Shown piece by piece: positions 1 through 64,000 of a stretch of DNA of 64,000 nucleotides. The notes below the pieces were generated by a model. The model searched no databases, had not been told where the DNA came from, and saw nothing but the letters and a program-made list of their open reading frames with translations. The translations under genes and the position numbers were made by a program. The stretch comes from Pseudocercospora fijiensis CIRAD86 (Eukaryota; Ascomycota; Dothideomycetes; Mycosphaerellales; Mycosphaerellaceae): NCBI RefSeq assembly GCF_000340215.1, contig NW_006921532.1:9267172-9331171 (forward strand). Direction: 5' to 3'. Each line of letters opens with the position of its first letter. Within the stretch, counting starts at the first letter, position 1.

Positions 1-560
1 CTACCGAAGCTGTGGTGGTGGTATCGGAGCGTTCGCTTTGATCGCGTATCCGCCATGAAGTCATCACTGTTTTCTTGTTTGCAAGAGAAAACAACACGTC
101 ACACACTGGCGCGATACCACATCCGCGTATCATGCCGACCATCTCCCGCGTCCTCATCAAGCACAATTGATAGCTGGCCTTGAGCCGCAGCATTCCACGC
201 TATCCCTCTTGTCATAGTCGGGGAGCAAAAGGAGCAACCTTGCAGCAACGAGACGCGGGATGAAGAGATTTCAATACCATTGCCTCTGCTCCTGAGAGCC
301 ACACACAATTGCTTTGTTGGTACAGATGCATGGGCATCAACAAACAACCCGTGGATGTGATGGCGGATCCAGCTTCCGACAAGCCTAATCCTGGGAGTAG
401 GACGATGCTACTGCTCTCTATGCGGCACTACTATTTCGGTGTCCAAGGAGTCCTTGATCAACACAGCGGAGAACACTTGTAGCATTGATGAGCTGACACC
501 GGAATTGACTTTGCAAAGAACAGGATGCATGGGGATACGACTCAAAACTACGACTCAAAA
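1..560. other. No gene recognised
   Basis: Only short open frames occur here, with no start context, splice pattern or protein family I recognise. It is the region downstream of the methyltransferase-like gene on the minus strand, so its right part probably holds that gene's 3' untranslated sequence. Confidence 0.5.
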
Positions 561-1552
561 CTACGACTCCTTTTTACTGAACGCGCACACCTCTTCCATA
601 CAATCGACGAACATCATGTCAACACTAACCTCGTGCTTTCTCGCGTGTCCTCCCGGACCGACATGAAGGTCATCTACCAGCTCTTTGATCATTGCCATCT
701 GTTCCATCCCCGTCAGTACAGTCAGATTCTCAACGCTGGGAACTCTCCACCAAAAGCAGAACTCACCATGGTCTTCACCTTGCCAGTATTCGCCTTTTCA
801 CCACCATAGTCATCCCTGGTAGCCCTGGTCAGTACCCGGACTGGTCTTTTCGGCCATCTTGGGACACTCACCAATAACTCGTCTGCAAATCCTCACAGAA
901 GTAGATTCCTCCAGGCTTCACGGCCTTCCAAAGCACCTCCAAACTCGTCCTCTGCTGATTCATCCTATGCCCACCATCATCAACAATAACATCAAAATCC
1001 ATCCCAGCCTCGCCCATGAACCTATTCAAGAACGCCACATCCGCCTGATCACCAGAAAAGATCGTGGCACCAGTCGTCTCATTCGCCCACTTCGCCGCAC
1101 AAGCAGCATCGTACTCGATATAGTACAAATCCACGTATGGGAAGTACTCGAGCCAAGTATAATACGAAGCTCCCGGACCGTACGACATATCGCAACCAAG
1201 ACCGATCTCAAGAAACTTCAAAGGCTCATTTCGGTAGGGTTCGAGGTATTTCTGATACCTATTCGTCACTGTCAGCTTCTCTTCTACTTCTTTGCCACCA
1301 ATGCTGATGAACTCACATATGATGATAATGATGTTTGGTAACCTTATCCGTCCCATGCGAAAGCGCAATGTCATAGAAACTTGGCTGTGATGTCGTAATG
1401 TGATTCGTCTTTCCCACACCGCTGACACTTTTGCTTAGAGAATCTTTCCATGTTTGTGGCACACCATTCATCTGGTGGAGGAGGGCGCCAACGAAGAGAA
1501 TCACGCCGACGGAGGCTAGGAGTAAGGGTAGGCGGTTTGGTTGGACTGTCAT
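561..1552 (-). CDS. Membrane-anchored SAM-dependent methyltransferase-like protein
   Basis: Four exons by my reading: 1317-1552, 872-1258, 767-824 and 561-698, with introns of 58, 47 and 68 nt that all begin GTGAGT and end AG; the joined frame is 819 nt, 272 aa. Residues about 6-25 are one hydrophobic segment (LPLLLASVGVILFVGALLH), likely a signal anchor. After it comes DIALSHGTDKVT and then FLEIGLG, which I take as the glycine-rich SAM-binding motif I, an acidic IEYD and the acidic stretch FDVIVDDGGH. This order is typical of class I methyltransferases of the macrocin/mycinamicin O-methyltransferase-like type. The fold call is family knowledge; the substrate is unknown. The start is the ATG whose product opens directly into the hydrophobic anchor. 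Upstream in-frame codons lack such a start. Confidence 0.75.
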
Positions 1553-1820
1553 GGTGGGCGGTAGGTGAATGTGCTTGACGATGACCACAGCGATGAAGTT
1601 GTTGCGATAAGAAGGACTCTGGATATCATATCGTATTTCCGCGTCGCGCGCCGAATTCGCGTTGGAGTATGGAATGTGATCCTTGGCGCATGGACTTTTC
1701 GCAAGGGAGGAGCGTTTTGGAACGAGAATGTTGGACCGACAGGCATGATTTCGCCATAGGTAGTCTACAAATCCAAAATTGTTCTTCTCGTCGTTGGTCA
1801 ACATCAGATCTTTCATCAGC

Positions 1821-3305
1821 ATGGAGCTTTACGGCATCTACTTCGCCTCTCTGGCTCTCTTCAACGCAGCACTTGCGTACCATCGCAGCCAGAAATCTCA
1901 AGTCGAAAAGAGTGAGGAAGAAACGCTCGCGCTGCCAAAAGATGGCGCATCGAAAGTAGAAGCGAGGAGATTTAAGACAACCTACTTTGGCGTGTATGTG
2001 CTTGTTATGGCGGCAGACTGGTTGCAGGTAAGCCACGAGAGGCAAGAATCATCAGATTCATAGAGCTGATATACCAACAGGGACCATATATGTATACTCT
2101 ATACAAAGACGAAAAGGGCCTGAGCGAATCCAGGACAGCAGCTCTGTTCACCACAGGCTTCATAGCTGCTGCCGTGACAGCATCTTTCGTCGGCTCTCTC
2201 GCAGATAAACATGGCCGCAGACTAGCTTGTCTTACATTTTGTGTAGCATACTCGCTCTCTTGTCTCTCAGTTCTGAGCAGCGATTTGCTGATGCTATTCA
2301 TCGGTCGAGCATTGGGAGGTCTGAGCACCACTCTTCTATACTCTGTTTTCGAGACATGGATGATTGCGGAATATCATGCTCGTGGCTTGAGTGACAGTCT
2401 AAAGCTTGGTGACATGTTCAGCTCGAGTGTGACGCTGAGTGGCGTTGTGGCTATTTTGGCCGGCATTGTTGGCGAGGCTGTTGTTGGCTGGAGTGGAACC
2501 AAGATTGCACCTTTCATGTTGGCAATCTTGTGTCTGGGCACTGCAAGCGCCGGCATCTGGAACTTCTGGGTTGGTCTGCTAAGGTCGCTTGCAAATGTTA
2601 TGGTGCTAATGGCGAGGTAGGGCGAGAATTATGGTGATGCTGTCGCAGCTGATCCGGAAAAGCCTTCTGCAGCTGGCTTCGCGGGACTCCAGAACACAAT
2701 ACTGGACAAGCGCATCCTGACCCTTGCAATGGCGACCACTGTCTTTGAAGGCTCGATGTACCTCTTCGTCTTCTTCTGGTCTCCAGCCTTGAAGTCCTCA
2801 AGAGCCTTGTCGGGTGTCGCTGAGTTGCCTCCATTTGGACTCATATTCTCCTGCTTCATGTCAGCCATGATGATGGGATCCATGATTTTCTCTTCGATCG
2901 AGCTTCGCAGCGGTCGAGATACTGGCCGACTCTTGTTGAGCATCCTTGCGTTGGCAGCTATAAGTCTCCTGCTGCCGGTGCTAGCAACGGCAGAAGCGCT
3001 GGCATTCTGGTGCTTCTCGCTGTTCGAAGCTTGCGTTGGTCTTTACTTTCCAACCATGTCAAGACTGAAGAGCGAGCTTGTGGAGGATGCAGTGCGTGGT
3101 AAAGTGTACGGCATGATGCGCTTGCCGTTGAATGTGTTCGTAGTTCTTGCTTTAGGAGTTACTCGAGAAGGTAAGCATCGTTTTGCAAGCCGCGATGACA
3201 ACACGCTAACGGCCAATAGGCGATGCTCATCGTGGTATGGTGTTCACTTTCACCTCGGGCTTGCTTCTGTGCGCCTTCTTCGTGGTTCAGAAATGCTTGC
3301 TGTAA
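1821..3305 (+). CDS. MFS transporter of the MFSD5 (molybdate-anion transporter) family
   Basis: Four exons: 1821-2027, 2081-2569, 2621-3170, 3220-3305; introns of 53, 51 and 49 nt, the second with an unusual GTTGGT donor. The joined protein is 443 aa, close to the roughly 450 aa of animal MFSD5. Diagnostic stretches are AADWLQGPYMYTLYK, GSLADKHGRRLACL (the MFS loop 2-3 motif), FIGRALGGLSTTLLYSVFE and CVGLYFPTMSRLK, all of which align with the MFSD5 layout. Family members are multi-pass membrane proteins, and an algal relative has been tied to molybdate uptake; transport in this fungus is inference. A longer N-terminus from an ATG at 1779 is possible, but 1821 gives the usual short start before the first helix. 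The gene lies head-to-head with the methyltransferase-like gene, 268 bp apart, so they may share a promoter region. Confidence 0.88.
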
Positions 3306-4578
3306 TAAGCATCCACACGACAGGAAATCTCACCAGAGTCCCGCAGAATTTATGCAGCGCTGTCCAGACGTGTTTGTTACATCTCAATCAGAATGCCTTC
3401 ACGAGCTCCTTGTAATCGAGTTCGGTAAGTCGTGACTGACAGGGGCTCACAGCCTCCCGAGGTGTCGGCGTATACCTGTCGATAAGAGGCTGCACCAACG
3501 CGAACTTCATACGGTCGCAGAGAAGAGAACCGGCGCAAGAAGAATCACACTTGAAGAAGCGTTCGGCGGACGTGGCTATGAGGCTTTAGCCGTTTGACAC
3601 CGCCTGCCATTTCAGGACGTCCAGAAGGCGTGAGCACGCTGTGGCAGGACGACTGGGAGATCCGAGCGCTCCCACGTCTACTCGTTCGAGGCCACAACGG
3701 TCTTCGGCCCGCTGAGTCCGCGTGCCGGACAGCAACGGGAGGGGCGGGTGTTCGTGAAACCATTAGCCGGTCCTTCCAGGCCATGTCATCTTGATGAACA
3801 CCACATCCCAGGGCTGCTGCCAGTTTCATGTGTGGCGTCATCGATCGGTGTGGTATGAGCTCCACAGACGCAGGCAGCGCGTCAAGAGGCATTGGAAGGC
3901 GGGCATGAGGAAGCGGCGAGAGGAATGGCGGCGGCGAGAGGAATGGCGGCGGCGAGGTGAAGGCGCGAGGGAAAGGGGTGACGGGTTTCGTTGTAAAGAT
4001 CAACGTTGTCCTGTAGCTATTTGTCGACTAGTTGGACGGGATAGGCGCGTGTGAAAGCTTGAGCCTCCGCGCCCTCTCATAGGTGGCTGTCTCCTGCTAA
4101 GGGAGGAGCCCTGCAACTCTGATTAATGAATTCGAGGACACCAGCTGCCGCTTGGCTTGCTTGCCAGTGCCAGTGCGTGCGTGCCTCCTCAATCGCGTTC
4201 GCTGCTGTGAGGATGCGTGTCTGCATATGATTGTGCGTGTTTTACCAGGATCGCTGAGCGTGCTCGAATACCTGGTCGATTGTGCCTGACGGGGATACCA
4301 AGGATCTTATCGAGTGAGGTTCGAGGTGCCTCCGTTCCCTGAAGGAATTGGCGAATGGCAGTACTGCCAACTAAACAACCGCCTACCACACACGCCATTC
4401 CACCACCGAGTCATTCTTACATAACGCGACGGCGACGACCATCCGGGCCTCGCACACGCGGGCAATGTCTGCGGCGTGAACACGGCCGAGCTCACCGCTG
4501 CAGTCGAGACGATCGGAACGCGCGGTGGGACGGGATTCATTTCACCTCAGGGACGGGCTGTCATTGCTACCGGCGACC
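3306..4578. other. Intergenic region upstream of the TeaR-like gene
   Basis: No supported gene. A minus-strand open frame at 3545-4003 exists but its Pro/Arg-rich product is what a GC-rich repeat gives by chance, and it has no recognisable domain. The right part is likely promoter and 5' leader of the gene starting at 4579. Confidence 0.5.
3914..3956. repeat. 18-bp tandem repeat, 2.4 copies
   Basis: The unit CGGCGAGAGGAATGGCGG occurs twice in a row at 3914-3931 and 3932-3949, followed by the first bases of a third copy. It is a small GC-rich minisatellite in the intergenic region and explains the repeated Ser-Pro-Pro-Pro-Phe-Leu runs in a spurious minus-strand frame. Confidence 0.9.
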
Positions 4579-6294
4579 ATGGCGGTGACGATGAACGGCA
4601 GTGCGTGGAGTTACGCTGTGCCGCTCGAGGAAACCGACGGCAATGCCAGGACCTATCCGTCGCACAAGGCCGATTCCAGCGCGCACGCGCCCGGCGAGAG
4701 AAGCAGAGAGAAGCGTGCAAAGCCGCTGGAGCACAGAAGCAGTGCATGGGACTTGCAGAGCGACACCGAAGCCACCAAGGTGCGGCGAACGTCGATGCGT
4801 GTCAACAATAGCATTGCGGGCAGAAAGCGATCACGGAACGCACTGAGGGACAAGCCGACTCAGCAGCAGCAGGGGCGGCCGGGCGACTACAGCGACGATT
4901 CAGCATGGATCCATCGCGACAAGCTGGCTCAGATTGAAATTCAGGAGATGGCCGAGGCTGGCATCTACGTGATGCCATCTCGAAGATCTCAAAGTGCTGG
5001 GCCAGCACGCGAAGAAGGTCGTACCAGTCGTCCTACGAGTCGGTCAGCGTCTCGTAGACAAACCCAGGAGCATGTAACTCATGTCGGCCACGACGAGGAG
5101 TATGCAGCAGCCTATCCGTCTCAGCAGAAATACGAGCAGACCCTCAATCGTGTTGCCTCTCCTGCCTCTGCTGCCACTTCCCCGCCGCCCGAGGAGCCCC
5201 CGAGGCTTCTGTCTCGGTCAGAGACCCAATACGAAGATGCGCGCGAAGAGCTGCCCGAAAAGCCTGCCTACCAGTATCACGAACCCATGCCTGAGCCTCC
5301 GCCTCAGAAACAGTCGCAAAATGCTCGACCAAGTACGTCTCGCATACCAGTGTCACGAGTAAGTCCTGTTCCGGTGCCTCAGCAAGTCGTAGAGAGAGAC
5401 TCTCCTGCTCCTCGGAGCCGAGCTGGCAGCCAGAGTGTCAGCGGCAGTTGGGATGAGATGCAGCAGTATGCGCGCAAAGCGCGGAGTGGGAGTATTGGTA
5501 GTGCTGTTCTCCTGGACGACCCCGAATCGAAGCGAACTACACCACCAGGCAGCTCTTCGAACAAAGGCTCATCTGCGGATGAGAGTTCACCAAGGAAGGC
5601 GAAGTCGCCCAGGAAGGTTGCTCCGACGGCACGTAAAGGCTCTGCCACGGCCTCGACCATTCCCCAACCTCGAGCTCCATCAGCTTCTGCTACCAGACGT
5701 CCTGGGTCTAGTGCAGGACGTCCATCCACAAGCCAATACACTCCAGAAGGAGATCCGCCATGGATTGCGACCATGTATAAGCCAGACCCAAGATTACCAC
5801 CTGATCAGCAAATGCTCCCGACTCACGCAAAGCGCATGATGCAAGACAAATGGGAAAAGGAGGGCAAAACTGGCACAATCTACGATAAGGACTTCAACTT
5901 GCTGAATGAGGAGGACATGCGCCCTAAAAACCCAGCACCATTAACACTTCACATTGATCGGGATGTCAATGGTCGCCTATCACCTGCGAGAACGCCCTCC
6001 CCCAAGAAGATGTCGCCCAACGGGTCGACTGTCGGCAATGGCTGGCCGCTCAGTGCGAGGAGCGAAGCTGGCAAGAGCGATTCTAGCAGCATGAGACCTC
6101 GCACAAGTGGCGGATATAAGATTACACCGACGATCCCCACGACACCCACCATGCCACGCTCTGCAGCACCATCGCCTGCACCGCCTCAAGTGCCAATGCA
6201 AGGCGAAGGTCACGACGCAATCCTGCGAGTACCTGAACTTGATGAGAAGCAGGAAGCAGCTCCAAAGAAAGGCTGCTGCTGTGTCATCATGTAA
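4579..6294 (+). CDS. teaR: TeaR-like prenylated cell-end polarity protein
   Basis: Single exon, 571 aa from the ATG at 4579. That ATG sits in ACCATGG, a better start than the in-frame ATG at 4525. The protein is mostly disordered and rich in Ser, Pro and Arg. It has two islands of the kind conserved among filamentous fungi: WIHRDKLAQIEIQEMAEAGI near residue 110, and a block from PPWIATMYKPDPRLPPDQQM to GTIYDKDFNLL near residues 393-438. The C-terminus KKGCCCVIM ends in CVIM, a CaaX box, preceded by two extra cysteines that could be palmitoylated. In Aspergillus nidulans TeaR is a prenylated plasma-membrane receptor that recruits the cell-end marker TeaA to hyphal tips (counterpart of fission-yeast Mod5). 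The TeaR assignment rests on my recollection of the conserved blocks plus the CaaX end; membrane anchoring is the firmer inference. Confidence 0.72.
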   Translation: MAVTMNGSAWSYAVPLEETDGNARTYPSHKADSSAHAPGERSREKRAKPLEHRSSAWDLQSDTEATKVRRTSMRVNNSIAGRKRSRNALRDKPTQQQQGRPGDYSDDSAWIHRDKLAQIEIQEMAEAGIYVMPSRRSQSAGPAREEGRTSRPTSRSASRRQTQEHVTHVGHDEEYAAAYPSQQKYEQTLNRVASPASAATSPPPEEPPRLLSRSETQYEDAREELPEKPAYQYHEPMPEPPPQKQSQNARPSTSRIPVSRVSPVPVPQQVVERDSPAPRSRAGSQSVSGSWDEMQQYARKARSGSIGSAVLLDDPESKRTTPPGSSSNKGSSADESSPRKAKSPRKVAPTARKGSATASTIPQPRAPSASATRRPGSSAGRPSTSQYTPEGDPPWIATMYKPDPRLPPDQQMLPTHAKRMMQDKWEKEGKTGTIYDKDFNLLNEEDMRPKNPAPLTLHIDRDVNGRLSPARTPSPKKMSPNGSTVGNGWPLSARSEAGKSDSSSMRPRTSGGYKITPTIPTTPTMPRSAAPSPAPPQVPMQGEGHDAILRVPELDEKQEAAPKKGCCCVIM

Positions 6295-7113
6295 AATCGC
6301 ATCGTTTTCCAAGCACGATCCCAAACAACATTTTCCTTTCTGCAAATTTTGCAGACTAACGGCTGGCGAGCCAACGCCATTTCGTACATTTACTGTTTAT
6401 GAAAAGAAGAGTTCTCGAATTGGAGCGATCCGGAATTCTTAAAAGAGGATTCCAACTGTGTGATATTGCGAAACCGATACTTACTGCTTCGATTGCCATA
6501 CGACGGGAATGGACATGAGCACACATACACCGCGCAGACGCAGCCACGGCTACACCATCCACGACAGAGAGGAGAACGGACGAGCTGTGGAGCGGATTTT
6601 CTGTTTGATAGCGTTTCAGCGGCACATATCTGGATCTTTCTGGCCTTACCCATCACATACTGCTCTATACCACACCTCGGCCTAATTTTCCATCTATGGC
6701 TTGTCTGGCGCGATTGGAGTTTTCTTACATGGATCGTTGTATTGTTCATCTTTTGCCAGCTAGGCGTCTCGGCCTTTGACCTAGTGGGTTGGCGGCACTC
6801 GGGGTGTAGCAGAATTATGGATATCCATGTTATAGTCGTATCGGTATCTCAGCTGGTCTTCGGACACTTCACTGCAATTCGTGCCCCTCAAGCATTACCG
6901 CAACGTTGGTGCTTTGGAGCCGAGTTCTTCTATAAGATATACGCCAGCCAGGCTATGCTACTTTGAAACCAAGAATGCCTCGAAGCACCCCAACAATCTA
7001 ATGCCATCCAGTGGCCCTGAGCCCTCAAACGCAGGCTCCCGATACGACACCAAATTCTCCATATCGCTTCGCTATCCAGCACGAATTACTTCCAATCAGT
7101 CACCCCAAATTCC
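6295..7113. other. Intergenic region, convergent gene ends
   Basis: The TeaR-like gene (+) and the bHLH gene (-) end facing each other. A 168-codon open frame at 6460-6966 (+) is hydrophobic in part but shows no family motif, no intron and no good start context, so I do not call it a gene. Confidence 0.5.
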
Positions 7114-8167
7114 TCAAGGCGGAGTCGCCAACTGATGAGCGCCCGTCAAGCGCATAGCATTAATATACTGCACGACAGAGCTCTCATTCCCCCGGAGTAG
7201 CTTCTGTAAACTCCCAATTTGGTCCTGCAACGCACCATTCGCAGCCATCAGTCTTTGCCGCTCGTTTTCCATGTCTTTAATGTACGTCGCCGCGGTGCTG
7301 ATCACGACAGCTTTCGATGGCATTCGAGGATGATCGAAAGATGTCTCGTCCGAAGGCACCGCGTCCTTTAGCGATGGGAGGACGAGCCGGAGAGCTTCGA
7401 TTTGGTGATTCAGATTGTCCCGATACCGGCGTTCGACCAGATTGTGCGGAACACGGCCTCGCGAGAGGGAGGAGCGGGACAGAAGAGGCGGTCGCTGGGG
7501 TGGTGCTTCAGCGTCGTCGGGATCGGTCATATTGCGTTTTATCTTCAGCCGGGTGGGATCATGGTCTTGGGATTCCGTTGGACAGCTGCGCCGTCTGGAA
7601 TTGCTGGGTCGATCGTGCTGCGATTGCCCCGGTGCAGCACTTGTTTGAGACGATTCCGATTGCCGGGAGCTGGAGCTGGAGCTGGGGGTATCGGGGTACT
7701 GGCGATGTTTCGGGCATAGCGAGATATTCCAGCAGTTGTCCGGACCACCTAGGCAAGGAAATGCGTGTCTGTCGTCTTCTGTGAGTGTGCGTAGAGGTCG
7801 AAATGGAGAGATTGGCGTTGGCGGTAGATTGGGGCGGAAGGAGGCTTGGGTTGGTATTTGCCACTCCGATAGACTGTGCACGGGCAAGCTCAAGTTCGGT
7901 GTCTGCTGTTCGGCGAATGCTGCGGCTGCTGTCATCAGCAATTTTCGATGTGCACATGATCAAGATCATGTCTTGTGGAGGAAGCGGCAGCATACCAGAC
8001 TCAGCTTGTTGAGCTGGAGGATGATCACCATATGAATGAGAATGAGACTCTCGTTGTTGTCGTCGTGTATCTTGGAAGCAGCTGTTCAAGTCATGATCAA
8101 TCACGAGATTGTCTGGAGAGACGAACAGGGTATCCTGGTTGAAATGGGCTCCCCCTAGCTCCGCCAT
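7114..8167 (-). CDS. bHLH transcription factor with SREBP-type tyrosine
   Basis: Two exons, 7996-8167 and 7114-7928, separated by a 67-nt intron (GTATGC donor, CTGATGACAG end); joined product 328 aa. The start ATG at 8167 lies in TTCCATGGCG. The N-terminal 200 residues are disordered and rich in Ser, Pro and Gln. The C-terminal bHLH begins HNLVERRYRDNLN, loop around SDETSFDHPRM, helix 2 SKAVVISTAATYIKDMENER, and continues into a leucine-rich coiled coil. The basic region keeps His, Glu and Arg for E-box contact, but has Tyr where most bHLH proteins have Arg. In SREBPs this Tyr allows binding to sterol regulatory elements as well as E-boxes. No membrane segments follow, so it is not a full membrane-tethered SREBP. 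Target genes are unknown. It is the last intact gene before the AT-rich island, whose edge begins about 280 bp upstream of its start, so its promoter abuts the element. Confidence 0.85.
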
Positions 8168-8442
8168 GGAATGGGATGGGCTTGTGTGGTGAGTTCTTAT
8201 GGCAGTCGCAGGAACGCAGCTCTCGGCGGCAGCTTGATGCTACGCTTCTTCACGAAACTGAGCTGATAATGAGGAGATATACCGAGTCAAATCGCAGGCG
8301 GTGGAAGGAGACGTTGTCCTACCATGCATATATGGAAATTGAAGTGTTGTAATAATAAGCGATTCGCTCATTGTGATGTAGTTGGAGATTTCCACGAGCT
8401 CTTGGGTACCCATTCAGCTGCGCAGGAAGACCTTGAGTCCGC

Positions 8443-8449
8443 GGCGTAA
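8443..8449. repeat. Candidate target-site duplication, left copy
   Basis: GGCGTAA here is repeated in direct orientation at 31819-31825, just outside the right terminal repeat. A 7-base match within the short windows searched could arise by chance at a few per cent, so this is a candidate only. Confidence 0.4.
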
Positions 8450-8461
8450 TAGTGAGACAAG

Positions 8462-8494
8462 TGCGCTTGACCACGCTAAACGCGGAGTTGACCA
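8462..8494 (+). repeat. Left terminal inverted repeat
   Basis: The 33 bases match the reverse complement of 31777-31809 at 31 positions; the inner 28 bases (8467-8494) differ at one position only. The repeat contains TTGACCACGCTAAA followed by GCGGAGTTGACCA, so the heptamer TTGACCA occurs twice, 21 bp apart, like paired protein-binding sites. Related ACGCTAA/ACGCTAG motifs continue inward at 8514, 8553 and 8571, a subterminal repeat pattern seen at many transposon ends. CpA and TpG survive here, unlike in the interior. Confidence 0.9.
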
Positions 8495-8799
8495 TCGATG
8501 TGGGGATCCGTAGACGCTAAAGCGGGTACGTCCCGTACGCGAAAGTTTCATTACGCTAGGATCTTCTATTACGCTAAGCGTTACGCGATATCTATACGCG
8601 CATCTTTGCGCGTATACTCTCTTCCTTTCTTTCTATAATATACTACTAGTACGTATCCACCCCTAGCCCCTATCCCTATTCCTTTATATATACCTATATA
8701 TATACGCGACGAGCTAACAAGGCGACTTCGATGTCGTAGCTAACCGAGTTCCCCTATACTACTATACCTAAGCCTATAGCTCTGTATATACCTCCTAAC

Positions 8800-10090
8800 A
8801 TGCCGTAAGACATTAAGACCGTTGCCTAGAACAATACCCTACTAGAGCAATCTATAAGTATAGAGACTAGAGTATACATCTGCCTATACTTATGCCTATA
8901 TAGAGCTCCTACCGCAAATATAAGAAGCGCCTCTTATAGGGCGAGTTATTTAATATGCCTAAGATAGAAATCGTAGTATATAATCTCTCTTCTACCTATG
9001 TAATAGGCCAAACTAATGCCTATAGATCTACCTAAAGACTAACTAGGAGGCCGTACGCACCTATATAGGTGAGGTAACTTGTCGTATACCGGTAGGATCT
9101 AAGAACTTCGGTCGCTTCCTAGCTGCCTAGAAGAATAGCGATAGGTATATGCAGTGTTATGCCTATATTACTAGTTATTACTAACACTATAATAGAAAAG
9201 ACGAAGACGAAGAGACACTAAAGGAGTTGTACGAAGAGAAGGGCTTCTATAGTATATAACTCTGTCTTTGCCTATACGTATGCCTAAAGCTAACACCTTG
9301 TAGACTATCTACCGCGACACTTCGGCTCTCGCTATATATATTATCTATAGTGTACGTAGCTCCCTGCCTAGAGCTTTGCCTATACTAACGCATATATAGT
9401 ATAAGGGAAAAGTCGAGCAGCCTAAGGAGAAGGACCGTAGTAGTCGGTACACGCCTAAGACTAAGACAAAAAAGTGCATTAGTAGGTTTAAGCAGCTCTA
9501 TAGGCAAAGCTTTTCACTAATATGTCCCTTAGATTTCTTCGACAATGCCTAGGATCTATACGAGGTTAAGTATAGCTACATCTTTACCCTTACCTTTGCC
9601 TATACTAATCTGTATATAGCCCCGACGCCCTAGGTATACCGAGCAAGGGCAAAGCTAAGGGCAAAGCACCGGCCAAATCTGCCGAGACAATCGAAGACTT
9701 AGAGACTAAGTCTAAGTCTAAGTCTAAGAGTAATAGCGAGGTGTATATGCCGATCTATGCCTATGCCGCTAGTTATATACTGACTTAAATAGGCCCTTCG
9801 TCGTCCGGCGCGGCAAGCACGGCAAGGTATGAATAGTTACGTACATACCTTTGCCTATACTAACGCCTATATAGATTGATCTAACTAAGGCCAACCGCGA
9901 GTTCCGTGCCGAGTTCCCCGAGGCTATAGTGCCTTGCTTAGGTTGCTAGGCTAAGAAGGCCAAGAAGAGTAAGTCTAGAGCTTTGGCTATAGCAATGCCT
10001 ATACTAACGCCTATAATAGACTGCAACCTTAGTGCCGATACCTGCAACTATACTAAGAACTATAACGTCGTCATCCTTATAGGATAAGGG
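8800..10090 (+). pseudogene. Copy A of an unknown intron-rich gene, RIP-degraded
   Basis: The ATG at 8800 opens a frame that parallels copy B (from 23357). Matched pieces include MP-stop-DIK (copy B MPQDIK, CAG turned into TAA), SSYRKYKKRLL-stop-GEL (copy B SSYCKYKKRLLSGEL) and CRIPVGSKN (copy B CRIPAGAKN). The 3' end encodes FRAEFPEAIVPCLGC, a stop, AKKAKKS, and after an intron CNLSADTCNYTKNYN, giving a C-x2-C...C-x6-C pattern that could have bound zinc. At least six introns are visible, e.g. 8858-8903, with near-identical 3' ends. Stops fall at codons where CAG, CAA or TGG would have been, as RIP predicts. Function unknown. Homology to copy B begins upstream of the ATG, near 8520, so promoter sequence was duplicated too. 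It lies next to the left TIR and reads inward. Confidence 0.7.
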
Positions 10091-11829
10091 TATAGATATA
10101 GGTATAGGCACGGGCATAGGATAAACATAGGATAATCATTGCCTATATAGGCACGTATATAAGCATAGAACTAGCTACTGGTTGAAAGCCCCGGCTATAG
10201 TTAGACTTGAAATCTAACTACAGCTAAATCTTCTCCGCACTCGTAACTTCCTGTATACGCCGTGCTATAGCTATAGGTCGCCCTTTACAATATCGTAACT
10301 GCTTTCGAGGCTTCTAGAGTCTAACAAAGGTAGCTTAACTAAAAAACAAGGGGGATAACGAAAGGCTAGCGGTTATATCCTAAGAATAATATAAGCTATA
10401 CTAGTACTAATAAGTACTAACAGCTAGAAACTAACAATAATTATATATATACTAGGATTTATAGGTAGTAGAAGCTACAGTTTAGACGAATTAGTATAGA
10501 AAGTTTGAAATAATAGGGGCCATATTAGTAAAGTTACCTAGATCAAAATAATTAAAACTAGTATATAGCGGGTAGGTCCTTTTTAGTATAGATACCTAGA
10601 ATTTTATAACTGCTAGTTTTAGTCTAAAAGACATAGAGATACCGATCGATATTATACTATAGCGTTACTAGTAGGCTGGTTTTTTATATAGGACAGATGC
10701 TACTACTAGTACTATACCTATTCTCTAGTCTTTAGCTATAGCAGTAGGGCGTTATTATCCCCTACTGTTAATGGAATAAAGGTATAGTCTTTAAAAAGTA
10801 GGTTTAGGTATTCTTTTTAAGTCAGCTATATACTAGCGCTAGTACGTATCTTATAATGCCCTAAGGCCTATATACTGTTCTATCGAATACGTTATACATA
10901 TTGAATCACACAAACGTACAGAAGTAGTAGTACTCTAGTTTAATACTACCCTATTTTGATTTTTATATATATATATATATATATACTACCGTATAGGCCT
11001 ATATACCGACTAACTAATATTAAACTATATCTTAATCTCTAGCGTAGCCTAGTATCGGGTCTCGTATTACTCGGGAGATAATACGCTACTTACCCGCTTT
11101 CCGGCTAATAGTGCTATTCTATCGGGTATAGTCTACGGATCTACTAGTAACCCGCTTTTTTAGTTTAGTATACTAAGGTCGGCGAGGTATGTTTCTAACT
11201 AGTATCGAATTGCTCTAATACTATGCTATACTTTTAACGTAGCAAGCTAGATATATAGCTAATCGTATAGATATAGGTGCTTTAGCTAGGTATTACCTAC
11301 CCGCTCGCCTATACTAAATAGGACAGTATAGGCTATAACCTAGAGATAATCGGCTTTCTATACTAGTAGGCCGGGAAGGGTAATAGTACTTATATCTACT
11401 ACTTTAAAGTCGGTAGCAATCGCACTACTACTAGTGCCTATTTCGATTTTACAGGTTAGTTTAACAACAAGGATTTGCTACTCGATCGTATATATCTAGA
11501 AGACTAGTTTGTATACCTGCTATACGATCTAATTCTAGCTAATACTAAGGTCGCCGACTATATTATATTTCCGAATTGTAGTGTATTAGACTAGGACGCT
11601 AGTAAGGCTCGTGCTATTACTATAGTCCGCGGCGCAGACGAGTAGCATATCGATAGTATCTAGAGAAGCACGTTTTACTATAACCAAAATATTCAGCTAC
11701 CGCCAACTAGGCAACCCTAAGCAGTACCATAAACGTTTACTATAGTCGGCCTAAGATAGTATCATATACTATCGCAGGTTAGCGTACTAGCATTGCTATA
11801 CCCTATAGTAGGTCGGGTTAGTTTGGTTT
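10091..11829. other. RIP-degraded DNA without recognisable gene
   Basis: No open frame or family was recognised. It holds a run of alternating TA around 10964-10984 and a possible tRNA-derived relic near 10202. The text is dominated by TA, CTA and TAG, as expected for saturated RIP. Confidence 0.6.
10202..10216 (+). other. Possible tRNA-Ser(UGA) anticodon-arm relic
   Basis: TAGACTTGAAATCTA can fold as an anticodon stem-loop with the loop CTTGAAA, which is the serine UGA anticodon loop. A related arm occurs in both arms of the palindrome at 14181-14195 and 15223-15237 (reverse). Acceptor and T arms are not convincing, so this may be part of a tRNA-derived repeat or a coincidence. Confidence 0.25.
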
Positions 11830-13434
11830 AGTTTACTAAGCCAAAATTCTAGGTTAGTTTAAGTTAGTTTGCTAAGCAACTATACGAGTAGCAGGTTAGA
11901 ACTATAGAATTAGTCGGTTTCTAACAAGTATAGGAATATATACGTAACTTAAAGCAAGCCCTTTTTAAGACTAGTACTAATAGAATTTTCGAAGACTTTT
12001 ATTTCGGACGTCTAACAAAGCATAATATACTATATATATACTTAGAGAGTATTTATCGCGCGCTATATAGCGCCGTATAATAGCGGCATATTTTGTATAT
12101 AGAAACGCTTATAGAGGATACTAAGAATATCTATCCTACTAGAATATCTATCCTACCTACTACTATCTCGAATTTAGATATTCTAACCCTTAAGAATCTA
12201 ATCTAGGGCTTTAAAATCCTTACCTATAGTCGTAACGCGATTCACGTAGATAGCTATAAGGACAATAGCTAAAATAGTATTAGTATGGTTCCAAAAGAGG
12301 TAGTAAAATTTAGTAGGAAATTCTATCTAGATATCTTCCGCAGTTACTACTTTAATAGTAATAATACTACTATATATAGTCTAACTATCTAGTATAAAGA
12401 CCCGGCTAGAGGTACTAGCTACAGTAATCTTATAAGTAACCTAACTCTATTACTAGGAAATATAATAAATATCTATACTACGGTAGGCTATACTAAATAA
12501 GTTAGCTATTTAGTAGGAATAGGCCTACTACCGTCTCTATATACCGGCTCCGAGTGCCGACTATGCCTCTAGATTTAACTCCCCCCTATCTCGAAGGCTA
12601 AGGTACCGAGTGGAACCCCTATACCTTATGTCTGCTCGGTTGTCGCGGAGCGCTTATAAGTAAGATATTAAAAAAGTATATAAAATATACGAGAAGAGCA
12701 TCCTAGGATATAGGTCGTTAGTAAATAATAGTAGTACGCCTAGTTATTTATATAGTACGTTACTCTAAACGACTATGAGCCTATATTATCTCGTACTTCG
12801 CTTATAAGACTATATTATATACGACCGGGTAAGTATAGTAGGGAGGTAGAGGTAGTATCTTAGGACGAGGCTTCTATATATCTTAGAATCTCTTATACGG
12901 GCTATACGTTCTTCTTCGTTAGACTCGTAGGTAGAGTCGTCGCTAGACTCTACTAACTTGTGCTATCGATCTCCTCCCTAGTTATCCTAGCTATACGAGT
13001 AGCGGTAAGCGATAATACCTAGATCGAATAACGATCTCTCCCCTTCTTTAGTTATATATACTTCTACTTCTTAGTATAGTTAAACTACGAATACTATTAA
13101 GGCAAGCCGGGATATGGCAAGAAACTAGTCTAAATATAGCTCGTCTCTATAATAATCGAGTAAACATAAGGCGCTAGGTTTCTACTTCGTACCTTATATC
13201 TAGGTATAACGCGGGAATGAAACTAGGAGTATAGCCGGTATATATAGCTAGTAAAAGGATGCGAAAGTGTGCCTCGTCCTAGGTTAATGTAGCGGCTAAA
13301 TACAAATCCTAATTAATCCGCTATAAACCGACGCCGAATCTTAGCTAGAAGCTATATATTTTTATATTAAAGAGCAACCCGCTTCGTATAGATAGTAAGG
13401 AGGTTAGAAAGCTTAAACTCGGTTATAAGAAATA

Positions 13435-14127
13435 TCTAGGGTTGCGTTGGTCTACTTTACCCCTCGCCTACGTTCGGGGATTTGAACTATACGTAAAGTC
13501 GCACTTTCTTAGTAGGCTATACGTAAAAGTCGACGATAGCACTATTATAGAGTAAATATAATAGGAAACTGGATATAAGTGCGATAAGAGATGAGAAACA
13601 GTAGATTTCCGCTATATTAGTAGCTAGTAAATTGCGACTAAGGACCTTAATCCGGCCTCTTAGCAAAACTCTAGTCTACTATATAATCGATTACTTTATA
13701 TATCGGCCTATATATCTATTATGTAATCTACTACCCTCTCCGCCCTCTCTACCTTAGTTAACCGCTTAGTACGTACCCTCTTTATATTTTCGCCCTTTTT
13801 ACGCCCTATACCGAGTTTTCTATACTCTTTGTATACTAGAAAGAAAGAATACGAAGAATACGCGCCTTAGAATAAGGTAGACTAGCTTGCTAAGGATTAT
13901 ATAAGAAAACGGCGGTAGTAAAGTCTATAGCTATAATATACTCGGATAAGGCTATATATATAATATTTAGACTCGCGGTTCCTTACTATACCTACCTAGA
14001 TATCCGAATAGGACTAGAATATACGATTATATCGAGGTTTACGTATAGCCTACTAAGAAAGTGCGATTCTATATATAGTTGAAATCCCCGCGACTACGGG
14101 ATAAAGTATAACTAACGAAACCCCGGA
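13435..14127. mobile_element. 693-bp TIR element (MITE-like) inserted in the left palindrome arm
   Basis: The element is absent from the opposite arm, which gives the empty site: arm sequence AAATGCCTCCGTAGC (reverse complement of about 15276-15290) is interrupted here. Its ends are inverted repeats of about 55 bp: left starts TCTAGGGTTGCGTTGG, right (reverse complement) starts TCCGGGGTTTCGTTAG, and both reach a shared GGGGATTT-AACTATA block. Differences between the two ends include RIP-type transitions. The flanks fit a TA target duplication (13433-13434 and 14128-14129), as in Tc1/mariner-type elements, although a 4-bp reading (ATGC mutated to ATAT and ATAC) is equally compatible. No transposase frame is seen, so it is probably non-autonomous. 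Confidence 0.75.
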
Positions 14128-16374
14128 TACCTTCGTAGCTTTCGAGAGATTACTAATCGCTATAGCCGTAAATTATATACTAGACTTAAAATCTAATATA
14201 ATTACTTAGACGAGTCGCTAGAAGGGAGTTATAGAGATTAAAAGCTCGGTCTACCTTTTATCTTAGAATAGCCGGATCTCGCGAAGGGTAATAGTATCCG
14301 GTCTAAGGCGCCGCTTTTTTATCGTCTAAACCTACCTTTTACCCTTTTTTATAGAAGAATAGCTTTTCTTCGTAATAGTCTTCGTCTGTCTACCTTTTTA
14401 GCTACTCTATCCTTCTTATATCTACCTAAAGTATTCTTATTTCGTAGTACTGTTTTCCGAGTAGCCCCCTTCCCTTATATATACTATATATAGTATTCCT
14501 CTTCCGATATTTCGTTCTCGCTACGGTCTTCCTATACTTAGCTTACTTTACTCGTACTCTATTCTAAGTTCTAAAGGTATCTTTATATACGTTCGGGCGA
14601 CGAAGGTATATCGCTAAGACCTAGAAAAATTAATAAGCCTATAAATGTAAAGAGATATTTATACTTCTGATACTCTAGACTAAATAGTCTTCTATTAAAC
14701 CGTCCTAGTCGGTTATCGTTAGATTCGTAATTAGGATAGTCCGTATCCTTACTAGGAAGTGTTATAGAATATCTCTTTACGATTATAGGCTTATTAATTT
14801 TCTAGGTTCTAGCGATATACCTTCGTCGTCTAAGCGCATATAAAGATACCTTTAGAGCCTAAAGGGCAAGGGTAAAGCAAGCTAAGTATAGGGAGACCGT
14901 AGCGAGAACGAGATATCGGAAGAGTAAGACTCTCCGTAGTATATATAAGGGAAGGGGGTTCCTCGGAAAACAGTACTAAAAAAACAAGAAGGCCTTAGAT
15001 AGATAAGAGAAGGCTAAAAGGAGCAGGCACACGAAGACTATCGTAAAGAAAAGTTATTCTTCTATTAAAAAAAGGGTATAAGGTAGGACTCGACAATAAA
15101 GAAGTAGTACTTTAAACTAGGTACTATTACCCTTCGCTAGATCCGGCTATTCTAAGACAAAAGAGGGACCGAGTTTTTAATCCCTAAGACTCTCTTCTAG
15201 CGACTCGTCCGAGAAATCATATTAGATTTTTAGTCTAGTATACGATTTACGGCTAAGGCGATTAATGCTCTTTAGGAAGCTACGGAGGCATTTCTTATAA
15301 CCGAATTTAAGCTTTATAACCTCCTTGCTATTTATACGAAGCGGGGTACTCTTTAATATAAAGATATATAGCTTCTGGCTGAAATTCGGCGTCGGTTTGT
15401 AGCGGATTAGTTAGACTTTGTATTTAGTCGTTAGATTAACCTAGGAGGAGGCCTATTTTCGCATCCTTTTACTAGCTATATATACCGGCTATACTCCTAG
15501 TTTTATTCCCGCGTTATACCTAGATATAAGGTACGAAGTAGAAACCTAGCGCCCTATATTTACTCGGCTATTATAGAGACGAGCTATATTTAAATTGGTT
15601 TCTTCGTATATCGCGACCGAGTAGATAGTTAGCGAAAGGGCGATAGAACGTTTATAATACGTCTCTATTTAGACCTAAAATACAAAGGTCCTAAGGAGCC
15701 CTAATATACTAACTATAAAGAGATTCTTTAGTATTAGCACTTTAATCCTCTATACTACGAGGCAGATAGTAAGCCTACGAGAGAGAAATTTTAATAAGAG
15801 ATTCTCTATAATACGTAGCGCTATTATATAGCGACAGATACGTACTAAGTCCGGCAACTCGAAGAAGAATTAAGATAGCGACTAAGGAAGATTTAAGAGA
15901 TCGATAGTATACTAGTAGAGTCGAGGTCTTATAAGCGAAGTACGAGATAATATAGGCTCTAGGTCGTATAGAGTAACGTACTATATAAATAACTAGGCGT
16001 GCGACTCTTATTTACTTACGACCTATATCCTAGGATACTCTTCTTATACTTTTTATACTCTTTTCTAATACCTTACCTATAAGCGCTCCGCGATAACCGA
16101 TTAAATATAAGCTATAGGGTTTCCGCTCGGTACCTTAGCCTCCGAGATAGGGCGGAGTTAAATTTAGAGCGATAGCCGGCACTCGTAGCCGGCATACAGA
16201 GATGGTGGTAGGCCTTTTCCTACTAAATAACTAGCTTGTTTAGTATAGCCTACCTAACATTTCTTATATTTCCTAGTAATAGGCCTAGGTTATTTATAAG
16301 ATTACTGTAGCTAGTAAGGGAATTACTAAAGAATATCTATACTATAGTAGGATACTATTATTACGCCGAGTGTT

Positions 16375-17215
16375 TGTTAAAAGGAGGCTTTTGCCTATTA
16401 CTATACCGGCTATATATACCGGGTATATTTCAAAGTTTGCCGCACCTGCCTTTTTTAGCCGTATCTAACTTCTTTTCTTGCTCTAACGTTACTATAATAT
16501 AGGCTTGCGCGACGCTTACTCTATTACCTAGCGATACCGCGATACTACCTCTCTCGCTATATTTAACCTTCGTATCGATACCTATATCTCTACGCTCTAT
16601 ATCCACTACCTCCGTACTAATATCCTCGCTCCGCGCGCGCCTTCGTATACCTTCGTAACGTACTTTCTTTATTAATTCGACGACTTTTGTAATACCGAGT
16701 CTACTTAACTAAGTTATAACGACTCGTACGAAGGGACCTACTACTTCTACGGATTATAATAAGACCGGAAGTAGTAGAACGAGTATAGTATATTAACGCA
16801 AGAAGGCTACTACTACTACCGCCAGCTCTAGCACTAGAAAGAGCGTCGCGAGTAAGGCTCCGCGTAAGACGACGGCAGATAAGGCTCTAGGCAAGACGAC
16901 GACTAGCGCTTCTACTACTAGTAGCAATAATCGTACGAAGCGTCGATAGCGCCTAGGAAGTAAGTCCTATCTATAGCCGGTAGCGTAGCCGGTAGCGTAG
17001 CCGGCATTCTTACTATTCTTTTACTAATCCTTCTTTAGCCGTAGCCCTTCGTTAGATTCGGATATATTAGAAGGATACTAAACTCCTAATCCGTAAAGCT
17101 CCTTTATAACGACTTATTCGTAAAATTGCCTAGTATATTATATAGGACCTTCGCTTCTAAGCCTCTATAATAGATACCCTTTAAGAGGCTTTAGAAGCCT
17201 ACCTTATTTGTATCT
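16375..17215. mobile_element. Insertion of about 0.8 kb in the right palindrome arm
   Basis: Left-arm positions 12290-12405 and 12430 are nearly adjacent, but their partners in the right arm are about 0.8 kb further apart, so this stretch is extra. It contains a Lys/Ala/Thr-rich open stretch at about 16800-16950 (SVASKAPRKTTADKALGKTT) that looks like the basic tail of a coding region, followed by a 12-bp GCCGGC repeat at 16975-17007. Exact ends are uncertain because the left arm is diverged here. Confidence 0.5.
16975..17007. repeat. 12-bp AGCGTAGCCGGT tandem repeat (first site)
   Basis: About 2.7 copies of a unit containing the palindrome GCCGGC. The same motif, reverse-complemented, recurs at 17621-17670 and 18425-18444, at or near insertion boundaries in the right palindrome arm. 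The unit contains no CpA or TpG in either strand, so RIP cannot erode it. Confidence 0.8.
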
Positions 17216-17499
17216 ACGAATATATATTTCTCTTCTACCTCTTTTCGAACTATACTAATACTATTTTAGCTATTGTCCTTATAGCTATCTACGCGAAGCG
17301 TATTACGATTATAGATAAGATTTTAAAGCCCTCAATTAGATTCTAAAAGGCTAGAATGTCTATATTCGAAATAGTACTACTAGGTAGGATAGATATTATA
17401 GTAGGAAGAATGTTCTTAGTGTTATCTATAATCGTTTTCTATATACGAAATAAGCCGCTGTTATACGGCGCTATATACCGCGCTCTAAATACTCCCTAA

Positions 17500-17547
<48 letters not shown>

Positions 17548-17609
17548 TAGTATAGTATACTTTATTAGCCGTACGGAATAGAAGTCGTTAAAAATCCCGT
17601 TAGTACTAA

Positions 17610-18455
17610 GGAGTAAAAACGCCGGCTACGCTACCGGCTACGCTAATAGCTACGCTACTAGGTCTTTTAAAGAACTAGAAGAAGATAGATATTTTAGTTA
17701 ATTTGTATTAGTTTATATTTTTATAAAAATAAAATAGGGAAAAAGAAGGAAGGTTAAAGAGCCTAATACTTATAGTTATAGGCATTATCCCTGTTTTCTA
17801 GACTATATTATATACCTGCCTTCGCAACTCTATCCAATACTTACTCTAAATATCCTTATACTCTACCTACTAGAAATTTAACTAGATACCTAGACCTATA
17901 GCTGCCTCTATATCTTTTACTATCTTCTATAGGTTAAAGGACTCCTCTATAGCAGCCTCTATATCCTTATATAATACGAAGTTACTACCTACCCTACCCT
18001 TTATATCTACTAAATAACTAAGAGTTCTAAGGAACGAACTAGCATTCGGCCTTAGTATAGCGAGTAACTAGTAGAACGTAGTATAGAGCTATTTTATAGC
18101 TCTTTTATATACTATACCGATACCGAGGGAAGAGCTATCCTATTACTTAATATTAGAGAATAGTTTAGTAGGAAAGTGTTAGAACTTCTTAAAGAGGGCT
18201 TCTAGGGAAATCGATAAGTTCTACCTAGATATAGATAATAATATTCTACCGAGTAGTTAGGGAATCAAATAGCGAGCGAAAGGATAAAATTTATACCTAA
18301 TAAGTGTAGTTTCTAAACTAACCTATAATAGCTTGTATATATATATGCTCTTAATTAGTTAGTGCCCTTAGCTAATTATCTATAGATTTAGGGTTATATA
18401 AGTACCTTCCTATAACTAAAAAATGCCGGCTACGCTGCCGGCTATACTCTCGTGT
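17610..18455. mobile_element. Insertion of about 846 bp in the right palindrome arm
   Basis: The arm sequence TAGTACTA directly followed by a GTCTTAAAAAGGG-like sequence (as in the left arm near 11961-11980) is split here: TAGTACTA ends at 17609 and GTCTTATAAAGGG resumes at about 18454. The insert starts and ends with GCCGGCTACGCT-type repeats (17621-17670 and 18425-18444) in the same orientation, rather than clear inverted ends. Its interior is RIP-degraded and shows no gene that I recognise. Confidence 0.55.
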
Positions 18456-18610
18456 CTTATAAAGGGCTTGCTTCGAGTTACGTATACATTCTTACACTTC
18501 TTAGAAACCGATAAATTCTATAGTTCGAACTAGCTACTCCTACAGTTGCTTAGCAAACTAACCTAAACCAAACTAGATCTTTAGCTTAGCAAACTAAACT
18601 AAACTAAACT

Positions 18611-21600
18611 AACCCAAACTACTACGGGGTCTAGTCTCGACTCGTACGAGTTCTATACTACTTTAGGTACCGCTACCTAGCTTCCCTATTTTTTATAGTA
18701 TCCCGTTATACTTCTTAGTAGATATAATATACAGTTTTCGTCCCTGTTGTAATTATACCGTAGTTAACTAAAGCTAAGGCGAATAACGCCGTAGGCCTAG
18801 AGCTAGTACTCCTATACCAAAAGGGCACACAAGGCTATAGTTATTACTAAGTATATTATCTCTACGAATACAAAACTAAAGAGCTTACTTACGAGTCGGG
18901 CAGAATCGAGTATAACAACGCTTACTAACGATAATAACAGTCATCTTCGGCCACTTCTCCTTACTACCGTAGAGCTTCGTAAAGGCCTTTTCGAAAGACG
19001 GTAGTTCTATCTATAGGACTAGTTTATACTAGCCTTCCGAGACGCTATTCCGGTAAATAATAACTTTGTTTAGTAGAGAGCTATTCTTCTTATACTACAA
19101 ATTTAGACGCTTAATTACCGTTTCTTTGAGCCTATTAGCTATTTCTTAGCGGCTATCCTATATACAGATCGAGCCTAGCTATTAGAGTACATACTTATTA
19201 ACGCTAGTAATAAGCGTAGCTATTAATAGCGTACCTTCGAGGAGCCTAGCGACGGGTAGGTAATATTAATACTAAATAGTAGTATTATCTCGTTATTAAG
19301 CAGTTTACTACTAAAGGCATTTAGTATATAGTACGCTACGCTACTACCCTTTACGTTAAACTTAAGTACTAGATTACTAATATATATGCCCTATCTAATA
19401 GGCTTCTAAAGCTTCGATCCTAGAGAGTAGATAGTATATATACTAAATTTAATATTACTAAATTATTTAATACGAGCGTATAACTACTTATCGGCTTCCG
19501 GAATAAATACAATAAGGAACCTAATACCTATACTCTCCTAGGCCGCTATCGCGAAGATATTAGTATTATATAACGTAGCGAGCGGTTACTAAAGTCGCGA
19601 TTCTATATAGTAGTAAGGGTCTCTAGTAAGATTTCCTACGTAGGCTTAATACGCTAGCCTATACTAATACTATATAACTTTATATACTTTTTAACTCTAT
19701 TAATCAAGTTTTAAGATTACCTAGGTCCCTATATAGCGTATTGCCTCGATTGCCTTTACGGTTAATAATTAGAAACGACTACCTATTAGATTTTCTAGGT
19801 CTAGTAAACTTAACGCCCTATAAGTTCTAGGAGCCCTTCTACGGCGTAATAGGTTTCGAATTCGAACTATAGCTTACGTAAAGAGTATCTAGGATATAGT
19901 CGGATACTATAATTATACTAGGACCTACCGAGAAGCTAAATAGCCTTATAGAAGTTAACTAAGGATTACTATTAGGATTAGTAAGACGGAAGAGTTATAT
20001 ACTATTCCTAAGTCTAGTACCGGGAGTTCTAGTAACAGATATAGCGTTAAGATTTAAAAATCTAGCTACGAATTTAAGTATCTTAGAAGTCTAGTTGCTA
20101 CTAAGTAGGCGTCGACAAGGCTAGCTAGGACGGACTATATATAACTTTATAGGCAGATATTAGTAATTAGCGCACGTACCGACGTTAAGTACTAGACGAT
20201 CTAGGTACCTACTAGTAAGGGCAATTCCGTAGTACTAACGGAAGTAATTATTAACCGTAATCTATCGTAGTATAGTATTTATAGGGTCGATAAAGCAGAA
20301 TATAACCCAGTTAGTATTACTTAAACGCTAGACCTAATTCTTGTCGGCGACCTTCGTAAAGCCGATAACAGTCCTAATCTTAACTCTAATTAGCTCTTAC
20401 TAGCTATCTTTTATATCGGCGGTATCGACCTTTAATATATAAAAGAAAGCTTTAAGCTAGTTAAGATTACTAGTACGCGCGTTAGCCTAAAGCTAAAGTA
20501 GAAGTCTAGGTTAGTAAAAGGCACTAGCGGTAACGTTTAAATTAACTAGTAGACGCCGGTTAACTACTAGGCGAATAGAGGAGTAGTAGCCTCGTAGTAC
20601 TTATAGCCTCCGCCTAAATCGGAAAGCTCCTTCCTAGATAGCTATAGTATAGATAGAATTTGTTTTAGCCTACGTTATAAACGGTATTAGTCTCGTCTAG
20701 CGCCCTAGTTTAGACGATGTTTATAAGTAGTAGTATAATTTAGAGTATTAGGTAGTTTAAATATTTCTTTAAATATTCTCCTATTCTTTTCTAATATTAT
20801 ACTAAAACTATCGTCTAGGCCTGTCGTAGTACTATAAGCTTAATAAGAGAGTAAATTAGGCTATAAAATTAAAACAATTCTAGGACATCCTATTAAGTAG
20901 TCTTCTATTACTAAAATTTACCCTTATCTTCCTAACGGGTAGATAAAGTATTATTTGTTTATATGTATTAGTAGATACTAAGATAATATTAACAGAAACT
21001 ACTATACCGTTACTACTAGACAACGTAGTCGTAAATAAAAGTAATATATAGATCGAAGACGTACCTCGATTCTAGCGCGAATCTAACGCCGCTTTCTATC
21101 TAGAAAGTAAGACACGTTAGATTAAATTTCTCGGCGGTCTCTTGATATAACCTAATAAAAAGTATATCGTTAGAACCGCGCAATCTTATTCTATCTAACA
21201 CAAAACTTTCGTATAGGTCGAGAACGTATCTCGAATCTAAGACGAATCTAACGCTGCCTTTCCAATCGGAAAGCGGTATACGTTATTTAGATATCTAGGC
21301 GGTCTCTAGATATATTTTAGTTAAAAGTACCTAGTTCGAACCGCGTAATAAGGTTCTATATTCTAACTAGCTCGATACTATCGTACTACGAGCGGATATT
21401 ATACTACTTGTAATTAATATTAGCTACGTTAAATACTACGAAAGGGTCTAAGGGAGGTACTTAGGTTATTGCCTCGCCCCTCCTAGTACCTAGACATATA
21501 TAGCAAACCGGGCCTATAGTCTCTAAAAATAGGGGACGTTAGGCTATTCCCTATACCCTAGGAACTCGCTTAGCTAAACTTAATTTTTCGGATTTTATAT

Positions 21601-23049
21601 ATTATCAGTTAAAACCGTCGGTATTATATATAATTATTATTAATATATTGTCTTCTAGACGCGGTAAGGTATAATAGTACCCGCTAAATTCGGATTTACG
21701 TATTTCGAGGTATAGTTGTTGCTTATTATTATAGTATCGTAGTATTATCGTTAGTCTTACTAGTATACGTTAGAATTCTCGGTTAGTCCTGTAGAGTATC
21801 TATACTAATAGTTGCCTATATAGCGATAGCACAATAAGGAACCTAGATATACTCTAAATTACCTTACTCCCTATACTTTATACTGTGAGAATTCGAATAG
21901 TATTAACAAAGGCCTACTATAGGCGGAAGAGAGGGTTCTAAGAGGGGATTCTTCCCCCTAGTATAGCGCTAGGACTTGTTACTAGAATACAGACACCCTT
22001 ATTAACCTAGTATAATATACTATTCCTATATTATTCTAATAGAGGTGCTATTATAGTGCGCTATATACTATAGTATAAATTATAAGTAGACTCTTCTAAC
22101 TACTAAGTATAGCTATATATACTACGATAGGTTATACTACCTATAGAACCTTATACTATTATAGCTAATAGTAGTAGTAGTAGTAGTAGGAGTATTAGCC
22201 TCCGCTTAGTACTACCTACTAGAAATCTAATTTACTAGTAACATTTAATTTGCTATATAGGCCTCTAACCGTATACTAATTATATAGGTTAACCTACTAT
22301 TTGTCGAGATATAGTTAATACTATAAGGAGCTATAACTAGCTAGCAATAGTTAATACCTAAATAGTAACTACTCGCCTATCGGATTAAGTATATACGTTA
22401 TATTCGCGTTAGACTTTGCGATACTCGTTAAATATTATTATAAATCTAAGCGTTTATAGAGGCAAAATATGTAGCTAGAACTAGGCAATAGTTCAGATTA
22501 ATATACTATTAGTCGAGGTATAGCTCAATTTAATTTACTATATAGTATTATATTTAGTCTAGTAGCTATTAATATACTAGGTATCTATCTTAGATCTTAG
22601 GTAGATAAAATATTTAGAAGGTTATAATTGTAACTCTTAAGCCTATAGGTAGCCTATATAGACTAGAATAGTCCTTAGGTTGCCTTGTATTCTCCTATAT
22701 AGAAACCCTTTTTCTTCGGGCCTAGAGGCTAGTAGATAAAGCTTAGGTCCCTTCGTATTAGAATACTAGTTATACTCCTAGTGCTTATTTAATAGGTTTT
22801 AAGTTACTATCTATAAGATACTACTAGTATTCCTATAAAGTCGTCTAGTAATATGCTAGCTCTACGTTCTTTAGTACTCCTAATAGTATAAGGTTTTATT
22901 CTATTTTTATAATAGACTATTACTAGTATATATTAGTAGGATAACGAGTCGAAGGCTAATTACAAGCATACGAAGATATACCTAGTATATTAGTTTAAGT
23001 ATTATATATAACGAGATTATAGTAGAGTACTCTATTAGGGTCGAATAAG
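18611..23049. other. RIP-degraded DNA without recognisable gene
   Basis: More than 4 kb of TA-, CTA- and TAG-rich sequence. No frame or family could be read. It includes a two-copy ~165-bp tandem duplication (listed separately) and an AGT microsatellite near 22170-22190. It probably contains degraded transposons, since RIP acts on duplicated DNA, but none can be named. Confidence 0.55.
21051..21370. repeat. Two tandem copies of a ~165-bp unit
   Basis: 21051-21200 and 21216-21370 share the order GATCGAAGACGTACCTCGA / GGTCGAGAACGTATCTCGA, GCGAATCTAACGC / GACGAATCTAACGC, GGCGGTCTC / GGCGGTCTC and GAACCGCG / GAACCGCG. The copies are diverged mainly by C-T and G-A changes, consistent with RIP after duplication. 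Confidence 0.75.
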
Positions 23050-24960
23050 ACATACTAAGTATATGCGCAGACACATGGCTATACGTTTGCGTATATCGGA
23101 TCGGGAGACCGGCAATCCCGGATACGAAGATTCTATTATGCTAGGATTATATATCACGCTAAGTAAGGATATGATATCTTTGCGCTTTTCTATACGCTCG
23201 AACCCTCTTCTTCTTTCTCCACTACAAACTACTCGTACGTATTAGACCCAGAGCCCTCTATATATACCTATGCGCATTCCTGATCCGCTTAGTACTAGAC
23301 TCAATTCTAGTGTTTATATATACATCCGCACAAAGCTATACGCATAGCAGTCGACTATGCCGCAGGACATTAAGGGCTGCGTATTCCCGAGCTCGCTCGT
23401 CAACGGTAGCGTAAGTACATTCCTATAGCTATACGTCGCTATATACTAATACGCAAACAGAGCAGCTACTGCAAGTACAAAAAGCGTCTGCTTAGTGGCG
23501 AGCTAGTCCCTCTACTAATTCTAGATATCGTCGTAAGCATTCTTCTGCCCTTACCTATCTACATACTTATATATACAGACATGCCTAAAGAAGAAAGTGC
23601 CCGCTGTTCGCCTTTTTATAGGTAAGGTCGTTTGTCGTATACCGGCTGGTGCTAAAAACTAGAGTCGATTTATCGACGCTACGGAGGATAACGGGTATAG
23701 TTATACTATTGCGCATATCTATATATAGCACTAATCTCTATAGTAATAAGAGTTTGGAGGATATATACGACGAGGAGGGTATATATTATATATAACCTAG
23801 CCTTCGCGCATACCTATATATTCTACTAATACTTACGTAGATAATATGCCGCGATATAAGAACACTCGCGACGCATATTTAGTACGGGGTATATATTGTC
23901 CCCGAATAGATCTGCTTATACTTATGCCTTTATAGTATAGCGGCGTCGTCGAAGAGGGACGTAAGGAAGATAGCAAGCGGGATACCGGCGGTCGCTATAC
24001 CCCGGAAGACAAGTTAAAGCGCTATATAGATATAGCTATGCCTATACATTTGCCTATTAATTCCTATTAACGAGCCTTAGAATTCTACGACCGCCTCTAG
24101 GAGATATACGAGGACGAGGCGCGAGAGTATACGTAAGTCTACGATTATAGATATACGCATTCTAATACCTATCTAGCAAGGGTCCCTCTAAGGCGACCTC
24201 GAAGAAGGCCGATATAGGTAGCGACGAGACTAGCGACGAGGGTAGCGACGAGACTAGCGACGAGGCTAGCGACGCGGCTAGCGACTAGACTAAGAACGAG
24301 GCTAAGAGCGAAGCCAAGAACGAGGCTAAAAGCAAGGCTAAGAACGAGGCTAAAAACAAGGCTAAGAACGAGGCGAAAAGCAAGGCTACCGATATAGCTA
24401 CCGACAAGCCCTCTACTAAAGGTCCTAAGAACCCGACCGTAGTTATTAAGTCGTCTACGGAGGACGAGGACGAGGACGAGGGAAATAGATTCTAGGTCTA
24501 AGCAAGGGTATATACTTAGATATAGTTATAGAGACTCGTCGCCGCTAATATATATAGCAAATTCGAGCTTATACTTGCCTCGAAGTCTAGCAGGGTAAGC
24601 ATAAGGCTAGCCTTATCTATACTTATACTAATGCGCGTAGGTCAATAGGACGCTTACAAACAACGACTTCAAAAGGCGCTTCCCTAATATAGCCGTACCC
24701 TATAATACTTATAAGGCCGCCGGTGCGAAGACGAGTATACCTATCTATCCGTTTTAGTCTATTAGTATACTAACGGATGTATAGACTGCAAATGGGGTAA
24801 CTATACCTGCGAGAATATAAAGGTATACGTACTCTAATCTATAGCTATACCTACGCGTATAGACAAGAGTACCGTAGGGCTCGCACTAGGGAGAGGGATT
24901 CGTTAGGGAATTAGATAGCTATACGCATACAACCGGTTATAGCTATAGCTCGCGCGTTGA
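23050..24960 (+). pseudogene. Copy B of the unknown intron-rich gene, less degraded
   Basis: Homologous to copy A, including sequence upstream of the ATG (TTACGCTAGG in A, TTATGCTAGG in B). From the ATG at 23357 it reads MPQDIKGCVFPSSLVNGS, intron 23411-23460, SSYCKYKKRLLSGELVPLL, a second intron, then FIGKVVCRIPAGAKN and RFIDATEDNGYSYTI. Later parts encode YSGVVEEGRKEDSKR, LEFYDRLQEIYEDE, a long Lys/Glu/Ala/Ser acidic-basic repeat (24190-24490), NDFKRRFPNIAVPYNTYKAA and, after a last intron at the same place as in A, DCKWGNYTCENIK. Several stops remain, so it is probably not functional. Its function is unknown; a charged, possibly nucleic-acid-associated protein is inference. Copy B keeps more CpA/TpG than copy A and so reveals the pre-RIP sequence better. 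Confidence 0.7.
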
Positions 24961-25489
24961 TTTGGCTTTGCGCTAGCTAATGTTTGGCTTAGCGGCGGTA
25001 AGAGTATATAGATTGACATCCTATAGCGTTTAGTATATAGTGATTTATGTATAAACCTATACGCCGACCTATACGCATAGCGAAGTTTATACCACTGCTT
25101 ATAGTACAGCTCGTATATAGAGGCATAGCTAACGTTATACCATTTTCCGCAACTTCTTTAATCGCTAAGACGTACTTTAGCTAGCGTCGACCGAGCTAGC
25201 GGCGGGCAGCGGGAGTTTTATATATACGGCTATCGCTATACTTATACGTCTAGCTATAGCTCTGTTTACTCGATACCCTCTCGAACGACGCGATAGCAGG
25301 CAGCTAGGATATATTAGCATAACTATAGACATATCTACGCCTATAACTCTGCTTACCTAGCGGACGGCTATTGCCGGGGCGTCAGCCCCTTTACCGAACG
25401 AACAGAAGGAGCGCTATATATTTAGCTAATGTCTCGCGTATATCTACGCATAAATAATGCTCTAGATCTGCGTATCTTTGCTATTTCTT
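24961..25489. other. AT-rich spacer between copy B and the satellite
   Basis: No gene recognised. The sequence repeats CTATAGCTATA-like words and GCATA steps. It may include the 3' flank of copy B. Confidence 0.5.
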
Positions 25490-27560
25490 TAATATACAAA
25501 GTATATAGTTTAAGTTATATTCCTATATAGTAGAATACCCTATGCTATTTTTTATTAATTCCTATTTATATATATTAATAATACTCTATACTATTATAAT
25601 TTGCGTTGTTACTATCTCTCTCTCTCTCTAAATTTTCTCGTTATATATATATTAATAGAAATATAATCTCTACTACTATTATTCTAGTTACTGCCCCTCT
25701 CCTAGTATACGAATGTCTTTAGGTATACGCAAAGGCAACACTGTAGCTATGCATCCGTTCCTCCGTTTTAGTAATAAAGGCTTAGTATTATTTTATATTA
25801 GTATAAGACTATTACGCTAGTGTAATATAAAGTAAATAGTTTAACTTGTTTACCTATATAGTAGAAGACCCTATATATATATAGCTAAAAAGATCTTTTT
25901 ATTTTTCTTTAGATTTATACTTATTAATAATACTCTATACTATTACAATTTGCGTTGTTACTATATCTCTCTCCCTCTAAATTTTCTCGTTATATATATC
26001 AATAGAAATATAATCTCTACTACTATTATTCTAGTTACTGCCCCTCTCTTAGTATACAGATGCCTTTGAGTATGCGCAAAGGCAACGCTGTAGCTATGCA
26101 TCCGTTCCTCCGTTTTAGTAATATAATTATTATAGTTAAAGCTTAGTTTTGTCCTACTTTATTATCCCTTTACGCATACCTATGCACTAGCGATTAGGCA
26201 CTCCCTATTCTATGCGAGACACAACATAGGTATGCACATATCTCACGCTATAGATATGCGCCCCTTCTCCCGTTTTAGTAATAAAGGCTTAGTATTATTT
26301 TATATTAGTATAAGATTATTACGCTAGTGTAATATAAAGTAAATAGTTTAACTTGTTTACCTATACAGCAGAAGACCCTATATATATATAGCTAAAAAGA
26401 TCTTTTTATTTTTCTTTAGATTTATACTTATTAATAATACTCTATACTATTACAATTTGCGTTGTTACTATATCTCTCTCCCTCTAAATTTTCTCGTTAT
26501 ATATATTAATAGAAATATAATCTCTACTACTATTATTCTAGTTACTGCCCCTCTCTTAGCATACAGATGCCTTCGGGTATGCGCAAAGGCAACGCTGTAG
26601 CTATGCATCCGTTCCTCCGTTTTAGTAATATAATTATTATAGTTAAAGCTTAGTTTTGTCCTACTTTATTATCCCTTTACGCATACCTATGCACTAGCGA
26701 TTAGGCACTCCCTATTCTATGCGAGACACAACATAGGTATGCCCATATCTCACGCTATAGATATGCGCCCCTTCTTCCGTTTTAGTAATAAAGGCTTAGT
26801 ATTATTTTATATTAGTATAAGATTATTACGCTAGTGTAATATAAAGTAAATAGTTTAACTTGTTTGCCTATATAGTAGAAGACCCTATATATATATAGCT
26901 AAAAAGATCTTTTTATTTTTTTAGATCTATACTTATTAATAATACTCTATAGCTATTATATTTTATCTATTATATTTTATGTTATTACGATATCGCTCTC
27001 TCTCTAAATTTTCTCGTTATATATATATTAATAGAGATATTATCTCTAATATAATTATTATAGTTAAAGCTTAGTTTTGTCCTACTTTATTATCCCTTTA
27101 CGTATTATTCTATATAAGACACTACATAGGTATGCACATATCTCACGCTCTAGATATGCGTCTGTTCTTCCGTTTTAGTAATAAAGGCTTAGTATTATTT
27201 TATATTAGTATAAGATTATTACGCTAGTGTAATATAAAGTAAATAGTTTAACTTGTTTGCCTATATAGTAGAAGGCCCTATATATATATAGCTAAAAAGA
27301 TCTTTTTATTTTTTTAGATCTATACTTATTAATAATACTCTATAGCTATTACATTTTACGTTATTACGATATCGCTCTCTCTCTAAATTTTCTCGTTATA
27401 TATTAATACAAATATTACTTATCTCTACTACTATTATTCTAGTTACTACCTCTATTCTGTATACGGCTGCGTATAGGTATGCGCATACCTTACGCTTTAG
27501 GCATGCGCCTACATTTCCTTTTAGTAATAAAGGCTTAATATTATTTCAATATTAGGGTAA
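25490..27560. repeat. Satellite array, ~507-bp unit, about four copies
   Basis: The marker GGCTTAGTATTATTTTATAT recurs with its CTTAGT at 25781, 26288, 26795 and 27188, and a decayed form lies at 27534. Spacings are 507, 507, 393 and 346 bp; a partial unit precedes the first. Units at 25781 and 26288 are almost identical, while later ones have deletions. Each contains the perfect palindrome AAAAAGATCTTTTT and GCATACCTATGC-type motifs. CpA and TpG are frequent (nine in 26041-26100), unlike the surrounding island. So the array was probably amplified after RIP had stopped acting. Confidence 0.88.
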
Positions 27561-27871
27561 TTTTAGCCTAGTTTATCTACCCTTTAAACATACCTATGCG
27601 CTTACGATAAGGCTCTCCCTCGAGTTATGCCTATACATATATGCTCGACTATGTCTATATACGTAATATATGCTAAAAAGATGTTAATACAACCTATATA
27701 TATAGCTATCTCCGACCCTCTCTTAACTAGCGAGCTATCTCGTCGTATACCCGTAGCTGCGCCCGTAGATACTCCGCCTATAAACTAGTTGCCGCCGGCA
27801 GCAAGCGTCACAACATGGCCAAGGTCTACTGTGGCTTCTACGACTATGGCGCGGATAGCATCCTATTAGGG

Positions 27872-28135
27872 GCTGCATTGGCTGTCCTATCGGTGGCTGT
27901 ATTGGCTGTCCTATCGGTGGCTGCATTAGCTGTCCTATTAGGGGCTGTATTGGCTGTCCTATCGGTAGCTGCATTGGCTATCCTATCGGTGGCTGCATTG
28001 GCTGTCCTATCGGTGGCTGCATTAGCTGTCCTATCGGTAGCTGTATTAGCTGTCCTATCGGTAGCTACATTAGCTGTCCTATTGGTAGCTGTATTAGCGG
28101 CATTGTTAGTAGCTGTATTAGCTGTCCAATTATCG
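27872..28135. repeat. 24-bp minisatellite, 11 copies
   Basis: Eleven consecutive 24-bp units of the form GCTGCATTGGCTGTCCTATC plus GGTG. The units stay in frame, so both strands are open: plus reads an AVLSVAAL repeat (27815-28150), minus a PIGQPMQP repeat (27735-27974). Most differences between units are GCA/GTA, TTG/TTA or GTG/GTA, that is CpA to TpA or TpG to TpA. I do not call either frame a gene. Confidence 0.92.
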
Positions 28136-28599
28136 GCTAGTTATAGCTAGGGATAATTCGGGTTTGATCTTGAAGTTGAATCCCGTCTCGAGACATATCT
28201 ATAGGCGTACCTATAGGCGTTCCAATGCGGCTAGGTCCTAATGTAGCGGTGTTAGTAACTAATCTCTGGTTTCCCCTTTCTCTAGGCGTAGGAACGCGTA
28301 AAGGTAGAGGCATACTTTCTGTGCTCGCTCGCTTTCGTCGCCGGCTAGTAACCTCTAGTTTAGGATCCCGGATAGGGATTATATATAGGCGAATCCCGGG
28401 TAGTAGGCTTAGGCGTTGTAACGGTCGTAGGGCGGGCGTAGGGCTTAGACTTCCGGTTAGGCGTTATAACGGTCGTAGATGTAGCGGTAGGCCAGGCTCG
28501 ATATCCCGTAATTGTGAACGTGTTTCCTATTCTAAAAGGGTCCTCCGGGTAGGAATTGTTCTAACCTGAGCTCTAGCGGCGCGATACGCATTATTGACC
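28136..28599. other. Spacer with an uncertain open frame
   Basis: An open frame on the plus strand at 28225-28569 gives an Arg/Gly-rich product caused by a repeated GGCGTTGTAACGGTCGTAG-type motif (near 28412 and 28462). No family is recognised and I do not call a gene. Confidence 0.4.
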
Positions 28600-31050
28600 C
28601 TAGTAGTACGCTTATCCTCACTATTACTCCTATGCTTATAGAGATTACTAGAGGCCTGCTCTTAGTACGCTAGCCTTATAGCCTTTTCCTGTTTATATCT
28701 AGTCTTCTTTACAACTACGGCTATTAGTACGGGCATAAATCTGCTAATAGGTAGCTCTTACCTTGCTTCTGTAGTGCCCTCTCGTATCTAGACTAGATAG
28801 AGACATTTACTAACGTATGCTTTACGCGGTAGTCGGTCCAACCCTAGAACTAATCGACATCGCGTATATCTATAGTCGCAGCTCTAGAAATACCTATTAT
28901 TAAAGGTAGGTCGGTTCCGAATAAGTATAACTTATATCCCGTCTGTTCGTTAGCATTTATATCCGCCCGTCTGCTTCTGTATATATCCTTGTTTATAAGC
29001 GTACACTCGGGGTTGAGCGCGGCTACAATAACATCGTTTTTCTTGTTCGTCGCCTAGTTACGGAGATCTTTGTTCCGGGACCCTGCATACATTAGCGAAT
29101 GTCTATAGCTATATATATAGACGTACGTTAGAGGATACCGATAATCGTATAGTACTCCTACCTGCTCGGAGCGTCGATAAGGGATAGTATATCTTCTCGC
29201 TCTTTTATAGTAACCCTACTACGCTATTTGCTTATAACCTTGTCTACGTTCCTAATAAAGTGTACACGACAGAGCATAAGTACATGCTATAGGTAATACT
29301 TAGCTGTATAGAGGGGGTCGATTTCGTACAGGTAGAGACTAAGGCCTATAGGTTAGCATAGGTACGGGCATAGGCTAGGGCATAGATACTAGTATATTAG
29401 CACCCGAGCTAATCGACTGCGACATAGTGCTACCCGTCCGTATCCCCGTAGATATGTGCCTACCTACATCTGCCTACACCTACGACAGCCGCTAAGGTCG
29501 TAAATAGGCGCTTCTATACGAGATAATATATCCGATTAGTATTCTTCTCGTTGCAGATAACCCGAGCCAAGGTGAAGACTATCTTATTAGCAGGTATATA
29601 GCTATAGGTTAGCCTATATATACGCTTTCTATTCTGACCTAACTCAACCGCAAAGATAACCTCGTTTATATTAGATCCTGCGATACGTTTGTAGGATATA
29701 TCGACGTCGAATGACTAGAGAGACGTAAAGATCTCTGCTTGTTCCCTATAAAAGCATACCACTATCTATATACCTATAGGGGAGATATATACGTCTTAGA
29801 TGTATTGCTACTAAATCAGCGTATATCAGCATCTATAGCTATAGATAAGGACGTACAGTCTTCGGGTTGAGTTTCTGCTGTTTGTATACCTATTCTACTA
29901 CGTTAATATCGCGAAGGTGACTATACTCCGTATACTTGAGCTTTACTATTATCGCGGTTAAGCGCGAAGTATTGTTTAAAGCAACATAGAGCTTAGCAAG
30001 TAATAGTACCCCTTTTTTATTAAGGAACTGCTGCAATATCGGATAGACCTAGAATCGGGCTAAGGACTACGTAAGCGGAAGTCTATAGGTATAGCTATAT
30101 ATATACCCGTTGTTAGGTCCGGCGAAATGCACTTCTTAATCAATTCCTTTAGCTCTTCCTCGATAAGAGTAGGGACTTTCGTCGGAGGGGGTAGTATATG
30201 CGTATATTTGCCCCGAGATACGATTATTATATAGGGCGTCCTTATAGGATCGCGCGGGACGATGAAATCGAACTTGACCTTACACTCTTACGTAACGAGC
30301 TTGCCCTACCCTTATAGGTAATCGACTTCTACGCGGTGTTAGCTAATCTATACCTATAGGTCTAGACGTACCTACGGTATATCGTATAAACTACCTTTGT
30401 CGGCTTAACAACTATACAAACGTTAGTCGGACCTGCTAGTAGATTTTAGAAGAAGTCCTTAAGTATATCGATTAACTATTTCCCTTCTTTTAGAATAACT
30501 TAGCGGAAGCATAATAGTCGTAGGTGTATATAGTAGTTAGTATATACGAGTGAGTACTGGTAATAACTAGCCAGCGTCTATACAGTTAGCTATAGATATG
30601 CCTATATATATAACTAATTACTTATAGGCGTCTCTGCCTCCTCGTGCGTTAAACTACAATCTTCGCGTTGATCGTCGTAGGCTTTTCTCGACCGGAATCT
30701 TGCTTGTACTATATGCCAAAGCCTATGCCCGTAGGTTAGTACTCGGTAAACTATCTAACTACGGATATATATACGCATGTAAGTTCTCTACCCGGTATTA
30801 CGTCTCTTCTCCTCTTAGTACGAATATCCTTACGAGCGGAGGTATAGAATTAACCCTCTAGTTTAGGTACTCGTCTGTAAGGCGATAGTGCGTAGCGCCC
30901 TCCCGGAGATATAAGCAAGCATATTAACATATCTTAACACCGCTACAATTCTTCCGTACCCGAATACAGGATACGCTATTGAAGTACGACGCTTTAGTTT
31001 CCTTCGGGGAATAGGGCTGCCTTGCCCTATATTGCATCTAATATATATTA
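28600..31050 (-). pseudogene. Degraded MULE-like (Mutator-type) transposase gene
   Basis: Read on the minus strand from about 31000 to 28800 there are two conserved-looking pieces. Near 30990-30800: YFNSVSCIRVRKNCSGVKIC, then a YRLTDEYLN segment, which resembles the N-terminal zinc-binding part of fungal MULE-like proteins. Near 29760-29530: CFYREQAEIFTSL, a stop, SFDVDISYKRIAGSNINEVI, FAVELGQNRKRIYRLTYSYI and PANKIVFTLARVICNEKN. The order FDVD-SYKR-NEVIF-ARV is typical of the MULE transposase core as I know it. Stop codons are TAG/TAA where CAG, CAA or TGG are expected. One intron at 29346-29389 (44 nt) ends in CTAACCTATAG. The gene reads inward from the right TIR. The family call is recollection from short motifs only. 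Confidence 0.45.
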
Positions 31051-31776
31051 GTATATATATAACAATATATACGCCTATATATACTCTATATTTAAGAACG
31101 GCCGGAATCTTTATAACGTTCTCTAGGATGAGATCGGTATAGTTATAGTAATCCGCAAGTAGAACGACATATATATAGCTATAGTTATAACTACTTAGGT
31201 ATTCTAGTATCGTAGCAATATATTCGATATGCTTAATAGAAAGCGGGGCATATATAGTATTTGTAATAAGGGTAGGCCCGGGTCGAGGAAGTAGCTAAGT
31301 CTTGTTAGAAAGTATAGGCATACTATTAGCTATAGCTAAGCCTACAATATTGCTTTCTAGCTACTTATCTTCTACAGCCTCTAAGGCGATGCGATCTTCT
31401 TCCGCAAGCATTCCTAACGTAAAGACATTAGAGGCCTATATCTCGGTAAGCTAAAGGGTATATATATCTATATACTTATATATACGCGCTCGTTAATAGA
31501 CTCGGTATACGAGATGAGCTTATTAGAATATTTATATTTATAATCTTCCTATATATAGGGAAGAAAGGTCAATAGAGTCTCTATAGCTTTAGTCGGTACT
31601 TTAGATAGTAGTTTTGTTCGGTGCTCGTAATCTGTATAGTCTAAGAAGCGGGCATTCGTATAGTAGAAGGAAAGGGAAGGGAAAGAATTAGTCGATTAGT
31701 AGGAAAGTAGATGCGTAGGCGCTAATTTGCGGCTAACCATATACACGGTTACGCACAGACTCGGCTATACGGACGT

Positions 31777-31809
31777 TGGTCAACTCCGCTTTTAGCGTGG
31801 TCAACCGCA
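31777..31809 (-). repeat. Right terminal inverted repeat
   Basis: Reverse complement of the left terminal repeat at 8462-8494, with 31 of 33 positions matching (27 of 28 in the inner part). The sequence changes within a few tens of bases from TA-rich island text to ordinary coding-flank composition, so the repeat marks the boundary itself. Confidence 0.9.
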
Positions 31810-31818
31810 GATTTCTCT

Positions 31819-31825
31819 GGCGTAA
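31819..31825. repeat. Candidate target-site duplication, right copy
   Basis: GGCGTAA, the direct repeat of 8443-8449. If correct, the element spans 8450-31818 and its outer terminal-repeat bases (8450-8461 and 31810-31818) are diverged, though they still share a GAGA-AA pattern. Confidence 0.4.
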
Positions 31826-32585
31826 GTTGAAATCGGATCTGATGGGTTGCCAGGTTTCGAAGACGTGCCTCTGAGAGCGACATGCATGGATAAAGGCAGA
31901 AGGCCCTGTCAAAAACGCGAGACGAACGTAGCGCAAGCATTGGTTGTCGCCAGGTCTAGATTTCCACTCAAGTGGGTTCGTGGCCTCGACGAACTCCCCG
32001 CTGGGATGGAGTCGCGTATGTTTGCAGTGCTCGGGGATCAGGTTCAGACGTCTCGTTTCCGATCTGCGCACACAATTCTACCGGAACTTCCGATGAGCGA
32101 GCTCTTACCCCTGGCTCATCATCGGCATTTAGCAAGGTCGTCCTGCAGGCATCAGAGCTCGGTTGGTATGCCATGCCATGCCATGCCATGCCATGCCTAC
32201 AGGTCGATGTCAGCAGATCGACGATTGCTTGCAGCAGAAAATAAATCGAGCTGGGCGGCAAGCACAGCTCTTCTGGTATGATATAATACCGACGTGTAGC
32301 CGTTGTCACGACATTATTGCCGCGCCAAGAGCCTGCGATGAGTATTCCTAGACGACTTTCATAAGATACAATGGTGGACACGGCAAATGGCATAAGGCAA
32401 ACGATAGCCAGAATCAGCATTGTATAGGCTCGTGGAACGGCATGGCAATGGGCATGATGGCCTGGCTGGTGGGCATTCATGTCGGAGGGAAGAGCGACGG
32501 AGAGCATGTCATCTTGACGTGCTATGCAGCCAGGTGAACCCGGAAGATCTTATGGATAAGGAAGACGGAGGTCATACAGCGCAGT
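31826..32585. other. Flank of the island, no intact gene
   Basis: Ordinary base composition with CpA and TpG present. Several overlapping short frames on both strands show no known motif. A pentanucleotide run ATGCC lies at about 32168-32197. The last part may be the lost 5' half of the M20-like pseudogene that follows. Confidence 0.45.
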
Positions 32586-33212
32586 GAAGAGGGCGGCGGT
32601 GGCAAGATCAAGCTGCTCAACGCCGGAGCTTAGAACTACAAGGATCACAACGTCGACATCTCCTTGATCTCGCATCCAGGTATCGACGATGATCGAGCAC
32701 TTATACGCACCGCCGCATACGCCAGCAAGGCCTTGGGATGGTATAAATGCCCTTGATGCTCTCATCACTGCCTACGATGCCATCTCTGTCCTTCGCCAGC
32801 AGACACAGCCAGGCGACATAGTACAGGGACACATTACTAATGGTGGACTGAGACCAAATATTATTCACGCATATGCTTCCGGCATGTTCGTCGTGAGCTC
32901 TGCAAATCGTGCTCGGTTGGACGCCTTGAAGAAGCGGGTGTTTGCTTGCTTTGATGCTGGTGCGACTGCTACAGGTGCCGAGTTGAAGTTGACTCCTAAG
33001 GGAGCCTATGATGACCATGTAAGTGGCGCCTGTTGCGCACTTTGCAATACTTCTGATTCCTTGAATAATTAGATGCCGAATCACGCTCTTGCGGCGATGA
33101 TATTGATTATCTGACCGGCACCACGATGGCAAGCACGGACCAGGATAACATCTCATATGCGTATGCAAGCCTTGGCCTGCAGGCTGCTCGACATAATTCA
33201 CAGGAGCAGAGC
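32586..33212 (+). pseudogene. Broken M20-family amidohydrolase (PM20D2/aminoacylase-like)
   Basis: Fragments in different frames line up with one family. EEGGGGKIKLLNAGA, an in-frame TAG at 32631-32633, then DHNVDISLISHPGIDDD; after a shift and a gap of about 20 residues, PWDGINALDALITAYDAISV, HITNGGLRPNIIHAYASGMF, RLDALKKRVFACFDAGATAT and AYDDH; after a good intron (33019-33072) and another shift, MASTDQDNISYAYASL. Intact relatives are metal-dependent dipeptidases or amidohydrolases of the M20 clan; the EEGGGGK block includes the general-base glutamates. At least one stop, one internal loss and one frameshift separate these blocks, so it cannot make an active enzyme. It is not TA-rich like the island, so decay here looks like ordinary loss or mild leakage from the element next door. 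Confidence 0.8.
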
Positions 33213-34088
33213 TGTGGTTTGCTGTATTCTCTCGCCGCTCCGGTGGTCTGGCTTCTTACAGCGTTTGTCTGCGAGGAAATGAGCGCAGCCTGCTTGACCA
33301 CCATTCAATACTCCTTGCGAGAATGGCCAACTTGAGCTGCTGAAGGCGACGAGCGTCTGCCGCGTCATGTACCTCGCTCCGTATCCAGCAGGTAACATTG
33401 CCATGGTGAGATTCAATGCAACTACCTACTGAAGTGCTGCTCGCTACTATTCTCGTGTTTACAGATCGCGTACTCCGGCATGTGAGACTTCATATGCATG
33501 CCTTGGGATATCAGGATAGTTTCTCGCTGCCGATCACCCTCCGCCAGCATGGGAGAGTAGTACCATTCATGCGAGAATCAGAGGTGAAACCCGGCGACCC
33601 GATAGCCGTGTCCCGATTTGCGACGCTGCTCACTTTGCTCGAATTTTCGCTAATTTTTAAATTTCCACGCACGCCTCGCAGTGACTTCCGAATCCTGACG
33701 AATGGTGAACCTGGTCGTTGGTATATCGATCTCATTCCAAGCAAATCTACATTCCTCGCCTCATGGCTGCGCTGCCTTCGCAACCTCGCCAAGCGCTGCT
33801 GAGCACACTCGACACGTCAATTGATCGTCGATGGTAGGGCGCCCTGTTCGATAGCACACAGTCGCACGCGGTAAAACCTCTCTCCACACCACCACCACAT
33901 CCAAGAGAAACCAGGAAATTGTAGCCCAAGACACCCTTTTGTTGACCACACATTTTCTATATCATGATGTGCACACGCTCTGATTCTTCCGTGTTGGACA
34001 GGCTTTTCAGACTCAAGAACCACGATCCCGAATACCAGAATACTGGACGTCATTGTCCACCTTTCCATCACCCATATCATCAATGACC
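33213..34088. other. No supported gene
   Basis: An open frame at 33416-33802 (+, 128 codons) has no recognised motif and no splice context, and a longer reading is not supported. The end of this stretch is the likely promoter of the secreted protein gene at 34089. Confidence 0.4.
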
Positions 34089-34537
34089 ATGTCCAGCATC
34101 AACAAAAGCACGCACATCATGACCAGCTTAGCGATGATCGCCCTGTTCGTCATCTCCGCATCGACATCCGCAGTTCCCAGACCTGCGCCATTCGCAAGAC
34201 AGGCCACACCTTCCGACATAGCAACAACCTCTGAATCAACCATACCTTCTTCAACAACCGCAGCACCGAGCGTCGACCTTGCCGCACTCTGGCCAGCAGC
34301 CCAAGCAGCCACAAATACAGCCCCAGGAGATGATCATCCTACCGCCTGCAAACCAATCTCGATCTGCGACCGGCGCGTCAATTCCTGCGGAATGATGTAC
34401 GGAGCGTAAGTCCGATCCTCCCTGCGACTGCAACCAAAAAAATTGCTGACCTTGTTTTTTTTTGCCCCCCCAGATGTTATGATAAGAATTACTGCGATGG
34501 CAATACTAGTCCCTATCCCATTCCAACCTGCCCGTGA
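34089..34537 (+). CDS. Small secreted six-cysteine protein (effector candidate)
   Basis: Two exons, 34089-34405 and 34474-34537, with a 68-nt intron (GTAAGT donor, long T and C run, CAG end); 126 aa. The ATG at 34089 is in ACCATGTC; in-frame alternatives are 34053, 34083 and 34119. The N-terminus is a signal peptide (core MTSLAMIALFVISASTSA), then a Ser/Thr/Pro/Ala-rich linker of about 60 residues. The C-terminal domain has cysteines in ACKPISIC, NSCGMMYGAC, NYC and PTC: six in about 40 residues, enough for three disulfides. The pattern with CKPISxC and SCGMMYGxCYD looks like a widespread ascomycete secreted-protein motif; I cannot name the family. Location 2.3 kb from a RIP island fits the two-speed-genome pattern of fungal effectors, but a role in host interaction is inference. 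Confidence 0.8.
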
Positions 34538-35161
34538 AAGCATAACCATAACGTTGGACCGAAAATGGAAGCGCATGCATGATGATGATGTAGTTAGTGT
34601 TTGAAGAGAGAGAGGAAGAAGAATCTCGCACGATGAACTTTGAACGTACGTAGCACACATGAGATGTGTGTGTATGGATGACCGGTATGGAATTTCTAGA
34701 AGGGTGATGAAACACAGATAGCCTTCCGAAATGGCCATGAAAGGATTTTTTTTTGCCCCCTCTTGCCTTCTGGTTCATGTCTCTGTGTCATACATACATA
34801 TCTGCCTCGCTGACGATTCCTCTACGAAGGATAATAAGAAATGCGACTCCGAGTACGCGGCACTGATCGGGCGCTCAAGTCAGATCATCAAACCATTCTC
34901 AATATCTTCATGATGAAGGTTGGGGCAGGAAATATCACATACGAATCGGCGTCTCATTTCATATCAAGGGAGCTTCGTAGCATACGAAATACGAAAAAAA
35001 AAGCCCCCTCATCTATCTATACAAGCAAACCAAGCTGGCACACAGCCCAACGCTTTATAGTGGTATCACAATGGCTTCATCCAACCCCGAAATCACCTTA
35101 CCACCTCCTGCCATAAATCGGATCCTCGAGCCTCCTACTCTGCTGTGCCTTCGGCATGGGT
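34538..35161. other. Intergenic, convergent 3' ends
   Basis: Between the secreted-protein gene (+) and the SNF2 gene (-). No frame of interest. A T-run plus GCCCCC at 34746-34760 repeats the polypyrimidine sequence of the upstream gene's intron (34454-34470). Confidence 0.5.
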
Positions 35162-38100
35162 CTAGACATACACATCCGACAAGTCCCTAACATGACCGGA
35201 AGCAGACACATGAGCCGGACCATCCAAGAGCCTATTGTCGTCTCCAAACTTTGCCCAGTACTCGCGGTCGTTGCCATGTTCGATAGCCTCGGCATCATGC
35301 CTGAACAAGCCCAAAATGTCCTTCATAGACAAATTGCCCATGCCCTTAGCACCGCCTTCGATGGCAGCGTTGGCGAGCTCTCGCTTCTTTTCTTGAAGAT
35401 CGAGGATGCGTTCCTCGACGGTCTCGCGAATCGTGAGTCGGAAAACTTTGACATCGACTGTTTGGTTGAGACGATGAACGCGGTCGATGGCTTGTTCTTC
35501 GACGAAAGGATTCCAGAAGGGTTCGACGATGACGACTCTGCTGGCTGCCGTCAGGTTGAGGCCAAGAGAGCCGCACTTGAGGGAGCAGAGGAGGACGCGA
35601 GTCTTTTTGTCGTTGCGAAGGCTGTTGAGTGATTGCTCGCGAGCGTCCGGTCGCATGCTGCCATCGTAGCGGACGAAGCGGATGTCGGCATGACGGAGAT
35701 GTGGTTCGATCAAGTCCAGCATGGTGGTGAACTGCGAGAAGACAATGGTCTTGTGCTTAGGTGTTTCGGTGTGGAGAATGCGAAGAAGCTGTCGGATCTT
35801 GGTCGATGGAGCGTGCTTTGGCTTGGAGAAACCACTCATGCCTTCGAGCAGCCCACTCTGATCACTTTCGGCCCCATCATCCTCCGCAGAGTCGTCAGTC
35901 TCACTATCTTCCTCGGTCTCTTCTTCGTCACCAGACACTTCCGTGTCATCGTCAGAATCCACGACTTTCATCTTGCGAGCACGCGAAGGCGAATCGTTAA
36001 TTTGAGAGTCGTCCTCGTCGCTCCTTTCGGAATCAATAGTGTCGAGCGTCTCACCGCCGCCCTCGTCGTCTTCGTCGCCATCGCTGTTATCCACGGGTGC
36101 CTTTCGAGCGTTGCGAGCATGCTTGCCAACAATCCACTCACCACCATCTTCCTCATCTTCATCATCGCTGTCGATGACTACTTTCCGGTTCCGCGCGCGA
36201 CGTGGTTTAGGCTCGTCTTCAGCAACCCCGCTGTCGTCGACAGTCTTGCCAGGCTTGCTCTTCCGCTGCTTGCTCCTCAATTTCTTCTGCTTCTTGCCTG
36301 AGTTCTTGCCTTTCATAGCCTTGAGGTCCGCCTCGCATTCTGAGCAACGCACAGCTCCATCCCTGGACTCCGCAGCGGAGAGCTTGATCTGGCAGACATC
36401 GCAATTCTTGGTCTCGACACTAACACCACCCATGAGTGCAGTCAGTGCATCCATCTCGTCGCCTTCATTTTTGCCTGCTCGCTTCCCGTTTGGCAGACCT
36501 GTTGTCATTGCGTCTTTGTCCTTGGCCATCGCCATTTCGATGAGCTGTGGATGATCACACATCTGCCTCAGACGAAGCAGAAGGACGAGAGCACCAATGT
36601 AGTCTGCGTTGCCCTTGGCTTCCATCATCTGCTCGAGACGCTTGTCGGCGCGTGCTTGCAGGCGGTCGTAATATTCCTTCTCCACAGGATCGAATTGGCA
36701 CTCAACGGTCATGACTTCACGCTTGACAATCTGCATGCTTCCATTCTTTGCCTCGCCATCTTCAGTCGTAGCAGACTTGCCACCGAAGTTCAGGGCGCCA
36801 TCCTTCTTCAGAATGTCCTTCGTGCGTCGCTTCATGAAAGCTTTCAGAAAGACCTGAAGGCGATTCATCGCCAGACCTCCGCGCCCAGATTTCATTGGCT
36901 TGATGATCTGCTCTTTCCATCTCGGAAGCTCGCAGTAAGGCTTGATGCGCAGGAATTTGATGAGGGACTGCAATTCGTCTAAGTTGTTCTGCATGGGTGT
37001 GCCAGTCAAGCACCATCGGTACCAAGAGTTGAGCGCGCAGCACGCCAATGACGATTTCGCATTGCGATTCTTGATGCTGTGGGCTTCATCAAGCATCAGT
37101 CGATACCAGTGTACGCCGAAGCAGCCAACACGAGTGCCGTACTCTGAGTTCATGTTTGATCCAGCATGCTCAGACGTAAGCGTCTGGAACGTGGTGATGA
37201 CCACGTCATACTTCTTCAGGTCGGCGCTGTTCTTGGTTCTGTTGGCGCCGTGATGGACAAGAACCTTCAGTGCGTGGCTCTTGTTGACCTTGCTCTTGAT
37301 CTCGGACTCCCATTGCTTGATGAGCGCGAGAGGAGCAACAACGAGCGTGCCTTTTCCAACATCTTTGCCTGGTAGCTTTTGTCCCTTGAACTCTGGCTTC
37401 GCGTCGATCGCAGGTCGCGGATTCGTCAGCATGAGCGCGACAGATTGCACAGTCTTTCCCAGGCCCATGTCATCTGCCAGTATACCACCCTTGGGCAGGA
37501 TTCCACGCGTCTTGGTCTTGCCAATCTCCTTGTCAATCATCCACGACACGCCCTCGACTTGATGCGGGAGCAGCTTGACCGCGAGTCCATCAACCGTGCC
37601 GTCTTCTTCTTCTTGTTCGTCTTCATCCTCTTCTTTCTTGGCCCCTTCCTCCTGCTTCACACCAAGCGCAGCAAGCTTGCTGGCCAGACTCTTAGTCTTG
37701 GTGTCCTCCTCTTGCAGCTTCTCCACCTTCTTGATGCGAGAACGGAGACGAGTCTTACCCTTCTCTGCCTCGTCGTCGAAAGCCGCTTCCAGCAATTTCT
37801 TCATGTCCTCGTCGGCGCGAGTCGAGTCCATATACATGTAAGGATCTATTGCGCCGAACTTGCCACTATTGGCTCGAATCTCTGCATCAGGATCAAAGTT
37901 CTCGCCATCGGAGCCATCATCATCATCAATAACGTGCGGCTGAGGTTTGGGTTGTGGGCGCGTCAAGTCAATTACCTGACGAGGCGGAACGAAGGTCGCG
38001 TAAGGGTTCATGTTGGCGGTTGACGAAGAGTATGTGGGTTGCTGGGGCGGGTAAATGGTTCGCGGCGGTGGATTTGTGGGTACAGATATGGGTGTCGCGC

Positions 38101-38697
38101 CGTGCTGCACGCTACTGAGTGGTTTGAATTGGCGAGCGTTGCCTGGAGGTCCCGATAAGGAGGAAGGTTTAGTAGTGCTTGACGAGGGTGCGCGTTCCGT
38201 CTGCACAGATGCTCTGTAGGAATCACTTGGAATGCGATTCTGCGTAGTCAGTGGTCGATTCTGGACAGGCGGTCGATTCTTGGGCATGAAAATGCTGGGC
38301 GACGATTTCTTGAGCGGATTGCGCAGAGGACTCGCTTTGCCGAATTCAACGTCTCCGGACTGCCTCTTCTCAGCCTTGTCGCTGTCGGTCGATTGCGCCT
38401 GCTTCTGGTTGGGAGACTGCATCTTGGCTGATATGCTACACAGCGGTCAGTCTTTGCCTTGGCCTTTACCCCATTCTCTTCTTGCTTACTTTGCTAGAGG
38501 CTGTCTATCCTTCTTTTGAGGTGATGAGAATTGTCCAGACGAGGTCCAACTCGGACTTCGCTCCCGAACCATAGCCTTCTCTAGATATTTCGGTGACGGA
38601 AGTGTATCGACAGGCTGGAACGCCTTGCGGCGAGTGGGCGAGGCAGTATATGGGCTGCAATACTCTACGCAGCAAAGATGTGCTGTACTCACGGCAT
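35162..38697 (-). CDS. SNF2-family DNA-dependent ATPase/helicase, Rad5/Rad16-like group
   Basis: The main exon 35162-38435 carries a 1,086-residue frame from the ATG at 38422. Upstream, a 54-nt intron (38436-38489) joins in frame to an exon at 38490-38654, and a further 38-nt intron could join to an ATG at 38693-38697; that model gives 1,147 aa, but the 5' end is uncertain. Motifs counted from 38422: GGILADDMGLGKTVQ (Walker A, near 315), LMLDEAHSIKN (near 442), LTGTPMQNNLDEL, then GSLGLNLTAASRVVIVEPFW and AIDRVHRLNQT (motifs V and VI). A CDVC...CSEC four-cysteine cluster near 675 and a long acidic Lys/Ser/Asp region split the two ATPase lobes, as in Rad5/Rad16/HLTF relatives where a RING sits. 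Here the cluster has too few Cys/His for a RING. Role: ATP-driven remodelling of DNA-protein complexes in the nucleus, probably in repair or transcription (inference). Confidence 0.88.
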
Positions 38698-38813
38698 CGA
38701 AGTTGAAGTCGAGCCTTCCTGGTTGCGCACAAAAGCCCAGACGTCACAGCTTCCATCCACTGTTTGACCGATTTTAGGCGGCAGCAGTCACGCGGGTTGC
38801 GTGGGGAAACAGC

Positions 38814-38845
38814 CGCGTCGCGTCGCGTCGCGCCGCGCCGCGCGT
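38814..38845 (-). promoter_or_regulatory. Iterated ACGCG (MCB-like) cluster upstream of the SNF2 gene
   Basis: On the SNF2 sense strand this run reads as several CGCGGCG units followed by repeated CGACGCG. ACGCG is the core of the MCB element bound by the MBF G1/S factor in fungi, and DNA-repair genes often carry it. The cluster lies about 120-400 bp upstream of the possible starts. It could equally be a simple GC repeat. Confidence 0.4.
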
Positions 38846-40161
38846 AGACCTCTTCACGCTTCCATCCACAGTCTTGTGAAAGACGTCGAGGTACTGTCGT
38901 GTTTCTATGCTCATCCCACACAAAGATGCCAGGCTACGCGATGCCTCATACCGGGACCTATATAAGCATGTCTTCCATGTGCCTTTCCTTGTGCACACTA
39001 ATTCGGCCCACAAGCTGTTCTCGGTGTCTCTCAAGGTGTCATTCACGGGATCTCGTGCAAACGCGGATTTCGCGATCTGGACAACGACTATGTTCTATCT
39101 GGGGTGTTGAAGCTTAGACGGCAGGGAAAGAGCAAGTTGCAAAGAGTCGTGGTGGGTCCTTTTGAACGGAATCGCATACTTGACCCGGCCGATATCGAGC
39201 TGAGGGCAGAAAGCTGGGAAATGCGTTGTTACACGGAAGTGCGTCAAGAAGCTGTCAGGCTCTCACAGCATCAGGAGTGGAAGTTAGTATACCCAACGTG
39301 CTTCAACAAGACGGGTGAGGGAGATAGGTGTAATTCTCTGCGAGGCATGCATTTCGACTTTGAATAGGTCCCGTCTAATATACTGTAAGTGTGAAGCGAG
39401 CATTTTCAGACACACATGAGATAAAGAGACCGTAGGAGATCTCGAATTGGGACTATTCCATTCGTACACCATATTGGGCGTAGTTTTCAAGAACTTATGT
39501 CCAGCTAGCTTCACAAACATCGTCTCTCTAATCCAAATGTTGCGAAATAGCATGGAACGTGCCTTGTGATGGCGTATTTATCACCGCATTGGTGAAGGAT
39601 GGCCCCCTACGAAAGCAAAGAGATGGCCGCGTGCCATTGTCAAGGAGCGATTCGCTAAACTGGGGGCCTAAGATGGCGATCCAAATCGGTCAATTTCCGT
39701 GTCCTCTAACAGGATTGCATACGAAATCTCCTTGAGGGAGTCTACACATCTGTGCAGGATTACGGATCTGGACCAAGACCGACGGCTTCGAGACTTTGTC
39801 TGAGATTGCTTACCGAAAGTCTGGGACAAAGGGAAGCATCCATTTCTGCACAAAGCGACATCAACATCTGCAACCCAAGATTATAAGGTGAATAGAGCAT
39901 ACACTTCAATGCTCAGAGACTCTGAGAGAGTGACGAGGCGAATGGAGATTTCACGCTTCATTCACTTCGCGCGCCAAGCCGTGAAGCTAGTGCCGGCAAG
40001 ACCCGCGGTTTGCTCGTGACAACTCCCGAGCCTGCTTGCAAGCTCTTCCGCTGTCACATCGACATCCTCGAGATCGCACACGCGACATTTGTGCTGTATG
40101 CATATTGCACACCTACAATTTGTCGCCGCCAACAAACAAATCTCAAAGCGAAGTCGATATC
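38846..40161. other. Intergenic between divergent genes
   Basis: No supported gene. Frames at 38907-39110 and 39104-39367 (+) lack known motifs. The right part is the leader of the 1,788-residue protein; in-frame ATG codons before 40162 (from 40036) give a poor, charged N-terminus. Confidence 0.5.
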
Positions 40162-43100
40162 ATGGCTGACCACGCGTTCGTCCATGTTTTCGCGCTCGCC
40201 GCCATCGCCGCCGTGGTAGCGAACCAACACATCCCACAAGAACAGAAGAGTAGAGCATGGTATCTTGTGCTCGGATGCCTCTGCCTATTCCTCGTTCTTG
40301 AGGTCGCTATCCAGTCCTGGGCGCTCTATATGGGCGTCCAAAACGCATGGCTGACCGCACTCCAAATACTCGAGTCCTTCTGGACTATCATCAAGACATA
40401 CCCTGCTACGGCGGGTCGCGATGACACACCGTTCTTCTATTCCTCGACCACAACATCTCGCCTCGACTTGTCCGATGCCCTCTTCGTCTTTCTCGTTGTC
40501 GCGGTGGCAGGCGCCGCAATCTGCGTCGGTCTCCTCAGCCTGGCGGAATGGTCTACCTCGCGAGTCTCATGCAACGTGAGCGCTGCACAACCTCATAATG
40601 CTGCCGAGCCGAGTTCCAATGCACTGCAGGAGGCTGTGGCCATCGATTTAGATGCGTCCGCAGATCAAACGGCATACCCAGTAGAAGGGCCCATCCGTTT
40701 CAATCGCGAGAACACATCCCAGACACCAGAAGAGGCGCCATCAGCTGTTAAGGAATCTGCATCGCCGTTCGCCCCAGCGCCCAAATCTGCTCAAGATCCT
40801 CGTTTCCACACCTGGCTCCGGAGAGTCGATATTCCCTGGAACACCAAATGCTATGCTTCAGCCGTTTTCTATGGTACAGGTATCTGGTGGCATCCAATTC
40901 TCGCGTGGAGAAGCAGGAAGACACCAAAGACCCAAAAGATGATAAAGGAGCAGGAGCAACGAATTGAAGACATTTTCAAAATGCGCCAACAACGTCCAGG
41001 CCTAGAGACGGATGCAAAGATTGCGCAGAAGTACGAACCATTCAACTGGCCAAAGAGAGGCCCACCAACTGATACGGATCGTAAGGAGCGCAAAACCTTC
41101 AAGAGCAAGACAAATAATGATAAGCCGCGCAAAGAGCCAAGAACGTCGAAGGAGGAGGCACACACAAATATGTCTAAGGCAGACTCTACCCGCGAATTCA
41201 AGGACAAGCCTTTGAATAGTCACAACACGGCTGAAGATGGCGGTAGCGTTCCACAATTCCAGAACCCTGAGCCTGCAGCACAATGCACTCCAGCTCCGAT
41301 GTCCCTGGATGGAAAGTCTCCCTTAGATGAGAAGGCTGAAGACTCTGCTGCGCCAAAACAACAGCATGAAATACCTCTTGTCGACATCACGAAGGGTCTT
41401 GAGATCGCGCCTTCACGGCCAGAAGCACAGCGGACCGAGGATGCTGCAGTGATCTCCGCTAGTACCACTCACAGCGTCGAGAATAAGTCAGACCAGGTCG
41501 CTACTCCGGAATGCTCTGCTCTGCCAGAAATGGAGGATCAGAGCGACCAGAAAGCTGCCGTCGCTGTATCACAGATCTCTTCTGACATCAATCCAGCCCA
41601 GGAAGAATCAAACTTGAACCCCGAAGCCATCTCAAGAGCTTTGCCATTGACGCAAGACCATGAAGATACCACGAGCAATGTTGCGCCGCAGAAACTTCCT
41701 GTACTTTCGGATAGTGTCAAGCCAATGCCAATAAGCACGCCATCAGAGGAAGTGTCCGAACTTGAAGAATTGAAGGGATCAGAGCCGGCACAGGCTGTGC
41801 AAGAGCACCGGACCAACGAGAGTGAAGAGAGCGCTAGTGCAGTCGACAATGTCGCGTCAGCTCCGACGCGCAACGACAGATACGCAGGTGATATTGAGTC
41901 TGGTCTTCGATCAGCTGCGTCTTCCGGCGGAAGCGATGGCAGTCAAGGTGACCAGACGATGTCCCTCCCCCAGTATCAGGAAGCTCTTGTCGCTGCAGGC
42001 AGCGATGATACCCACGAAGACATCGATATGACCAACACAAACCCTGATAGCGAGTTCTCCAATGATGCCAGTGAGGAGCATCACACGTTCACATCTGGTG
42101 ATGCAATGGACATCCTTCCTTCATCCAGCAATGGCCGAGACATTGAGGTCCAGGCTGGTATAATTCCGGTCGAGCATCAGATCGGAGGTGCACATGATAG
42201 CACTGCTGGAGATGTGATGACTATCCACCAGGGGCCTGTAGCACAGACAATGCCGGCTGCTCCATCTCCTGCCCAGAATCTAGAGTCTCATTCCGAGGAG
42301 CAGCTTGCCAACAATGATGCTATGGATGAGGACGAGGACATGATCGAAGTGCCGTCTCAAGACACAAATCAGTCGACCCACGCCGTTCAGAACGACTCGC
42401 AGCCGAGCACTCTTGTTCCAACGCCTGCTTTTACGCATGCGCCCCAGTCTTCTCTCTTCAATGAGCCTATGCAGATGAGCTTGCGCGGCAGTAATGCTTT
42501 CAGCGGCTCAGGTGCTGCTCAACAGTATTCTACAGCGCCAATATTCAAAGCAGCACATCAGGCACCGCCACAGGGAGTATTCGCATTCGACGGTCCTCCT
42601 CTGCCCTCTCAATTCTCCTTCGAAACTATTGGCCTGCCTCCGGCCTTTGGCGCGGGACCCGCTGTCGAAAATGTTCCAAATTCTGTGAACTTCTTTCCGC
42701 CATCTGGAGCTCCTCCTGTTACGTTCGGCAGTGCAAGTATCAATAACACTCCTGAATCAACACTCGGCACTACTCAGGCCCATCCTCAGCGAAGAGCGGC
42801 TAGGAGTGGACAGCAAAGCTTCGGTGTGCACTCCACAGCGTTTACTACTGCACAATGGCCGGTGCCAGCAGAGACGAAGAAGTCTGTGACATTCGAGGCC
42901 GCGCCATTTGGTCGTGTGCAAGCTTTCGGTAACAACGCCTTCCCTGCGACACAGCAAATGTTCAGCTTTGGTACAGAGCAAAGCACTAGCAAGACAACCA
43001 CCAACGGGGGGCAGCAGCCTGTGTCTTCGAATGCGCTCCTGCAGAATGTCCAGATGCCTATCGGCACTGCCGGGCCTCAAAGCACGGCTTTCCAGAGTAC

Positions 43101-45528
43101 GGCCATGCAGAGTGCACCTCTGCTTGGTGCAAATGACAATTCCAAACAGGTGGCGACAGTAGCGTCTCAAATCGACTCTGTGGCTCAGCAGCCGGGGAAT
43201 CCTTTGAAGACCCAGCAAGTATCTGGTAGCGGCAACCAGCATGACCAGTCTCCTAAGCCCACAGCCGAAGATTCGAATCTATTTACGAGCACTCAGGGCG
43301 CTGTGAAAGCTCCAGCTATCTCCAGTAGTCACGAGCCGGACGAGTCCTCAAACAATCAGGCGTCTTCAGCTCCTGAATATGCTCCAGTGGACTCTGAAGC
43401 CTTTGCATTGTCCTTGCGTCCAATTCTGAAGGCTGGAGGCGCTCGCTCTGCTGCTCGACGAAAGCCTACACAGTCTACGCCATTTGCCAACCTCCCGAGT
43501 CCGAGGAAGCGCAATCGAGAAGACGACGTTGAACGTGATCGTGAAGCTGAAGCTGAAGCTGAAGAACCAGAGCTTACACGTCATCGAGAAGAAAATCCAA
43601 TCAAGGCCGATCTGGGAACTGCTGAGTTTGAGGCTCAAGATGTCCTGCTCGAATATACTGTTCCTTTCGATTATAAGCTCCAAGTGGCGAAAGAACGCAT
43701 GGCGAAATGGCAGACGAATCTTCAGGCGATGCAGTTGAATGGAAATACCTCTGGCGGAGTTCTATCGACGCTGGTAGAGTACGCGAAAGAAGCCGATTGT
43801 TGCCTGGAATTCTTCGAAACCGAAGAGGGAAAATGGCACGAACCGACTCAGAAGACCACCGCGGATGAGAAGCTTACCGTCGAACAGCTGAATGCCCTTG
43901 TGCAATGTAGCATTTACGCCAACAGCATGACTGACAACATGCATCTTCCGAGTTTAGACATCCAGTCCGCCGCCTCAGAACTGTTCCGCAAGCTGGAAAA
44001 ACTCCATACAAAGTTGGAGGCCAAGCGCGAAGAGTGGGTTAAGTTGGAACGTCGCCACAAATATCAGCCTCCAGAGGCCATTGCCGGTATACCTGATCAG
44101 ATTCGAAGAGATGTTCTCCAGCTTTGCAACGCTCTGCCCAACGAGAATGGGACGGCCATGAACGTGCAGGAGGAGTTGAAGAAGGAATCCAGCATCGCTA
44201 CAGGTGTTGTTAACTTGGTCAACGGCCATTTGGACAACCTCGAATCTTTCTTCGACGGAAGTACGGAGGAGCGAAGCTATGCAGTCAACAGCACGTTTGG
44301 GAAACACTTGCTTGAGCGCCTGAAGGAGATAGAAGCCGCATTGAAACCACTTGTCGTCGTGGAGAAAGACAGTGCGACCACTCCAAAGAATGGACTGGAA
44401 AGGTTGTGGTCCAGAATTAGGAATGGGAAGGTCGCGGCACCCTTGGTTGCTGTGTATGGGAATTTTTGGGAGAGTCAGGCGCGACTGGAGCAATCTCAGG
44501 ACGAGGGAACTCAAGACGCCCTCGGAGACTCTCAAGCGCTCCAAGGAAAAGTGCTCGCACAGTCTGCGACCCCTTCGACACTCGCAGCGACCCATGCGAT
44601 AGCAACGGCGACGTCGCAGCCCACATACCGGCAGGCTTCAACGATCCCCGCTACAAATGCTACGCCTCTTGGACTTTCAACTCGAAGCCATCAGGGCTCT
44701 TACGTCCCAAAGGTGCCGTCAAGAAACAATTCGGAGCTCTCTCCCGAAAAGGCTGATCAGGGGCTATATCCTTCTGAAAAGTCAAATCCCCTGAAGTCGA
44801 TGGAAGATGATCCCGCAAAAAAGCTCATGAGAAGATGGCTTGATGCTTCTGAGAAGGAATTCATCGATCTGGAACACTCACCTCGCCTGGAGAACACAAA
44901 GGCTGCCGTTGAGCAGCTGCGAGTTCGGCTGAAGCACATCAATGAGAAGTTCGTGAAGGATCGATACTCCTGGAAGACGAATGTCATTAATCGCGACGAC
45001 AGCCAATACTGCCAAGATAAGGTGAAAGCCATCACCCCTCGACTGAAATGGACCATCGAAGTGATGGGAGATGATGGTCGCTCGTCTTGTGATTTTAAGG
45101 AAGCACAAGATCTGTGCGACATTCTCTTGAAAGCCCTCAGATTGAGCAGGTCCCAGCAGAACTGCGTCACTATCATGAGAGAATTTAGGCAGTTTGTTGA
45201 CGACAACATCGCTCCTCTGCGAGACTCGGGAAAGACCATTGCAGATGACGAGGCCGAAGAACTGAGAACAATTTGGGGAGAATTCTCATTCGTGTGCAAC
45301 AGCATCAAGGAAATCATAGACCGTATTGACGACAAGGCCGAATCGTGGAAGGTCTTGGCCGATAGCCAGTATGGATATTGCTTGCTCAAAACCTTGAACG
45401 CCGAGCTCTTACCGGCCCTCATGGCTGTGATGGATCCTGTCCAGGAAAAGCTTGAATTCCATGTTTCGTTGCTGGAGGACCTGGAGAAATTGAGGGCCGA
45501 TCTTCAGTCACGTCATGGCTCTGGTTGA
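40162..45528 (+). CDS. Large membrane protein with FG-bearing disordered region and C-terminal coiled coils
   Basis: Single exon, 1,788 aa from the ATG at 40162 (ATCATGGCTG). Residues 1-140 contain about three hydrophobic segments: FALAAIAAVVANQ, YLVLGCLCLFLVLEVAI and LFVFLVVAVAGAAICVGLLS. Residues about 170-1100 are disordered, rich in Glu, Ser, Pro and Gln, with scattered FG dipeptides at about 800-950 (PPAFGAGP, VTFGSAS, FSFGTEQ). A basic stretch (RRKPTQSTPFANLPSPRKRN) near 1100-1120 could be a nuclear import signal. The last 600 residues are charged and helical, with heptad-like leucines, suggesting coiled coils. Membrane anchor, FG dipeptides and coiled coil recall nucleoporins or nuclear-envelope proteins, but FG spacing is sparse and I recognise no named family. 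The frame is open for 5.4 kb, so the gene itself is secure; the role is not. Confidence 0.85.
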   Translation: MADHAFVHVFALAAIAAVVANQHIPQEQKSRAWYLVLGCLCLFLVLEVAIQSWALYMGVQNAWLTALQILESFWTIIKTYPATAGRDDTPFFYSSTTTSRLDLSDALFVFLVVAVAGAAICVGLLSLAEWSTSRVSCNVSAAQPHNAAEPSSNALQEAVAIDLDASADQTAYPVEGPIRFNRENTSQTPEEAPSAVKESASPFAPAPKSAQDPRFHTWLRRVDIPWNTKCYASAVFYGTGIWWHPILAWRSRKTPKTQKMIKEQEQRIEDIFKMRQQRPGLETDAKIAQKYEPFNWPKRGPPTDTDRKERKTFKSKTNNDKPRKEPRTSKEEAHTNMSKADSTREFKDKPLNSHNTAEDGGSVPQFQNPEPAAQCTPAPMSLDGKSPLDEKAEDSAAPKQQHEIPLVDITKGLEIAPSRPEAQRTEDAAVISASTTHSVENKSDQVATPECSALPEMEDQSDQKAAVAVSQISSDINPAQEESNLNPEAISRALPLTQDHEDTTSNVAPQKLPVLSDSVKPMPISTPSEEVSELEELKGSEPAQAVQEHRTNESEESASAVDNVASAPTRNDRYAGDIESGLRSAASSGGSDGSQGDQTMSLPQYQEALVAAGSDDTHEDIDMTNTNPDSEFSNDASEEHHTFTSGDAMDILPSSSNGRDIEVQAGIIPVEHQIGGAHDSTAGDVMTIHQGPVAQTMPAAPSPAQNLESHSEEQLANNDAMDEDEDMIEVPSQDTNQSTHAVQNDSQPSTLVPTPAFTHAPQSSLFNEPMQMSLRGSNAFSGSGAAQQYSTAPIFKAAHQAPPQGVFAFDGPPLPSQFSFETIGLPPAFGAGPAVENVPNSVNFFPPSGAPPVTFGSASINNTPESTLGTTQAHPQRRAARSGQQSFGVHSTAFTTAQWPVPAETKKSVTFEAAPFGRVQAFGNNAFPATQQMFSFGTEQSTSKTTTNGGQQPVSSNALLQNVQMPIGTAGPQSTAFQSTAMQSAPLLGANDNSKQVATVASQIDSVAQQPGNPLKTQQVSGSGNQHDQSPKPTAEDSNLFTSTQGAVKAPAISSSHEPDESSNNQASSAPEYAPVDSEAFALSLRPILKAGGARSAARRKPTQSTPFANLPSPRKRNREDDVERDREAEAEAEEPELTRHREENPIKADLGTAEFEAQDVLLEYTVPFDYKLQVAKERMAKWQTNLQAMQLNGNTSGGVLSTLVEYAKEADCCLEFFETEEGKWHEPTQKTTADEKLTVEQLNALVQCSIYANSMTDNMHLPSLDIQSAASELFRKLEKLHTKLEAKREEWVKLERRHKYQPPEAIAGIPDQIRRDVLQLCNALPNENGTAMNVQEELKKESSIATGVVNLVNGHLDNLESFFDGSTEERSYAVNSTFGKHLLERLKEIEAALKPLVVVEKDSATTPKNGLERLWSRIRNGKVAAPLVAVYGNFWESQARLEQSQDEGTQDALGDSQALQGKVLAQSATPSTLAATHAIATATSQPTYRQASTIPATNATPLGLSTRSHQGSYVPKVPSRNNSELSPEKADQGLYPSEKSNPLKSMEDDPAKKLMRRWLDASEKEFIDLEHSPRLENTKAAVEQLRVRLKHINEKFVKDRYSWKTNVINRDDSQYCQDKVKAITPRLKWTIEVMGDDGRSSCDFKEAQDLCDILLKALRLSRSQQNCVTIMREFRQFVDDNIAPLRDSGKTIADDEAEELRTIWGEFSFVCNSIKEIIDRIDDKAESWKVLADSQYGYCLLKTLNAELLPALMAVMDPVQEKLEFHVSLLEDLEKLRADLQSRHGSG

Positions 45529-46327
45529 CTCTGAGCCGCACCAGAAGCATTTGAAAGATCTCACGAGCTGTGAAAACTTGGCTACTGCAATCAAAGGCGG
45601 TAAGACCAAAGCATCCGTGTAGTGAGGTCTCTGCATCTGAAAAACAAGCCCTGAGGGCCTGGACGCATGACATTGAAGAGGTCCCAAGAGCTGCGCAAAC
45701 TCTGCTAAAAGCGATCAGATGTTTAAATCATTCATGTCAAGGAGTCTCATGCCGGTGGAGGGAGATCTGTAGAAAGGACGGATGCTGAGATGGTCAATGT
45801 AAGAGGATGCGAGTTGAAGCTGCGTCTCTGACTTGGACTCGCTACCCACATGTATGGGCAAGCAGAGTCAGTCTGATGGCTGCAGTCGGAATGCATCGGA
45901 GGAAGTGCTTTTTGAGACTGGCAGTGGTATTAGACATCTATGCAAGCTGTTACGTGAAGATCAAAAATTGACATTCGCAGTGACTCTTCATATGGCTTTC
46001 TTGCTCCAATCTCATAGCTTCAGCTAGCTGACACCCCAGGCCGGCTCCTGGCGCCAGCCAAAGAGCTCGGAAGTGAATGGCCTTTCACAAGCCCGAAAGT
46101 CATGTGACTTGCATGACAGTGCAAGCTCTTGCGATCAATTTTGGACGCTGTCTGGGGCCAGTTGGTAGTTCTTCTTCAAGGTCTACTACACTTTTTATTA
46201 CATGAGCGAGATCGCTTCGAGGAAATGGAGCATCGAAAGTCAACTTACTACACTTTTTGAAGGCATTGACGGCGATGCAGCTCATCTTATATCAAGGGTC
46301 CTAAGAGTGAACCCGCGAGCTTGAAGG
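45529..46327. other. Intergenic, convergent 3' ends
   Basis: No supported gene. Short open frames only. Likely carries the untranslated ends of the large + gene and the minus-strand mitochondrial-type gene. Confidence 0.5.
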
Positions 46328-47416
46328 CTACTCTCGATGTGTGCCATGTTCCTTGCGTATAGGCTTCTCTGCATTGACTGCTGTCTCTCTCTGGACCAAT
46401 ACTTTCTTCAACAGTAACTCCACATTTTCTCTTATCTCCTTCCCCTTGGCTGTCAACGTCTTGTGCGCATCTTTGCTCAGAGTAATAAGCAGAGCTCCGC
46501 TAAGCCGTCCTCGGCGCTCAGCTTGATCATAGACATTCGGTGCTTCTTCGCTATGTCCTTGTCCTTTCGCCAAAAGGTTTCCATCATCACTGTATCCCTC
46601 GTTCTCCAAAGCAGCCCTAAAAGCTCGTCGAACCTTCTTCTCGACCAAGTGCCTGTACGTTGACTTCTTGCTCACGCTTACCGGGCATCGCACTACCCAG
46701 ATGAAAGATTTTGGATCGAAGGCTTTGAAGCGCCTACGAATCTCAATGCTTTTCGGGTTATATTGATCGGACGCGAAGATTTTGGTCTGGAGGAACGTCG
46801 TGACGTTTATCGGCTTTGGGAAAGGTTCGTACATGTGGCTCATGATTGAATATTGTCCACGCATAATCGGGATATTAGTCCTCTGACTTCTTTTTCCTCC
46901 ATCTGGAGCACCGCCTGCAACATCAACGGATGTGTTGGGGAAGACTTTTCCTGCATGCTTGCTGAATGGTTGTCTTGTGCCAGGTATGGTCTTCGGGGCA
47001 GAATTCTCAATAACTCCTTCAGCGTTGCCATCCTCAAGCTTGGAGCCATCTACAGCTCGATGTTTCAAGTCTTTTCTTTTCTCGCGAGAGCTTCCCACAG
47101 CGCGTCTATCAATGCGCTCCGGATTTGCTTGGTGAGCTCTGCCGTCGCGGTGGCTTCTTACATCCTCATGTATGATGTTAGATTTCGAGCGCTCTGTTGC
47201 TGGCGCTGTGGCAGAAGAAGTGGTGTATGGTGATGAACACGGGCATGCTGTCGGAAAATAGCCTCCTGGTAGTCGTGCAGTATGCAAAGCCGCTCTCCTT
47301 GCTGCCGCTACATTCTGCATGAAAAATCGCTTCCACTCTTCACGGCCACGACAGATTGCTGCATATGCACTCCGCTTGTTTGGCCCGCTTCCTGTGATGG
47401 AGTTCACCACCTTCAC
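46328..47416 (-). CDS. Mitochondrial-type protein with RnpA-like C-terminal segment
   Basis: Single exon, 362 aa. A second start, Met33, would open with QNVAAARRAALHTARLP, an arginine-rich, acid-free stretch typical of mitochondrial presequences. Residues about 60-200 are disordered. From about 215 a folded part follows: FIWVVRCPVSVSKKSTYRHL, VEKKVRRAFRAALENEG, then GALLITLSKDAHKTLTAK and ENVELLLKKVL. The order 'VSKK - basic helix RxxLVxKKVRRAFR - hydrophobic strand - helix ending LLLKKVL' is like bacterial RNase P protein RnpA (small S5-like fold with an RNR motif), but the RNR motif itself is not conserved here. Function is therefore inference: a mitochondrial RNA- or ribosome-associated protein. 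The gene is divergent from eIF1A, with 353 bp between the starts. Confidence 0.7.
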   Translation of the reverse strand: MKVVNSITGSGPNKRSAYAAICRGREEWKRFFMQNVAAARRAALHTARLPGGYFPTACPCSSPYTTSSATAPATERSKSNIIHEDVRSHRDGRAHQANPERIDRRAVGSSREKRKDLKHRAVDGSKLEDGNAEGVIENSAPKTIPGTRQPFSKHAGKVFPNTSVDVAGGAPDGGKRSQRTNIPIMRGQYSIMSHMYEPFPKPINVTTFLQTKIFASDQYNPKSIEIRRRFKAFDPKSFIWVVRCPVSVSKKSTYRHLVEKKVRRAFRAALENEGYSDDGNLLAKGQGHSEEAPNVYDQAERRGRLSGALLITLSKDAHKTLTAKGKEIRENVELLLKKVLVQRETAVNAEKPIRKEHGTHRE

Positions 47417-47769
47417 TCATGCACACTCCAGCTCGCGCATGTGAAGGATTAGTCCGTACCGGTATCGGTATCGGTATCGGTAAACGGGCCGCGCGGGATG
47501 TGCTGGCCCGTGATTCGGCAAGGGTCTGCGCTTCCCGCTTTCTGCGTCACACCCCGCTATATTCTAAAGCCCTTAACAAACAACACCTCCTCACAACACC
47601 CACACACACAACAAAGCCGCGCGAATACATCAACGTCAAGCTAAGGGGGAAAGCGCAGCAGTTCCACTCAAAGATCCCGCGACACTGCTCTGCTTCACTT
47701 ACGCCCTCACATACGCTTGCCGGACTGCCCACCAGATAATCACTTCCAAGCTTTCAGGAGACACTGAAG
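47417..47769. promoter_or_regulatory. Shared promoter region of the RnpA-like gene and eIF1A
   Basis: Short divergent intergenic region. It has a hexanucleotide run GGTATC repeated at about 47459-47481 and a C/A-rich stretch (ACACCCACACACACAACA) near the eIF1A leader. No TATA box can be asserted. Confidence 0.4.
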
Positions 47770-48415
47770 ATGGTAAGTACACTTCCTAACGCTGCTATAC
47801 CATGCGCTGACAACCAAACCGCCCAAGAATAAGGGCAAGGTGCGTGGCATCGTTTTCGCCGTCAAAAACGACCTACAGTAGAGTCGGCGCGCCAAATTAC
47901 TGACACAACAACGTATAGGGCGGCAAGAACCGACGTCGTGGAAAGAACGAGAACGATAACGAGAAGCGTGAGCTCACTTTCAAAGAAGAGGGCCAAGGTA
48001 CAACTCCGTCTCCGTCAGACGTCGCATACCATGCTCCCCATGTTAACTCCCGACGCTTTTAGAATACGCTCAGGTCCTGAAGATGCTTGGAAACGGACGA
48101 CTCGAGGCCTACTGTTTCGATGGCGCCAAACGCCTCGCTCATATTCGTGGCAAGCTGCGGAAGAAGGTCTGGATCAACCAGGGAGATATCATTCTGCTCT
48201 CTCTGCGTGATTACCAGGACGAGAAGGGCGACGTCATCCTCAAGTACTCAGCCGACGAGGCTCGTTCTTTGAAGGCGTACGGCGAGCTGCCAGATAGCGC
48301 CAAGATCAACGAGACGGATACATATGGCGGTGATGAGGAGGGAGGCATCGGCTTTGATTTCGGCGAGGAGAGCGACGACGAGAGCGGATCCGACGTTGAC
48401 GTGGACAACATCTAA
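47770..48415 (+). CDS. tif11: Translation initiation factor eIF1A
   Basis: Four exons: 47770-47772 (ATG only), 47828-47839, 47919-47997, 48063-48415; introns of 55, 79 and 65 nt. Joined product is 148 aa, close to yeast eIF1A (153). It shows the basic N-terminal tail [20 protein letters not shown], the OB-fold core ([38 protein letters not shown]) and the acidic C-terminal tail ending DVDVDNI. eIF1A binds the 40S A site, helps scan for the start codon and, through its C-terminus, contacts eIF5B. The first exon consists of the start codon alone, and the second of only 12 nt, an unusual microexon arrangement. A canonical Pro-Lys after Met is absent because the acceptor lies after CCCAAG. Confidence 0.93.
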
Positions 48416-49206
48416 ACCGCGCATCTTGTCATGCGTCCTGGTACCGATATTACGGGTGGGTGCTTCGAGGCCGCGTGTGGATGGAGCAGATACGGAAGTG
48501 CTCTAGCATGGCACGAACATCACGACACAGTGGAGCAGGACTCCAAAGTTCTTCAAGACCACTGCTTATCGTCATGCATTCACTGTGCGTTGGCAATGCC
48601 AGCCACGCTTCACATATTTTGAACCACGCATAGAATGGGTATACATGATTGAAATTCCATTTCTCCGCCCAATGGTCCACTGTGCTCTATTAGAGTGGCT
48701 GCAATTCGATCGGAATTCGATCACAATTCATACACGCCGTTCGTGCCGTTTGCTGCAACAATTTCGACACTGGCGTAGGGCCAACTAGCGGTCGATCCAT
48801 TGAGTTTGTCCACGTGCGGTCGCCGTTCCTGACTTTCTTGGCATTTTACGTATGCCGGTTCACAGCTCAGAGCTGCATACCACGACATCACCGACACAGG
48901 CACCGACATTGTGCCATATTGTCGCCCAATTGTCCTGCATCAGCGGGCGGAAAGACAAAAGACTGGACGCTGGATCCTTTCACTAGGCAGACAGCACCGC
49001 AGTGGCACAGCCGAGTGACTTCAAAGGACTTGACTCACGCAGCTCCGCTCCGCCTTACGACGCCGTCGCCCGACTTCCGGCATTGCCTTCAGCGCCTCAG
49101 CATACGACATACGGCCTGAAGCGCTTTCTACCATTCCAGCTGCATACACCGTCTTGCACAACGACTTTTACTTGTAGTTGCCCGCATTTGCGACTAGACC
49201 GCCAAA
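48416..49206. other. Intergenic upstream of the Las17 gene
   Basis: No supported gene. The right half is a C/T- and CA-rich leader of the kind common in fungal promoters. Confidence 0.5.
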
Positions 49207-51130
49207 ATGCCTTCGATATTGAACGAAGAGGACAAACAGACTGTCAAGCGCACAGTGCCTAAGTCTGCGAACAAGATCCATGCAGTCGCTGTCGCAAAGC
49301 TGTATGTCGCATACCCAAACCGGAACAAATGGACATATACAGGCATGCAGGGCGCTGCCGTGCTCGCCAACGACTTGGTGGGCAATACGTTCTGGCTCAA
49401 GATGGTAGATGTGTCGCCCTCGAATAGAGGCGTAGTCTGGGACCAGGAGATTTACGACACCTTCCAATACAACCAGGACCGGACATTCTTCCACACCTTC
49501 GAGCTCGAGGATTGTCTGGCGGGTTTGAGCTTTGCAGACGAGAAAGAGGCAAAGCAGTTCAAGAAGAAGATGGACGAGCGGGAGAAGAATGCGCACAAGA
49601 ACACAAGGAGCAAGCCTTTCGCTAGTGGACCAGCGCAACATGTGGGCGCTTATCACCAACAGGCAGCGGCGCCAGAGGGCAAGAAGAGCAGATTGGGTGG
49701 TTTATTCAGCAGTCATAAGCATTCGGCACCGCAAGGTCCGCCTCAGAGCATCATTCCGCCTCGAGGAGTTGAGATCCATTCGCCTGCGCAGAACAGTCCT
49801 AGCAGGAGTCGAGCTATAAGCGATATCGATCTCAACGATCCCGCCGTGCAAGCCGTGCTTCAGGATTTGCTGCAGATGGGCATTACGGAAGACCAGATCC
49901 ATGAACACTCTGCTTTCATTAAGAGCTATCTGGAACAGAACAAGGCTACGCAGGCTGCGCAGGCTGAGGAACAGCAACGAGCCGCAAGAGCTCCCCCACC
50001 ACCTCCACCTGTAGCAGACGCTGCAAGAGTCAGCCCACAGCATACCGGAAGTACAGGACGAGGACCTCCGCCTGCTCCGCCGCCATCTAGAAGGAAGGCT
50101 GGCGCTCCAGCAGTGCAGAGGCTTCCAAGTCCTAGCCCAAGCCCGCCCAGAGAGCCATCGCCACCACGACCACGATTCCGAGTGCCGCCTCCTCTTGAGA
50201 ACGCAGGTGCGAAAGCACACACTCCTTTGCCTGGACGTAATAGAGCTACAAGCCAGAGCAACCCAGGCCCGCCTCCTCCTCCACGACCACCGAAAGTGCC
50301 TGATGATGACACGCCACAATCTTCGCCTGGGTTTAGGGTGCCGCCTCCGTTCGAAGGCAGACGTATTGCTTCTAATCCAGCTCCCGCGCCTCCGCCCAGG
50401 TCCGGAGGAGTGCCACCTCCTCCTCCGCCACGAGAATCGGCAGCACCACCAGCAGCGGTTCCTCCTCCTCCGCCTCCCAGACAATCGCCCGCTCCTGCTC
50501 AATCTGGCTTTAGCGATTCTGGACCTCCCCCTCCTCCCCCATTGCCGCCAAGCTCATCAAGACCTGTTCCTTCTGCCCCAAATGGCGGACCACCTCCCGC
50601 GCCTCCTCTTCCGCCTCCCAGCTCATCGGGACCTCCACCCCCTCCTCCTTTACCACCGACATCGAACTCAGCTCCTCCACCCCCTCCTCCTTTACCACCG
50701 ACATCGAACTCAGCTCCTCCGCCTCCTCCGCCACCCATGCCACCGCCGCGCGCAGCAGAAACAGGAGTCGGCGCCGACACCGCCGCTGCCGTTCCGAAGC
50801 AAGCCGTTCCCGGACGCGATGGTCTTCTGGCAGACATTCGTGGCGGAGCAAGACTCAAAAAAGTGTCGGATTCAGAGAAGAGAGATCGCAGTGCTGCGAT
50901 GGTTCCAGGCGGCGAAGCTGCAGCTCCTCCGCCTCCTAGCGCGAGCGGGGCCAGTGGAGGCGGCGATGCACAAGGAGGCCTTGCTGGTGCTCTGGCCAGT
51001 GCTCTTGCTGCGAGGAAGAGCAAAGTCAGTCACTCTGGTAAGTTTTGTCCTTCCACTTGTGCTTACTTCCGAATAAAATATTTACTGACACACTCTCGCA
51101 GATGATGAAAAGGACGATGATGATTGGTAG
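49207..51130 (+). CDS. las17: Las17/WASP-type actin nucleation promoting factor
   Basis: Two exons, 49207-51037 and 51102-51130, 64-nt intron; 619 aa. The short second exon is essential because it supplies the acidic end. N-terminal WH1/EVH1 domain, about residues 1-135: AKLYVAYPNRNKWTYTG, FWLKMVDVSPSNRGVVWDQE, TFFHTFELEDCLAGLSFADE. Middle: long proline-rich tracts (about 250-530) with repeated PPPPPPLPPTSNSAP units, ligands for SH3 proteins and profilin. WH2 at about 536-556: RDGLLADIRGGARLKKV, the actin-binding motif. C-terminal acidic segment DDEKDDDDW with the conserved tryptophan that binds Arp2/3. No GTPase-binding domain between WH1 and the proline region is seen, as in yeast Las17. 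It drives Arp2/3 actin patches during endocytosis at the cortex. Confidence 0.95.
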
Positions 51131-51740
51131 AAGCGATGATCTGGTATCGGAACGTCAGAAGAAAGAGACATTGACCTCTTGTCCACCGCGAGCTAATGCA
51201 GTTCTACAAAATATGCGACTCGTGCTCAACACCGATTGCATCGATCGCTCGCGTAGACGACCACGATTATTGTATATATCTCTTGAATCGTTCCGACGAC
51301 CTAAATACATCACTTCTTACCCATATATGCTTCCGAATGATGGACATAATGTGGAACCTGTACAAAAGCTAATTTAGTGTTTAACACCGGGACTAACCAG
51401 TGGCCCATAGGTTCTAGCAATCACATATATATATTCTGGAACTGTGCTGCGCAATAGCTCAACGGTTTCGTGTATCTTGGACAAGCAACGCGTTGGAGGA
51501 ATACGCTGTGAGTCTGTGCGATTAGTTCATCTCAGTTCACCAATTCTGTCTTATACTGACACGGCCGGCCGGTATAGAGAACGCGTGCGGTGGGATGGAC
51601 AAAAAATACATGCTCATCCACAATGAAAGATCATCTGGTCAAGTCAATGATCTTTCCCTGTATCACCACTATTCACTAATCGTGCGTGTCGCGCGGATTT
51701 CGTAATAGCCAACCAACGCCACCAGGGTGACGTTCGAGAT
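51131..51740. other. Intergenic, convergent 3' ends
   Basis: Between las17 (+) and kmt6 (-). No supported gene; the sequence is ordinary, with a palindromic GGCCGGCCGG near 51563. Confidence 0.5.
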
Positions 51741-54700
51741 CTACATATCCCTGCGCGATCTACCGCGATGTCTACGACTGCGAGGGGCGCGCAAATCATC
51801 ACCAGACATCGAGCTGTCCTCCTCATCACGGCTGGCGTCGCTCGCAGAATCCTCTGGCTCGAAATCCTCGTCTTCTGCTGGGTCAGCAGACAGCTTGCCA
51901 TCGAGTATGTTATACCCGTAGAGTCGCTGTTCTGCATTTTCAAACATGTCGACCTCGACCTCGTCCGCTGCAGCTGTCGCTTCCCGAGCCCTGAGACTCT
52001 CTCCTACGCCCTCCTCTTCTATGTCATCCAGATGTGGTGTTTGGGCAGAAGGCCCCGGAGCGGTGTATCCTCTAAGTCTCTTTTTGCTGTTGAGAGACTT
52101 CTTAGCGACTGCTCTATGACCCTTGCGAGGAGTGGCATCTATGCCATCATTACTGCTCCTGCCATCCTCGCTTGCATCGGAAGTCACCTTTCGAGCTCGC
52201 ACATTGCCGTGATTGTCTTCGATTTGTTCGACATCATAGAAGTCATGGACCAGATTCGAGTTGCGCACGCGTGGTGCTGCTTTCTTTTGAGTCTTGCCAC
52301 CAAGCTGCTCATCCGGGAACATGGGTCCGTAGTCGAAGAAAAGCTCCTCTCCCGGCTTCACTTTTCGCTGTCCGTAGAGCGCGATTCGAAAGACGGTGTT
52401 GACCATGATAATCCGAGGGTATATATTGCATTTCGACTTGTCCGCATGGTTGATGAAACGAATCTTGTTGCCAAAATATGTGCTGTCGATCTCCTGGGTG
52501 TCGTTGAGACTGAAGAGGTAACTGAGTTTCTGGTGCTCATAAACCGCGCCTCGCCGTTCAGCTTCGGCCTTGTTGATGATCTCGCCCTTGTACTCACCCA
52601 AGAACTCGTGCGGGCGGATGTCCTCGCAAGTGTACAGCCCTAGCCCGTGGATGCCACTGTCGCCAATCATGGTATGCTTTGCAACTCCACGCTGGATGCT
52701 TGCGTTTCGGCACTGTCCTCGTAGCTCGCGATATTTGTGAACAGGATCGAGGACGGAGCACACTCCACACGCTCCACATAGGTCGGGGTCGCACTCTCGT
52801 CCTCGTTGAAAGCACGCGCAACGGTCATCATCAAAGCAAACGAGCTTGTGGCTCCGACCGGCCTTCTCTGAGGAACAAGAGCAGCCTTGGAACTTTCGCG
52901 GGCATGTTTTGGAGCAGCTGCAGCTCTTCTCGCACATGATATGTTCGACGAAACAAGAGCATGCAGCGCTTTCGCAGGACAGTCCAGGATGGTGGCAAGG
53001 ATAGAAAGGCTTTCGTTCTGTCGCTTGCCACTTCAAGCTGGACCACTGACCTTTGCTCCAGTAATCGAGGCTTTGACGATCCACATTCTTCGTGACTGTG
53101 TGCTCGTTCTGGTCAATTTCCGGTGGCAGACAGACTCTGGCGCGGATGTCGATATCACGTGGGTTTATGATGTCCGTCGCCACGACCCCCTCCTCATCAG
53201 CATTGTCTTCATCATCGCTTTCTTCGATCTCGCCATGATAGGGGCAATTGAATCGCATGCAGATTCTGCAGGTCAACTGGTCGTCTGTCTCGCTCTCCTC
53301 CGTCTCCTCCAGAAGATTCCGAGTGTAGTCACTTCTTCTGGCGACGTGCCACAGGGGAAACTTGGCAATTCTCTGGAACTGGTCGCAGAGCAGCGCCGCT
53401 TTGCCCACGGCGTCGGCTTTTGGTCCAGGCAGTTTTGTCCGGACGAGGAACCAGCGATGGCTGTCTCGATCGAAGTCTTCCTCGCAATACTTGTGCCTAT
53501 TCTGAACCGCCTTTTGAGCATCTGGCAACGCTCCAACGTGCGGATAGGCCTCCAGCAAGAACGACAGTACATCTGGCCAGTCACATCCAATTTGTGACAG
53601 CATGTCTTGTGCATATGCGGCAAAATTTTCGGCTTGACCCAAACGCAATAATTTGCGCTCTCGAGGTTCAATGTCCAAACAGTAATTGATCTTGAGCCCC
53701 TTCGCGTCATCCAAGTCGAAATCGTCGCCGAAGTAGGGCCAATTCTGCAGAGTCTTATTGTTTGCTGCAAGGAAATTGTTTTTGATGCTGACATAGTGCG
53801 AGTAAGGAGGCACGTCCGCTGCCTTTGTCGTGAACATGTCACATTCCAGAGCGTAGGAGGGTTTTGCAGTCTTCGATGTGGCGCAAGGGAATTGCTCCAC
53901 GCAAATTCTAGCAGTGTTGGACTGCGGAGTGTTTTTCTCCGTGACCACGTTCAGCCGAATTGGCGGCAATGATTTAAACACTGACGTTGGCTCCGACCCA
54001 ACGGATGACAGATTGCTTGCATTATGACGAGCTCTGCGAAGTTCTATGCGTGTCCAATGCTCATTGTCCTTGCGCAGTTCTTCGAAGTGTCGTCCCACAA
54101 CGAGTTCGATGTGCTTGGCGATGCCAGCTCCAGCGAAAGCAGGCATAGGGCTCTTCAGCGCAGGCGACGCCGATTGAATGAATATACCGCTGTCCTGATT
54201 TGAGGATGCTGTATTCTTGTCCAAACCGGGTCCCTGCGCTCCTCCGTCCAAGATGGTATTCTGAAGACATGGCTTTTCTTTGGTTTTCCCTGGTGTCGGC
54301 CCAGACGATGCTTCTTGGCGCTTTGGCGCAATCGTGTCAGCAGCATGCCGACTTTGATTTCGTTTGTGGAAAGAGCTGGAGCTGAAGGGCTTTTCTTGGA
54401 TCTGAGTTCTGCCATGTTCGGCAGCGCTGTTATTTGTGGACTGTACGTCCTTCTCCGCCGCTGTTAGTGCTCTTGATACTGAAGTGGCTCTGGAACCAGC
54501 ACGTGGCGCAGGAGTACCGGCCTGCGAGGTCCCAACCTGATACGAAGTAGTCTTTTGCTTTGGCGTAAGCGAAGCGGCTTGATCGAAACTTGACAACGCA
54601 TTACTGGCTTTGGAGCCAAGTGACCCGTACGTAGTGTCTTCGTCCGAGGTCGGTACGTCCGGGAGCGACGGTGATGAACTTCTGCGAGCGTTCGTGAACG

Positions 54701-55901
54701 AGGATTCTATGCGCGCGCTGCCAGATACATTATTGAGTGTCGAGTCTCTAGAGTGACCCACGATCTGCCGCTTTGGAATGTGTTTCCCGTGCGGAGAATG
54801 GGGGTTGCGACTGAACGATCCACCCGAATGAGGCAAAGGCGGTCGATCAACACCTATAGGCGACAAAGGTGGACTTTCTGGTATCTCCAGGGGATGAGAA
54901 GGCTGAGATTCGGCCATTTTTTCTTCAGAGCGCATGGCCTGGCCAAGGACCTTGAACGGTTCAGAGATTGTCGAGGCTTTGGGGTGCTTTGGAGATGGAG
55001 GATGGACTCGCGCGCGGCCCGGACCATCGGGCGCTGCTGAAGAAGTTGCCTGGCTCGCAGAGTTCTTCGCGCGTCCACTTGCTGCCAACAGACCATGAGC
55101 TTGTTTGCCGTTGCTGACAGCCTGAGCACTCATCTGGGACCCTTGTTCTTCCTGTAGCGGTTGACGCGATCCTGGACCTGAGGAAAGCTGCTGAATTTGA
55201 GATGGTCCACTCGTCTTCGGACTTTCCGGTTCTGGTGACTCTGTTAGGTCAATGATCCTGGACGGCCCTGCATTCGTCGATACTGATTTTATGCCATGCT
55301 GTCTTCGATATGTCGAAGTGAGGCCTGACTGACTCGCAGGCTGCAAAGTTTTGAAGGCAAGCCGCATCCTTTTCTGAGGCGCGGTAGATGAAGCATCGTC
55401 CTCTCGTGCTCGCTTTTGGCCGTGAAAAAGCGACTGAGTATGCGATGCACCAGATTCTTGCTTCGCTATTCGTGGCGCGAGGGCCTGTTGAGACTGTACC
55501 GATGACTGAGTAGATTGTGACTCTGCTCTAGAGCCATGTAGTCCGTTACTTGTCCTAAACTGTTTTGAGCCATCACGCGTCAGATGATCCCTCTGGCTCA
55601 GATCCACTCGAGCTTGGCCTTGTCGCTGGCTCTGACTTGCATCGGGCCTGGTACTGATTTTGGGCGCCAGAGCACGGCGTCCTTGGGATGAATTGGAAGA
55701 GGCACCGCTTGGCCGATCCGATCGAAGGAAACTGGCCGGCTGTGGGTTTCTCGCTGCTGTTCCGCGGGCGTTGACTGCAGACGAAGACGAGGGCTGTCGA
55801 CTCGGCGCTATTCTCTGCTGAAGTCTCGGTGGTTGCCGTGCTGGAGCAGGCACGTCGTCGTCATCCAAGAGATTGATGACAACACGTGGTGATGGCGGCA
55901 T
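51741..55901 (-). CDS. kmt6: Histone H3K27 methyltransferase KMT6 (E(z)/EZH2 type)
   Basis: Single exon, 1,386 aa, starting MPPSPRVVINLLDDDD. The N-terminal ~650 residues are disordered and Ser/Gln-rich, a fungal extension. After a helical middle region comes a CXC-type cysteine cluster at about 980-1060 (ESAACSCFVEHIMCEKSCSC, SKTCPRKFQGCSC, CACFQRGRECDPDLCGACGV) and a SET domain from about 1080: HTMIGDSGIHGLGLYTCEDI, FLGEYKGEIINKAEAERRG, IRFINHADKSKCNIYP and GEELFFDYGPMF. The order CXC then SET with no post-SET cysteines is diagnostic of the catalytic subunit of PRC2, which places H3K27me3 on facultative heterochromatin. The catalytic NHS motif reads NHA here. In fungi this mark often covers accessory and effector-rich regions. 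A further acidic C-terminal tail of about 180 residues is unusually long. Confidence 0.93.
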   Translation of the reverse strand: MPPSPRVVINLLDDDDVPAPARQPPRLQQRIAPSRQPSSSSAVNARGTAARNPQPASFLRSDRPSGASSNSSQGRRALAPKISTRPDASQSQRQGQARVDLSQRDHLTRDGSKQFRTSNGLHGSRAESQSTQSSVQSQQALAPRIAKQESGASHTQSLFHGQKRAREDDASSTAPQKRMRLAFKTLQPASQSGLTSTYRRQHGIKSVSTNAGPSRIIDLTESPEPESPKTSGPSQIQQLSSGPGSRQPLQEEQGSQMSAQAVSNGKQAHGLLAASGRAKNSASQATSSAAPDGPGRARVHPPSPKHPKASTISEPFKVLGQAMRSEEKMAESQPSHPLEIPESPPLSPIGVDRPPLPHSGGSFSRNPHSPHGKHIPKRQIVGHSRDSTLNNVSGSARIESSFTNARRSSSPSLPDVPTSDEDTTYGSLGSKASNALSSFDQAASLTPKQKTTSYQVGTSQAGTPAPRAGSRATSVSRALTAAEKDVQSTNNSAAEHGRTQIQEKPFSSSSFHKRNQSRHAADTIAPKRQEASSGPTPGKTKEKPCLQNTILDGGAQGPGLDKNTASSNQDSGIFIQSASPALKSPMPAFAGAGIAKHIELVVGRHFEELRKDNEHWTRIELRRARHNASNLSSVGSEPTSVFKSLPPIRLNVVTEKNTPQSNTARICVEQFPCATSKTAKPSYALECDMFTTKAADVPPYSHYVSIKNNFLAANNKTLQNWPYFGDDFDLDDAKGLKINYCLDIEPRERKLLRLGQAENFAAYAQDMLSQIGCDWPDVLSFLLEAYPHVGALPDAQKAVQNRHKYCEEDFDRDSHRWFLVRTKLPGPKADAVGKAALLCDQFQRIAKFPLWHVARRSDYTRNLLEETEESETDDQLTCRICMRFNCPYHGEIEESDDEDNADEEGVVATDIINPRDIDIRARVCLPPEIDQNEHTVTKNVDRQSLDYWSKGQWSSLKWQATERKPFYPCHHPGLSCESAACSCFVEHIMCEKSCSCSKTCPRKFQGCSCSSEKAGRSHKLVCFDDDRCACFQRGRECDPDLCGACGVCSVLDPVHKYRELRGQCRNASIQRGVAKHTMIGDSGIHGLGLYTCEDIRPHEFLGEYKGEIINKAEAERRGAVYEHQKLSYLFSLNDTQEIDSTYFGNKIRFINHADKSKCNIYPRIIMVNTVFRIALYGQRKVKPGEELFFDYGPMFPDEQLGGKTQKKAAPRVRNSNLVHDFYDVEQIEDNHGNVRARKVTSDASEDGRSSNDGIDATPRKGHRAVAKKSLNSKKRLRGYTAPGPSAQTPHLDDIEEEGVGESLRAREATAAADEVEVDMFENAEQRLYGYNILDGKLSADPAEDEDFEPEDSASDASRDEEDSSMSGDDLRAPRSRRHRGRSRRDM

Positions 55902-57094
55902 ATCGCCCGTCGCAGGCTCCGCGATAGGCAGATGGCTCCACCACGTCCTTTGCAGACAATCACGCCCTTCTTGGCCGCCGGAAGTGCCCTGTGGACAGTC
56001 GCCGCCAAACCCGAGACGCGCGCGGTCTCAACATGGATGACAAATAAAGAACCATTCGATGTATTGTCCCTAAGCCGGCACATGCGAATCAGCAAACAAT
56101 CTTCTCTATTATGTGCTTCCTTCAGGGAGTGTTTTACTGTGCCAAAGCCTAAATGGCTGGAAAGCATTGATCGCACTTTCCTTGAACGCGTTTCCAATTC
56201 TGGTCGAACGAACGCGCGTGCAGCTTCTGCACTTCTTGTCAGCCTTTCCTACACATTCAGCTGCTTTGCGCCGGATTCCACCTCCAAATATTGTCGCCAG
56301 GACAGTCGTGGTGGAGCATCTGCGCGTTGACGTGAGGTTATTGTCCACAATGCAACGCGTAGAGTCATGGGCAAAAGTCGTTGTGCGGGACCAAACATTT
56401 GACTTCCACGCTACTTCACATTGATCTTTCTCTCACTCACAAAACACTTATTAAGCAGACTCTAGAACCTTCACATAATCGACTTGAGTCACTTGGGAGC
56501 CTTTGCTCCCCACACGAGCCACCGATCCATGACCTGGCAGGCGCTCAACATCTGTTTCAGTTGACCATTGAAGCTGACTGAGTGGTCACGTTTGAAGAGG
56601 AATAATAGGGTATTTGATCTTGATACATTCTCTCAAAGGACGAGCAACAAAAGATACCAGTCGAAGATTCCTTCCTGCCCATTCGTCTCACCGCCATCGC
56701 CACCGTAGAAGTCACACCGTCCCGTGCTGCTGAAGAAAGCCGATTCGTCGACTTTCACATAATTCTAATAGAGGGGTCGATGCCGGAGCCAAAAGACTCG
56801 GAAGCATAGACAAAACAGAGGTCCAGCCAGGTGCTTGTGGTATTGATTGCTGTATTGTAACATGCGCCTCGCAAACGCCAAATCCAGTGGTATCCATAAC
56901 CTCGCCCGCGCTTTTGAGCCATGCCTTCGAACTGCCAACATTGACACAGCTCGCGGCATGGTCGTCGTCAAAATAAGACCGTGTCATGCGTGCTGTTGCG
57001 GCCCACTCCCACACCTGATATTGCTACACAGCGTGCATTCCCAAGAGCTCGGTGTGTATGGTCATGCATAGCCTGGGTCGTTTTGCACCTTGGC
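55902..57094. other. Intergenic between kmt6 and the G-alpha gene
   Basis: Both neighbours are on the minus strand, so this holds the kmt6 promoter and the G-alpha 3' end. Overlapping open frames at 55932-56424 (+ and -) lack known motifs. Confidence 0.5.
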
Positions 57095-58208
57095 TTATAT
57101 TAAACCGCACATGCGCAAGTTCTCCTGGATGATGATGTCGTTTACTGCGGCCATGACGAATCGTATTTGCATGGTGTCTGTAGCGCAGGTGAAGTGGGTG
57201 TAGATCTGCTTGGTCGGGTGTTGATTGAGCCTGGGAGTGGTTAGTTCATCTGCATGTCTGCTAGCAGTCTATCGAGACTTACGATACGAATCGGTTCAGA
57301 ATATAATCGCAAGCGGCACCGTAGTCCTGGCCGCCTTCATAGTCGGGGAAGTAGTTCTTCATCGGCGAGACTGGCAGCTTCTCCTTGAAGCGGTCAATCT
57401 TGTTCAAGAACAGAATGATGCTGGTCTTTGTGAACCATCTGCTGTTGCAGATAGAGTCGAACAATGTGAGCGCCTCTTGCATGCGGTTCACGGTCTCGTC
57501 TTCGAAGAGAAGCTGGTCGTATTCCGAGATTGCAACCAAGAACAGAATGGTAGTCACGTTCTCGAAGCAATGTATCCACTTCTTTCGCTCGGATCGCTGA
57601 CCGCCGACGTCAAACATCCGGTAGGTCAAATCGCCAATGATAAATGTGGTTTCCGTGATGCCCGTTGTCTTGACACGCGATCGTAGTACGTCCTGATCTG
57701 ATGGAATGTACGTGGGCGAAGCAATCGTATCAATCGAGTCGAAGTAGTATTTGGCAGAGTCGTTGAGCTGGTACTCTCGACTCCTTTGAAAGGCGGCCTG
57801 CACGCCGACATCTGCCCATAGCGTCTTGATGGCTTGTCCAACCTCGGGAGGAAGGACATCTCCCTCAATCTGCGCGGGCTGCATGAAAATGGTCTGGACA
57901 TGGTACTCGGCGCGCTGATCATCGAGCGGAAGCTCCAGACTCTCCATGGCTTCCAGAATGACGCGCATTGACTGCACAGTGTTGGAAAAGATTATCTCCC
58001 TGAAGCTCTCGCGCTCATCTCTTGAATATCCGCCCTCGTGGATGAGCTTCATCTGCTTGAGGATTGTCGACTTTCCCGATTCACCAGCACCCAACAACAG
58101 CATCTTGATCTCGTTTCGCAGGTTCATTTTGTCCCGCTTCAGCTGGTTTTCGATCTCTTCATTTCGCTGCTTGCCCTCCTTGGACTCTGAACTCTGCCCG
58201 CAACCCAT
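57095..58208 (-). CDS. fadA: Heterotrimeric G-protein alpha subunit, group I (FadA/Gna-1 type)
   Basis: Two exons, 57283-58208 and 57095-57230, 52-nt intron; 353 aa, exactly the usual length. N-terminus [16 protein letters not shown]: Gly2 for myristoylation and Cys3 for palmitoylation. P-loop [16 protein letters not shown], switch [13 protein letters not shown], switch [15 protein letters not shown], base-recognition [10 protein letters not shown] and [10 protein letters not shown]. The C-terminus ENLRMCGLI has the cysteine at -4 that pertussis toxin ADP-ribosylates in Gi proteins. Group I G-alpha couples receptors to cAMP/PKA and MAPK signalling; in filamentous fungi it controls growth, sporulation, secondary metabolism and, in pathogens, virulence. 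The match to the fungal consensus is near complete along its length. Confidence 0.97.
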
Positions 58209-61200
58209 CCTGACGGTCGTATGCGCGGCTAGTGCGCGCGATTAATGTGAGAAAGGATAAGTGTTTAGAGCCGGTCGGATGCCGATGTGGTTGGTTTACC
58301 GGTAAGTTTCGGGAGACGTGGTATTAAAGAGAGCGAACGTCAAGGGCCGAGCGTTTGCGCTGCAGCCAATTGTCAGTGTCGGAACGGTATGGTATGCAGA
58401 TGAGCCCGAAATGGATGGTGAATGCACGTGTGAGGATGTTGTTTGCCGCTGAAGTGCGACGGGTGCGGCACCGTTTGTGAAGCGGACGCGAACGCGGACG
58501 CGGACGATTGTTCGACTGTCGCGATGGTGGAAAGGAGTGGCAATTGGGCGTGGTCCGTGGGAACAGGACTTTGTAATTGGCGATGCGCGTTAGCCAGACA
58601 GCAGCTCGTCCGGCAGCAGGAAGAGCGGAGCTGTCTCGGCTGGAAGCCTCGAGCGAGGTGTGCAGAGTAGAGCAGTCAGAATGCCACTCACCTAGGGATT
58701 GAACGCTGGCGTGAAGGGCGTTCGCAGTCGCCTGCGTGCAGAACTCAATTGTGGGCGTGGTGTTGCGCTCCTCAGGCTCTGTTGCTCCTGAGATGGAAGG
58801 GTGGCGCCGAGCAGGGAAATGGTGGCAGGGGGTACCGTAGCGGAACAAGCGAGCAGGACGGCGAGGGTCGGTCACGCTCTTGGCGCCGGGCGAGGTTTGC
58901 TGGCGACGTCGAGAGCCGCAACAGTGGCGGAGGAAGCAGAGAGTGCGGTGAGAAAGGCAGCAAGGTGTGTGGTGTCAATGTGGTGTGTGGTTTGCGCTGC
59001 TTGCCTTGCCTTGCCTGGCTGGCCTTGCCTTGCCTTGCCTTGCCTTGCCTTTGCGCTGCACTCGCAACTCACTACTACTCACACTGCGCTGCAAAAGAGC
59101 GGGCGCGGGCGACGGGTGAGCAGGGAAAGTGATTGGTAAAAGGCGTCGGACAGTGGAAAGCTGGGTAGAGTTCTCGGGACGGCGTTTTAGCGTCGAAAGT
59201 GATCATCTACTTTCGACCTTATTTCCTGCCCCCAGCCAACTTCAGAGCCAATCAATTGCGAATGCGATGCCGTTCCTTCAAACTGCCGACCTGCAGACCG
59301 ATGGAAGAGTGGGCGATGGCGCTGATGAAGAGACGGGACAGCGGTGGTAGGGGAGGGGATGCGCAACACAGTGATGAGATGGAGATGCTGCACTGCAGAT
59401 GGCGGCGTGGGAGAAGCTGAAGAGCAGGCTCACAAGACACCAGCCAGACAGCCAGGCCGGGTGCAGGTGCAGCAGGCCGCGTAGTATCAACGTAAATAGT
59501 GCGAGTTATGAAGACATGCAAGCAGCAGCAGCCTGGTCCAACGTCCACCACCACCACCACCACCAGCCGCTCTAGCCGGGTTGGTCTTGTGAAACGGGCA
59601 AGCGAAGGACTGCGCAACGCGACGCACCTCATCGACAGACAGATGCAGACGCAGATGCAGACGCAGCCCGCTCCGGTCCAGCCTAGCTGGTTCAGTGCAT
59701 TGCGTCGCATGCTGCTACAGTGCCACTCTCTCACAACTTGGAAGTGAAGTACTTCGAGTACAGTGCCAGTGCCAGTGCAGTGCCAGCCCTGTAAACATGC
59801 CGTCCCGACCCGAGCAGAACCAGAACCAGAACCAGAACCAGACAACACGAACAACCATTATTATTATGATTGACCTCAGAGGCTCAGACAGAGCCGGCAC
59901 AGTAACCACTAGTCTCTACGGTGACGGGGTATCGGCTCAAGAGTCAAGACAGCGTTGGCCTAGAGATTTATGCATGCATGCAAGCACCAGCCGAACCGAA
60001 GTAGTATTGTGGGTTTACAGCCCCTGAGAAATGGAGGTTGTGTACATCGTATATTATACTGGTGTACACCTATGGATATACATCGGGTATACCCGAATAC
60101 CAGGATATCCGAGCAATATTAAGCAGCTTGGCGGGATGTAGGCGGGATATCAGCGTATCCGATAACTCCGCGTGGTATATATACAAAGAGCTCGCCTTAA
60201 AGGGTCGTATATATAGTGTATTACAGAGCGTGTACACCATCCACAGGTTGGTGGACCACATCACTAAACCGAAGCCACTTGCAGACACACACGCCCCTGA
60301 TTTGCTCGCCAGTCTCAGGCCTAGAACGAATGCGGACTCTCATCTGAACACAGCAGCAGCAGCTCGTATCCTCCCAGCCTCCAAGTCTGATCAGCGACCC
60401 CGACCTCAAGTCCCTTCTTTTTATATGCAGGAAGTACAGCACATAATAGACGCGGTTCATCAGCCGGGTCAACAATGCTGTACGGTAACTAGTAACTACT
60501 GTACTTGTGACAAGAACGGCAAGCAAGATGATGTCCTTCCTTCCTTCCTTCCCCCTTGGCGGGGCGGGCGGGCGGGCGTCCAACTTGATATCAAGCTCAG
60601 CGTTAGCGTCTTCTTAAATCCTTCCATGCTGCATTCTCGAAATTGCGTAGATCGGGAAGTCCCGACGGCTTTCGTCCCACCAGTTCTCTGCCACTGCATC
60701 GCTGTCCACCAAACCACGCCTGGCATCTCTGCAGGGGCGGGGGCGGGGGCGGAGGAGGAGGAGTCGATCTCACATTATTCTCATCTCATCTCATCTCATC
60801 ATCACCACGGAAAAGAGCAGCCGACATTCAATGGACGTCCTTCGCGCATAAATTACCTCCGTCACCATCTCTGTCCTACTGATACCCATATTCTTCTGCA
60901 AGGATCGTACAGTACACATCCTATCCCGAGTGGCTTGGTTGGCCGGCATAATGCGCTGGCAGACGTAGTACCAACCCAGCTCTGTATGACTCGCTCAAGA
61001 CAAGAGTCGGAGCATGTCAGGTACATGCATGAACCCTTTCGTGTGACGCCTTGCATTCGTCATGATCACCACTGCGTTCTTCAGCATCATCGAGAACAGT
61101 GTGACATGATTGTTCAGCTTCAGCTTTTGACAGTCTTAGGCTCTCCATGCTGTTCATCTAGATACATTACGAACATGCTTCTAGCCAATTAAGCCTTCAG

Positions 61201-61519
61201 CTCTCGACACCTTTGTCGCGCTGCAATAATACCTTACATCTTCTGTACAAACAAGAACGTAAGTGGGTATCAACATTCTTCCCAAAATCTCCCAAATAGA
61301 GATTGCAGTCGACCGCGCCAGATACATCCCAAAAATATTCTGATCCTCGCTATGCAGAAAGTGTGGCTGAAATGCCAGAGAGCGCTCGGAATGCGGCAGT
61401 AGAAATAATTGTTTAGTAGCGATAGTCAGGCCATGTAAGTCGTTAGGCATAGCTCGCGGTCGCATCGGGGGGCGTGTCCAATGGCATTGTGATTATGTTT
61501 GCCAGTAATTAGCAGTCTT
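58209..61519. other. Long 5' region of G-alpha with microsatellites, no supported gene
   Basis: 3.3 kb without a gene I can support. An open frame of 384 codons at 60038-61192 (+) is long, but its product is compositionally odd (His, Ser, Arg, Cys) with no domain, no splice context, and it overlaps simple repeats. Microsatellites: GCGGAC units near 58483-58506, CCTTG units at 59001-59051, CAGAAC units near 59813-59840, GGGGCG units near 60735-60752. A TATA-rich patch at 60060-60220 (GTATATC/GATATAC words) differs in style from its surroundings and could be a small RIP-affected relic. The large distance fits the long leader and promoter of signalling genes. Confidence 0.45.
59001..59051. repeat. 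Pentanucleotide CCTTG microsatellite
   Basis: About nine CCTTG units, interrupted once by GGCTGG, about 0.8 kb upstream of the G-alpha start. Such tracts vary in length between isolates. Confidence 0.9.
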
Positions 61520-64000
61520 TCAAGCCATTATCGGGTTGATTAATCTCGTCGTGCGCCTTTCTGCGAGCATATCTCGGCGTCCAGGAGGTTGCAGCGATCC
61601 GCCAGGCCCGCCTCTGCGTGCTTGAGCGCGCATAGCAGCAAGAGCGTGCCGTTCGCAGAACACCTTGCCAGTGATCTCGAAGTAATCGTCAGATAGCACT
61701 GTGCGACACTCCCAGCATGTGAAGCAGCGGGGATGGAACTTCTTGTCCACGTTGCCAAATCTGCTCGAGCTGGTCGTTTCCAGGTACTGGCCTTCAATGC
61801 CTCTGTGGCAGCCGTGGCACAGAGATCCGTTCTTCTCATGATAATCATGCTCGCAGTAGGGCTCGTTGTCGATGACATAAAAGTCAGCAGTGACGAAAGG
61901 CTTTGTGCACGACTTGCATACGAAGCAAGCCTTATGCCATCTTCCCGTCAGACGACCATCGGCCGCTTTGACCGATTTCCCTTCAATGAGCTGCCCGCAT
62001 CCTCGACACATTGCCTTCGCATTGGTGGGTCGTCGCCGTGCTGTCCGTGGCCTTGACGCCTGTCCTGGAACAGGTGGAAGTCTGGGGGCGCTCGGAGACT
62101 GCGTCCTAGAACTTGCGGTCTTCACGCTAGGCGCGGCGTAGTCGGGCCCAGCGCTGCTTGTGGGAGAGGCAGAGCGGGCCACACCCGATCTTGCCATCCT
62201 GCTAGTCGCACTTGTTGCTTCCGCATGTTTCGAAACGGACAACGCAGCGGGTGCTCGAACCTCCGACTGCACCGACAAGTGTTCGTGATCGCTTGAGCCT
62301 TTCCTGTTGGATGTCGTATCAATCGCTGGGCCCCATGGCTCGTAGGTGGCCCATTGACTTGTAGGGCCCGCTCGAGACTGGAGCGCTGGATCCATGGGCG
62401 ACTCGAGCGGCTGCCTCCGAGGCATGCCGAATGGCTTCTGCGGCGTTTCCTTCGGGATAATCGGTTTCGCCAATGCTCGAGGAGGTGAGGACTGCTTTGG
62501 AAGCTCAGCGCGCTCTCCTGGACTCTGCTGATTGCGAACGTGTAGGGCCAGTACCCGTGCACCATCAATCTTGTCTGCATCGTTTTCGTACGTATCGAAA
62601 GCCTCTACGCTAGTTTTCGAACTACCAGGAGGACTGGGCCCATTGCTGCTGTGGTTGCTTTTGGTGTCGCAGCCCGAGCGTGTTGTCGAAGCTAGGGAGG
62701 ATGCAGACTCTGTTGGAGTGTGATTACCACTCTTTTGATGTTGTGCTACAGGTTTCGGTACAGGCGGTGCGTCTCGCATTCGATAGTCCATGCGTGTACC
62801 AGCTCGGCTATCTGTCCTCACCGGAAGCTGAGAGGGTGTAATTGCTGATAGGAGGTTAGGTTCGCTCCTGGCCTTGGACAAAGTCTGTGAGTCGGGCCGC
62901 TCGTGGCTCATTTGTGCGAGTGGATATGAGTGATCTCGTCCGAATTCAGCTTCATCCCTTCGCACAGCCAGCGGGAGCACTGAATCAGGTTCAGCGCTGA
63001 ATTGATCGAGGAACGATGGTGATAATATCTCGTCATCTGGTCTATTAGGACGTAGTGGAGGAGCCTTTCTGGCAGCTTCACTCGGTTCTCGAGGGACTCT
63101 ATTGCTTTGAGGCGTCGAGGGTCGTCCTCTTGATCGCGACCTGTTCGACTGTGCTGTAGCAGGTCGGGCTAGAGGCTCTACCGCAGGAGCACTTGGTCTT
63201 CGACCGCTTGACGGCAATGGACTGGATGCATTTGAGTCTCCAGTGCCTTGCCTCCTAGTGCCAGCGAATGGCCCGCTCTTCAATGTGTTCAGCTTCTGCA
63301 ACACATTCTCACTTGCACTCGCATTTGCACTCTTAGGTTCCAGGTTGAATGGCTCTTCTTCGGCACCCAAGTTCCGATCGAACCGAGATGTCCCTCTCGA
63401 CGGAGCCCGGTCACTTCCGGTGGGTGTTCGTCTTCCCTGACTAGTCGGCGGCCTTGAAGGAGGAGGGTTCATTGATGGCCATGGCGGGAATGCGCAGTCA
63501 AGATTTGCTGATAGCTCAGGACTCGGTGGCCGAGGATCGTATAGTCGTGGCATAGGACTAGTCGCACTCCTCTGATATCCAGGCTTGGCACTTCGCATAC
63601 TCGTTCCCGGCGAATCAGGCGATTCCAGGCCTGTCGGTCGGGGTGCAAGGTAAGTTCTATTTGCGGCATCCGGGTTGATTTTTGGCAAGGCTATCCGTGA
63701 TGCTTTCGAGGGTCCGTTTTGATTGGAGGACGGTGTTGGAGTCCTTGTTCGCGATTGAGGGACGGCAGGCTCGCTATTACTCTGCTGTAGAGGCAGCGGT
63801 GTCATAGAAGGCCCATTGCCGCTTGCATTGAGCTGCCTTAGAGTAAAAGGATTGCTCATATTAGGCGTGTGACTTCTGGTCGTGAGAGGCGCTGGCATCT
63901 CTCCTCTGCAGACATGATCTCCCATGGCCGCTATTGCGATTTCGTCCCCACATGTTGAGCATTTGATCGTTGGTAGAAAGGAGACTGGCCGTACTCCGTC
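61520..64000 (-). CDS. Paxillin-like LIM-domain protein (Pxl1-like), 5' end beyond the window
   Basis: The frame is open to the window's right edge: upstream of the ATG at 63925 it still reads FLPTIKCSTCGDEIAIAA, a C-x2-C knuckle continuing into MGDHVC, so the real start lies outside. Residues (from 63925) 30-610 are disordered, Ser/Pro/Arg-rich with many SP sites. Near the C-terminus are two LIM domains: CRGCGQLIEG...WHKACFVCKSC...YCEHDYH, and CHGCHRGIEG...FHPRCFTCWEC...FCERH. The tail ends ERRTTRLINPIMA. LIM pairs bind partner proteins. Yeast Pxl1 with two C-terminal LIM domains works in polarised growth and cytokinesis, and the layout here matches it, with an added N-terminal zinc knuckle. 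Orthology is inferred from architecture. Confidence 0.85.
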   Translation of the reverse strand, partial: DGVRPVSFLPTIKCSTCGDEIAIAAMGDHVCRGEMPAPLTTRSHTPNMSNPFTLRQLNASGNGPSMTPLPLQQSNSEPAVPQSRTRTPTPSSNQNGPSKASRIALPKINPDAANRTYLAPRPTGLESPDSPGTSMRSAKPGYQRSATSPMPRLYDPRPPSPELSANLDCAFPPWPSMNPPPSRPPTSQGRRTPTGSDRAPSRGTSRFDRNLGAEEEPFNLEPKSANASASENVLQKLNTLKSGPFAGTRRQGTGDSNASSPLPSSGRRPSAPAVEPLARPATAQSNRSRSRGRPSTPQSNRVPREPSEAARKAPPLRPNRPDDEILSPSFLDQFSAEPDSVLPLAVRRDEAEFGRDHSYPLAQMSHERPDSQTLSKARSEPNLLSAITPSQLPVRTDSRAGTRMDYRMRDAPPVPKPVAQHQKSGNHTPTESASSLASTTRSGCDTKSNHSSNGPSPPGSSKTSVEAFDTYENDADKIDGARVLALHVRNQQSPGERAELPKQSSPPRALAKPIIPKETPQKPFGMPRRQPLESPMDPALQSRAGPTSQWATYEPWGPAIDTTSNRKGSSDHEHLSVQSEVRAPAALSVSKHAEATSATSRMARSGVARSASPTSSAGPDYAAPSVKTASSRTQSPSAPRLPPVPGQASRPRTARRRPTNAKAMCRGCGQLIEGKSVKAADGRLTGRWHKACFVCKSCTKPFVTADFYVIDNEPYCEHDYHEKNGSLCHGCHRGIEGQYLETTSSSRFGNVDKKFHPRCFTCWECRTVLSDDYFEITGKVFCERHALAAMRAQARRGGPGGSLQPPGRRDMLAERRTTRLINPIMA

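What the first reader, a model, noticed from the sequence alone, without database searches (positions are those of the whole stretch)
8450..31818. A 23.4-kb RIP-dead island is a single element with matching inverted ends
The inner terminal repeats (8467-8494 and 31777-31804) are identical at 27 of 28 positions in inverted orientation and lie exactly where composition changes on both sides. Each carries TTGACCA twice, 21 bp apart, and left subterminal copies of ACGCTAA follow. A direct GGCGTAA lies outside both. The island is therefore best seen as one giant transposon of undescribed type, and not merely an AT-rich patch. Its cargo includes a duplicated unknown gene and a MULE-like transposase remnant.
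Basis: partly seen in the sequence, partly recalled or inferred. Interest (0 to 1): 0.88.

Follow-up and report, generated by a model that had tools for sequence, protein, structure and literature searches.

The report
Giant RIP-mutated DNA transposon family
The AT-rich island is one copy of a 23-kb cut-and-paste transposon present about a dozen times in the genome of a banana-pathogen fungus, and its cargo, including a piece of a host RNA-silencing gene, seems to have been destroyed by the fungus's mutation defence before the element multiplied.

Summary
Window 8452-31819 is one copy of a 23.4-kb unit with inverted ends. Its two ends pair at 12 places in the same genome (23-88 kb apart; long pairs hold nested insertions), and this copy matches six others read in depth at 95-98% over the main blocks. 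Nine of 11 scorable pairs are flanked by 8-9 bp duplications, against none of 110 mismatched controls. So it is a DNA transposon family, not a patch.

The genome is Pseudocercospora fijiensis. Cargo: histone-H3 pieces akin to the published H3 repeat, and a 1.8-kb fragment of the host's own Argonaute gene. In five copies, 224 of 247 RIP-type sites of that fragment are mutated in all and only 4 differ. The 12-kb core was therefore RIP-dead before the family multiplied, and more RIP followed. Spread in trans is the simplest reading.

A Mutator-type mechanism fits the 8-9 bp duplications, the mostly unmutated insertion sites and a candidate transposase frame at 28.2-30.9 kb. That frame rests on my eye alone: Pfam, protein and structure searches gave no support. 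Pfam found no Starship captain. No empty site could be tested.

The parts
8452..31819 (.). giant transposon copy E1 (23,368 bp)
   Evidence: boundaries from comparison of 12 left and 12 right ends, one right end truncated; six other copies 95-98% alike over the main blocks
8444..8451 (+). left flanking duplication GCGTAATA
   Evidence: 6 of 8 against 31820-31827
31820..31827 (+). right flanking duplication GCGTAAGT
8452..8495 (+). left terminal inverted repeat
   Evidence: 36 of 44 positions match the right end; pattern scans
31776..31819 (-). right terminal inverted repeat
10450..22450 (.). core that was RIP-saturated before amplification (edges approximate; the right edge is blurred to about 23.0 kb)
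   Evidence: CpA/TpG in any of 5 copies 1.8-4.3% per 1-kb window against 5.3-10.3% in the outer windows and 14.7% in unmutated flanks
10955..11798 (+). segment shared with another high-copy RIP'd repeat family
   Evidence: 28 non-family places at 79-82% identity, 40 of 86 candidates scored
11811..14659 (+). left arm of imperfect palindrome, homologous to H3-bearing repeats
   Evidence: the repeat finder I1-I17; 71-85% to L053 and L055
14768..18614 (-). right arm of the palindrome
   Evidence: 87-89% to L053 and L055 over two pieces
14131..14373 (-). histone-H3-like fragment
   Evidence: Pfam PF00125 E 0.0022, below cut-off
15084..15386 (+). histone-H3-like fragment
   Evidence: PF00125 E 1.1e-13
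17041..17217 (+). histone-H3-like fragment
   Evidence: PF00125 E 4.8e-6
18888..20727 (-). RIP'd fragment of the host Argonaute gene MYCFIDRAFT_133529 (codons about 266-877 of 1016)
24195..24386 (+). 12-bp tandem array
25494..27426 (+). tandem repeats of about 507 and 393 bp
27813..28154 (+). 24-bp tandem array
28150..30917 (-). candidate transposase reading frame (C..C..HxH finger-like stretch near 30290-30190, first-D-like motif near 29710)
   Evidence: read by eye; no database support; this part found only in the family

Best explanation
The island is one copy of a giant terminal-inverted-repeat DNA transposon that moves by cut-and-paste: a DDE-type transposase, most likely of the Mutator kind, binds the 44-bp ends (paired TTGACCA boxes), cuts the element out and inserts it at a staggered cut of 8-9 bp, mostly in DNA without RIP. 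The unit grew by taking in pieces of other repeats (H3-bearing sequence now in a palindrome, another high-copy repeat) and a fragment of the host Argonaute gene. Shown: the family, its ends, the target-site duplications, the Argonaute fragment, and that the core of five copies shares its RIP mutations, which must therefore predate their separation. Inferred: cut-and-paste, the transposase type, and that the multiplying copy was already dead and was moved in trans. RIP then struck the copies again.
For: Left end 17 hits and right end 14 hits, pairing at 12 places in inverted orientation. Duplications of at least 7 of 8 bases in 9 of 11 scorable pairs, 0 of 110 mismatched controls; four are 9 bp and exact, two 8 bp and exact, three 7 of 8. 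Copies differ by 194-278 transitions but 0-10 transversions over about 6.7 kb of end sequence in 21 pairs of 7 copies, so the spread looks recent. Argonaute fragment: 1,802 aligned sites, 77.6% identity to the host gene, 314 of 404 differences C>T or G>A, 225 of 260 host CpA/TpG sites changed, 94.0% identity without C>T/G>A. In 5 copies 224 of 247 such sites are mutated in all, 19 in none, 4 differ (independent RIP at these rates would give about 160 and 0.001). Context has a mild effect (unmutated: 16 of 107 at ACA/GCA, 3 of 140 at CCA/TCA) but does not separate the classes. In the candidate transposase frame 35 of 54 stop columns are shared by all 6 copies counted (E4 was left out because its aligned stretch ended 2 bp short and fell out of frame). 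Flanks of E1-E8 lack the RIP signature in 15 of 16 cases. A 31-bp solo right end at C2:1679645 lies between perfect 8-bp duplications GCTTCATT, as a deletion or excision remnant would. Published Mutator insertion sites in this fungus are 7-9 bp (PMC3562529, passages).
Against: No transposase domain was detected in the island by Pfam in six frames, in copy E6's two outer parts, in mid-window 20740-25450 or in six copies of the candidate frame. The homolog search with that frame gave none, its fold is uninformative (pLDDT 34), and its 3-base periodicity is weak (z 2.3 against 4.1 for the Argonaute fragment; the test is itself weak, since an open reading frame in the window's flank gave only 1.0). 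No second family with the same ends that could supply transposase was found (up to 2 mismatches). In the outer shell the shared mutations could partly reflect RIP hot spots, so death of the transposase gene before the burst is likely, not proven. This copy (6 of 8) and E4 (4 of 8) have poor duplications. The RIP-order test uses 5 of 12 paired copies. The empty site is untested.
Confidence: 0.62

Rival explanations
1. The element was autonomous and intact when it spread; RIP then hit every copy to saturation independently.
For: RIP is strong in this genome; the outer shell kept many sites that differ between copies (221 polymorphic CpA/TpA-type sites in 3,368 bp at the right).
Against: In the core's Argonaute fragment 224 of 247 sites are mutated in all five copies, 19 in none and 4 differ; context has only a mild effect; the same copies show intermediate states in the shell, so RIP in them was not all-or-none.
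Confidence: 0.15
2. It is a giant hAT transposon, an overgrown relative of the published 9.5-kb H3-carrying hAT.
For: H3-bearing sequence shared at 87-89% (right arm) with two loci of the high-copy H3 repeats; five of the nine good duplications are 8 bp; the right end CAGAG fits the hAT end consensus (recalled).
Against: Four of 11 duplications are 9 bp and exact, hAT being strictly 8 (recalled); none of 22 DUF659 places lies in a paired interval; the left end begins GTGAG; the shared H3 part sits in the core, not at the ends.
Confidence: 0.12
3. It is a degenerate Starship moved by a tyrosine recombinase.
For: Size and fungal host.
Against: No DUF3435 match in six-frame Pfam scans of E1; duplications are 8-9 bp and differ from copy to copy; inverted repeats at both ends.
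Confidence: 0.02
4. Segmental duplications of one heterochromatic block, not transposition.
For: Copies are nearly identical apart from transitions.
Against: Common ends at 12 unrelated sites and matching duplications in 9 of 11; flanks differ.
Confidence: 0.02

Closest known systems
Mutator-like elements (MULEs) and Pack-MULEs
   Same: 8-9 bp duplications, inverted ends, insertion mostly in unmutated DNA, a captured host gene fragment, single-end remnants
   Different: 23 kb, far longer than the Pack-MULEs I recall; core RIP-dead before amplification; no MULE domain detectable in the unit
H3-carrying hAT of P. fijiensis (PMC6710886; abstract, Results and first part of the Discussion read)
   Same: same species; H3-bearing sequence shared at 87-89% with two loci of the high-copy H3 repeats here; RIP; gene capture
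   Different: reported as 9.5 kb with 471 H3-bearing elements, 8-bp duplications and 20-bp ends, and the text does not contain the word Argonaute; the present family has 12 pairs, 8-9 bp duplications and 44-bp ends
Starship giant transposons of fungi
   Same: giant cargo-bearing elements of filamentous ascomycetes
   Different: no DUF3435 captain found; 8-9 bp duplications; inverted ends

Membership tests
Mutator-like elements | target-site duplication of about 8-11 bp, mostly 9 | tested here: met
   8-9 bp in 9 of 11 pairs, 0 of 110 controls
Mutator-like elements | long terminal inverted repeats | tested here: inconclusive
   44-bp imperfect repeats, 36 of 44 identical; shorter than the classical Mu ends I recall
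Mutator-like elements | MULE transposase (PF10551) inside the element | tested here: inconclusive
   no match in E1 nor in any paired interval except the nested insert of E12 (150 of 247 candidates scored); RIP weakens the test; candidate frame by eye only
Pack-type gene capture | fragment of a host gene inside the ends | tested here: met
   Argonaute fragment 94.0% identical to the host gene without C>T/G>A
hAT | 8-bp target-site duplication without exception | tested here: not met
   4 of 11 are 9 bp and exact
hAT | hAT transposase (DUF659) | tested here: not met
   none of 22 genome matches lies in a paired interval; RIP weakens the test
Starship | DUF3435 tyrosine recombinase as first gene | tested here: not met
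   absent from six-frame Pfam scans of E1 and of the outer parts of E6; RIP weakens the test
Starship | horizontal mobility, empty sites in strains | not testable with these tools
   no related fungal genome held

The most novel reading that the evidence does not exclude
A giant fungal transposon that keeps multiplying after RIP has killed its whole cargo, because only its ends matter and the transposase comes from elsewhere. It ferries dead copies of host defence and chromatin genes (Argonaute, histone H3) whose transcripts, including a 6.8-kb palindrome able to form double-stranded RNA, could feed back on the host's RNA silencing.
Probability: 0.12. Interest if true: 0.8.

Novelty: new variant of a known kind. 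Interest (0 to 1): 0.58.

Why it matters
RIP is usually taken as the end of a repeat's career. Here the core of a 23-kb element was RIP-saturated before at least five of its near-identical copies separated. This indicates that RIP-dead DNA can still be amplified, and the residual CpA map makes the order of events readable. It also adds a giant family without Starship features, with host gene capture, to a fungus whose genome expansion is ascribed mainly to LTR elements (PMC13041039, passages).

Tried and rejected
Rejected: host-gene donors at C11:1563249, C5:2602607 and C2:3424288; on fetching, the matching stretches are themselves AT-rich and RIP-like. Rejected: the idea that histone H3 plus Argonaute marks one new giant-element class genome-wide. 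The H3 copies fit the published hAT family, and the other Piwi pieces belong to different repeats. Rejected: a functional Argonaute in the element; it is truncated at both ends. Dead ends: homolog search with the candidate transposase frame gave none of 7,976 candidates; structure prediction uninformative; PDB profile search best E 0.44; weak Pfam hits BH4, GDH_ACT2, Smr, EF1G and Fuseless in RIP'd frames (BH4, GDH_ACT2, Smr and EF1G below their cut-offs), all taken as chance. The Argonaute region in the two other minus frames gave no PDB match. An H3-like read-through found 374 H3 proteins, none close (62% identity at best among the 120 listed). No tree of the copies was built. No empty site could be sought. 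Copies E7, E8 and E10-E12 were read only at or near their ends; E2 and E3 contain withheld stretches, so the RIP-order test uses 5 of 12 paired copies. The resemblance of the candidate frame to fungal Mutator transposases with a WRKY-GCM1-type finger is recalled, from no call.
Full report
What was checked. Searching the ends in the window's own genome (73.9 Mb, 30 contigs) gave 17 left-end and 14 right-end hits (the tool calls such counts lower bounds). They pair in inverted orientation at 12 places: C1:9275623 (this one, E1), C9:2159187 (E2), C2:946681 (E3), C9:3880424 (E4), C10:2793213 (E5), C7:1067116 (E6), C2:2009676 (E7), C1:8996181 (E8), C7:2016014 (E9), C1:6868509 (E10), C1:10500354 (E11) and C6:855623 (E12). 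The spans are about 23.2 to 87.5 kb. One of the 24 ends (right end of E10) lacks its last bases. Two further pattern scans agree: 32 sites of the 28-bp core, by my count 22 at paired ends, control 0; 29 sites of the outer motif, 23 at paired ends and 6 solo, control 0.

Copies. Seven copies were read through (E1 and six fetched; E2 and E3 have withheld stretches of 13.8 and 8.7 kb). E1 aligns with each over the unit outside those stretches at 95-98% in the main blocks. A left segment of 3.3 kb is found in all 12, at 95-97% (E1 itself apart) in ten and 90% in E11. Length differences have plain causes. E6 holds a 7.1-kb nested insert with a 5-bp overlap at its edges. E12 holds a 14.4-kb insert that duplicates 9-10 bp of the element's own left end and contains a MULE domain. 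E11 is split near its left end and again in its right part, E10 near its right end.

Target-site duplications. With the element read as GTGAGACAAG...TTTCTCTG, 9 of 11 scorable pairs have flanks matching at 7 of 8 bases or better. Four are exact 9-mers, two exact 8-mers, three 8-mers with one difference, and two of these three differences are RIP-type. None of 110 wrong pairings does so (best 6 of 9). E1 scores 6 of 8 and E4 4 of 8; E10 could not be scored. A 31-bp solo right end at C2:1679645 lies between two perfect GCTTCATT copies, as a footprint or internal deletion would; two solo left ends show no clear duplication. Of E1-E8, 15 of 16 flanks carry no RIP signature (E4's right flank does); E9 lies in RIP'd DNA; E10-E12 were read over 200 bp at the left, where E11 is borderline.

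Species. The Argonaute gene fetched from C3 encodes P0001, MYCFIDRAFT_133529 of Pseudocercospora fijiensis CIRAD86, at 1016 of 1016 residues outside two gaps that look like introns. The contig lengths differ by 5.3 kb (6,652,381 here, 6,657,679 listed for P0001), so the assembly version may differ. The genome also has 772 H3 candidates, 150 of them scored, close to the 784 H3-like copies reported for this fungus in PMC6710886 (abstract, Results and the first part of the Discussion read).

Contents. The centre, 11811-18614, is an imperfect palindrome with H3-like fragments at 14131-14373, 15084-15386 and 17041-17217 (the first is below Pfam's cut-off). Its right arm is 87-89% and its left arm 71-85% like two loci of the high-copy H3 repeats (L053, L055); a third locus, L054, matches in pieces at 64-90%. 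That these loci belong to the published hAT is inferred from the H3 and the copy number, not from a transposase seen in them. On the minus strand at 18888-20727 lies a copy of the host Argonaute gene covering codons about 266-877 of 1016, cut off at both ends. Of 1,802 aligned sites 77.6% are identical; 314 of 404 differences are C>T or G>A; 225 of 260 host CpA/TpG sites are changed; without C>T/G>A the identity is 94.0%. Piwi matches lie inside 8 of the 12 paired intervals; of the other four, E2 and E3 have withheld stretches, and E8 and E12 gave no match. The right part (28150-31700) has no match in the genome outside this family (17 of 17 candidates scored, all in the family).

Order of events. 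At the 247 scorable host CpA/TpG sites of the Argonaute fragment, five copies (E1, E4, E5, E6, E9) share the mutated state at 224 and the unmutated state at 19, and differ at 4. Independent RIP at the observed rates would give about 160 and 0.001. Context matters a little (unmutated: 16 of 107 at ACA/GCA, 3 of 140 at CCA/TCA) but mutated sites prevail in all four classes of the preceding base. Along the element, in 1-kb windows, CpA or TpG survives in at least one copy at 1.8-4.3% of positions from about 10.4 to 22.4 kb and at 5.3-10.3% outside it, against 14.7% in the unmutated flanks; finer windows put the right edge anywhere between 22.4 and 23.0 kb. So the core was saturated with RIP before these copies separated. 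The outer shell was less so, although its shared TpA excess (12-14% against 3.1% in the flanks) says that it too had been hit. After the spread RIP acted again: 194-278 transitions but 0-10 transversions separate the 21 pairs over about 6.7 kb of end sequence.

Transposase. Pfam found none in E1 in six frames with stops as X, in the outer parts of E6 or in the middle of the window. A genome search with the MULE model (150 of 247 candidates scored) hit no paired interval except E12's nested insert; two hits lie just outside copies, at C1:10497177 and C9:3906597. By eye, the minus strand from about 30.9 to 28.2 kb holds one frame with a C..C..HxH finger-like stretch and a first-aspartate-like motif that I recall from fungal Mutator transposases. 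This is a lead, not a test: the homolog search gave none of 7,976 candidates, Pfam on six copies gave only chance-level hits (Fuseless 0.022 in three, EF1G 0.16 in two), the profile has no good PDB match, the fold is poor, and the periodicity is weak (z 2.3, while the frame's tail at 28150-28700 reaches 5.7 and an open reading frame in the flank only 1.0). Thirty-five of 54 stop columns of that frame are common to all six copies counted (E4 left out for frame). This suggests, without proof, that the gene was dead before the burst and that the family was moved in trans. No other family bearing these ends was found at up to 2 mismatches.

What is known. For P. fijiensis, PMC3562529 (passages seen) reports five complete Mutator elements and insertion sites of 7-9 bp for them; I could not tell whether any of the five is this family. 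PMC6710886 reports the H3-carrying hAT and does not contain the word Argonaute. PMC4981457 and PMC13041039 (passages seen) contain neither Argonaute nor Mutator nor MULE. Searches for giant transposons with histone or Argonaute cargo (15 of 37 listed), P. fijiensis repeats with H3 (15 of 103 and 10 of 14), Pack-MULE capture in fungi (12 of 53) and giant DNA transposons in ascomycetes (12 of 43) show, by title and start of abstract, no description of this family; the library holds open-licence papers only.

Verdict. A real giant DNA transposon family, unnamed as far as these searches go, working most like a Mutator element; membership is not proven because the transposase could not be shown. 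What makes it interesting is the order: RIP death of the core first, multiplication afterwards.

Noticed in passing
G000 genome, 35 of 64 Piwi matches (e.g. C1:6187598, C15:661556): A separate high-copy RIP'd repeat family carries a different Piwi fragment (profile about 230-300); several copies lie about 1-2 kb from the segment that window 10955-11798 shares with 28 places.
   Followed up: partly
C13:638801, C27:83386, C23:143445, C17:17287, C25:37493, C1:86068, C1:99302: A third group of RIP'd Piwi copies, several on high-numbered contigs or near the start of a contig.
   Followed up: no
C3:5764311, C10:1735320, C6:3481650, C1:1445457, C5:2131805, C5:3038058: Six Piwi loci with open or nearly open frames, many for an ascomycete as I recall.
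   Followed up: no
C1:5993469-5993563 (L062), C6:1360127-1360229 (L048), C8:1072781-1073007: Short inverted pairs (first two, read) and a four-fold tandem array (C8, not read) of the 28-bp end core; the two pairs lack the outer 14 bp of the element's ends. Origin unknown.
   Followed up: partly
C6:841165-855623: 14.4-kb nested insertion in copy E12 that duplicates 9-10 bp of the element's own left end and contains a MULE domain at C6:842914.
   Followed up: partly
C6:3885143, C8:3649423, C12:971763, C6:1731838, C1:7706021: Element ends without a partner; the last two were not read. C4:4782254 holds a left part without its outer 24 bp.
   Followed up: partly
window 16320-17235: About 0.9 kb present only in the right palindrome arm holds the H3-like piece at 17041-17217 and shows 3-base periodicity.
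   Followed up: no
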